Positions 1-64,000 of a stretch of DNA of 64,000 nucleotides are shown here, in pieces. Each line of letters starts with the position of its first letter. Position 1 is the stretch's first letter. The position numbers and the translations under genes were made by a program. The notes below the pieces were generated by a model that was not told the origin of the DNA, made no database searches, and saw only the letters and a list, made by a program, of their open reading frames with translations. Source of the DNA: Planctomycetes bacterium syqfu (lineage in GTDB: Bacteria > Planctomycetota > Phycisphaerae > Phycisphaerales > Phycisphaeraceae); NCBI GenBank assembly GCA_020974905.1, contig CP087563.1, positions 434,001-498,000 on the forward strand. Reading direction: 5' to 3'.

Positions 1-632
1 AGTTTGACTTCGGTTGGCAGGTCCAGTTGTTCCTGGATTTTTCGGACGGTCAGCATGATCCAGCTGGGCAGCGAACCGCCGTTGGTATCACAGAAGATCA
101 ATCGCGTCGCCCCGCCTTCGATGGCAGCCTGCAGGGTTTGCAGCGCATATTCCGGGTTGGCTTTAAAGCCATCGAAAAAGTGCTCAGCATCGTAAAAGAC
201 TTCGGCACCGGAGGACTTGCAGAAAGACACGGAGTCTTTGATCATCTCCAGGTTTTCTTCACGGCTGACGCGCAGGACTTCATCGACATGCAGATCCCAT
301 GTCTTGCCCACGATGGTGATGACAGGCGCCTTAGAGTTGACGAGGGCCTGCATGCCAACATCTTCGGAAGCTTTGATGCCACGACGACGCGTCATGCCGA
401 ACGCACAGACCTTGGCATGTTTGAGATTCAGTTCCTGAACCTGTTCAAAGTAGGCCACGTCCTTGGGATTGGAAAGCGGGTATCCGCCTTCAATGTAGTC
501 CACACCGATGCCGTCGAGGTGTTCGGTAATCTTGAGCTTGTCGACCAGGGACAAATTGACGCCCTGGCCCTGCGTACCATCGCGGAGGGTCGTATCGTAG
601 ATTTCGACATAAGAAGGTTGTGCATCGGTCAT
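1..632 (-). CDS. cimA: (R)-citramalate synthase CimA, 5' part (C-terminus outside window)
   Basis: Catalyses condensation of pyruvate and acetyl-CoA to citramalate, the threonine-independent entry to isoleucine synthesis in the cytosol. The first 210 codons are visible; the gene runs off the left edge. Seen: the DTTLRDGTQG motif of the HMG-CoA-lyase/isopropylmalate-synthase family at residues 13-22, IEGGYPLSNPKD, then AEHFFDGFKANPEYAL and FCDTNGG. The EHFFDG.KAN pattern is typical of CimA and separates it from LeuA and homocitrate synthases. Start ATG at 632-630 has only a weak Shine-Dalgarno upstream. It lies downstream of an isoleucine-type leader peptide and attenuator, which fits the pathway. 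LeuA is the main alternative, less likely from these motifs. Confidence 0.93.
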   Translation of the reverse strand, partial: MTDAQPSYVEIYDTTLRDGTQGQGVNLSLVDKLKITEHLDGIGVDYIEGGYPLSNPKDVAYFEQVQELNLKHAKVCAFGMTRRRGIKASEDVGMQALVNSKAPVITIVGKTWDLHVDEVLRVSREENLEMIKDSVSFCKSSGAEVFYDAEHFFDGFKANPEYALQTLQAAIEGGATRLIFCDTNGGSLPSWIMLTVRKIQEQLDLPTEVK

Positions 633-673
633 TTTCAAAGTTCCATCTTGGTTTTGCGGACGGATAAGGTAAC

Positions 674-700
674 AAAAAAACCCTGCTTTGCAGCAGGGTT
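674..700 (-). terminator. Intrinsic terminator (attenuator) in the cimA leader
   Basis: Read on the minus strand, a 9-bp stem AACCCTGCT/AGCAGGGTT closes on a GCAA tetraloop (plus-strand 679-700) and is followed directly by seven T. It lies between the leader peptide and cimA, so it acts as a conditional terminator of cimA transcription. A competing partner for its 5' arm lies at the leader-peptide stop codon. Confidence 0.9.
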
Positions 701-745
701 GTGAGTTCTGTTTTGATTTCAGAATTGCAGCACAGGCCCTACCGC
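690..745 (-). promoter_or_regulatory. Predicted antiterminator pairing of the cimA leader
   Basis: GCGGTAGGG (minus strand, 745-737), which spans the stop codon of the leader peptide, can pair over nine positions (two of them G-T/U wobbles) with CCCTGCTGC (698-690), the 5' arm of the terminator. A ribosome stalled on the Ile codons leaves 745-737 free, so the antiterminator forms and cimA is read. A ribosome that reaches the stop covers it, and the terminator forms. The base pairing is seen; the mechanism is inferred from classical attenuators. Confidence 0.7.
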
Positions 746-801
746 GGTTGCGGAGTGCTAATAATCATGCTGGCAATAATGATGGTTTGTGATTGATTCA
801 T
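739..801 (-). CDS. Isoleucine-rich leader peptide for cimA attenuation (20 aa)
   Basis: ATG at 801-799, TAG at 741-739, giving MNQSQTIIIASMII followed by STPQPR. Five of 20 codons are Ile, clustered as ATC ATT ATT and ATT ATT. No Shine-Dalgarno is visible; the likely -10 box ends about 8 nt upstream, so the message may be leaderless. Position, Ile content and the following terminator make it a sensor of charged tRNA-Ile for the isoleucine-pathway gene cimA. Too short for usual gene callers. Confidence 0.8.
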   Translation of the reverse strand: MNQSQTIIIASMIISTPQPR

Positions 802-809
802 CGTGGCAA

Positions 810-837
810 ATTGTAGCACTTTTAAACTTCGGAGCAA
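810..837 (-). promoter_or_regulatory. Candidate promoter of the cimA leader transcript
   Basis: Minus strand: TTGCTC (837-832), 16-nt spacer, TACAAT (815-810). Transcription would begin about 803-804, almost at the leader-peptide ATG at 801. The -10 is strong, the -35 matches four of six positions. Confidence 0.55.
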
Positions 838-924
838 GTCGGTCTTTTTGGTATATCGCCCTGCTACCTGACCTTGCATTAAAAATGTCGTTTTCAGTCT
901 ATCTTATTTGATTTGTGTCTTTTG

Positions 925-953
925 TTGGTAAATGGTTCAATACCGCATATCAT
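925..953 (+). promoter_or_regulatory. Candidate promoter of ctaA
   Basis: TTGGTA (925-930), 17-nt spacer, TATCAT (948-953). A start of transcription near 960 lies inside the longer possible reading frame that begins at 915, which favours ATG 1011 as the true ctaA start. Confidence 0.4.
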
Positions 954-1010
954 GCTGAAGTTAATGTCTGCATGCATGGACGCTTAAAGACTTTAAGACA
1001 AATTTACCTC

Positions 1011-2150
1011 ATGAACGACACGCAAAAATCCAATCCTACGTCTCATACTCACGCGATGCCTGTGTATCGCCCGATGCTCTATGGTTTTGCCATGCTAAGT
1101 GTCATTGCCGTTCTGGGCTTATTGGCATTGGGTGGCACGGTGACCAGTAAAACCGCAGGGATGGCGGTCCCCGATTGGCCGCAGACCTTTGATTACAACA
1201 TGTTCCTTTTCCCCATCTCGATGTGGAAAGGTGGCGTCTTCTGGGAACACACCCATCGCCTCTGGGCCAGTGGTGTCGGATTCCTGGCGATCATCTTATG
1301 TGTCTGGTTATGGATCACTGAGAAGAACCGACGTTGGATGGCGTGGCTTGGAACCGGTCTTTTGATCATGGTCATCATCCAGGGCATCCTCGGTGGGGTT
1401 CGCGTCACTGAAATCGACTGGCGTTTCGGCATTGTTCACGGGATTCTCGGGCAGTTATATTTCTGCTTTGTGATTCTGGCATGTGCGGCATTGGGCAAAC
1501 GCTGGTTGGATAAGCCCCCTGCGGATGTCGATGCAGGCAAACTCGCCAAGCCGATCCGTATGGGTTGGATTCTGCTTGGCGTGTTGTTGGTACAACTGTC
1601 ACTGGGCGCTGCGATGCGACACAGTGGCGCTGGACTGAGCGTGCCGGACTTCCCCACGTTTTATGGCAGTTTCGTGCCCCCGACTTCTCAAGAGCAACTT
1701 GACGATGCCATCATCGAACATGAAGTCGATGTGCAGCACGACAAAAACGGTGAAGTGGTCCACTTCAAGCTTTGGCATGTTTACCTGCATACGGCTCATC
1801 GTCTCTGGGCAATTGCTGTGATTGTGCATGTGTTGCTGTTGGTCAAGGCATTGAAAGATTCAATCTCAAGTCTGCCGAATCTCTCCAAGCCGGTGATAGC
1901 GATGCTGGGCTTGCTGTTGGTCCAACTGACGCTGGGCATGCTGGTGATCTGGACGGGGAAACATCCTGAGATTTCCACTGCACACCAATTTGTCGGTGCC
2001 GTGTTTTTAGGCTTGGTAACCTTGATTCAAATCCGCATGATGCGTTTGCGTTACTTGGCTGAACATCAGATTTACGCTGACGCAACTGCAACACCTCATG
2101 ACACCTCATCTCAATCGGTTCAAGCTTCAGGCACAGGAGCCATTGCATGA
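1011..2150 (+). CDS. ctaA: Heme A synthase, CtaA/COX15 family
   Basis: Integral membrane enzyme that oxidises the C8 methyl of heme O to the formyl of heme A for aa3-type cytochrome oxidase. 379 residues from ATG 1011. Seen: about eight hydrophobic segments; histidine motifs WEHTHRLWA, IVHGILGQ, HTAHRLWAI and STAHQFVGA in the order expected for the two four-helix halves; GGTVTSKTAGMAVPDWPQ near the first helix, typical of the family. An in-frame ATG at 915 would add 32 residues unlike the family, and a promoter candidate lies downstream of it, so 1011 was chosen. The stop overlaps the ctaB start (ATGA), so the two are translationally coupled. Confidence 0.93.
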   Translation: MNDTQKSNPTSHTHAMPVYRPMLYGFAMLSVIAVLGLLALGGTVTSKTAGMAVPDWPQTFDYNMFLFPISMWKGGVFWEHTHRLWASGVGFLAIILCVWLWITEKNRRWMAWLGTGLLIMVIIQGILGGVRVTEIDWRFGIVHGILGQLYFCFVILACAALGKRWLDKPPADVDAGKLAKPIRMGWILLGVLLVQLSLGAAMRHSGAGLSVPDFPTFYGSFVPPTSQEQLDDAIIEHEVDVQHDKNGEVVHFKLWHVYLHTAHRLWAIAVIVHVLLLVKALKDSISSLPNLSKPVIAMLGLLLVQLTLGMLVIWTGKHPEISTAHQFVGAVFLGLVTLIQIRMMRLRYLAEHQIYADATATPHDTSSQSVQASGTGAIA

Positions 2151-3094
2151 CACAGATTCCTGCCAACATTCTGTCACTGGTCAAGGACCAGGATTTGCCG
2201 TTGATCCCCACCCGCAGCGATTTCATGACGTTGACCAAGGTGCGTATCACAATCATGGTGATGATCACCGCGTCGATCGGCTTTGTCATGGCTTCACGCG
2301 ATGTCATGGAGATGCGTAGCCTCACCAATGTGATGCAGCTTCAGGGCGTGGTCATGATGTGGATGCTGCTTGGGGTTGCCCTTTCGTGCATGGGCGCCAG
2401 TGCCTTGAATCAAGTCATCGAGAAACACACCGATGCATTAATGCCGCGTACCGCCAAGCGTCCGTTGCCAGCGGGTCGGCTTCATCCGATCTCCGCGATG
2501 GTGATTGGTTTGCTGTTTTCGACGATTGGTGTGTCCGTTCTCTGGGTTGCCTGTGGGTATCTCAGTGCGTTGCTCTCAGCCGGGACGATCATCAGTTACT
2601 GCCTGGTCTACACACCGATGAAGCGGGTGAACAGCATCTCCACGATCGTGGGCGCGGTGCCTGGCGCTTTACCCCCGGTGATGGGTGCTGCGGCGGCTGC
2701 CCATTCGGTGACACCATCTGCGATGCTGCTTTTTGCGATCATGTTCATGTGGCAGTTGCCTCACTTTCTGGCCATCGCCTGGCTGTACCGCGATGACTAT
2801 GCCAAGGGCAACATCAAGGTTTTACCCGTGGAAGATCCGACCGGTTTAAGCACGTTCCGTCAGGCAGTGCTTGGTGCTGCGGTGTTATTGCCTTTGGGTT
2901 TGTTCCCGACGATTATTGGTGTTGCTGGCAATGTGTATTTCGTCTTTGCCCTGCCCCTGGGAATCCTTTACCTTGGGACCACCATCTGGATGGCCATCAA
3001 GCGTGATCGAGCAGCAGCCCGTTGGTCGTTCTTCTCGTCCCTGATCTATCTGCCAGCAGTGTTTTTTGCGATGCTGTTTAATCAGGTTGTCTGA
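2147..3094 (+). CDS. ctaB: Protoheme IX farnesyltransferase (heme O synthase)
   Basis: Membrane prenyltransferase of the UbiA superfamily that adds farnesyl to protoheme IX, the step just before CtaA. 315 residues. Seen: the prenyl-diphosphate motif ALNQVIEKHTDALMPRT followed by AKRPLPAGRL, then LVYTPMKRVNSISTIVGAVP and GALPPVMG, all hallmark CtaB/CyoE sequences, and about eight to nine membrane segments. Its ATG lies inside the ctaA stop. The gene order ctaA-ctaB, reversed relative to the pathway, is common. Confidence 0.95.
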   Translation: MTQIPANILSLVKDQDLPLIPTRSDFMTLTKVRITIMVMITASIGFVMASRDVMEMRSLTNVMQLQGVVMMWMLLGVALSCMGASALNQVIEKHTDALMPRTAKRPLPAGRLHPISAMVIGLLFSTIGVSVLWVACGYLSALLSAGTIISYCLVYTPMKRVNSISTIVGAVPGALPPVMGAAAAAHSVTPSAMLLFAIMFMWQLPHFLAIAWLYRDDYAKGNIKVLPVEDPTGLSTFRQAVLGAAVLLPLGLFPTIIGVAGNVYFVFALPLGILYLGTTIWMAIKRDRAAARWSFFSSLIYLPAVFFAMLFNQVV

Positions 3095-3115
3095 TACGAA
3101 AGCGAAGTTTCCCTC

Positions 3116-4150
3116 ATGAGTCAGGCCAGTACGGATGCTGCCGAATCCCCGCAATCTTCTGCCACGTCCACCCTCAGTATTCCTGCGGTGGACATCGTGG
3201 GCGTTAAGCATGTTTACCCGCCCCGGCGTCCCAGTCGCAAAGCCAAAACGCAACTAACTTCAACGGAACCGGTGACCGCACTTAAAGGTCTGAGCCTGCA
3301 GGTCAATGATGCTGAAATCTTCGGCATTCTCGGCCCCAACGGCAGCGGGAAAAGCACCCTCTTCCAAATCATCAGCACCCTGTTGCATCCATCGGATGGC
3401 ACGGTTCGCGTTGCAGGTTATGACATTCTCAGCCAGGCCCAACTGGTCCGCCAGCAACTGGGGGTCGTCTTTCAAAGTCCGTCATTGGATGTCAAACTCA
3501 CTGCGATGGAAAACCTCATCCATCATGGGCATCTGTATGGCATGTCCGGTTCCACACTCAAGCAGGCGGCTGAGAATGCGCTCAAAGCCGTGACTCTCAG
3601 TGATCGTGCAAATGATTTCGTCGAAACCTTCTCCGGGGGCATGAAACGTCGCGTGGAGATTGCCAAGGCCATGCTCCATCAACCGAGACTGTTACTGCTC
3701 GACGAACCCTCCACCGGTCTGGACCCGGCTGCCCGTCGTGATATCTGGCAACATCTCACGCGTCTTCGTAATGACCTTGGTATCACGATTCTCATGACCA
3801 CGCACCTGATGGACGAAGCGGAAAAATGCGACCGCCTTGCCATCGTTCACAAGGGTGAACTCGTGGCAGTGGATACACCGGATAAACTCAAACAGCAGAT
3901 TGGCGGCGATGTGATTCAGATTGACAGTGATGCCTGCCAATCACTGGCAGCGGACATGAAGCAGCTCTATCCTGGGTATCCCATCAATGTCATTGACGGA
4001 CGTCTGCTTATGGAATGCCAGGATGGCCCGACCCAGGTTGCCCGTATCACGACAGCATTTGGCAACCGCATCAAACGTATCGCAGTCGGTCAGCCGACAC
4101 TCGAAGATGTGTTCATGCATCTGACGGGCGATAAACTTGGGGATGCTTGA
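3116..4150 (+). CDS. ABC transporter ATP-binding protein, DrrA/CcmA-like
   Basis: Cytoplasmic ATPase subunit of an ABC-2 type exporter, 344 residues. Seen: Walker A GPNGSGKST at residues 73-81, Q-loop VVFQSP, signature FSGGMKRR, Walker B LLLLDEP, H-loop LMTTHLMDE, and the C-terminal PTLEDVFMHLTG typical of DrrA-type subunits. About 50 residues, partly Ser/Thr-rich, precede the ABC fold. It starts 21 nt after ctaB and probably shares its transcript. No ABC-2 permease follows, so its membrane partner must be elsewhere or lost. A role in cytochrome oxidase biogenesis is suggested only by position. Confidence 0.88.
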   Translation: MSQASTDAAESPQSSATSTLSIPAVDIVGVKHVYPPRRPSRKAKTQLTSTEPVTALKGLSLQVNDAEIFGILGPNGSGKSTLFQIISTLLHPSDGTVRVAGYDILSQAQLVRQQLGVVFQSPSLDVKLTAMENLIHHGHLYGMSGSTLKQAAENALKAVTLSDRANDFVETFSGGMKRRVEIAKAMLHQPRLLLLDEPSTGLDPAARRDIWQHLTRLRNDLGITILMTTHLMDEAEKCDRLAIVHKGELVAVDTPDKLKQQIGGDVIQIDSDACQSLAADMKQLYPGYPINVIDGRLLMECQDGPTQVARITTAFGNRIKRIAVGQPTLEDVFMHLTGDKLGDA

Positions 4151-4200
4151 TTCAAGGCAACCCGTGCCGCGGGAGTGACAAGGCTTTGGCAGGCGTCTTA

Positions 4201-4240
4201 ACATCTGTGTGCATCTGTGTGCATCTGTGTGCATCTGTGG
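4201..4240. repeat. 10-bp tandem repeat, about four copies
   Basis: Unit GCATCTGTGT repeated with the last copy diverging to GCATCTGTGG. It sits in the 182-bp gap between the ABC ATPase and the SecA paralogue. Copy number could vary by slippage. No function visible. Confidence 0.85.
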
Positions 4241-4332
4241 TTACAGTTTTAAAAACCTTGATCCAACCTATGCTCCGTAACAGGTTTCGGGTATGATGTC
4301 TTTCCCGGCCCCCGGAATTAGCCCACCTGTTT

Positions 4333-6327
4333 ATGAGTCAGACACCAGTCCAATCCGATCTTGCTTTGTGGACGACGTTACGTATCCGCCGTCGTCACGT
4401 GGAGCAGCCACGCGGTCTTGATGCCAAGGCCGGTCGATGGATCACGCGCATCAAAAAGTCGCGTAAGGGGATGGCATTACTCAACCGTCAGGCCAATGCG
4501 GTCCTGGCCATGGAATCATCTCTCAAAGATTTGACTGATGAGCAATTAAACAATCGCGTTGTCGAAATTCGTGGCGTGTTTGCAACCCGGAAGATTGATG
4601 ACGATCAACTCGTCGCAGGCACAGCCATTGTGCGTGAAGTTGCCAGCCGCGAGTTAGGTGAAAATCCCTATAAAGTCCAGGTGATGGGCGCTTTGGGGAT
4701 TTACCATGGTCAGATTATTGAAATGGTGACCGGTGAAGGCAAAACGCTGACCTGTTCAGTGGGCGCGACACTTCTGGGATGGTTGCGTCGTCCTGTCCAT
4801 GTGATCACCGTCAATGATTACCTTGCCAGTCGTGACGCGGAAAGTCGCATGCCGATTTACCGCCGATGTGGCCTTGCTGCCAAAGGGATCACAGGTGAGA
4901 CGGAAGAAGCCGAACGGCGTGGGCTGTATCGCTTGCCGATCGTGTATCTGACGCAGAAGGAACTGGTTGCAGACTGGTTGCGAGATCAACTCAAACTCGG
5001 TCGGATTCTTGATCCCATTTCCGCACGCTGGAAGACCTATGGTTCACGGGTCGGCTCTCAGGCAGCGGATCAGGTATTGATTCCGGGCTTATTCACTGCG
5101 GTGATTGACGAACTGGATGCGGTACTCATTGACGAAGCGGTCACGCCGTTGATCATTGCCAATAACCGTGGGACTGATGAACAGGCACCGTTATACATGC
5201 GTGCCCGTGAGTTGGCGATGCAGTTGATCCCCAATGAAGACTTCATCATTGAACACCGCAAACGTAAAGCCAAACTCACCGATGAGGGATACGAAAATCT
5301 CGAAGCCCTGCTCACCGAGGATGACAAGGACAAGGCATTCTGGCGGTCCCCGCGTCGTCGTGATGAAATGGTCGAGCAGGCTTTGACTGCAGAACACTGC
5401 TATTTCCCCGGTGATCAGTATCAGCTCCACGATGACAAGATCGTGATCGTCGATGAATACACCGGGCGCTTCATGGAAGACCGACAGTGGCAACATGGTC
5501 TGCATCAGGCTGTCGAAGCCAAGCATGATCTGGAAATCACAGCAGACCGTGACACGCTGGCAAGCTTGAGTTTCCAGCGGTTTTTCCGGATGTACCCGCA
5601 TCTCTCGGGTATGACAGGGACCGCTGCGGAGGCGATTCCTGAGTTGGAAGCGACGTATAGTCTGCCGGTGCGTGTGATCCCGACGCATCGTCCGATCCAG
5701 CGAAAAATGCTGCCTGATTTGATCTTCCGATACTCCGATGACCGCTGGCATGCGGTGGTTGAAGAGATCATGGCCATGCATAAACTCGGGCGTCCTGTGC
5801 TTGTGGGGACACGCTCCATTGAGTCTTCCGAACGGTTAAGTGAATTGCTCAATCTTGCCAAGATCGAACATGAAGTGCTTAACGCGGTGCATCATGAGGC
5901 TGAGGCGGACATTGTTTCCCGAGCCGGTGAAAAAGGCGCGGTGACCGTTGCCACGAACATGGCAGGGCGCGGGACAGACATCAAACTAGGCAAAGGTGTC
6001 CGCGAAGCCGGTGGCTTGCACGTTATTCTCACCGAGCGTCACACCGCTCGTCGTGTCGACCGACAGCTCTACGGCCGAGCAGGACGCCAGGGCGACCCGG
6101 GTAGTGCTCGGAATATCGTGAGTCTTGAAGACGACCTGCTCATCAAGTTTTCAGCCCGTGTCAGTAAGGTGATGCGGATGCGGTATACAGGCAAGCACAA
6201 TCCCCTGCCCCGCTGGCTCAAACGCGTCTTTGACATGGCCCAGAAGAAAGCTCAGAAGCTGGCTTTTGACAGCCGTGCCCAGGTACTCAAGCACGATGAG
6301 GAACTGGATAAGACGTTACCGCGGTAA
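4333..6327 (+). CDS. SecA paralogue (accessory preprotein translocase ATPase), short form
   Basis: SecA-family DEAD-like motor, 664 residues against about 800-950 for housekeeping SecA. Seen: basic N-terminal extension of about 45 residues; GEGKT Walker A at 134-138; VITVNDYLASRDAE; Walker B DELD at 259-262 followed by LIDEAVTPLI; VIVDEYTGRFMEDRQW; LSGMTGTAAEA; second motor domain with VATNMAGRGTDIKLG and QLYGRAGRQGDPGS. It stops soon after SLEDDLL: the helical wing, most of the C-terminal scaffold and the zinc-binding tail of SecA are absent. No clear Shine-Dalgarno precedes the ATG. The motor residues look intact, so it is probably active. It resembles accessory SecA forms rather than a degraded copy. 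It may serve a special substrate; the giant gene 1.6 kb downstream is a candidate. Confidence 0.88.
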   Translation: MSQTPVQSDLALWTTLRIRRRHVEQPRGLDAKAGRWITRIKKSRKGMALLNRQANAVLAMESSLKDLTDEQLNNRVVEIRGVFATRKIDDDQLVAGTAIVREVASRELGENPYKVQVMGALGIYHGQIIEMVTGEGKTLTCSVGATLLGWLRRPVHVITVNDYLASRDAESRMPIYRRCGLAAKGITGETEEAERRGLYRLPIVYLTQKELVADWLRDQLKLGRILDPISARWKTYGSRVGSQAADQVLIPGLFTAVIDELDAVLIDEAVTPLIIANNRGTDEQAPLYMRARELAMQLIPNEDFIIEHRKRKAKLTDEGYENLEALLTEDDKDKAFWRSPRRRDEMVEQALTAEHCYFPGDQYQLHDDKIVIVDEYTGRFMEDRQWQHGLHQAVEAKHDLEITADRDTLASLSFQRFFRMYPHLSGMTGTAAEAIPELEATYSLPVRVIPTHRPIQRKMLPDLIFRYSDDRWHAVVEEIMAMHKLGRPVLVGTRSIESSERLSELLNLAKIEHEVLNAVHHEAEADIVSRAGEKGAVTVATNMAGRGTDIKLGKGVREAGGLHVILTERHTARRVDRQLYGRAGRQGDPGSARNIVSLEDDLLIKFSARVSKVMRMRYTGKHNPLPRWLKRVFDMAQKKAQKLAFDSRAQVLKHDEELDKTLPR

Positions 6328-6353
6328 GCAAAGGATTCAAAAGGGGGTGGCAT

Positions 6354-6731
6354 ATGCCAAGTGTATTTTCTCAAGCTGTGTATATTTTGCCGTTAATATT
6401 GGCAGGTGTTTTTATAAGTGGATGCACGAAACAGGTCCTTCCGCCCAGCATTCAGCAAAATGCCTTGATAGCCATTGATAATGGCCAACCCCAAAAATGT
6501 CCTCAAATCATTGACAAGTTAACCGAGTTGATCATGCAGCATCCCAAAGATTGGCAGAGCAGTTGGCATACTTATCCTGCTGGGGATACACATCTCTCGT
6601 TTTTTAACGATGGTGAATATCAGTCATCGATAGACATTGGCACAAATTTCATTTCTAATCGAAATGGTATTCTCGTACTGGCCCCAGATGAGATTCAGGC
6701 TCTTAAAGATTTCATTGCATATTACCAATAG
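6354..6731 (+). CDS. Small predicted lipoprotein, unknown function
   Basis: 125 residues. An N-terminal hydrophobic stretch ends in the lipobox ISGC with the lipidated Cys at residue 24, so the mature protein should be membrane-anchored by lipid outside the cytoplasm. A strong Shine-Dalgarno (AGGGGG, 6342-6347) precedes the ATG. The mature part is about 100 residues, soluble, with one further Cys and no family I recognise. It follows the SecA paralogue by 26 nt and is likely co-transcribed with it, so a link to envelope export is possible but unproven. Confidence 0.75.
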   Translation: MPSVFSQAVYILPLILAGVFISGCTKQVLPPSIQQNALIAIDNGQPQKCPQIIDKLTELIMQHPKDWQSSWHTYPAGDTHLSFFNDGEYQSSIDIGTNFISNRNGILVLAPDEIQALKDFIAYYQ

Positions 6732-6772
6732 CAATTTGTGTGGGGCTATTTTGTCCGTTCCCCGATCTGGAC

Positions 6773-6802
6773 AAGCTTCGGGCAAATGCCCTAAGAGCTT
6801 TT
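6773..6802 (+). terminator. Possible terminator after the lipoprotein gene
   Basis: Inner stem GGGC/GCCC with loop AAAT (6780-6791), outer arms AAGCT/AGCTT (6773-6777, 6796-6800), then a short run TTTT (6799-6802). The T-run is short and there is an internal bulge, so this is moderate evidence only. Confidence 0.45.
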
Positions 6803-7065
6803 AGAATGACAGTTACAAGAATTGATCAAATACAGAAAATTCAAGTTTTGGCAATATTTTCCTGTTGACAGAAGTTACCCCAGCCGATTACAGTAAACAC
6901 AACCTACCTGAGCTGCGCGTCTTAATGACACCCCACAGCGGCTCGAGCAAGCCACCAAAGCACGCAAAGTGCACGACGGAAGAGACAATAACCCCAAGTT
7001 GGAAAGACAATTATCCAGTATGCGAACAAAGCGCGAATTTTGGCCCAAGAACCGCCTGTGGATAT

Positions 7066-7094
7066 TTGACACTCCGATCTTGTACAAGTAACTT
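7066..7094 (+). promoter_or_regulatory. Candidate promoter of the DUF3467 gene
   Basis: Perfect -35 TTGACA (7066-7071), 17-nt spacer, TAACTT (7089-7094, four of six matches). Predicted start of transcription near 7100, about 43 nt before the ATG. Confidence 0.5.
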
Positions 7095-7143
7095 ACCCTA
7101 AGCGTTTTACTATCCTTTTCACACTTTTACGAGGTACTTATTG

Positions 7144-7566
7144 ATGGCTAACAAAGAAGAACAGCAGTCGGACACGATCGAAACCGTTGCAGCTGCCAAC
7201 CAGCAGCCCAACAGCAAGATCCAGCTTCAGATTGATGAATCCACCACGCCGGTGACTTACAGCACCACCGTTCGCGTGTGGGGTTCAGCTGAAGAATTCA
7301 ACCTGGATTTCGCAGGTCCGTTGCGTCCGGCCGGTCAGAACGTCGCCCGTCTGAAAATTGACCAGCGTATGGTTCTGAATCCCTGGGCTGCCAAGCGTCT
7401 TGCAATCGCCCTGGGCCAAGCCGTTGCTCGTTACGAAGCAACCTATGGCGCCCTTGAACTCGAAGAACGCAAGCGTCGTGTGGCCGCTCCTGCTGCCCAG
7501 GCCGCGCCTGCCGCCAAGGCCGCCGAAGCCAAGACCGATGCTGCCAAGGAAGACAGCAAGAAGTAA
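7144..7566 (+). CDS. DUF3467 family protein
   Basis: 140 residues from ATG 7144; a TTG immediately upstream is also in frame but GAGG at 7131-7134 and family lengths do not require it. The core, residues about 25-105, carries the DUF3467 pattern: YSTTVRVWGSAEEFNLDF near the start, LKIDQRMVLNPWAAKRLA in the middle, and ARYEATYGAL at the end. The last 35 residues are an Ala/Lys-rich low-complexity tail ending in DSKK. The family is widespread, small and of unknown function. It is probably cytoplasmic: no signal peptide or membrane segment. Confidence 0.8.
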   Translation: MANKEEQQSDTIETVAAANQQPNSKIQLQIDESTTPVTYSTTVRVWGSAEEFNLDFAGPLRPAGQNVARLKIDQRMVLNPWAAKRLAIALGQAVARYEATYGALELEERKRRVAAPAAQAAPAAKAAEAKTDAAKEDSKK

Positions 7567-7589
7567 ACCCACCTATTTTTGCCCCAAAT

Positions 7590-7611
7590 CCTGATTCGCC
7601 TTTGAATCAGG
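7590..7611 (+). terminator. Hairpin after the DUF3467 gene, possible terminator
   Basis: Perfect 8-bp stem CCTGATTC/GAATCAGG with a six-base loop, 24 nt after the stop codon. It lacks a T-run, so it may be a rho-dependent end, an mRNA 3' stabiliser or not a terminator. Confidence 0.45.
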
Positions 7612-7618
7612 TAATGAA

Positions 7619-7679
7619 TAACTGCAAGACAACCGGCAGGTGTTGGGAGGTCAACTTCCAACACCTTGCCGCGCAGTTA
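7619..7679. other. 61-nt nested inverted repeat (structured RNA candidate)
   Basis: Outer arms TAACTGC (7619-7625) and GCAGTTA (7673-7679) enclose a longer stem CGGCAGGTGTTGG (7634-7646) / CCAACACCTTGCCG (7658-7671) with one bulged T. The eleven-base loop can pair further. This is more structure than a simple terminator and there is no T-run. It could be an untranslated-region element, a small RNA or a protein-binding site; the sequence does not decide. Confidence 0.5.
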
Positions 7680-7931
7680 CTTTGTAATCATTAACAATAG
7701 GTAATCGCAAGATTGCCGCGTCAGATAACAAAACAATCGGCTCGCTACGTGAACTGTCATGAGTTTTTACGACAGGAGCCCTTTGACACGCAACGTCGGA
7801 TCCAGGTGACAGAGAGAGAAACACCCAAGCCCAACTGAATAACCCGCCCACCATTCAGCCTCCCTGCCCGAGATCCAGTTTTTATCTGACTTTTGAAGAA
7901 CCAACCATCCGTTCTTTACAGGGAGTTCCAC

Positions 7932-8090
7932 ATGCCACGACGGATCAAGCGATCGGCTCAACAGCGTCACAACAGGAAGTCATTACGCAAGAGCTTTCGC
8001 AATCTGCTTCGCAAACGGCAAGCCGTTCCGACCATCTTCAACCATGAGCTTGAAACGCTGGAACCACGCGTCCTGCTCACCACGCTTGTC
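7932..8090 (+). other. N-terminal basic region plus LEPR-XLL motif
   Basis: Residues 1-33 are dominated by Arg and Lys; LEPRVLL follows at residues 43-49. This arrangement marks many large planctomycete secreted-type proteins and is thought to act in targeting. There is no ordinary hydrophobic signal-peptide core, which makes the export route an open question. Confidence 0.85.
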
Positions 8091-11000
8091 GGCGGCGATA
8101 TCTTCGAATTCAAAGCACCTGATCCGACCGATCCGGATGGCGAAGGCGTCACGATCCGCGTCGTGATTACCGGCGATACCATCGTGGAGCTCATCGGTGC
8201 CGATGTCCGACTTGAACCGGATGAATTCGGCAACCTGCGTCAGGTGGTCAACCTAGGCGACCTGCCAGGTACCATCTACGGTCAAGACTCGGCAGCAGGC
8301 AGCGACGACATCGAAGACGGCATCGACGTACTTGGTGGTGTCGGTGGTGCAGACGGTGTAACGCCCTTCTCGTTGGATGAACTCAACGGCGCGTTGATGA
8401 GCATCCTTGATCCCCTTTCAGGCAGCGTCATTCTGGCTACGGAGGATGGTACCGACCAGATTGATATGCAGGCCATCGCGAGCATGGGCCTTTTGGGTAA
8501 CGGCACCACGTTCGGCATCAATGTCGGCCAGATCCAGTCCGGCTCAGGCACCAATGCCACCACGCGACAGGTCATCCAACTCGTTCAGCTTGATACCACC
8601 AATGCCGATGGAACTCCCGATACTGACGGCACGGTGCAGGCCATTATCCAGGCTGCCACGCTTCAGAACGATATCCAGTCACAACTGGTCAACTATCCCA
8701 CTGGACTCAACAGCCCCGACGCTTATGCCATTGACCCCACAACAGGCCTGGCCTATGCCGTCTCCAATGAAGTGCTCTACCGCATCAATCGCTCCAGTGG
8801 TGCAGTCACGGTCATTGGCAATGTCTCCAGCGAAACACTGAGCTTTGAAGAAATCGTCGGCGATGTCTCAGATGATATCACCGGTCTGGGTGTCGACTCG
8901 GCAGGTAACTTCCTGTCTGTCTACATCGACTCCCTGCTCAATCATGCCCTGTACACCAGTGACAGTGCAGACGATCCCAACCCATTGACTGCCGTGCTTG
9001 GCGACTATGGTTCGAGTGTGAATCTCACTGCCATCGCGGTCGATTCCGATCCTGATGCGCCGGCATGGGGTGTGGTCGAAACTGGGGGTACCAACTACCT
9101 GGTTCGCTTTACCCGGGTGAACGGCGAAATCCAATCGCAGACGGTCATCGGTGCAATCCAGGATAGCCAGGGACGTAATGTCACCGAAATCGAATCCATC
9201 GAACTCGAATCCACCGGCGATCTCTACGTTGTGGCCACACGCCCCACCGTCAATACCGGTGGTACGCGCGAAGTCTTCCGCATTAATTCCAACACCGCTG
9301 TGGCATCGGCTGTCAACGTCGTTGTCTTTGCAGACGGCGTACTTAATGACGATGTGACCGGTACGGCAATTGATGAATCCAATGGTGCGGAAAATGGTGT
9401 GCTTTATGCCACCGTGCGCATTGGTACCCAGGATATGCTTATTCGCATCGACCGTTCCATTGCCGTCTCGCCCAGTGATTCTGAAGCGGACTCGGAAGAT
9501 GGTGCAGTCAGCGACAACACCGACGGTCTTGCCAACGATGAACGTTTCCTGTTCTACTCGGTCTATGACAACACGGTCATCAACCCGGCCTTGATCTCCA
9601 GCACGCTGGACCTGGTCCCGCAGGTCGATGTTGACAGCAATATTGAAGGTGGCGGTGATCTGCTGGATGCCTACGACGTGACCGCTTTGACTGTTACCGC
9701 CAATGATCGCTTGCTGGCCGTGGTTCAGGAAGCCGATGGCACGATGAGTCTCTATGAAGCCGTGCGCAACACCACCGGCGGTCCCATCCAGAGCTTTACC
9801 AAACTTGGCAGCCTGACATACGATCATGATTCAGATGAAGGTGCAGTCACAACAGACAGCATCGTTAATATCCAGGCCATCGAAGCCCATGTTTCTGACA
9901 ATAACAAGGTGTACTTCATCGGGCAGGTTGATACCAATGGTGATGGCGTCGGCGACACCAAGGATCAACTCTTTGAGTTAACCTTTGCTGATGATGAAAC
10001 ATACAGCATCACCGCTGAAAATGTCCTGATTAGTGGCGCAACCACCACCAGTCAGTTCACGGCGTTGACCTTTGCTCAAAACGATTCAGGCGAACTTTAC
10101 CTTTACGGTGTTCGCCAGACTTCCAACGGTGATGAACTCGTCAGCTTTGCAACTGATGCTGCCAACGATCCTTCCGGCAGTTCCGTTGCGATTGTCGATA
10201 TTGCAGGCACTTCTTCATCCGTGCATATCGCTGCATTGGATACCTATGGTTCAGGCACACTGGTTGGTTATCGTGATGATGAATCCGGCAGCAGTGTCGA
10301 TCGTGATCTGGTCTTTGTAGGCAAGGATGGTTCGGTCGATCAGCGTCTGGCAGCAGGTGTCATCGATAGTGCGCTTTCCGGTTTGGCCATCGACGCAGAC
10401 GGTCGCGTGTACAGCGTCTTCTCAACGGATGGCACCAACTCCCAGTTGTGGCAGTCTGAAAGCTTTGCCCAGATCCCCAGTCTTGAAAATGGTGATTCAG
10501 GCACGCTGGCAGATGTCATGGACGTCATCGCGCTGACCATCGGTACATCCGGTTCGACTTTCATTGTGACCAACAATGACACCGGTTATGTTCTGCAGCA
10601 GGTTCAACGCAACTCCGCTGGACTGGCAACCGGTACCCAAAGCATCGGGCATATCGTCAGTTCCGCAACCGGTAGCAGTATCCTTGATATCACCGGACTG
10701 GACATCAACCCCGCGAGCAATGGTCTGTGGACCATTGGCGTGGATGCATCCACCCTTTCGCCGGACACCAGTCTGGGTAGTGCCAGTGTGCTTTATGACG
10801 TGATTGACGTGGTGGTCACCGACGCATTGGATGCCAATCAGCGCCAGCGTGTCTTTGCCATGGTCGATAACGGTATTTCCATTGACCTTTATGAAATCAC
10901 CCGTGCTGTCGATGGCGATGTTGAAGCCTTCAACTTCATCGGTCAGCTTTCTGACGCTTCTGGCAATGCAATTCTGGCATCCACTGCCATTGAATCGAAC

Positions 11001-14000
11001 AACAATGACGCCTTGTTTGTCAATGGTTATTCAGCTGATGACCTGCTTGATACCACGTCCGTGGATTCTGACATCCTCAGTGGACTGACCATTGAACAGG
11101 TTGCAGCAGTTCCTGGCACGGATAATGCCATGTACGTCTTGACGACCGATGGCGACATCTACTTCATCGACAATAACGGCGTTGAAACCCTTGTCGATCA
11201 ATCTGCCATCAATGACATTCAAGGTATTGCTTATGACGCGACCTTTGAGCGTTTGATGCTCCTTGGACGTGTGGACAATTCCACCAGTTTCAATCTCTAT
11301 GCCATCGATGCTGCGACGGCATTGGATTCAGATACGCTGACGATCACAGCGATGACCACGTTCTTCAACGATCAAACCACCATCTATAACACCAGCAACA
11401 GTTCGTTTGCAGGGATGACCTGGGATAACGAAAACAATCAGTTGCTGCTGATCCGTAACGACGAAGTGACCACCACCAACGGTCAGTTCCTGGTGACGGT
11501 CAGCTTTGATGCCACCACCGGTGATTATGTCAGCGCCACCAGCAGCTCAACGAACATCCAGAATGGTTTGACAGCTGAGAATATGACCATCACTGAGCTG
11601 ACATTGCACAACGGTACGCTGATGGCCATTCATCAGTCCGGCGCCAGCCAGTACTTGGTTGCCATCGATCAGACCGATCCCGCACAGTCACGCATTCTCA
11701 CCAGTGCCCTGGGAGGCGATGACATTGTCGGTCTTTCAGACAATGAAAACGGCAGTCTGGTCATTGTGACCTACGATGAAGATACGACGCTTAACAGCTG
11801 GAATATCGGTGATGCCACCCCGACCACCCGGTTGTACACCCTCAACGACGTTGCCAGCCTGGCATTGGACAGCGGTGCCAGTACAACGGGTAACGGGGTT
11901 GCATTAACGTCTCTGGATGGCAGTATTGTCAGCTTTGCGGTGGACACCGACGGCGATACAACGCTGCTTTACGCTGTGACTCAAAGCGCGGTCGATTCGC
12001 TGCATCATTTGATAACCATTGATACCGACAACGCCACCGATGATGGCAATGTTGCAGGTACGATTGTGGACCTGGGAGCGATCCAGCTTAACACCAACCT
12101 TCAGGACAGCGGCTCGGAAGTGAACCCGACCATTGTCTCTGCTGATATTCGCAATGGCGTGCTCGTTGCCATCGCAACGGGTATCTCCTCGGATGTTGAT
12201 CGTCAGATCATTGGTGTTGATCTTGAAAATCCCACTGAAGACACCATCTTCTACACCATCCCCGATACCTTGTCGGTTGACGATACGCTCGTTGGTTTGT
12301 CGGTTGATGAAAACGGCAATCTTTTTGGTATCAGCAGCAGCACTGGCGTGACGCGTTTGATGACGTCCGTGGTGGAACAGTCGCTTTACACCGTCAGTAC
12401 CCTCACCGGTCTTGCTGCGGCGGTCGGCACGCTTGATGATGTCAATGGTGATCCTGTGACGGACACCGTGACGGCCATGAGCTTCTCCAAGGCAGGCGAT
12501 GTGCTCTATGCCGTGCTGCGCGATATGGATGAAGGCCAGGATCGTCTTGTGACCGTGAGTATGACCGATGGTGAAGTCTCTGAAATCGGTACATCCACCA
12601 GCATTATTCAGGTTAACGAAGAAAACACGCGCATCGTGGCGTTGGAAACCAGTCCCACGGGTGACCTGCTGGCGTATGATGATTCTCAGACAGATGGTCG
12701 TCGTGTGATTCAGATCAATCTTGATGACACGGAAACCTCCCTGCAAGTCACCACGCCTGACACTGATTTGAATGATGTGATGGGCTTTGCGGTTGATGCC
12801 AACGGCCGGTATTACAGCCTTGCTGATATCACCGACACGACCACCAGCACGACCGAAACGCGTCTGTTCAGTTCGCTTAACAGCTTTGTTGCCCAGGCCC
12901 TGTTTAATGGCGGTCTTGGTGCGGCATTTGATGACATTGCGGACCTGACGGTCAATGCAGCAGGTCAGATCTATGCCATCCGTTCGGAACTTGGGGGGCA
13001 GACCAGTCTGCTTTACAAGGTCAACATCGACTCAGCTTCAGGCACCATCTCCTCCTTTGACCTGATCAATCAGATCAGTGATACCGATGGCAATCTGATC
13101 CTCAACATCACCGCAGTCGATGCAGATCCCGATTCCGAATTACTCTATGTTGTCGGCCAGGTTGAAGGGGATGACACGCGCATGCTCTTTACCGTCGACC
13201 CCAGCAGTGGTGAAGCAACCCTTGTTGGTGAAGTCACGGCCTATGGCACGACGGACACCGTCGAAAACGATATCCGATCATTGGCCTGGGATAACTCAGG
13301 AACGATGCTCTTTGGCGTGATCGCCGACTTTGATGGTTATGAAAAACTCATCCGCATCAATCCGACCGATGCAACCTACACCGACAGTGGTACCGTTGCT
13401 CCGGATGTGGTTCAAAGCCAGGATGATGCGGTTACCATCGACATGGACACCGCCCTTGCCATCGTCGCAGCGACGGATGGATCCAACACCCTCTGGACGT
13501 TACATCAGGATGATACGAATGGCTACGTGATCAGCGAGATCACACGGGATGCCGATGGCAACATCACCGGCATCACCGAATATGCCAACTATGACTTCAC
13601 TTTCGACTACGATCACGATGGTGATGCAGACGCCACCACTTCCAACATCACCGGCGATATCACCAATATCAGTTCGCTGGCGTTGTCTGAAGATGGCAGC
13701 ACACTCTACTTCGTTGGTACGACCACCGATGCGTCGACGGGTAATGAATATTCCGTACTGTTTTCCATTGCGGCATCAGATGCTGGCTCAGCCAACACGC
13801 CGGTGACATTGGAAGCAGTGCTGTCATTTAACGACAACACGATTGATGACACCTTCAAGGCATTGGTTGCCAAAGATGCCACGACGTTGACCGGTATCCG
13901 CAGCATTGATGGCGATGACTGGCTTGTGACCATTGACCTGACTGCTGGCGACACTTTGGGTGATGTGAATAACGTCGGTGATGGTGAAGTGAAAGTCGAT

Positions 14001-17000
14001 GAAGTCGGCACCAACATCTCCGCCTTGACCTACAACGTCTATGGCGAACTGGTCGCGCTTGACACCACGGACAATGGCCACCGTCTGGTGATGCTCAGTG
14101 AAGTGAGTCCCAGCAGTCTGTCAGTTGCCCTGACCCGTCAAGGCATCATGGCTGACAACATGGTCGGCCTTGCCACCAACGGCAGTGATCAGTATTTCAG
14201 CATCTCAGACAGCGATACAGCCGATGCCGATCGCATTTTCACCAACTCCGCAGGCCGCGCCTACATCGAAGTCGGTGGTCAGAATCCCAATATCGGCGTT
14301 GACGTGGTTGATGCGACCAATGATGGAACGCCTGATTACACCTTCAGCTTTGACGATGTCATTGATATGGCCGTCTCAGAAGATGGTCTAACCGGTTATG
14401 TCGTGGATTATGACGCGACATCTGGCAACTACATCCTCAAGACGTATACACGTGATGCTACAACCGGCGAGATTGATTCGGATGTCACCGAATTTCTGGG
14501 AACCGATGGCATTATCCAGGAATCCACCGGTACGACGCGCCTTACCGGTGTCACATCCCTGGCCATTGATGGGCAGACGCTTTACCTGACCGCTGCTGAG
14601 GGTGTGTTTGCACTGAATCTTGCTACTGCGACCAATCCTCACTTTACCGGTGCGGACTTTGCTGCAGGTGATGTGGGCAATATTGTCGATGCATTCTCCG
14701 CGCTTGCAGCAGACAGTGATGGCAATCTCTATGCGGTCGGTGCTGTGGATTCAGCGACGATCACCTTCACTGCCAACCCGAGCAATGGTGATACGCTGAC
14801 GATCAATGATGGGACCACCATCACCGTCTACCAATTCGTGACCACGGATGGTGTGAGTACCGGTGATTCGCTGGGCAATGGCAATACGGCGATCCAAATC
14901 ACGGACTACATCGCCAGCACAATGTCTGAATTAGCCACACAGCTCAATTTCGATTATGCCGGTTCGGTTTATGCCGTCGATGCCACGACTACCGTTTCCA
15001 AGGCCATTCGTCTGCTGCATAACGTTAGCAACGCCGATGGCGTGATGGTGACCACATCCGATGCATTGGTCGTAACCAACTTTGGTGATGGTGCTCAACG
15101 TGACGTCCTGATGCTTCTGGATACCAGCGGGGCCAACCCAACTGCCAGCATTGTCGGGAACAACGTCATCGAAGTGGATGATCAAGGCACGATCGTCACA
15201 GCCATGGAATTTGATGCTTCCAACCGCTTGATTGCGATCAATGATGCCTATGGCACAGACATGCGCATGATGATCAACATCAGCACAGCAGATCCGTTTA
15301 ACAGCAGCGTTGCGCTCAGTGGTATCGGCTCGGTCAGTGAAGACATGGCAGGTTTGACAGCGGATGGACGCGGCCGATTCTACAGCATTGATGATAACGA
15401 AACGCTCCGCGCCAGTGGTATCCAATCCTCGGGCATGGACTTCTCCGAATCCAACAGTCTTGTCGTCATGGATGATTCACTGAACAGTGATACCTCCACC
15501 ACCGGACGTCGTCGTCTGGTCTTTGTCGATGTCAACGCACCAACCAAGTCCGTTCAGGCAACTTATCCAGGCGCGATCTCCGATCGTCTGCAGGGTTACG
15601 CTTCGACATTGGATGGCACGTATTACGCGGTCTTTGACAACACAGCAGTCGATGGTGGTTTGACCAACAACCTGCTCTTCCGTTCGCTTGCTGACAACGC
15701 GCCGAACATGACCGTCAATGGTGATCTTGGTGATAACTATGAGTTCTCCGCCATTGCCGTGACACCGGATACCGTCGATGGCCCGGGTGTGGTTTATGCG
15801 ATCAATACCAACGATCAAGGCAGCACGGAACTCTACGTGCTTGATGACGATCGTGAAAACGCATCGGCTGCCCGTTATCTTGGCCAGATCACCGACAAGT
15901 TTGGTGCTGCCATCACCGACATCCTCTCGATGGATTCGGATGAAAACGGCATCCTGCACCTGGTCGGTTTTAACAGCCAGGCTCCCAACCCCACCACCAC
16001 CGTGGGGCAGACCAGCGAATACACGGCCATCAGTGAAGACTTTGAGCCCGTTGCCATGACGGTGACCGATACTGGTCGAATCTTCATCATCAATGACAAC
16101 AATGCAGACACTGATGGGGATGGCAAGAAGGACTACTCACTGGTTGAGATCACACGCACCGCGAATCTCACCGGCGGTATTGTGACCTCCATCATCAACC
16201 ATGGCATCATCCAGGATCCCAACGATGCCCAGGATGGTGAAGACATCCAGAACATCTACACCATCGAAACCGACCCGGTTACCGGCAAGCTCTACACCGT
16301 TGGTACCAAGGGTTCCTCTGATAGCCAGACCCTCTTTGAAATCAACCCGGTTAACGGTGTGGCTCAGATGGTCGGTGTGCTTCAGGATGATTCGGGTAAT
16401 GACATCACTGAAAACATCAAGGCACTGGCAGCCCAGGAAGTCACCGACGAAGTACCCGATGAACTGGACACGGTCTGGGTGATTGATGCTTCAGGAAGCA
16501 CGATTGCAGACTTTGCAGGTTCGGCTGTGGGTGACGTCAACGGTGACGGTTTAGCCAACACGGTTCTCGATGCCGAACTGGCTGCATTGATCAACCTCAA
16601 TCAGCAACTCATCGACCAGGGTCAGGGCAATGATGCGGAAATCTCCATCGTGGTCTTTGGTACCAATGCCCAGATTCAGGACATGGACCCATCGACGTCC
16701 AGTGAGTTTGAGATCGTCGCGACACCTTCACAGGACAACGATGGAAACGGCGTGCCGGATATCATCGACATCCTTCAGAACATACAGATTGATCTGAACG
16801 AAACCAACATCGGCCAACTCACCAACTACGAAGACGCCCTGCAGAAAGCGGCTGACGTGTTTGAACAACGCGGCACGGTTTCAGGTGATGGTGTGATGAT
16901 CTTCCTGTCAGATGGTGAACCGACGGTCGGCAATCTCGATGGCAATAACGAAGGTGAAGATGACCTCTATGAACCCTTTGGCTTTGGTGACCCGTTTGAA

Positions 17001-20000
17001 TACGGCGATGAAGTGACCGAACTGCTGGATATGGGCATTGAACTCAATGCGTATTCTGTCGGTAGTGCCGATGCGTTGGGTAATCTGCAGGTCATTGATC
17101 CTGATGCCATTTTGGTCAACACCACTGATGAACTGACCAGTTCGCTGGAATCGGCAGTGAACGTTGGCTTCGTCGAATTCCTGGCTGTGATGGATGATTC
17201 GGTCAATGGAGGCCAATCTCTGGTCGAAATCAACATCAACCCGGTGGACAACAACGGTGACACAATCTTCGAAGAAATCCGCGTCATGGACCGCGGTCAG
17301 ATTGAGTATGACGTTGATGAAGACAACTTTGATCAGACTACCAATATCGTTGATTTTGACTTCAACGCTCAGGGCGAACTCATTGCCCTGGAAGAATCAG
17401 CAGCAGGACTGCGCGCCCTGCTGCTCGTTGATCAGGACAATCCCGATACCGAGTCTCGTTTGACGACTGACTTCGGTGCAGTGGATGGCAACCTGATGGG
17501 GTATGCATCGGATGAAGCAGGTCGGTTCTACAGCATTTATGATGCGGATGACCAATCGAACCTGGATCTTTGGACCAACGGCAGTCAGCTCTTTACGATT
17601 GACCCGTCGGATCTCAATGGCCCGGATGCCACGCCCAGCGCATTCCTGGATTCGGATGCCGATGGCGTTCCAGACTTGTATGACGCGATTGATGCCAACG
17701 GTGACGGTTTGCCCGAGGAAGTGATTGCCACTCCGGTGACGACGCTCAGTCGCCCCAACCCGTTGAGTACGGATTACATTCCGATCACCACGGTGGACAA
17801 CATTGTTGCTGGTGGTTCGACCGAGCTTGATCTTTCGAACATTTCAATCACCAATTATTTTGATGATCTGGAAGGCTTGTTAACCTCGGTGATTCGTTTT
17901 GATGCCCAACCTTTGGCGGGTGAAACGATCACGATCAATGATGGTTACTCGACCTACACCTTTGAGTTTGGCGTGGATGTTGCCATCGGTGCAGATGCTG
18001 CTGAGACGATGCAGAATTTTGTGGACGCTTTGACTGACAACAGCGTTGCACTGAGCGCCAGCACCTCAACGGTGGGTACGGTCGCGCAATTGATTCTGGA
18101 TTATGACAACACCGATAGCAGCATCGAACTGGCTGCATCACTGTCACTGTCAGATAACGTGCTGACCACCGGGATCACGGAATCAAGCACGCTGACATTC
18201 AATGATGTCCCCCTGGCAACGCAAACGATCACGCTTGATGACGGCTTTGATACCTACACCTTTGTCTTCTTTACGGCCTCTGATCCGACCAATCCCGCGA
18301 CCAACACCTATGGCGTGGATGTCAGTTCAGGTGATATTGATATCATCCTCGGACTGCTCAATACCGCGATCACTGATGCAAATGCTGTGGTGAGTACATC
18401 GGTTGATACCACCCTTGATACCTTGCAGATTACCTACAGCGATCAAATCGGCATTTCGTCGACAAGCCTGGATCTGACCATCACCGGCTTTAGCTCCTCA
18501 GCCACCGGTGACGTGGTGCGTGGCACGATCACGCTTAACGACAATCCGTCGGACGGCGATACCATCACCATCAATGATGGCTTTAACACCATCACCTTCG
18601 AGTTTGACTCCTCTGCTGCCAATACGATTACGCTTGGTGATATCGCATCGGCCCAGTTCTTTGATCCGGATCTGTTCAACTATTCTCAGGACTTCACGAT
18701 CAATCGTGCAGATGGTCAAGCTCAAAACAGTTTTGATGTTGACACCTCATCATTGACCAAAAATAGCTCGGTTCAGGACTTGCTTGATTTGATCAATGAA
18801 GCGGCTGGCAACCTGCCTGTGGCAACGGTGACCTACACTGACTTGCCGGATGAAGGCAAGTATCTGCAGATCAATGATGGCACGAACGAAGTTATTTTCG
18901 AGTTTGATGTCAACTCTGCCTTTGATGCTGCCACACCGTTGGGTTCGCTGAATTCAGGTAATGGACTTGATCTGTCACAAGCCTTTGATGTGCATTATGA
19001 AGACGGCAACGTCCGCTCCATTGACCTGTCCGCCCTTTCTGCAACCGATACTGTTCAGGACCTGCTGGATTTACTGGAACTGGCCCGGGCAGGTGTCGAT
19101 TTCACCGGTGCAACGATCAACCTCACCGACGGTGACACGCTGGTGATTGATGATGGCACCAATGCGGCTGTGACGATTGAACTGGATGCAGGCATTGAAC
19201 TGACCACCCTGCTCACTGAGCTGAATAACGGCAACGGTGTCGATCTGAGTGAGCCCTTTACGGTGACGCTCAGTGATGGCTCGGTTATCGATATGGACCT
19301 CTCAAGTCTGCTCGTGGATGTGAATGTCAGCACGACGGATACAGGCGCCAACACGGTCCAGGACCTGATCACACTCATTGAGTATCAGCGCGCTGTCATC
19401 AGCTTCAACAACAATGCAACTGACGGCGAAACAGTGACCATCTCCGATGGCACCAACAGCTATACCTTCGAATTTTCCGATGGCGCAATCGGCGATGCCA
19501 CGCTCATTGGTGATCTGAACGACGGTGCGGGAATCGACCTTTCCAACACGTTTGATATCACGCTTGGTGATGGCACGATTCTGACCATGGATCTGTCGTC
19601 CCTGGATCAAAGCAGCAGTGTTCAAGACCTGCGTGACCTGATCAATGCACAGCGTGCGATTTTGACTTTGTCGACTGACCTGTCAGACGGCGACACCATC
19701 ACCATCAGCGATGGTGTGACCGACTACACCTTCGAATTTGACAGTGGTCTGCTTGAAGTGGATGACCTGCTCGTAACGCTTAACAGCACCAGCGATCTGG
19801 ATTTGACCGGTGATATCACCGTCCTTCGACAGGACGGCACATCCTTTACCATTGCCGACGGTACATTCGGTCCCGCCAGTACTGTGCAGGATTTCCTGGA
19901 TGCCATTAATACGCATGCCAGTAACCGCCCACAGGCTACGATCGAACTGGACAACCTCCCAGCAGCTGGTGAAACCATCAGCATCACAATCGGCGAAACG

Positions 20001-23000
20001 GTCCACACCTTTACGTTTGTCAATCTCGATACAAGTTCAGTGACATTAGGTGATGGCCAGATTTCCATTCGCCAGAATCTCGCAGCCATTACGACTTCAC
20101 TTGCTGCTGAAATCAACCAACTGACCGATGTTGCTACCTCCGTTGTTGGCAGCGTCATCGAAATCGAATACACCGGCTCCTCTGTCCCGACACTCGACAT
20201 CAGTGATACCGTTGCCGATATCACGGTCGAAGAATGGGCGTCGCTCACGGCTCAAATCAATGATGCTGGTACCGGTATCGAATTGATCGACGGCACAACC
20301 GGCGGTTCGACGACTTTGGTCACGACATCCAATGCTTTGACCACCTTCCTGGGTCTGAACACCGCTGCTGTGAATGGTGTGATCTCCGGCTCCGATGTGA
20401 CGCGCGTTCTCACCGAAGATCAAACGGGCAACGTTGTTGCAGTCCAATTGGTCTTTGATGTCAATGATGACGTGGACTACGAAGCCACCCTTGCCAATCT
20501 CTATACCGCAATTGGAACGGTTGGTGCGTTGGACGGCCTGATCGTCAACGATACCGCCCTCTCCGGTGGCGCGTATGTTTTGACCTTTGCTGATAGTAAC
20601 TCGCTAGGTTTGACGAGTGTTGTATTTGATGATGACGGTGCAATCTCCACTGCGAATTTCAATCAGCAGGTTGACATTGCGATCAACACCGAAGCCGTGG
20701 GCTTTGATATCACTGACCTGGTGACCGGCACGGATCAGATGGTCATACAGACCAACGGCACAACCACGGAACTTGGAATTGCAGGTGCCGCTGAAAGTGA
20801 TGTGATCAACGGGCAGAGTATCTCCACAACCGATGGCGTGGTGGATGGTCATTTGGCGGTTGCTGTTGGTAACGAGATTGCAGACTCGATGACCAATCTC
20901 ATCGCTGCAATCAATGGACACGCAACCCTTTCGACCAACCTGACCGCTGAAGCGATCACCGACACCCGCATCACCATTATCGATGACTCGGGCGCCAATG
21001 TCGCGACTGTCTCGGTTGACAGCACTCATTACACCAGCCGCGATTTCACCGCGGTCTATTCGAATCTGGCCAGCCTCGTCGAAGGCAACAGCACCGACGA
21101 GTACGGCAGCATCACCATTACCGACACCGCTGAAGATGGCGACATCATCACCATCTACGATGGCTATGGCACACCGGTGATCTTTGAATTCGATGCAGGT
21201 GAATTTGACTATGACAATCTTATCGGTGACCTGCGCGATGGTGCAGGTATCGACCTGAGCCAGAACTTTGATGTTACCTTGCCCGATGGCACGCTTTTCA
21301 CCATTGATCTTTCCACCCTTGAACAAACCGACACCGTTCAGGATCTGGTTGATTTGATCAGTGCCAAGCGGGCGCAGTTCAGTGTCACCACCGGATTGGA
21401 TGATGGCGATACCATCACCATCACCGTCAATGATGGCACGAACGACATCGAATACGTCTTTGAAATTGACAGCGGTATCAATGCTGACACCACGCTTGCT
21501 GAACTTAACAGCGGTACGGGTATCACCGACTTCTCCACCTTCACCATCACACGCGCAGATGGTGTCACAATTGACATTGACCCCAGCAGTCTGTCTGCAA
21601 CATCGACGGTTCAGGACCTGCTTGACCTGATCAATGACGATGCGCAAAACACACTCTCTGCGACGATCACGTTATCCAACCAACCGTTGGCAACCGAAAC
21701 CATCACCATTGATGGCGTGGTCTTTGAGTTCCTCAATGACAGTGGTACTGTCAGTGATGCAGCTTATATCGGTGTGCAGATCGGTGATACAACCGTTGAC
21801 ACCGCAAACAACCTGGCTTCAGCAATTGCTGGCAATACCTCCGTCACCAGCACCTACACAGGCCTGGTCGGCACCAATGCCTACGTTACCGTGACTTCTG
21901 CCAGCAGCTTTGCCGTCACCGGCGAGAGTAGCAACTTCATGAGTGTGACTGCACAAGGTCAACTCGTTGCGCAGATCTCTGCTGACGGGACGTCCATCGA
22001 ACTGGTCGATAACACCACCGGCGGTAATACGTTGACCGTCAGCAATTCCGTTGCAGGTGAGTTCATTGATCAGCTGGGTCTGTTGGGCGCAGATGGCACG
22101 TTGGATACCGAGGAAGACGGCACGCTCATCGGCACGCAGATCAGTCCTGCACTGAATCATGCCACCACCGGAGCGACTTACATTGTCACGGCCGTTCAGA
22201 TGGGTGATGACCTTTCAGAGACCATTGAAAATCTGATCGAAACCATCAACAACACCGCGGGTCTGGATGTGACCGTCGAAAATCTGTTCGGTGATACACT
22301 GACCTTCGTCAATGTGGATCAGTCCACGCATTCCGGTGTCGAGGTTGAATATGACTATGGCTCAACCCCCATCGTCCAGGAATTCGCTTCGGTTGATGCG
22401 CGTATCAATTCGCTGAACATCGGCTTTGTGATCGATGCATCAGCCGTGACAGCAAATGGCAATGACCTGCTGACGATTGAGTCCAATACCACCACATCCA
22501 ATCTGGGGATTGCGGGTCAGGATGGCGATGCGGATGCAACCGAAGACCAGATACTCTACGGTCAGACGCTCTCCTCTCTGTACGGACTGGATACCACCGT
22601 CTTCTTTACCACCAACACGCAATTGGGATCGCTGCGTGATGGCAACGGCATCGATACGTCCGCACCATTCGAAGTCTCCTTCCAGGATGGCTCAACACGC
22701 ATCTACGACCTAAGTTCTCTGGATAGCACCAGCACGGTTGCTGAGTTGCTCCAACTCATCGGTTATGCGCGGGGTACCATCGATCTGACTTCCGGTCAAC
22801 CCAATGTTGGTGACACCATCACCGTCAATGACGGAACCACGACGGTGACCTACGAACTGAATACGGGTATCTTTGATGACACCACACTTGCAGCTTTGGG
22901 CGTGACCAGTATCAGCAATTTTGATATTCGTCTGAGTGACGGCAATGTTTACACTGTTGATCTGACGACGACGCCTCCAACAGATGTTCAGGACGTGATC

Positions 23001-26000
23001 AATGCCATCAATGCAGCAACGGCAGATGTTACTGCAACCATCAATGATTCAAACACCGGCATCACCATCACGGATAACACCTACGATCCAGATGGTACAA
23101 ATGCTGCACTGTTTGAAGTGGTCACCAGTGGTACGGATGGCAGTGTTGTCGTTGGTCTTGGCTTGCATCAAACTGACGATACCGGTGTCGATGGCGTGAT
23201 CACAGGGTTGAATATCACCCCGGATCTCTCGGATGATGCCAATATCCAGGTGATCATCGGTCAGTCTCTTGCTGACACCGTGACCAACATCATTGACGCT
23301 ATCAATACATCAGGTTTGAATGTCGAAGCATCGGATGTCTTTAGCAGTGGTACCACCATCACCCTGCGTCAGACCAACACCACCGCAGGAGCGTCCCTGA
23401 CCTCCACGGGGATCACGACGGCTGATTTTGCAACCCTTAGCGGTGAAGTCGATGAAGCGGGTCTGAGCATCAATCTCACCGACAATACCACGGGTACGGA
23501 TACACTTGAAATTACAGCAACCACGACTTCAGTCCAACTTGGAATCAGTGGTGTTGATGGCATCGACGATCAGGACAGTGCAGATGAAGGTATCTTCACC
23601 GGCCGTAACATCACGGACGTGGTGCGCGTGCAGACCGGTTGGAGTAAACAGGAATCCGCTGCCAACCTGTTAGCAGCCATTCAAGCTTCTGGTTTGGATG
23701 TTACAACGGAATTGACTGCGACGGGTCACTTGACGGTGTCGGATACGGATACCAATCCAGATGACGAAACACCGTACATCACCTTCTCAACCGGTGAGAA
23801 TGTTTCAGGCGAAAACTTCACACAACGCTTTGCTGACGTGGATAACACCATCGACAGTTTGCTGTTCTGGGATGAAACAGGTGGCAACAGCAGCATTCAG
23901 GTCTCCGGCATCAACTCGGATACCACCACCACTGACAGCCTCGGCCTGACCGGGACGGGTGACGGCAGCCTGCTTCAGGGCGATGAACTTGGACTGGCAT
24001 TAAGTGATTCGAGTCACATCGGCGTTCGTATTTACGACGACATTTCCGATGTCATCACTGCGATGGTCCAAGCGATCAATGCACAGGACACGCTGGATGT
24101 CACCGCCATTGCAACGGACACTGAAACTGGCTTGCGTATCAGCCTGGTCCATGACACATCTGATGTTGCTACCGATCTGACGGTGACAGGTGGCAATGCC
24201 TATGGCAATGTTGCCAGCGAATTTGACAATATGGTTATTGGTGCAGCAACACTCACTGCTGATCTGGGATATGTCTCGGGAACCAATGAGACATACCTGA
24301 AGATTACAGATGACCTGGCCGTTGCCAATAATGGATACGATTTTGAGTTTGAAATCAACGACACCACCAAGGCCTTGGGGATTGCAGGCATTGACGGTAT
24401 TCACGAATCCAATCAGACGCCTGTCGACGATGATGGCACATTCCACGGTGCCAATATCGCAGCAACACTTAATAACTCCAATGCCATTGCAGTATCATGG
24501 CTTGATGGTGATCTCGACGGCAGTCTTGCCAATCTTGAAACAGCCATCAACACTGCTTATGCCAATGGTGACATTCTGGTTCAGGCTGTTTATGACGCCA
24601 CCACGGATCAGCTTTACCTGCTCCATCAGACACAGGATGTCGATCTGCAACTGCTCTCAGTCGACAGTTCCGACGCGACCAATGTCAGCATCACCGACTT
24701 TACGCGCGTGGTGGCATCCATTGGCGGCGTGGCGGGTGCGTATACCGTCGTGTTGACAGATGACGGCTATGCAACCACGCCGACCACGTCCTTCTCCGTA
24801 GATGATGGTGGTGCTGCCAATACTGTTGCTGATTTGTTTGGTCTTGATACGACACCAGCTGTAGGCAGCACGATCACAGGCACTCAAACCTATGAAGATG
24901 GTGCTTATGGTGGCAGCAATGTTGCAGTTGAACTCGGTGAAACCCTGCAAGAAACACTTGCAAATCTCATCGACGCCATTAACGCCCAATATGAAGCCAA
25001 CAACCTCTTTGCCTCGGCTCTTGAATCAAGTGAAGACCAACTTTCGCTGATTCATCACCAGGCAGGTCTTGGTGCTGATTACAACATCGTCGATACAGCC
25101 ATCAACTCGGCTGGGAATGACGAACTGTTTATGATTCATCTGGATGAATCGACAGGTATCTACAGTCTCTACAGTGTTCAACGCGAAGCAAGCTTTGATT
25201 ACATCTCATCGGTTGACGAAGTGGGCAACATTGTCGTGGCAGCAACCGACTACACCGGTGCTGATGACGAAGATGCAGGCAAAGCACTTGCCAACATCAA
25301 TGCGGTGGACTTTGACGGTGTGCATGACGGGGTGATGTATGTCATCGCCAGTGTGGATCGCAATGACTACAACAGCGATGATTCGACCACTTCTGAACAA
25401 TGGGATGAAGTGCTTGAACTCTTCCGTGTTGATACCGAAACTGGCCAAGCCACGTCGTTGGGGCTGCTGACTGACACGGCTGACAATACCTACTCGGCCT
25501 ATGACTATCAGATCAATGCGATTGCCAGCGATCCAGATCCGAATGTTGATCCAGCAGACAATGAGTATTCCAACCTGTATGCCGTGATGCGTCATGGCAA
25601 TGTGGATACCTTGATTGTCATCAATGTCGATCCAACTACCGGCAATTCCGGACTCTTTGTCACGCAAGGCGATTTTAAGGTTGCCAACGCCAATACGCAT
25701 ATCACGGCCATGGACTTTGTGGTGCAGTATGATCGCTTTGGCATTGTCTACGAACGTGCTTTAATCGCAGTCAATGAAGTTGAAGTCAATCCTTCGACGA
25801 ACGCTTTTGAACGTCAGATTCTGCGATTCCCGGTCTACAGCCTTGAAGATACAAGCCACGACACACTGGTCATCGGTTCGTTCTCCATTCACAACCAGTT
25901 TGACCCCAGCACTGATACGCAGAAGGTTCTGGATCAGGGCGTGATGCGCAATCCGCTTGAAGGTTATTCATCTGACTCAACGGGTATCTTCTTCAGTGTC

Positions 26001-29000
26001 ATGGATCAAGGTGATGATCAGGGCGCAACCGATACACTGTGGACCAGCGAACAGTTCATTGCCATCGCTGCAGAAGTTCAGGGTCTTGCCTTCCAGACTG
26101 CTGATGGCAACCCGGACAATGACTTCTACACGATTCTGAACTTTGAAGGTGAGGCAACACCCTTTACCACGGATGTGTCACGGCCGACCCCGCCCAATGG
26201 TCATGTCATCACCATGCAACAGGCCTTTGCCGAGTTGGATCTGACAACAGGTCGCTTCTCTGATCCGGTGCAGTTACTCAGCGCGGATACGCGTGAATCA
26301 CTGAGCATCTCTGATTTTGATATCAATGAAGCTGGCAAGATCATCGGCATTGACAATTCCGGTGGTGAGGGCAATGCACGTCTGGTTCAGATTGACCCCG
26401 ATGCACTTTTCAACGAAGCACGCAATCTGCTCTTTACCACGGAAACCGGTTCGGAATTCCTGGATATCCACGTTCCCTCCATTCTGGTCCACACGATCAC
26501 AGAAGATGGAGCAGTGGATGACGACCTGGTGGGTTATGCATCGTCTTACGATTTGAATGGCAATGTCTACTTCTATTCGATCTATGACAACGAACAGATG
26601 AATAACCTGTTACTCCGCAGTTACAACGACAACGGCGTTGGCAATGCGGTAAACGATATTGACCACCTGCCCATGCCATCGTTGTCAGGTGAACTCAGTG
26701 CCAACTATGACATCGAAGCAATTGCCATCATCGGCGTACAGGATGAATTTGGCAATGACCGTATTTACTTCTTCGATGACACCTACACGGCCAATAACAG
26801 TGACAACCCCTTCACGCCGTTTAACCACTCAACACTGCAGTTGGTTCAGGTTATTCGTGACAGCAATGGTAATGTGATCGGCAGCACCAACGTCGGTAGC
26901 GTGGTGGATGAATTCGGCAGTGCCATCCACTCCATTTATGACGCCACTGTGGATCCGACTGATCCGCTGATCCCGACGTTGACACCTGCTCGCGAGTTGG
27001 ACCTTTCGGACCTTCTGGTTGATAACTCGCTCAATGCTGGGATTGACAATTCAACATCACCAGACACGTTTGATATCGTTCTGAACCTTTCAGGTGATTT
27101 ATCGGCTGCCCATATTGCTGCGTTTGTCGAAGCAGTGAACTTCTGGGAATCCGTGATCACTGAAGACTTGCCGACCTATATCACCACGGAAGGTGAAACG
27201 ATTGACGACCTTGTCATCAACGCATCGGGTGTTTACATCGACGGTATTTACGGCATTCTCGGCCAGGCTGGCCCTGATGAAATCCGTGATGCTTCCGGTG
27301 GCTATCTCACCGCTGTTGGCACCATGCAGTTTGACACGGCGGACCTTGATTTTATGTTGGCATCGGGCATTCTCACTGATGTCATTATTCATGAAATGGG
27401 ACACGTACTGGGTATCGGTACCTTATGGAATTTACTGGGACTCCTGGATGTCTCAGATGCTGCCAACCCGCTGTTTACAGGTCCCGAGGCGACAGCTGCC
27501 TATGAAGCCATCTTCGGTTTGACTGGTACGGGTGGTGTGCCAGTGGAAGCAGATGGTGGTCCAGGCACGGCCTATAGCCACTGGGATGAAGAAACATTCG
27601 ATAACGAATTGATGACGGGCTACATCAACGAAGGCGTTGAAAACCCAGTGAGTAAAATCACCATTGCCAGTATGTCGGACTTGGGATACACCGTCGACAT
27701 TACCAAGGCTCAAGGCTATACCGCTCCTGGTACGGGCTCTTTGGCGGGTATCACGCTTGGCGAAGGAACTGATGGTTACATCTATCTCGGTGGCGATGCC
27801 ATCGTCTATGATCAGAACAATGCTGGTCTTTCCGGTTCCTACCTTAATTCCCCCAACTACAGCCATCTTGTTTCGCATAACGATGGTTCAGTCTTTGTGA
27901 TCACCGGAACCGGTCTTGGCGCCACGTTAAGCCAGATCCCGGTCTCCAATGAATCAACCATCAACACCATCGGCACAATCACCGATGCCGATGCCTTGAC
28001 ACAACTGCTGCAGGTGACGGCTGTCGAAGCCGATCCAAACAACCCGGATAACAACACCATTTACGGTGTCGGTTCAACCGTGGACGCCCTGCTTCCCACT
28101 GACTTCTATGGTGCACTCGATAGCTATAACCTCAATGTTCAGGCTTTGACGGTCATCAGTGATGACACGGTCTTTATCGTGTCTTTGAATACCAGTGGTT
28201 CGTCAGACTACTACGAACTTTATGAAGTCTCTTTCGACACCGACGGCAACATGGCTGTCGATAATGTCGGTCGTATCGTCGATGCAGACGGCAATGACAT
28301 CACCGACATCAACAGCATCGCTTCGGACTCCAGCGACCAACTTTATATCGTTGGTTACAACGCCAATGAGCCGAATCCCAATGTTGAAGTCGGTGGCGAC
28401 TTCGGCGGTGATTATGATGTGATTGGTATTACTGCTGATGGTCAGAACCAGATTCTGGCCTTGAATCTGGATCGTGGCCCGTACATTGGTCTGTACAACG
28501 TCAATCGTGATGATGATGGTTCGCTGGCTGACAGTGATACCTATGAATTCATTGCCAATATCACCGATTCAGTCAGTGGCTTCCCGCTGCTGAACGTCCG
28601 TGCATTGATGGACGATGGCAATACCCCTGCCAGCAGTCTCTTTGTCCTGGGTTATGCTTCGGATCAATTGGTCCCGACCAATGCCATCGGTGGCTCCACC
28701 ACGGATGTCGAGGACGAAGATGGCGACACGGTTTACGATTCAGTTCAAAACCTTCAAGGCATTGCCATCACACCCGGCGATGAACTGTTGGCAGTGGACC
28801 TGCGCACCAATGGTTTGACCTACATGTACAAAGTGGTCCGTGATACGGTCACCGGTGCGGTCAACGAATTGATTTATGTTGATGTGGTCAATAACAACGG
28901 CCAGGCGATTCTCGGTGTCACTGACATTGAATCCAGTGAAGCCAGTGACCTGCTGTATTCCATCGCCTTTGCCGATGGTGCCATGCTCCCCAACAACCTG

Positions 29001-32000
29001 TTGTCGAACCTTGAAACACTGCTTGATGTCCGCGCGTTGGCCGTGACCACCGACGGTGATTACTTTGCAGTCTTCCAGAACGAAACCGATCAGAAATTCC
29101 ACCTGGCCTACATTGAGGTCGATGCCAATGGTGACTTCTCCATGACTGATATCGGTATCATCAGTGACAGCGCGGGGACGGAAATCTTCGACATTGGCGC
29201 GCTTGAAGAGCGTAACGATACACTGCTGCTGATTGGTGTTTCGGCATCGGATCTGCTACCTGAACTGACTGCTGATGGTATTGTGGATGACAACAACACG
29301 TATCTGGATTTAGGTGACACCTACAACGTCACTGCCATCAGTGCGACAAGTTCTGATAAGCAGATCTTTGCAATCAACAACGAATTCAGTTCCGCGTTGT
29401 ACGAAATCTCGCGTGACGAATCCACCGGCGATATCACCAGCTTTACACGAATCGGTCAGATCACCGATGCCAACGGCAATGCCTTTATCAACATTCAGTC
29501 TGCTGATTATGATCCGCAGGCTTCGCTACTCACTGCAGTGGGTATCAGTGGTGCGGACATGGTGCCGACTGTTGTCCAGAATGTGGATCTTACCAGCCAG
29601 GACGTCCGTTCGATCACGGTGATTGACGATACGTTCTATGCTCTGATCAGCATCCCAACCGGTTACAGCCTCATCACCTTCGTGGCTGATGATGGTAACT
29701 CAAACCCGGCAGATGACATTACCGTCCTTGGTAAAATCACAGACGAATCAGGCGAAATGGTCTTTGATATTGTTTCCATTGAATCCGATGGTAATGACAT
29801 CCTGATCGTGGGTCTGACCGGCGATCAGATTGATCCAGACTCCACCGTGACGAGCAATCTTTCAGGCGGTGGTATCGGTGAAAATCTGTCCAATCTCACC
29901 AGCATCACTGCAGTGTCCAACGATGATCTGTTGGCCATCAATGATGATGCGTCTGGCGTGCTCTATCGACTGTCGCGCGACACCGATACCGGCAACGTCA
30001 GCAGCTTTACGCAGGTGGGTGCGATTGTCGATCAGAACGGCGGTGGCGTGCTTGCCATCAGCGGTCTTGATGCAGACAACAATGACCTGCTTCATACCAT
30101 TGGCCAGATCAGTTCCGCCCTGGTACCCACTACTTCCATCGGTGGTACTTTGGATGACCTGACACAGGACCTGATCGACGGTGAATGGGACATTCAATCC
30201 CTGTCGATCGACCCACAGACCGGCTATATCTTCTTCGTTGATGCCAACGGCTCGACTTACGACCTGTGGTTGGTGACACCTGCAGCTGACGGCTCAATCG
30301 CCAGTGTCTCGCTGGTCGGTCAATTACAGACCGTTGATGGCAATGGCAACGACATCCCAATCCTGGGCATCCGTGCCATGGACAACGACAACAACGGCAC
30401 CGCCTCCGGTGTGAGTATCTACGCCATCGGTATGCGTGCTGATGAGTTGGTGACCACAACCAGCGTGGGTAATCTCGGTGATGACTATGACGTCCGCGGT
30501 CTAAGTGTGACCGATGCCGATCAATTGTATTTTGTTAGTCGTCACAATGGCGGCTATCAAAACACGCGTTTGGCGCACTACATTCTTCGCAGTGTGGAAC
30601 AAGATCCGGATAATGGCAGCGTCGTCTCAACCGATCAGATTGGCATCATCAGTGAAGGCAATGCCAATATTCAAGCCATCTTCACCGTTGAAGCAGTCCC
30701 CAGTGACAATGTTCCCACCGGCTTCTCTTCCGGCAATTTGATCACAGCAGGTTTGGCCCTGACGCGTCCGGCCATCCCTGTTCAGGAAGTAGCAGGCGAT
30801 CTGGGTGATGTCTTTGAAATCACAGCAGTCACCTCAATCAACAGCGAAACAGGTGTTGACGAAGCTGGTGCTGAAGACTCGCTTTATGCAGTCCACAACA
30901 ACGGTACAACCTATGACCTGTATCACATCCGTCAACAGGATGCCGTAACCCCCCTGCCTGCAACGGAAGTCGAACTGGATTCCGATGCAAGCATCAACTT
31001 CATCAGTGGCACCATCACGCTCGTCAACAACCCCGATGACGGTGACACCATCACCATTGATGACGGTACCAATTCCATTACCTTTGAATTCAATGACAAC
31101 AGTGCCCTGCTTGCCAACACCACGTTGGCCGATGCCGGGTTCACAAGTGCACCAGTTGGCAGTTTTGATGTTGTACGTACAGATGGATCCAGTAGTTTTA
31201 CTGTTGATTTGACAGGTTTAGCAACGACGGACTCACTACAAGCAGTTGTTGACCGTGTTAATAATGCAGCGAACAACTTTGCTTTGGCTACGATTTCGTT
31301 CCAGACCAATCCATCTGACGGTGATTCGGTTACGATTAATGATGGAACGAATACATTCACATTCGAGTTTGATGATAATGAACTGGATCTCACGCAAACG
31401 CTGAGTTCTCTGAATGGTGGATCAGGTATTGATCTTTCAAACACCTTTGAAATAACGCTTCGTGATAACACCACGCGTGAATATGATTTGTCGTTGTCGC
31501 TTAACGGCGCCAGTACGGTAAGCGATTTGCTAAATGTTCTCAGTCAATTCCGTGCTAGTGTCACTTTTGATTCAAATGCCAGTGAACACGATTTAATCAT
31601 CATTAATGATGGTACCAATACAGTTACCTTTGAACTTGACAATGAAACCATACTCACAACGACTGTACTTAGTACTTTGTATAACGGTGCAGGCATTGAT
31701 TTGGGTAATGCGTTCGTTGTGTCATTCACAGACAATACACAACGTGTTTTAGATTTGTCGTCCATTACTGTTGCCAACACCGTTCAGGATCTGATCGACG
31801 AAATTGCCATACAGCGAGCAACACTTGAATTTGCAAGTAATGTTGAAGATGGCGATACCGTTACTTTGGACGATGGTACAGGCAACACATTTACCTTCGA
31901 GTTTAATGACAACACAACAGACAATATTACTGATGCAACGCTACTTGGAGCATTAAATAATGGTGCGGGTGTTGATTTGTCTGCACCGTTTGTTGTTAAT

Positions 32001-35000
32001 CTCCAGAATGGTATCAGCTTTACGATTGACCTCTCAGCCAGTGGCCTGGATCAAAACTCAACGGTTCTGGATCTCCGTGCCGAATTAGGTAAGGCAAGAG
32101 CAACCATCAGCCTGTCTGGTAACTTGGCTGAGGGGGACATTATCACAATTAGTGATGGTACAACTTCAGGAACTTTTGAACTTGACCTGGAAGACGTTGA
32201 ATTAACCGATACGCTTGATACTTTACGAAATGGTGCTGGCGTTGATTTGAGTAATACATTTGTTGTAACGCTATCCGATGGAACAACCCGAGTTATTGAT
32301 CTCAGTGCCCTTGATGGAACATTGGGTACCACGGATACAGTGGCTGACTTGATTACTGCGGTCACAACTCAGAGAGCCAATCTGACATTTGCTGACAATA
32401 ATCTCGATGGTCAAACTGTTACGCTGAGTAACGGCTTAGGCGATTCATTCACATTTGAATTCAACGATACAACTGATACAGTCACTGATGCGACAATACT
32501 TGATGATCTGAACAATGGAACAGGTGTCGATCTGAGTGCACCATTTGATATTACCTTGACAAATGGTTTGTCGTATACAGTCGACTTGTCAACGAGTGGT
32601 TTAACAGGCGCGTCTACCGTTGCCGATTTGAGAGCAGAAATTGCAAAGGCACGTTCCGCATTGACCTTTTCAGCCAATCTCGAGGATGGTGACACAATTA
32701 CCATTAATGATGGCACCAATCCTGCTGTGATCTTTGAGTTGGATACCAATTCTCTTGATACAGCCACAACACTTAGTGAGTTAAATGATGGTGCGGGCCT
32801 TAGCGGATACACGGCATTTACAATTACTCGTAAAGATGGTGTTGTTATCAATGTTGCTGCTCCAACTGCAGGTGGTACAGATACCATTGCGCAATTCCTG
32901 GATAGCATCAATAGCGATACTGAAAATACAGCTTCGTCTACAATTCAATTAAATGCAGTGCCTGCGGAAAATGACACCATTACGATCAACGGTACTGTCT
33001 TCACCTTTGTAACTGGTGCCAATGCATTAAACAACGAAATTGAACTTGGTGGTGCAACCATTGGCACCATTGATAACCTGCTTGAAACTGCTATTACCAA
33101 TGCTGGTATTGATGTCACGCCAACAACTGATGATGATGGCGCAGCCCCGACACTCACCCTTCAATACACTGGCGCAACTGACAAAGATGATCTGACAGTA
33201 TCCACCAATGGTGCGAACATCGATACCACTGATTGGGGATGGGTTACGGCATCAATCAACAGCAGTAATACTGGGATTAACATCCATGACACCTCAACTG
33301 GTGGTACCAACATGTCTGTCAGCAGTGTTAATACAACAGACGATTTGGGTATTTCTGGTGCTGACCTTGACGGTGATGGAATCTACGGTGCAGATGTCAT
33401 TCGTGGACTTTCCACTGCTGGCAGCACAGGTGTTGCTCTGGGCGCAGATCTGGCTGAAACCATTGACAATCTTGTTGCTGCCATTAACCTGGCTGGTTTG
33501 CAAGTATCTGCTGATAACATTTCTGGTAGTGCCACAACAATCACACTTGTTGATAATGATGCAAGTGCGGCTACTGTCTCGACCACAGCAGCAAATTTGA
33601 CAGCCAATGCATTTGATTCGGTGACAGTTGCAGTTGTTGGAACCACCAGCCTGTCGATTTCAGATCCTGATTTTGATGGTGGCGTAGCAACCTTTGCTGT
33701 AAGCAGTTCTGCCACCAGTGACGATCTTGGTCTTAGCGGCACGGACGGTACGGGTGATCTGATTGCTTTGACTGGCGATTTGGATACTGCAGTTGACGGC
33801 ACCATCTCTGGGCGCGATTTAACAGTCAATCGCGGCAGTCATACAGTCGCGATTGGTGTAACAACTGCCGATTCGATTAATAATCTGATCGCAGCAGTTG
33901 GTCTTCGACCGACCCTCGAAATGACCGGTCAGGTTTATTCTGGCACAACCATTACGTTCATTGATACCACACCAGCAACAGCCGATGCCGCCAGTATCAG
34001 TTCGACAGGCGTTAGCCTCAATACTGATCAATTCACTGCTTTGAACTTTGCCATTAATGCAACTGCTGATGGTTTTGATCTCAGTGATAACACAGGTGGT
34101 GTTGCTAATGATATCTCTGTTGAAGACAACGCAACGACTCAAGCATTAGGTTTAGATGGCACTGGTACTGGCAATACGCTTAATGGAACAGCTGTCACCA
34201 TTACAGATGGAAACATACTCGTTAATGTTGGTGTAGATGTCGATGCTTCAACGACAAATCTTGTCAATGCCATTAATAACTCAGGATTAGCTCTGGACGC
34301 GATTAATAGCAGTGGCAACGACATTACTTTGGTTGATGACGATGGTACGACCGTTAATCCAGTTCTTAATGTCAACAACTCGGGCAATCTATCAACGTCA
34401 GTATTCAATAGTGTGAGTGTTGCAATCAATGGTGATGGCAACGGCTTTGACGTAACCGATGCATCAGTTGGTGGTAACACATTCATCATAGCTTCTACTG
34501 CAACATCTGATGCGTTAGGTATCAGTGCATCTGATCAGACGGGTACGACACTTCCGCAAACTGGTGATCAAGACACCGGGACATTGGGTACGATTGGTGG
34601 TCGTAATATCACGATAACCAGTGGCAATATTGCCGTCGCCGTTGGCAACACGACAGATGATTCAATTGATAATCTAATTGCAGCGATCGGATCAACACCG
34701 TTGGAACTTGACGCTGATCGTTATGTGACGGGAATGCTTTCACTTGCAGATAATTCTCCTGCCGTTACCCCTGCAGCAACGAATCCAGCTTCACTCAGCA
34801 GTACAAGTATCAATGGCAATTTTGTTGATCATGATTTTGAAACACTTACACTTTCAATCAATGCAACAGGTGATGGATTTGATTTAAGCGATGCCGTTGG
34901 CGGTGGTTTTGACCTTGGTATTCAGAACAACGACACAACTAATGATGCCACCGGCCTTGGCTTAACAGACAGTACAGGCTCAACCGTTGTGTTGACATAT

Positions 35001-38000
35001 GGCACGGGCAATACAATCAATGGTGAGGCAGTGACAGTTGATGCTGGACATGAGTTGGTCAATATCGGTGCAACTGAAAATGACACAGCAGTTAACTTGC
35101 AGGCCGTTATTCACAACCTCTATAACAATGGTGGTTTACTTGTTGACGCGACTGTAAGCACAACAACTGCTAATCGTGTGAACCTGTTGCATGACAGTGC
35201 TACTGCAGGGGCGTACAGTGTCATAGAGACAGGTGCAAACATCTCATCGGTTGATTTTTCGGCTGTAACTGCATCAATTAATTCAGATACTGTCGGCCTC
35301 GACATTACTGATAATACGGGGAGCACAGCAACATCTCTGGCCATTGAGATTAACGATACGACAGTTGATCTTGGCATTGCTGGAACAAACGGTGTCAACG
35401 ATCTGGAAACAGATGATGACAACGTCTTTGAAGGTTGGAATATCGCTGCAAACTTGAGTAATGCTGGTGCTGTCGCGGTTAAGATTGGTGATCTTGTTCA
35501 AGATTCCATTAATAATTTGATGACAGCTATTAACTTCAGCAATACCGCCAATACTGATCCCCTTGGTGGCCCTGATATTCTCGTCGCTGCAGACCAATCT
35601 TTAGGGACAGGATACTTACGCCTGGCTCACGACGTGCAAGCAGTCGATGTCACGACGCTATCAACTGAAGTTGATTCCTCTGTCATGAGAATAAATGATT
35701 TTTCTAAAGTTGTTGCAACTCTTAACAACACAGGTACTGGTCTTGATATCACAGATGGTGCTGGTGTTGGTTTAGATGCATTGAGCATCTCAACAACTTC
35801 AGACACAACAACATTAGGTTTGGCGGGCGTCGATGGTACAGTCGATTCAACCCTTGATGGTGTGATCAATGGCAGTGAAATCATTGATCCGGTGGCTTTG
35901 GGTGAAATTACTGATGGTAATGTCTACGTCGGCATTCAGGGATCGGCTGCAGGTACACTCGAGGAATTGATCGAAGTGATTAACGATCAATCCCTTGACG
36001 TCTCGGCAGCAGATGCCAGTGTCACGACGAACCTCATCAACATCACTGGTTCGACCAATGACGGTTCGCTGACAACCAATGACATTGATGGCGATATCAC
36101 CCTGACCAATACCACCTTTACTGCAGTCGGCTCAGACCTGACCTTCGATGGCACAGTGTTGACCATTGCTTCGGATCAGTCCGGTCGGACATTGCATGTC
36201 TTTGAATTGGAAACCAGTGGTATCAATGCTGGTACGATTACCATTCATGAAATCAAGATTGACATCGATTCGGGCGACATCATCTCCGTCACCGAGCTTG
36301 GCACCCTCACTGATGGTACCAACACACTCACCGGTATCTCCGACGTGACCCGTGACCTGGATGGCAATCTTTACTTCGTCGCCTTGGACGGTGTGGACAC
36401 GCAGTACAAACTCTACAGCTTAACCACAGATGCCAATAATGATGGTTCTGGCGACAATACCACCGCTACGTTCATCGGCGGACTTGAGTTTAATGCAGTC
36501 GCTGTGGACAGCGCAGCCGGTGCTGTTGTCAAGGGCATTACCTTTGGCCAGATCAATGACTACGTCAACACCCCCATACGTACGGATATCTTCTTCGTGA
36601 TCGATTTTGGTGGCGCAAATGGTGATGAGCTGGTTTATGCCAACGCCATCTTTGATATCAACTCCATCACCCAAACAGTTGATCTGAGTTATGACTATTA
36701 CGATTTTGCTGCCACCGACGGCATCATTGCCAACGTGACAGATACCCAGGCTTTGTCGGTCAACCAGAACGGTGATCTGGTGATTCTGGATAACGGTACT
36801 GCAGCGACCGATGATCAGCAGCAGGTTCGTATTTCTCTGAATTTCAATTATGATCCAAGCACTGCGGATGTTGAAGCGGTGGATAATGAAGATCGTCCGA
36901 TTGATGCATCACTCATCGGTTTGGCTGGTTCGCGTAGTGACAACTTTGACAACCAGGGACGTGCAACCCAGTTCTACAGTCTTCTGAACAATGGCAGCAA
37001 TAGCTACACCTTAATGGTGTCAGGTGATGAAGAAGCCATTACCGGCTTTGAATTTGTGGGTGAACTCACTGACACCAACGGTGATGCAATCTACTTCGTC
37101 AACTCCATTACACGCGTTCCCGGCGATGATACACATGTCTATGTTGTCGGCTCAGCAAGCCCCACTTCCGGTTCGCCGATGTCGCTGTACCTGATCAATA
37201 TCGACCCTGACTCAGGTACCCTTGGACAGGCTGATAGCGAATGGGCCTTGAGTAATGGCGTGGTTCCGTTGACGGGCGTGGTGACAGGTCTTGCCATCGA
37301 ATCCAACGTCTATAACTATGACGGTGAAACGACACCACAAAGTACTGAGCCTGCACTATGGGCCATTGTGGATGATCCGACCAATGGTTCAACACTTATC
37401 GAAATTGCTGTCCCCGGATACTCCGAAACCAATCCCACAACCATTGGTTTTGTGACGGAAATCGGGGCCGTTGGCACGCAAGTCTCCGGTCTGGATGTTC
37501 GTCATGAAGGTTCGGTAGCCACGCTCTATGCGATCTCCGGCGATATTGGTGATGGTGATCGTACGTTGATGCGAATCTCCACATCAACGGGTACAGGTTC
37601 CTCTGCAGGCAGTGTCGATTCCTACCTGCGTGGCCTGACATTTACCAATGATGCCAACGACATCAGCGGTTACATGCAGCCTTATGCACTGCGTGGTGAT
37701 GCCACCCTTTCGACCAATGACCAACTGTATACATGGTACTTCACACAGGAACTCTATAGCGTCAATCCAACAACTGCTTCAGCAAGCAGTGTGACAGAGT
37801 TGCTCCTTGATGGTGAAGAACTGCGTTTTGACCGAACCAATGTCCACTTCCGTGCTATCACGGTTGATCCGGAAGATGGCACGATTTGGGCGGTAATGCG
37901 TGTGGATACGGATGGCGATGGTAGTCTTCGTAATGCTGAGGACGATACGCTCGATGAACTCTACGATCCGGATGACCTGGAATACCTGGTCCAGCTTGAT

Positions 38001-41000
38001 GCCTCCGCAGATGAAGTCGAAGTCAATGACTTTAGCAACGCCCGTAACGTTCAAGTCATCGGTCTGATATCTACTGATTCAACCAGCGGTGATACGAGTA
38101 CATTTATTCGTGAACTGGACTTTACCGTCAGCGGTGAATTGATTGCACTGAATATCACTTCAACTGGTGATACCGAATTGATCGCCATTAACCGTGGTAA
38201 TCCCTCAGCCAGCCAGGTAGTCATCTCTGAGGCAGTTGCTACCGTTCAGGACACCGTCTTTATCACCAGTGCAGGTAATAACGCCAGCGATGTTGCTGGC
38301 GACATCAATGACATGCATGTCGTCAATGCAGGTCTTTACGACAGCTACGGCGGACTCCAGGGCTTGGGATCTGACATTCTTGGCCGGTTCTACTCGATTA
38401 ACAGTGGTGTCAATGACTCCCTTAACTATCAGAGCATCGTCCCCAATGCCGACAACAGCTTGCTGGATCTCAATGGTGATGGCACAGCAGACTACCTGTT
38501 GCAAACCGGTTCCTTCGGTGGTGATTTAACCAATATGACCGATTTGACTGTCACGCCGTTGGTCGCCAGCGATGGTCACTACCGTGTGTTTGCAGTGGCA
38601 GATGCTGATGCTAGTGGAACATCAAATCAAGTCATATGGGAACTGATTGACAGCAATCGTACTGGAACAACTCAAATTCTACAGGGGGCTAATTCATCGA
38701 ATATCAATGTCACACCAATTGGCATTGTTGCTGCAGCCAATAGCGTTGATGAAAGTGAGGAATCAACGACTGCAGATAACTTTGGTGGGCTACTGACACA
38801 TATTGGTGCGTTGGAAAATGATCCCAATGGTAATCTTCTATTCACAGCATTTAATGCACAGGTTCCAATTATCACTGGAACAATTAATGTCAGTAATAAC
38901 GGCTTAATCGAAGGTTCAAAGGAAGCAATTCCCGGAACCTCGATTGCTGTTGCTGCTTCCAACGCATTATCTCCGCTTAACGCTGTAACTGGTGAGACAT
39001 TGTATCGTTCCTTTGTTTTGTCAGACGATGGCAATTTGTATTACATCGATTATGACGCTGATATGAAGATGCGTGATATCTGGCATGTCGTTGAAACAGG
39101 TGGTAACACTGACTTGCATCAGGTCACAGCAACGGCTAACGGTACCAATACATCCCTTTTGATTTACACCGCTGGGGTTGATGACGAAGGTGCCACGCTT
39201 GATGACATTCAGGCAATGGATATGAATTTGACAGGAGGCGCTGGATTCACCGAGGGCAGCCTATACTTCGTTGGCGTTGATCCCACCATGTCTTCTGATG
39301 TCCAACGTTTGTTCTCAATTGATATTGATGCGAATGGCAACGGTTCGTTCAATGCAGCCGCGGATAATCATCTTGGTGCTATAGTTGATACCTCATTTAT
39401 TGACGATATCTCAACATCAACTGTCCTAGATGCGGTTTACAATTTCAGTGACAATCCTAATCCGGCGACCAGTGATCTTGGACTTGATGATTTGACCTTG
39501 TTTATTAATGGCAGCCCCACAAATGTGTTAGAGGGTGCATATACGATTCAGGATTTGATTGACAATATCAACGATATTGATGGTCTTTCAGCTTCTTTAG
39601 ATGTTGATGATGATGCACCTGGGACATTTGCAATTTCCGATACAGATGGTGCAGCCATCAATGTGAGTGGTTCTGCTGTTTCGTTCCTGGGATTAACTGG
39701 TGGCACACCAGGTGTCGACGTTACATCAGATTTACTAAGAGCTGTTCATGCTGTTACAGATACGATTAAAGCAGTCGCTTTCGATGGCGATGACTTCTTT
39801 GTGGTGTTTACGGATACCTATACATTTGCCGATGTAGAAGTTGAATCAGAAACAATTGCACGTGTCAACAGTAATGGACAGATTACCCAACGTCACGTAG
39901 TGATGGGTGTTGAGCAGATTGACGGTGTGAATGATGAAACACTATATGTATCAAATATCATTGCTTTGGCACTGAATAGTGAAGGGCAGATGATTGCACT
40001 GGATGACCAGGGGACTGGTGATGATCGTTATTTGATCATTGATACAGATTACACAGATCTGGACACTTCTGACGGCCCAGGCTTTGGTAACACAACCCAA
40101 ATTTCAGACCCAACAGAACGCCAACTACCAGACGGTATCAATGACCTTGCCAGCACTAATGCCGCGACTTTGGCTGCATATGATTCAGTAACTGATAATA
40201 GGTTCTTTGCGGTCGGAAGTGGAACCAGCACAATGTTGGTTAGTGGTGATGAGCTTTACCGCATTAATATGTCTTCCACATCAGTACTTGAGTCGATGAC
40301 AGATGCCAATGAACTCTATTTACGTGCTGATATTGTTGATGCTGTGACCTATGGTGATTCTGGCTTTGCATTAACCGGTGAGAATGTCGGTATGTCAATG
40401 TCACCTGTGACTGGTGATTTGTTCATTTTAATGGATGATGGAGATTACCTTACAAGCAATACTTCTCTTGGAACTGATATTCAAGTTAACACAGAGCGTC
40501 TCATCCAGATAACGCGTGATTCCAGCAACCAACTCATTGCTGATGGTGCAACTGATAGAGGAATTTTGGACCTTGACCCATTCTCTGAAGATGACTACAT
40601 CGGAACTACATCAAATGGCATTGAGTTCCTGAATACGGGCGTTCTTGTTGCACATGTCCTACAACAAGGTGATGGCACTCTGATCCAGCCTCGCTATTAC
40701 AACCAACTCATCGAAATCAACCAGGAAGACGCTTCTCTATCTTACTGGCGTGGCACGGGTACCAATGCTCGTAACACCATGGACAGTAGTCTCAGTGGTC
40801 TTGCATCTGATCCGGCTGGTAACCTCTACAGCTATTCAACGCTGGATTCAGATGACGAAATCTGGATTGGTACACCGGCAGAGCTTTATATCAGTTCCAG
40901 CCAGCAGTCGATTTTCGAATTTGATGTCACTGCTTCGACGGATTATGTCTATAACGCAGTGACCACCGCCAACGAGGACTTCCTTCAGGATACGGCAGAT

Positions 41001-44000
41001 GATCTGCAGAATCCGATTGAAGATATCTTCACGGGTTTGGCGGTCGATGCTCTTGGCAATATTTATGCAACGCTCATTGATATTTCCACATCCAATGATG
41101 TCAACCGTCTGGTACAGATCACACCACCTGGAGCATCTGGTGGTGGTATCTTCAACCGCGTTGGTTCGTCCACCGGTGCGATTCTCGTTAACGGAGCGCA
41201 AACCAATATCCAGGGCCTGGACTTCATGGCAGATGGACGCCTTGTTGCGGTGAACTATCAGGGGGCTGGCCAGGGGCAGTTGATTGCAATCGACACCACC
41301 GATACCACCCTGTCCACGCAACTCAGCGGTTTCTCATCAGACTTTGATGAATCCCGTGGCATTTCGGCTTATGGAAGCTTCCTGTACAGTGCCCAGAATG
41401 TCGATGGTGATGATGACGAAATCTTCACTTCGAGTCTGGAATATGGTTACTACACCATCAATGCTTCCAACGCTTCAGCTAATCTTCAAGGCGTGCTGGT
41501 GGATACCGATGGCAGTAACATCACCGATACCTTTACGGCAGTCGCATTGGATTCGGCGGAAACAACCTATGCTGTCCGTCGCGTGGTTCTTGAAACGTCG
41601 ACACATCTTGCTGCCCTTAACGGCGGTCTGGGTGTGGGTATCTCAAACAATGCTGACTTCCGCATCGACTATGTTGATTCTGTCGGGACAACGCATTCAG
41701 GCACAATTAACCTGTCCCCCAGCTCGATCTCAACCATCGGGCAGGTGGTCGCAGCCATCAATGCCAACAGTGATATCAATGCCTACATCGAAGCGAGTAT
41801 CGATTCAGATGGTTACCTGGTCTTGACGGATCTTCAAAATGGTGGTCCTGGCCAATCGCTTAACGTTGTGCGTCTGAATAACTCTCTCGCAGCAGCGGGT
41901 CTTGGTCTACTGGGTCTGCAACAAGTTGGCGCAACAGCCGTTTATGCCGGTACGTTGATCGCAGGTGATTCGCTTTACCAGGTCGCTGCCGACGCCGACA
42001 GTGATGGCAATGCGGAACTCACTGCATTGGGTCTGGTTTTGAGCCATGTCCGCGTGGATGCCGATACCGATCTGGCTGATCTTAATGGCGGTACGGGTGT
42101 TGATACAGCCGGTGTTGGTACCGATGACCTCCAGATTGCATATACCGCCAATGGTGGTGGTGCCACCACGACAGCTGACTTTGATCTGGATAACTACTCA
42201 ACACTTGGTGATTTGGTTGATGCAATTAATGCAAGTGTGCTTTCGTCTTTGATTGAAGCAAGTATTAATGAGTATGGTTATCTGGAATTGACCGATCTGG
42301 CAACTGATGCTGCGGATTCGATTTCTGCAAGTAGTCTCAACGGTACAACTTCTGCTCAAGACCTCGGACTTGATCAACTGGCACAAGTTGGCACAACTTC
42401 CGTACATCGAGGTGGTCAGTTCGTCACCGCCGACTTCTATACTTACGACACCAACTCCGGTGTTCGCATTGCCACCAACAAGCTTGATGTCGAATCCATG
42501 GTCTTCACACGCGATGACAAACTCGTCGGTTATGACGATGCGGATACCCTCTTTGTCATCGATTATGAATCACCGACCGAATCGGAAATTCTTCTGACCA
42601 GTGGCAGCTATGCATCACTTCGCGGTTTCACCACCGACAGTGAAGGTTACTTCCTGGCCATCAAGGACAATGCAGCGATTAATGACACGCTGATGATCAG
42701 TTCCAGTGGCCAAAGCATTCTCACCTACAACGATCCGGGTGATATTGCTGGCGGCGGTATTGACATTGACACGCAGGCTGACGATGAAGCCCTGATTGAC
42801 GGTGGTTCCATCACACAGCAGATCACCGGTTTGGCCAAGCATGACGGCGTTGTGTATGCCGTACGTCATGTGGATGGTCAGGACCTGCTCTTTACCGTGA
42901 ATCAGACTACTGGTGCGATCACAGAAATGGGTGCCATTCAGATTGAAGGTGTGGACACCCAGATCGATGGCATGGACTTCACCGAAGACGGTCGCCTGAT
43001 CGCCTTGGATACCCTCACCGAAGGCCTGATCTCCATCGGATACCCAAGCTCCAGCTATAACAATGGTGCATTCTCCGACCCAACGCAATCGGTGCGTCTC
43101 AGTGCAGATTTCAGTGTTGACAGCTTTAATATCTCCCTGGCATCTGACAGCAACGGTTACTTCTACACCTATGACACCGTGACCCACGAATTGCGTCAGA
43201 GCACCAACTACCAGTCCGTGCTTCACTTTGATCCGACAACGGGTACCGTGGTTTCACAAACCCATATCGTTGATGAAAACGGCATTGTGACCGAAGACAT
43301 CGTCGGTATCAGCTATGATCCGGATGGCACGCTCTATGGTGTGGTACGCGATGAAACCAATAACCAAGATCTGCTTTACGTCTTTGAAACCGATACCTTC
43401 GGCGTGATCTCCGGCGACATCACCCAAATCTCCGGCAGTGAAACGGGCGATGGCGTGATTCGTATTGGTGCAACGGATGATTTGACACAGGTCTCAGCCA
43501 TTGAGTTTGCCCGTGACGGCTCCCTGTTTGCTTTGGACCTGGCGACCAATCAGTTGGTCCGAATTGACCTGACTGATCCGTATAACTCAGAAGCCATCAC
43601 CGGCAGTGCAGACATTGCACTCTTTGACGGTTTGACTTCCGATGCCGATGGTCTGTTCTACACCATGGTCTCCAATGTTGAAGAAGGTGGAACCTATAAC
43701 CGTGATCTGCTGTTACAGAGTTCCAGCGAGCAGACCCTCTTCAAGTATTCCACGCCAGTCACTTCGACGGATATGGGTGGCACGGACTATGCCATGGCCG
43801 ACGCCGATTCATTGACACTTGAAGATGGCAGCGGTGATTCGATTTCCAACTCTGTTACCGGTTTGGCATACAACGTGGACGGTGATCTTTATGTTGCCAT
43901 CCAGACTTCCTCTGGTACGCACATCCTCTGGTATGACGCTTCGGTGACTTCTGTTGATGCCATTGTTGGTGGCACGTTATCACTGGAAAGTGTTGGTGAT

Positions 44001-47000
44001 GTCAATGTCGCTGGTGCAGATGTGTCGTTGGGTGAAATGGACTTTAACAGCCAGGACACACTCATCGCCATCGATCGTATCAGTCAATCACTGATCGTCA
44101 TTGATACCAATAATCCAGCAACATCACTGTTGCTTGATGACTCGTCTGATGTTTCAAACCTGATGGGTCTGAGTATTGATGCCAACGATTACGTGTACAG
44201 CATCCGCAATGATGTGGATGGCGATAACAATGTCGAACTGGTCCAATCGACCAACAATCAAGGTCTGTACCTCTTCGATGTCGCCAATGAACTGTGGTCC
44301 AACCTGGGCGATCTGTTCGGCGGTAACATCTCCACGGGTGATACCATCACCGCCCTGGCCATGCTCAACGGCACGCTCTATGGCACGTTGCGTGACAAGG
44401 AAGTGGATGTCACTGAAGCAACCCTCCTCACCCGATTGCTCAACGGCTTTGATGCTAACAGTACCAATGGCGCTGGTGAAATGACCATTACCCGCGGTGA
44501 CAATACTGATTTGACCATTAACCTGATTGATCAACTTGATGGCACGACGGAACTCTCGGAAATTGGTGGCATCACCACCACCGGTGATTCCTCGGCAGAC
44601 ATCCGTATTACAACAACTGATGGTACGACCTATGACATCGATCTCGATGCGTTGGTCGTTACGACAACGGATGAGCTGACGCTCCAGCAAATCATTGATG
44701 CTGTTCACACGGCAACATCCAACAATGTCACCCTGGCGATTAACAGCGAACTTAACGCACTTGAATTAACCGACAATGTCGGTGGTACCGATGCTAGCTT
44801 GCGTGTTCAGAATCTGAGCACTTCCACAGCAGCAACGGAACTCGGCCTGCAGGGTAGTGATACCGATGCTGATGGTCTGATCGAAGGTTCCTATCTCACC
44901 GATCGCACCGTTGCAGACCTGATTGATGCGGTCAATAACAATGAAGAAAACACCAGCCGTGCGCTTGTTGTGCTCGATGCAGTCCCAACAGATGGCGATA
45001 CCATTCAGATCAATGATGGTGAAGGTCACACGGTGACATTCGAATTCAACGATACGGCTGTTGATGCTTCTACAACCAGTGGTAATGTGGTTGTGAACAT
45101 CAACGGATTGTCAATCAATCAGGTACTTCAAGCGTTGAAGGCTCAGATCGAAGCAAGCACTCTGAATGTCAATGAGAACACATCAGAGATTAATGGCAAT
45201 GTTCTGACCATCTATCACGACACCATCCATCTTGATAATGAAGTTGGCCTGCTTTCGACGACTGGCGTCAACATCAATGTCACCGACTTTGGCGTGGTTC
45301 GTTTGTCTGTGAGTGATGATGCAACGGGCTTGACGTTGGTTGACGGTCTGGTGGCAGATGCATTGACAGACACGCATGTCACGGCGATCACCGTGGTCGA
45401 TGCAGGTGGCACTTCCGTTGCCACTAACCTTGGATTTGTTGCACCGTCCAGTAGCGCGACGGTGGTTGAAAACACCATCGTCAGTAGCGATCTGCGTAAC
45501 GATCAGGACATCCTGGTGACGATTGCGGATACGGGACAGGTGACACGCATCGGTGCGATCAGTACCAATGGCGGTGCCACGACCACCCAGATCCAATCCA
45601 TGGAAGCCGGAACGGATAACAACCTCATCGGTTACACCGTCGATGGCACGATGATCAGCATCGACTATGCAAACGATCCTGCAGACTCCATTGAGATTTC
45701 CGATCCCAATGTGCTTGCTGGTTACAACGGCATGGCCACCGATGCGGATGGTTTTGTCTATGCCTTTAATGCTAGCACCAACGAAATCTATGTCAGTTCC
45801 AATCAACAGTCACTGTGGCAAATTGATTCGTCAACCGGTGAAAGTATCAACGAGTTTGCACTGAGCTCCGCGACCACGGAAACCTTCCTGGCTGCAGCCT
45901 ATGATCAAACCAATGACCTGATCTATGCTGTGACTGGTGATGCGGATGATCAAATCCTTTGGGTGATTGATGCAACCGATGGTAGCGTGAGTTATCAACT
46001 GGATATTACCTTTGATGTCACTGGCAACAACGCGCTGACACAACTTGATATCCAGGCCATGGAATTCACTTCCACCGGACGTCTTCTTGCGATCAATCAA
46101 GGGGCAACTGGCAAGCAATACGTCGAGTTTGATGTTGCCAGCATCACCGGTGGCGATACAGCCATTGAAGCCCAGAAGGTCAACGACGAAGGTGATCTGC
46201 TTGATGATCTGGTTGGTTTGACGGCTGATAATGAAGGTCGTTTCTACAGCGTTGGTGACGATAATATCTCCAATAACGTTCTCTACACCTCTACGGGCAG
46301 CATTTACAACGTCGGCTCGACCACCACGACCGAAGGCGGTGTGAAATATGCACAGTCAACACAAATTAGCACGGTTCCGATCGACCTGCTGGGTAGTGTG
46401 GTCGGCTTGGCCTTTGACAATTCAGACACACTCTACGCCGTAACGCATCAGCAACTTGGTTCAACCGAAGTCGATACGCTTTACCAACTTGATCTGACTG
46501 GTTCTGCAACGAATCTAGGTGCCATTAATGTTATTGACGGCAATACAGATGAAAATGATCCCAATGAGGACTTTACCTACATCATCGGCATGGACTTTAC
46601 CAGTGACAACGAATTGCTGGCTTTTGACAATGCTGATGGCGCTTTCCGTGAAAGCAGTATTGACTACGGTACAACGGATAATGATGGTGTTCGTCTGATT
46701 CAAATCAACCTTGATGAACCTGGCCTCAGCACATCATTGACCGCTCCGATTGATTCATCAACGTACGATTACGTCGGCTTGACAATCGACAGCCAGGACC
46801 GCCTGATCTCCTTTGATCGCAATGGTGATGATACGCTGCGCATCACAAGTGACAGTCCTGAGCAGGTGCTGTTCCTGATTACCCATGATGTCGTTGCTGG
46901 TACTGCGACATACGAAATACTGGGGGTGATTGATTCAGCAGGCCTTGGTCTTGATGCAGACGAATTGATCGTCGAATTGGCCATGAATCCTGATACGCAG

Positions 47001-50000
47001 ACACTCTTTGGTATTGTCCGTGACAAGGGTGATGAAAATGATCCGACGGATAATTACGATCGTCTGGTGATTCTTTACAACAATGTTGTAAACAACGTTC
47101 CCACAATCGACAGCTCGATTAACGGTACCGTCAGCATTGACTACGTCGGTGACAGTGATGGTGACAACATCGCGGACGAAGCTGGTTCTGCCATCCTGCG
47201 TGCTGATGGTACACACGCGATCATCAACGGCATGGACTTTGGTGTCGGTGATGTCAATGGTGATGGTATCCGCGATCTCTATGCGATTGACGCATCTGAT
47301 GTTGACGGTAATTCGTTGATTCTCATCGGTGACGTTGACACAGATGGCAACATGGATCCCAATGCCGTTACGTTTATGCAGTTCATGGGTGAAGAACTCG
47401 ACTCTTACAGCAGCTTCACCTCTGACGAATATGGCGTGTTCTATGCACATAACCAGACCACCAACATGCTCGAAACCAGCGGTACGATTCTTGCGGTTGG
47501 TTTCAATCATGATGCCCCGGTCATCACTGGTTCTGTCGGTGGCGTGATCGGTCAGGACCAGCGTAGATTCTGGGTCGAAGACGGTTCAGGTATCGAATTC
47601 GCCTTTATCGATGTGACGGCAGATCGCGACGGTGTCATCTGGGCGGTTGTCCTTGATAACGAACCGGGCATCGGTGTTTATGATCTCTTCCAGATTCAGC
47701 AGGACCCAGACACCCGTGAAGTCACCGGCTTTATTCAGGCCAATTCTGAGATCAGTTATATCCATTGGCCCGGTAACCCCCCGCCACCGGTTCTGGATAT
47801 CACTGCGATTGATGCGCATCCTGGTGATGGTACGCTGTATATCGCTTGTGAAGATACGACCATTGCATCGCTCAGTGGTAAGACGGCAACGTCCGTGCTG
47901 GATATTGCCGGTCTTGAAGGCCTTGAAGAGATGACGATTGTCACCTTTGCCTTCTCCAATTATCAACCAGGCCAAGCTTCCCCGCCTAACTCGCATCCGG
48001 AAGTGACATTGATCGTTGAAGATCTCACGGGTGTTCAATACATCGTGATCATCAACTATACCAATGACACCATTGTTGCTGGTCCGGTTCCGTTGCTCGA
48101 TGAGAACGGCAATGCCATCAACATTGCTGCCGTCGATTACAACGCACAGGGCTATCGCAATCCGATGCAGTCACCCACTGCTGTTACATCGGTTGAATCA
48201 GACCTGATCGCATTGGAAGCAGTTGATCCTGACAATCCCAACGGACGTGTTCTTTACAACATTGGTACAGGCCGCAACGACCAGACGTTGGGGACCGTCA
48301 CCACTGTGACCGATCCAACCAACAATGCAGCCGACTATATTTCTGATCGCATGGTGGGTTACACCTCCATCGCCGGACCGTATGGTGGTGCCAATGATCT
48401 GACGGGCGACTTTAACTATGCCGGTCGCTTCTTCAGTGTGTATGACACCGATGGCACGTTGGATGAGAACGGTGATGGACTCTTTGACACTGATGAATTG
48501 TGGGTCAGCGGCAACCGTCTGTATGCAGTGAACAGTCTGACCGGCCTGGCTTCTGTCCGAGGCAATCTGGTGATTGAGGACAGTGAATCCATCCACGGTA
48601 TCGCTGTTGCAGAAGACATCAAGGGTCTGGCATTTGAAGGTAGTTTCGAAGATGGCAAGGGTGATCTCTATGCCATCTGGGATGATCTGCAATATCGTGA
48701 TGGCAACGGCAACCCCATTGATGACAGCACTGATCATGAAAGCGTTGATCGTCTGATCACCATTGATGAATGGACCGGCGAAGTCTCCGTGATTGGTACA
48801 GTCACCATTGCTGATAATCCCGATCCGGCCGATGCCGACAGTGGTAATGCCCAGAGTCCGCGCATCAATACCGCCATCCGTGGTATGGACTTTGATGCCG
48901 ATGGTGAACTCATTGCCATCCATGGCGAACCCAGCGGCGCAGGTTCAGAACTCTCGAACATCAACGGCGTCTCCGGTTCTATCGAACGCCAGACCATTAT
49001 GGTGAACCTGGATAATCCGACCGACGATTCCTTGATCATCTCAGCGCCAGGCAGCATCCGTAGTGACCTGCATGGCTATGCTGCAGATAGCAATGGTCGC
49101 TTCTACAGCATCTTCGACTATGACTTTGTTGATCCGACGGTCACCATCAGCGGTGTCCAGAATTCTGAACTCTGGGCCAGTGATGACTTTAATCCGCTTG
49201 TCTCGGTTAATGGTGACTTTAACACCATTGCTGTGGACATCTACGGCAACCTGATGTCAGCTGATATCGACATTGAAGATATCACCTTCATTACCGCTGA
49301 TGTCAACGGCGTGGAAGTTCTCTACGGTGTTCTTTACAACAAGGACAAACAGCAGACCGAACTTTACAAGATCAATCGTAATCCCGTCACCGGTGGTTTG
49401 AACTTCGATCCCGATCAAGTCAATACCAACGACGGCGTCGGTTTACAGTCACTGACATTCGTGGGTGTGATTACCGACGATACCGGCATGCAGTACAGTG
49501 GTATCCAGGCGATCACCTCGGCTGTCAATACCAATGATCTGTATGTGGTTGGCTTTAATGCAGACATTCCGATTCCCGATATCAGTGTCGGCCAGAACCT
49601 GGGTGTCACCACCAATATCTATGGCATCACCACGGTGGGTGACCGTACCTTTGTCCTTGCACCCAACACCACATCAACAACCGTTGATGACGTGACAACC
49701 ACCACGACGACCACAGGTTTGTTTGAAGTGCTGTACAACTCTGATGGTTCGGTGAGCAGCTACGAATTACGCGTGGCAGACACCGGCCTTTCATCCGCAG
49801 TCAAGGATCTGGCTGTCAACCATGCCACCGGCACGATGTACGCTGTCGATGGCGCAACCAACACCATTTATCAGATTCTCACGGATGGTGCTGCTGTCGC
49901 TTTGGGTGTTCTTGGTATCAGCCAGTTCAATCCTGAAGCCACGATGGATGCAATTGCGCCGGTTGCCTTGTCCGATAGTGTCAAGGCCATTGCCGTTGAC

Positions 50001-53000
50001 CGTAGTGGCAAGTACATGTACATCGTCGTGGATTCGATCCCCAGTCAGTACAACCCTGGCAGTGCTGATCCCAACGAAGGTGACCACCTGATCCAGATCC
50101 GTATTGATCAGCTTGATTCAACTGCAGGTACTGCCACCCTGGCTGGCATGCTCAAGGGTGAAATCATTGATCAAAGCGGTAATGACGTGGACATTGTTGC
50201 CATGGACTTCACACTTGAAGGTGAGTTGGTGGCCTATGACACTTACGCCCAGGGTCAGCAAGGTGCCAACGACTGGCGAATGATCCAGATCGACACATCT
50301 GAAGCATACAGTGAAACATTGACCAAGAACGTCGCTGCCACCCAAATCTCGCTGCCAGGTAGTATCAGCAGCAGCTTCCAGGGATATGCGATTAACCAAT
50401 ACGGTCGCGGCATCAGTGTCCGTGTGGGTGCCACACCGTCAGAACTTTACATCACAGGCAACCAGCTGCTGCATGTGCCGCTGGTGACGACCGATGTCAA
50501 TCAGGATGGTTTGACGCTAGAAGCCGTGGTTGATGTGGTGGGTAATCTGGATACCGAAGGGACGATTTACTCAGACATCACCGGCTTGATTTCTCACCCG
50601 ACGCAGCCGTTGCTCTTTGCATCGTCAAACCAGAAGGGTTCGAGCACGACCAACCTGTTGACCTTGAGCACCACCGATGGTTCGGCTGGTATTCTCGGTG
50701 CCGTTCAAGTTGATGGTGCCAATACCGATCTGTTGGGTCTTGCCTTGCATGCTGACGGTACACTGGGTGCCATCGATGCCTCATTGGGTGAAGGTAGCTA
50801 CCGCACCATCACCATCGGCATTCCTACTGTTTCTGAAATCGTTGGCGTGATTCGCGTTGACAATCAGGACACACAGGTTGCTGGCATCGACTTTATCGAC
50901 ATCGACGGTGATGGCGTCAACGAACTGATTGCCTACGATGACTCGCAGCGTGTTGACGGTGAGATCGTTCGTCGCTTCATTGAAATCAATACATCCAATC
51001 CATCACAGTCAATCGAATTGTCCGACATGGGCCGTGTCTCAACCGACATCTCCGGCCTGTCTGCCGTAATCAATCCTGACAGTGGCGATTGGGAACTCTA
51101 TGCCTTTGCCAATGACACACCGCTGAATAGCGCCATGGTCATGGCAACTGAAAACACAGTGACCACTGCGAACATCAACGGCGAAGCTGCAACACTCTTT
51201 ACCAATGTCCAGGGCGACCTTGGCATTCAGGAAGAGTTTGTCGACATCACCGTGGTAACGGACTCAGTTTCTGGCATTGAGTATGTCTATGCGGTGATCG
51301 GTAACAGTACCGATGGATTCAGCATGATCCGCTTCCAGGAAGATGATCCGACAACGATTGAACAACTCGGTTCGATTCTCAGCCCCAATGACCAGGATAT
51401 CGACGATATCTATGCACTGACGACCAATCCCAATAGCGGTGACATCGTCTTTGTCGGCCGTCGCAGTGGCCAGTCTGAACTGGAAGTCTTCACCATTGAA
51501 GCCAGCGATCTGACCAATCTGGAGGCCAAAGCAAGTACATCCAGAACCCTGATTGTGGATGGTGATTCAAGCTATCTGGCTGCCGGTGCGATCACAGCCC
51601 TGGCGTTTATGGCTGGTACCAGTAATAACCGTCTGTTTGGCATCTATTCTGACGATACCGGTGATGAACATTCCGACCGCCTGATGAGCATCAGCCTGGT
51701 CAGTGGCAATGTCATTGACTTTGGTGAAGTGAAGATTGGTGACGAAGACAACACCACCAACATCATTGCCATGGAAGCCCGCACTGACATCAATGGTGTG
51801 TCGAGCCTTGTTGCCATTGATACGTCACTGGTCAACCTGGGTACTGGCGAACGTCGTCTGGTTGAGTTGAAGCTCGATTCAGATAGTACGGTTGGCCAAA
51901 TCCATGCCATGGACTTTGATGAAGATGGCAATCTCTATGTCATCACGCAGGACTTTGATGGCAATACGTCCATCGACTCAAGTACGTTGCTGAGTACGGA
52001 AGTGGATTCTGACAATGCCCACATCATCAGCACGACCGACGTGGCCTTGATCAGCATTGACAAGGACTCAGGCAAGTTTATCGCGCCAGAAGGTACGAAC
52101 TTTGCAGACAGCGACGTTCGCCCGATCCTTCTGTCGGGCTATGAAGTCATTGGTGATTACCTGGGTATGGCGTTTGATTCTGATGGTGATATTTATGCGA
52201 CTTATCGTGAAGCACCGGATGATGAAAATACCGTTCTCCATCGCATCACATTCACCGGCACCAGCACCTTTGCGACGACGCAGTCGATCGGTGACGTGGT
52301 GGTTGGCAGCACCAATACCGATGTGAATTCACTGACCTTCGCCGTTGATGCCGATGGCAATGAGATCCTGGTTGGTATTGACTTGGAGCCTGAAGATGGT
52401 GCCCGACTGGTGAAAATCAACCCGCTCTCGGGTGTGGCCGAAGCCATGACGACCGAAGGTGCCGTGGTGGCTGCCAGCGGTTTGGCAAGTTACGCCGAAG
52501 GTTCGGATCGCCCATTGCTCTTTACCACATACGGCGGTGATGTGATCCGCGGTTCAGCGATTTCCATGTCGGTTGATGCTGAGACAGGTGAATCAATTGT
52601 CGAAAGTGTCCTTGGCGCGGACTTCAGCCCGGTTGACGGCCTGCTTTATGTCGTCGCTCATGAAACCACCGATGATGGCACACGCGACTTTATCTACACG
52701 ATTGATACCGAGGCAGGTAATGCATCTGCTGTCCAGAACAGTCTCACACGTCTGGATGTCTCACTGACAACCACCCCCAATGACGAAAGGATCACATCGT
52801 TTGTCTTTGACACTTACGAAGACATTAACGGTGATCAACAGGAACGCATCCTGGCTTACCGTATCAATGGTGATGGTGAAGGTGAACTTGTCACCATGAT
52901 GGTCCTGCGTGACGATCAGGATCAACCCTTGTCCATCTTCAGCCTGAGTACTGTCGCGGTTGAATACCTGGGTGAAACGATCGACACCGTGTCGGGTCTT

Positions 53001-56000
53001 GCCTTGATTGATGAAGATCCCGATGCACTTGACAACACGATTTATGCAGTGGAACAGAACGGCGAAGACAGCCGACTGATCACCATTGACGTGACGACGG
53101 GTGTAGTCAACATCGTCGGCGACCTGTCTGATCCTGATGATGCAGATCCGGATGAAGATGATCCAGTCCGCGGCGAATCATTGGGTGGTTTGACCTATGA
53201 TCCGAACCTGATCAATCCGTTTACCGGTGAACTGGGTGCTTTGATCGCAACGGACACCGAATCGGATGAGCTGGTTTATGTTGACTTCCGCGATCGTCCG
53301 CAAACATCATCGCTGTTCCAGATCTATGTTGCACAGGCAAGCGAAAATTCGCAGATCATAATCAGCTATGTTGACGATTATGATCCAGAAGCAGATGAAG
53401 ATGATCGTCCCATGTTGCCTTTCGAAGGCAGTATTGGCGACCTGCTGGTCAACCCGACGGATGGTGGTGATCAGATCACTGTCTCAGCTGTCGATGGTAC
53501 CGGTCAGGTTTACATTGGTGCGCGTACCGAGCAGTACGATGATGATCTGAAGGTGGAAGACGCCTTTATCCCGGTGACCGCAGGTAGCCTTCTCCAATCG
53601 CTGGGTGTCCGCCCGGTGGGTCTGGATGACATTGACAATGATGACACCTACAACATCTCAGCGGGTATCTTCGTTGCTCAGAACCTGCTGGTCCTGCCTG
53701 ACCTTGATGGCTCGGGCAATTCCGGTGAGATCAACTTCCGTGAAAATCTCATTGGTCGCAATATCGATAACACCGTTGCCATGGCTGTTTCCCAGACCAA
53801 TCTGGGACAGAACACCAATGGTCCGATCATTGCTGTGATTGACAATGACCGTTTCGATGCAGTGGGCTCAGCCATTAACGGTACGGAACTGTCGTTGATC
53901 ATCAACGGCGTGACCTACAGCCCAGAGCAAATCGTTCTTGAAGGTATTGGGACTGCCATTACCAATATCCTGGGTCTTGACTTTGGTCTGACGGATATAT
54001 TCTCTGATGAAGCAGGCGAATCGCTTTACGCAGTCGCTCAAATCGACAACTACATGCCGACCGTGTCACAAGGCACCATTGACAATGTGCTTGACGACTT
54101 GGTTGACTTGACGATTAATGCTGCTGGCACGGTGTACATGATCAACAGCGATGCAGCGGGAAGCTTCCAGCTGGTTCGTTCGGATCGCAATTCCGTCACA
54201 GGTCAAATCACAACATCGACTGCTCTGGGTAATATCAAGGCCGTCGACGCCAACAACTTCACCACTGGTTACAGCCTGCTGACAGGTATCCATGCCATCG
54301 AAGTGGACTCCAGCAGCGGTGAGTTGTATGTCATTGCTGACGACCTGGATTCGACGGATTCCAACGCCCGTGCCATTTATACCATCGGTATCAATCCGAC
54401 GGATGTTGATGCAGACGGTATTGAAGATATCGTTGCAACCAAGGTTGCTTCACTGACACTGCCAACGGGTATCAGTGGTGACATCAATGCACTGAGTTTT
54501 GCAACAGCAACCAATACACTTGGCAACAGCCAGAAATATCTCTATGCCGTGATCAATAACGGTACGACGGATCAATTGCTGCGGATCAATCTGGCTTCCC
54601 CATCGGTTGCCGAATTGATGGGCGTGGTTCAGCTTGACTCGACGAATACGAGCATTGAGAACATGGATACGGATGCCGATGGCAACCTTGTCGCCATTGA
54701 CCGTGCATCCGGCAGCATGATTCTTATCGACAACGATCTGCTTGGTGGTGTTGCCCAGGGCAATCCGCTTCCCGCCGTTGCACTGACAGGTGTCGATTCG
54801 GTGTCAGATGACAGTCTTGGTCTTGCATCAGACAGCAATGGTCACTTCTACTCCATTGATTCTGATTCAGGGACGTTTACACTTAACCAATCCACCGCCG
54901 ACGTGCCAGTGTTGGGGCAGTTGATTTTCGAACTTGATCCAGACACCAATGAGTTTATCGGTGAAGTCACTTTCAGGCCGATCCGTACACTTGAAACCAG
55001 TGGCATCAATTCGGTTCAGACCATTGCCTTTGCCAACAATCCATTGACAAACAGCAGTGGTGATCCGGTGTCCGATTACCAGGCCATGTACATGGTTGCC
55101 AATGGCAACGAACTGTATCTGGTGGATACGGCAAGCAATGGTTCAATCACATTGCTTGGAACTTTGACCGACGTTGATGATGAAGATGCTTCGATCACGA
55201 TCGGCTCGATGGACTTTGATTCTGATAACCGTCTATTTGCCCACGATGCGACCAATGGTCGACTCATTGAAATCGACTACACCAATGTCGATGTGACGGA
55301 TCCGGACGCTCCGCTGGTCAACTACGTTGGTATCTCACCTGACGGTACGTTGCGCAATACGGTTTCCGAAATCAGCTATGACTTTATCAACGATCGTTAT
55401 CTTGCTGCGGACAACGCAACCTCGTTGCTTAGTTCGACCTCCATTAACGACTCAGCCATCATCATGGAACTGACCGGCACGGATGTGGGCTCAGCATTTG
55501 CACAGAACATCGACAAGATCTTTGTCGCTGGTACGGTCACCGGACAGGTGAATATCTCTGGATCGATCAGCGAGTTCTACACCGGCTGGTTACTTACCGG
55601 CCAGACAGACGGTCAGATCGGCCTGTCATTGCTTGGGCCGGAAGTCGATGACAACTTCTATGTCGGCGGTGATCTGCGTAACCTCGTCGTTGCCTCCTAC
55701 ATCGGCACCGATGGTGTCACCGTCACCAATGACATTGATGCTGACGTAACCTACAGCACCGGCTTTAACCTTCATGTTGGCGGACGTCTGGGACAAATGC
55801 TCTCAATCAACTCCACCAGTGGCCAGGTTGAAGTGGATAATAACTCGGCAGGTATCTCCAATCTCGATTCCTCTGTCCTCCAGCAGGAAATCGAACACAA
55901 ACTCAATGATTCAGATATGACCAATGGCGATTGGTTCCAGATGGGTTATCTGAATGATGACAATGAAACATACTACAATGACACCTTCGACACCGCCCAG

Positions 56001-59000
56001 GTTCTTGGCTCGGTCCGGGAAAATGGTTTGTCTGAAGAAAGCATTATTCGTGCACATGGTTTCCTGGATGGCTCAAATAATGTCAACGATGAAGTTGACT
56101 ACTATGCCGTGGCCTTGATGGGTGGCCAAACCATCAGCATTGATCTGAGTGGTTTTGAATACACGGATGAAGAAGGCTTTAGCTATGGTGATTATGGTTA
56201 CCTATTGAATGTGGGTGTCTATGATCAGGAAGGTCGCCTCGTTGCTTCGGATTACAGTGACATCGAATCCGATCAGTTCCGTGGTGAAGAATTCACCTTC
56301 ACTGCTGCTGAACCAGGTCTCTATCGCATTGCCATTGGCTTTGTGGGTGATGGTAACTTCAACGGCGAAACCGACAGCGGCGAATCCAGAACGATCCTCC
56401 TTGGTGAAGCACATTATGAACTGGTGATCAAGGGCGTCGGCGATCTGGCGGTCGGCGGTATTGTCTCACGCGAGCACCTGTTCGGTGAGTTTGAGGCAGC
56501 CTCGACAATCGTCCGCAATGGTGATCTGGGCGCTATCTGGGTAACAGATACCCAGTTCTATCGCTGGGGCAGCACATTCTCCTCCAGTAATAACATCCAT
56601 ATCCGTCGTGGCGACCTGCGTGCTGACATTGCAGGCACGATTGGTTCGAATGATGCAGATGACCAGATTGGTCTGAATCTTGAAGTCGAAGACGGTAACG
56701 TGGGCTTGATCATGGCCAATGTGGCAGATTTGAACCTGGACTATGCTCATGTCTCAGGTGACATTCAGGTCATTGATGGTCTTGAATCGGTATACGTGAA
56801 TATCCATGCCAACGGTGGTTTGGGGGTTATCCGTGCTGGTGATATGGACACGGATATTGCCAGTACAATCAGCGTCAACGAAGACAACCTCAACCAGGAC
56901 GGCATCATTGACTTGATTGACGTGGTTGGTGATTTTGGTTCATCGCTTGCTGGTGGTCCGCAAATCAGTACCGGCCTGGGCGGTAATGTCCGCTATATCC
57001 AGGTTGGTGGCGATGTCTACCAGGACCTCTACTTCGGTTCCGGTGATCCGGTGATACAAGTCTTTGATGAAGGCGAATCCGTCTCTGTCTATGACGATTC
57101 GGGGGCGGAAATTTACTTCACACCCACGGATGTCACCCAACAGTACGACGAATTTAATCGCCCCATCACTCTGGCCAGCCTTGAATTGGTTGCTTACGGT
57201 ATCCGTAGCAGCGGTGGTAAGGTCATCATCAGTGTCACCTCCACGGGGGGCATGACCATCAACGCCATCTCCAATGGTGTTGGTAACAGTGCTGAAATTG
57301 GCACAATCATCGCTGAAGGTCAAGGCATCCCTGTTGAAGATCCCGATGAACTTGAAACGGGTACCGACACGGGGACCGGTGGCACTACCGATGATGACAC
57401 GACGGATGATCCAGGTGATCTGAATGTGATTGTCAATTCTTCGGACGGCACACAAATTGACATCTGGATGGTAACCGGGGCAGCTGTCCAAACCGTCACA
57501 TCAGACGACGATGCCTCGACTGAATTGACCATTGGTGAAGGCGATTTCTACACCATCGCCAACTACACCGGCGGTGAAATCGTCAACGTCTCTGCTGCAA
57601 GCATTCAAACGCTCACATCGCGTGGCACAATTGGTCTGACATCTTCAAATACGGGCACCGTCGTCAATCCACGTACGGTACTCAACGATGCCTATCCGTT
57701 CCTCGGTCAGCACATCGGCGTGGTCTCAGGCAACATTGCCAACATCACTGCTTATGGTGCACTTGGCAACATCATGGTCGATGGTTACATCGGCTCCGTT
57801 CGTGCCAACTCGGACAACGTCAATGATGCGGCAGTCTTTGAAGGGATCTCTGGTCCAATCTTTGCAACCGGTGATATCTACTATGTGAATATCGGCGAAG
57901 GCCTTGCAAGTACAGGCAATGGTGAAGTTGCCCAATCCGGCATCTTCGCTGAAGGATTTATCTTCGAGATCGTCAACCAGGGTGAAGGTTCGGATATCTT
58001 CGGCAACATTGTTTCCGAGGAAGGTATCGGCAAGATCACTTTAACCAACGGCGTTATTGCCAACAGTAACATCATGGTGATCTCTGACCTTGAAGAATCA
58101 CTGGAATGGCTCACCCCCTCCATTCCTTCGACGACGGTCAGTGAACCTGAAGAACCTGACTACAGTGGTTTGTCAACCGCAGACAAGGCCATCGTTCAGG
58201 CCCAGTACAACCGTGAGGTCTCACGCTACAATGCCAACGGTGGTATCAACAGCATCTCCACCACCGGTAAGGGCGGTATCCTCGGTACCGTACTCATGGG
58301 TAACCAGATTAACACCATCACCGTTGATGATGGCTTTGGCTTGCTCAACAGTGTCATCTCCATCAACGAAGGCAATGACATCACGACCATGACCATTGAT
58401 GGTTACGGTATCCGTGACGTCATCTTCGACGGTGTTACCAGTATTGATACCATCAATCTGGAAACCGCAGCACGCTACATCGACCCGACACTCTTTGGCC
58501 TTGGTGTCCGTCCATCCATGCAGGTTGATGGTATTGCCAACACGCTGACGGACCTGCTGCACTACCTGGCAGAATCCAACGGCATGGAAATTGATGAGTT
58601 CATGGCAATGGTTTCGGATATCAATAATGGTGTTGATATCGCTGATATTGCCAACCTGGGTTGGTATGACAACTACCAGGATTCAGGCACCGGCGCCGCC
58701 ATCCCCGATGTGCTTCAGGCCGGTATCCTCGCCAGCGTGGACATGCGTGGCTCGCATAATCTGGGCACACTCAATGCCTATCAGATACGCAGTGACAATG
58801 AAGATGGCTTGGCAACCACACAGATCATCTTCGCCAACCATATTGGTGACGTCACGATCACCGACATTGTCAAGGGCCTGAATCTCACGACAGGCAGCAT
58901 CGATTCGATGATCATCGGTTCGGACCTGATCAATTCCGATCTGCACGTTGCAGGCGAATTGACTACCTTCACCGTCGGTGGCGATTTTGATGAAGATTCT

Positions 59001-62000
59001 GCATTGACTCTCGAAGGCTACAACGGTTATCTCAACCAGTTCAATGTCTCTGGTGACATGGCAGGTGAGTTGATCGTGGCCGGATCGGTCAACAATATCG
59101 ACATCAACGGCGACCTGACAGGCTGGATCCAGATCGAAGGTGGTCAATCTGCAATTGCAGCGTTGAACAAGATCGATGTGGCCAGCAGCCTCTCCAGCGA
59201 CAACTTCTATGTCGATGGTGATGTCAATACGATTTATGTCGGCGATGATGCAAGCGGTAGCCTGACCATCACCGGTAACCTGGGCACCATGGAAGTCGGC
59301 CGCAACAGCTCCGGCGGTGACATGCTCATGGATCTGATTGTCCAAGGTAATCTTGGAACACTGTCTGCCAACGGTGTGATCTCCGGCGATGTACATGTTT
59401 ATGGCAACGTCACCAATAAGATCTCAGCAACCCGTGTCAGCGATGACATTGGTGCCCTGCTTGGTGACAGCTTCAACAGTGTCGTCGACCTGACAGCTTT
59501 CTCTGACAGTTTGATGTATGTGGTCAATGAGACGGCTGGTGGTGCTTTTGAACTCTACGCCATTACGCGTAACAACAATGGTACGCTCAATGCCGTCACA
59601 CTCATTGGCACCTTGGATGACGGCAGTGATCTGACGGATGTCCAGGCCATTGAAGTGGATCCGACGGATTCGAGCTTGCTCTATGTGGTTGCAAACAACG
59701 GTTCGGATGAGCTGGCGTTGTTCACCGTGGATGTGACCAATGCTGCGGCGACAGATACCGGTATTGATCTGGGGATCGATATTGTTTCTGATCAATACAG
59801 TTCGCTAGCTTTCCTGGGCGATAGTTTGTATCTGGTCAATTCGCTGCTGAACACAACCAGCGGTACCTATGTCAACCAGTTGTACAAGATCGATCTTGTG
59901 GCTGTTTCCAGTGCCGCTCAAGGTGAAATTGATCTGCCTGACGGATTTGACAATACCATTCAGTACATTGCTGCAATGGATACGGATGCCGATGGCAACT
60001 TCCGTCTCTATGTCGCAGATTCCACTGATTCGGAAAACGGCAGTATCATTGAAATGAGCAGTCCGGAAATCTCTTCCTTCCGTATCCCGGGATTGATTAA
60101 TGGTTATGTGATTGCCACCGGATTCTTTAACCATACGGCCTTTGGCAACACGCCTTCGGTTTCCAGCTTTGCAACTGGTCAATCTGGCTCATTGGTTATT
60201 CCAGCACATTCGACCTTCACCGCGACTAACTACGACACCACGTCAACGGAGGTCCTCGGCTCGGTCGCCAATGCCATCGGTTATACATCCGACAGCAACG
60301 GTTACTTCTACCAGATCAATGACAATGCCAGCGGTACCGCAGATGTCCTTTACCAAACTGAATCTTCAGATTCGGCCAAGGCACAATACGGCTTGTCGTT
60401 GATCACCGGTAACGTTGTGGTTCATGGTTATCTGAACAACATCACGGCCAGCAGTGGTCATATCACCGGCAATCTCCTTGCAGGTGGCGACCTCAATGCC
60501 GTAACGGTGACTGATGGCAGCCTTGGCTTGGATGAACGTATCACGCTCTCCTCATCCTTTGGGAACATCGGAACCGTGACGGTGAGCCGTGGCAATATCA
60601 ATGCTCAGGTTATCGCGTCCAATGGTTCAATTTCCAACATCACCACCACGGATAACATCAATTCCACGGCACCGCAGGTCAGTGGTGATCTGCTGGCTGG
60701 TACCTCGATCCAGGCACGCCAGCTTCTGGCTATGAGTCTTGGTGGCAGCATTGAATCCGGCGTCTCAATCAATAGTGAATACCAGACCAACACCTTCAAC
60801 GTTTCTGGCAATGTCGCTGACAACGTGACGATCACGTTGGGTGATCTGAGCTCGGCGACGATTGCTGGTGATTTTGACGGTGATCTGATTGTCAATGCAA
60901 TCAATGGTGTTCGTCCAACCTTTACAGTCAATGGTGATATGGATGGCACAGCCACCTTTGCTGACAGTGCAACGTTGACCGTCAAGGGTGATTTGGGAAC
61001 GGATAGCACCAGCCTGGCACGCGTGGATATCCACGGCAATGCCAAGGTCACAGTTCAAGGCGACATGCATGGTGATCTGGTCGTCGGCAGCCGTCTTGAG
61101 TCCCTGGTGGCGGATAACTACTACGATGCAAACGTCTTTGTCGGCGGTCGTATCAACGGTATCAGCACCACCAATACCACGACCGGCAATGTCGAAAACT
61201 CTGTCTTCCAGGCAGGTTTGTCGGCTGGTGATGATGGTATCTTCGCAGAAAACAGCACGATGTCTGACGTCTTTGAAGGTGGTACGCTTGAGAAGATCGT
61301 CAGCTTTGTGGCAGGCAATATCACCAACAGTATCATTGCTGCTGGTCATGACATCGACACCTTCCGTGCCAATACAAGCATTGACAATACAACCGTGGTT
61401 TCCGGCTTTGTGCTCGGTCACGCGGCGGCAGCATCACTGCTTAACAGCAGCAATAAGACCGACCATGCCGATCTCAGCGATGATATGGCTGATTTGCTTG
61501 GCGATTCCACACGTACGTTGCTCTACGGTGACCTGGGTACGGTGTATCTTGGTACTGCGACTGCAACAAACGTGAATGTTATTGCAGGTATTGATGTTGG
61601 TGATGATGGTGAATACGGTACCAACGATGACAGCATCATCCACAACCTTGGCAACGGTGTTGTTCAGGGCGGTGGCATCAGCTACATCAACAATGTCAGT
61701 GGTGGTATTGGCAGTGGCGTGGCAACCGGCTACATCGCAGCTGATTCACGTATCACAACCAACGGCACAAGCATCACGCCAGCGGCACCAGTCAACCCGA
61801 CCGTGGATGAATTCTTCGCCAGCCTGGGTGTTGCCAATCATATTAATGATGCAAACACCACCGAAGTGGGTTCCAGCTATACACGATTTGACGTCGGTAC
61901 CGATAGCTATATCAACCTTCGCAAGTCTGGTAATGACGATCTGTATATCTACGATGCAGACCCCAATGACAATTACATTGATGCGATCTACCTGATCCGT

Positions 62001-64000: not shown

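Follow-up and report, generated by a model that had tools for sequence, protein, structure and literature searches.

A single uninterrupted gene of 19,792 codons (59.4 kb, zero N) was found in a member of the Phycisphaeraceae (Planctomycetota), and on balance we think it probable that this one selected gene encodes an exported, acidic, beta-rich binding chain that would act outside the cell and carry metalloprotease-like domains. The window, by which we mean the whole 64,000-base stretch of DNA analyzed (G000:C1:434001-498000, part of a single contig of 7,376,598 bases), contains the start of the gene, and the coordinates of its features are collected in table 1. From its ATG the frame stays open to the window edge for 18,689 codons, as the original prediction had claimed, and the extension to the right that it proposed reaches a TAA at 67,308–67,310 in window numbering, 3,310 bases past the edge. 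Around 903 stops would be expected across the giant frame from its base composition, as against none before the TAA, and the five other frames over the gene contain 368–1,839 stops each, their longest open runs spanning 82–375 codons. The Shine-Dalgarno sequence predicted ahead of the ATG also stands, with GGGAG and the start ATG conserved across three relatives (G001, G003, and G019). The predicted protein has a mass of 2.08 MDa and a pI of 4.05, and includes 2,206 Asp, 117 Lys, and 1 Cys.

Table 1. Positions of the giant gene, its parts, and its upstream neighbors (window numbering unless stated)
Feature	Position	Strand	Evidence or remark
Short SecA paralogue, 664 aa	4333-6327	+	SecA_DEAD 274.7, P-loop_SecA 207.9, SecA_PP_bind 90.8 bits
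Unassigned 125-codon ORF between short SecA and DUF3467 gene	6354-6731		
DUF3467 gene	7141-7566	+	Between short SecA and giant gene
Shine-Dalgarno sequence AGGGAG	7920-7925	+	Six bases ahead of ATG 7932
Giant gene, part within window	7932-64000	+	Ends beyond window at 67,308-67,310
Basic start, aa 1-40, net +12	7932-8051	+	No hydrophobic signal segment by hydropathy
Conserved N-terminal domain, aa 38-192, LEPRVLLTTL	8043-8507	+	22 invariant columns, 11 sequences
Propeller-like repeats of ~91 residues, aa 265-2839	8724-16448	+	Profile search; fold at low confidence
von Willebrand A domain, aa 2848-2996, DxSxS motif (DASGS)	16473-16919	+	PF13519 (VWA_2), 28.2 bits vs cut-off 27
First array of ~90-residue IN-like units, aa 3332-5040, 10 matches	17925-23051	+	Profile; Flagellin_IN below cut-off
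Propeller-like repeats, aa 5716-6347	25077-26972	+	Profile search
M8 leishmanolysin-type protease core, HEMGHVLG at aa 6487	27306-27713	+	PF01457, 56.1 bits vs cut-off 21
Propeller-like repeats, most regular run, aa 6642-7593, 10 matches	27855-30710	+	Profile search, model
Low-GC block, aa 7682-9408 (1,727 residues)	30975-36155	+	Missing in frame from G003 orthologue
Propeller-like repeats and a few IN-like units, aa 9409-15778	36156-55265	+	Profile searches
PPC-like stretch	56094-56336	+	PF04151, 17.4 bits vs cut-off 25.9, below cut-off
Propeller-like repeats, aa 17183-17531	59478-60524	+	Profile search
Propeller-like repeats, aa 18268-18671	62733-63944	+	Profile search
C-terminal metzincin-like domain, aa ~19,440-19,792	Past window, 2249-3307 of adjoining stretch	+	HELGHLLGFNHT at 19,697

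The longest exact repeat within the giant gene is 24 bases, and the two repeat families of at least 30 bases in its window part have copies only 60–79% alike, so that reads should not collapse it. A genome of the same genus (G003) encodes a 17,817-residue frame that is collinear with the window gene across 18,061 residues (mean identity 66%) and lies downstream of the same neighbors, ABC, short SecA, and DUF3467. Given the shortness of the exact repeats and, outside aa 7682–9408, this collinear frame in a separate assembly, an assembly accident is unlikely, and the stop, frameshift, or chimeric join that the original prediction had named as counter-evidence did not turn up. Against G003, dN/dS was 0.06–0.27 in 35 of 37 segments, the remaining two being saturated (pN/pS 0.34 and 0.48); segments spanned at most 500 codons, and only those with more than 100 aligned codons were included. 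Against the two pieces of the gene in G001, which cover aa 1–4,199 and 12,884–19,790, it was 0.05–0.26 in 8/8 and 0.04–0.20 in 14/14 segments. Near-saturated synonymous sites (pS 0.69 vs. G003) make these ratios rough, and their sign is identical throughout the compared segments. As judged from these comparisons, maintenance of the frame by selection as a protein appears well supported except for the block at aa 7682–9408, which lacks an orthologue in G003, and the comparative evidence for protein-level selection covers all but one block of this 59-kb bacterial gene.

G001 is the Phycisphaeraceae MAG NAT22, and it carries the gene start (4,213 codons, cut by a contig end) and the gene end (9,281 codons, cut by a contig start) on two contigs. 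The latter frame (G001:C197) jumps from a part resembling aa 4543–6356 at 42% identity, possibly through paralogous repeats, to one resembling aa 12884 onwards, and because of this jump approximately 6,500 residues including the M8 core are either missing or misassembled in G001.

The GC content of the gene is 0.50–0.55 up to 30 kb, falls through 0.479 and 0.462 to 0.445 over 30–36 kb, returns to 0.504 at 36–38 kb, dips again to 0.451 at 38–40 kb, and lies between 0.486 and 0.516 thereafter. The minimum of 0.445, together with a drop in third-codon-position GC to 0.34 at 31.9–34.9 kb, coincides with a second IN-like array (seven matches, aa 7706–8348) inside the block that G003 lacks. Low GC alone is no mark of a foreign block, since the second dip (third-position GC 0.40) falls beyond the block, where G003 does have the sequence. 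A search of 61 genomes for a source of the block gave matches in seven, strong only in giant frames or fragments of the same genus (G000, G001, G002, and G003) and of G019, and weak elsewhere (G010 and G033). The block may have been either gained in the window gene or lost from G003.

Comparison of frames across the order shows that the giant gene defines a family with a conserved N-terminal LEPRxLL domain, a conserved C-terminal metzincin-like domain, and a middle of variable length. The N-terminal domain was aligned from 11 sequences (alignment A1, motif LEPRxLLTTLxGG), G001 being omitted as nearly identical to the window. The resulting profile, whose first row is the window gene itself, so that its own match is by construction, matched 17 of 51 genomes of the family, with one match per genome, 23 of 400 genomes of the order, including two matches inside one frame of G041, and seven of 392 genomes sampled from the phylum, including a partial match outside the order (G215); at most nine candidates were scored per genome in the phylum and order searches. 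The C-terminal domain was aligned from 12 sequences, two of them from contig-cut frames (alignment A2; G018 omitted because of an insert, G049 included), and has the pattern HExxHxxGxxH with H161, E162, H165, and H171 invariant in 12/12 rows. Most of the rows listed have a Met at the position of the metzincin Met-turn (Ile in G057), as which we read NIMMSG in the giant protein, and a conserved EF and an Asp follow near the end.

In the window gene the N-terminal LEPRxLLTTL domain and the C-terminal HExxHxxGxxH lie on the same frame, and both ends were found on 12 opened frames of 4,499–19,792 residues (G000 19,792; G003 17,817; G019 12,459; G049 12,094; G441 7,175; G024 6,793; G045 6,318; G057 5,794; G027 5,624; G034 5,207; G018 4,523; G030 4,499). 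Lengths were measured from stop to stop except in G000 and G003, and the set leaves out G001, G002, G014, G020, G025, G028, G031, G032, G041, G444, and G445, in which the frame is cut by a contig or its end was unread. With the same ends on 12 frames spanning a more than four-fold range in length, the purpose of giant proteins becomes testable. A cultured relative is available for such work: the 7,175-codon frame (G441 C1:3376144-3397671) belongs to the genome of a cultured strain, which we take to be Mucisphaera calidilacus. Two further genomes, G006 and G008, are presumably Phycisphaera mikurensis and Poriferisphaera corsica.

In a protein database search, residues 1–700 gave nothing among 452 scored candidates, a repeat query gave one match among 7,988 candidates, and a C-terminal query gave two among 1,821. 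The N-terminal domain gave no match when its profile was run against PDB sequences. A family with these two ends was not found among the titles listed by a literature search, whose coverage excluded preprints and most subscription journals.

The C-terminal protease-like domain lies beyond the window edge and is thus invisible from the window alone. It contains a metzincin-type zinc site, HExxHxxGxxH. In a PDB search its profile hit metzincin chains (best E 0.00055), and in the best 60 of 136 rows the aligned stretch lies around this site. The domain scores below the gathering threshold of Peptidase M10 (matrixin; 16.7 bits vs. 24). Within the remainder of the chain, only M8 and VWA_2 exceed the curated Pfam and NCBIfam cut-offs in the pieces scanned. 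The von Willebrand A and protease parts named in the original prediction are therefore borne out, whereas its IN and PPC parts fall below their Pfam gathering scores (Flagellin_IN, 20.7 bits vs. 22.7; PPC in table 1). The von Willebrand A domain passes when cut out and scores only 18 bits within a 5,000-residue piece. The internal protease core belongs to Peptidase M8 by its Pfam gathering score and resembles leishmanolysin in having HExxH followed by SHWDE and ELMTG, which we take to be the third His and the Met-turn; unlike leishmanolysin, it is embedded in a 19,792-residue chain. Its HEMGH recurs in G003 (residue 6,484 of 17,817) and G019 (residue 5,457 of 12,459). Weak Pfam and NCBIfam matches to arsenate reductase, acyl-CoA synthetase, phage joining protein, and DUF7397 were regarded as chance.

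Much of the chain is repetitive. A profile seeded from the regular array at aa 6727–7621 recovered 75 matches of approximately 91 residues, some of them overlapping and their number still rising in the sixth and last round, as against none in five shuffles and none in the reversed sequence. The 89-residue profile of the IN-like unit gave 21 matches, as against none in the reversed sequence and none across three shuffles. The giant protein itself was the source from which each of the two profiles was grown. Structure prediction for four repeats reached a mean pLDDT of 53 and a pTM of 0.42, and Foldseek with this model returned TM-scores of at most 0.5 among the best 50 rows, which are presumably mainly propeller proteins. 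This is a weak pointer to the repeats being beta-propeller blades, and the propeller part of the original prediction depends on this low-confidence model. Prediction for the C-terminal 500 residues gave a mean pLDDT of 33 and was set aside from fold search. With mean pLDDT values of 53 and 33, the folds of the repeats and of the C-terminal domain are not established. Four weak spidroin matches in the PDB profile search with the repeat region were attributed to chance, and two repeat alignments of poor quality (A3 and A5) were dropped as structure input.

The short SecA upstream of the giant gene has the motor and preprotein-binding domains of SecA, and no match to the wing and scaffold domain (SecA_SW) was found in it at E up to 0.01. 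It resembles accessory SecA proteins of the SecA2 type in being a second SecA with these domains, beside a 1,377-codon frame in G000, and differs from them in its length of 664 aa and in lacking the SecA_SW match. The order short SecA, DUF3467, giant N-terminus was found in 6 of the 16 genomes for which both positions are available (G000, G001, G002, G003, G020, and G027) from three genera. It is absent from the other ten, in which the short SecA lies approximately 5 kb past the 3′ end of the giant gene (G018), 2.3 Mb distant (G057), or on a different contig (G019, G024, G025, G028, G030, G034, G045, and G049), although some of these ten genomes are drafts whose contig ends could hide a neighbor. 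All 25 genomes tested from the order, nine of them without a giant frame by C-terminal search, have a match covering most of the short SecA (split into two pieces in G002); its length was not read in GC-rich genomes, where open frames exceed the gene. A second SecA was found in 24 of the 25, the exception being G002, which is 78% complete. Because of this occurrence in 25/25 genomes, we do not claim that the short SecA serves the giant protein alone, and from gene order a dedicated role in giant-protein export is only a lead, if a concrete one, on the export route of a 2-MDa chain. Farther upstream (window 915–4150) are a CtaA/COX15-type gene and a UbiA-type prenyltransferase gene, likely for heme A synthesis, and an ABC transporter ATPase.

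A hydropathy scan of the giant protein found no 19-residue stretch of 1.6 or higher, and because neither a recognized signal peptide nor an anchor was found, its secretion is something we infer. We propose that the chain would be exported unfolded via the Sec pathway, possibly aided by the short SecA just upstream, and that the conserved end domains would hold it at the cell surface. The propeller-like and von Willebrand A modules could then reach outward and bind polymers or other cells, and the two protease domains might cut nearby protein or the giant chain itself. Species may tune its reach through the gain or loss of whole repeat blocks in frame; a fiber of tunable reach fits the conserved ends and variable middle of the family. 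More speculatively, and doubtful at present, the family as a whole would consist of length-tunable megadalton tethers with an export or anchor end, a terminal protease end, and a rebuilt middle, exported by a dedicated pair of short SecA and DUF3467.

It is conceivable, though unlikely, that the giant protein is instead a self-processing polyprotein, the whole chain being cut by its M8 and C-terminal metzincin-like domains into several extracellular proteins. Protease cores at approximately one third of the chain and at its end are as such a polyprotein would have them, and HEMGH is inside the G003 and G019 frames as well. However, an internal HExxHxxG accompanies the C-terminal copy in only five of 11 full frames (G000, G003, G019, G045, and G049), whereas six have the C-terminal copy alone, and the G441 frame, scanned with a stricter pattern, shows one. 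By analogy with the proposal for Omnitrophota giants, the protein might also be a weapon that acts on contact to kill other cells or to feed on them, which its giant size and protease content would suit and for which the available part of the Omnitrophota study offers a precedent (PMC10066038). We consider this rather improbable: with only M8 and VWA_2 above the curated cut-offs, no pore-forming, toxin, or wall-degrading domain passed in the pieces scanned against Pfam and NCBIfam, and hydropathy indicates no transmembrane segment, in contrast to the 42 helices predicted in the Omnitrophota protein (PMC10066038). A structural protein of cell-wall or S-layer-like type, its protease domains being inactive relics, would account for a strongly acidic and repetitive chain, but it is a poor candidate in view of the HExxHxxG near the C-terminus of 12/12 full frames and the invariant zinc-site residues of alignment A2. 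An assembly chimera or a decayed gene open by chance, to which the GC shifts and the block without a G003 orthologue might point, is highly improbable against the lack of longer exact repeats, the collinearity of G003 over 18,061 of 19,792 residues, and the low dN/dS.

Both giant genes and larger bacterial proteins are already published, and the exported binding chain that we favor would be a well-supported addition to them whose function we infer. The Planctomycetota are known to carry giant genes (PMC5177795, PMC5352709, PMC11573180), with the largest cases in the available text at approximately 36 kb (PMC5352709, PMC11573180); the accessible parts of three further papers give counts of giant genes and no larger planctomycete case (PMC12288469, PMC8303584, PMC7366357). 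For Mucisphaera calidilacus, the sole protein above 5,000 aa named in the portion available is Pan265_03220, at 13,493 aa (PMC8882080), although the genome that we take to be its own also has the 7,175-codon frame. At 19,792 residues the window protein exceeds these planctomycete giants as they appear in the cited papers. The original prediction was right about a single giant planctomycete gene; the protein, which it expected to rank among the largest from bacteria, is far below the 39,678 residues of a protein from the Omnitrophota member V. archaeovorus (PMC10066038, in the part available) and the up to 85,800 residues cited in the available text of PMC12057145. The Omnitrophota giants are likewise encoded in single giant frames and presumed to be extracellular, and are larger (PMC10066038).

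The closest named motif is LEPR-XLL (NF012209, LEPR-8K), a motif that also appears in PMC10868602 and PMC9611531, which shares with the window gene the LEPRxLL letters near the N-terminus (LEPRVLL in the window). In the window gene, by comparison, the motif opens a conserved domain of approximately 150 residues that is paired with a conserved C-terminal domain, and the NF012209 cut-off of 17 bits is not reached (13.6 bits alone, 14.6 in a genome search). At E up to 1, NF012209 matches 7 of 14 control genomes and is over its cut-off in one. Other NF012209 matches in the genomes searched include frames of up to 13,515 codons, the length of a LEPR frame in G441 (G441:C1:365336) that is probably Pan265_03220, a giant gene of a cultured strain from the same family, Phycisphaeraceae (PMC8882080, in the part available). 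This 13,515-codon frame differs in having no match to the N-terminal domain, the conserved-ends member of that strain being the separate 7,175-codon frame. The chromosome of G000 itself contains further frames of 2,646–4,785 codons with LEPR matches over the cut-off, and a 7,756-codon frame (G000:C1:3825109) with a match of 14.2 bits, below it.
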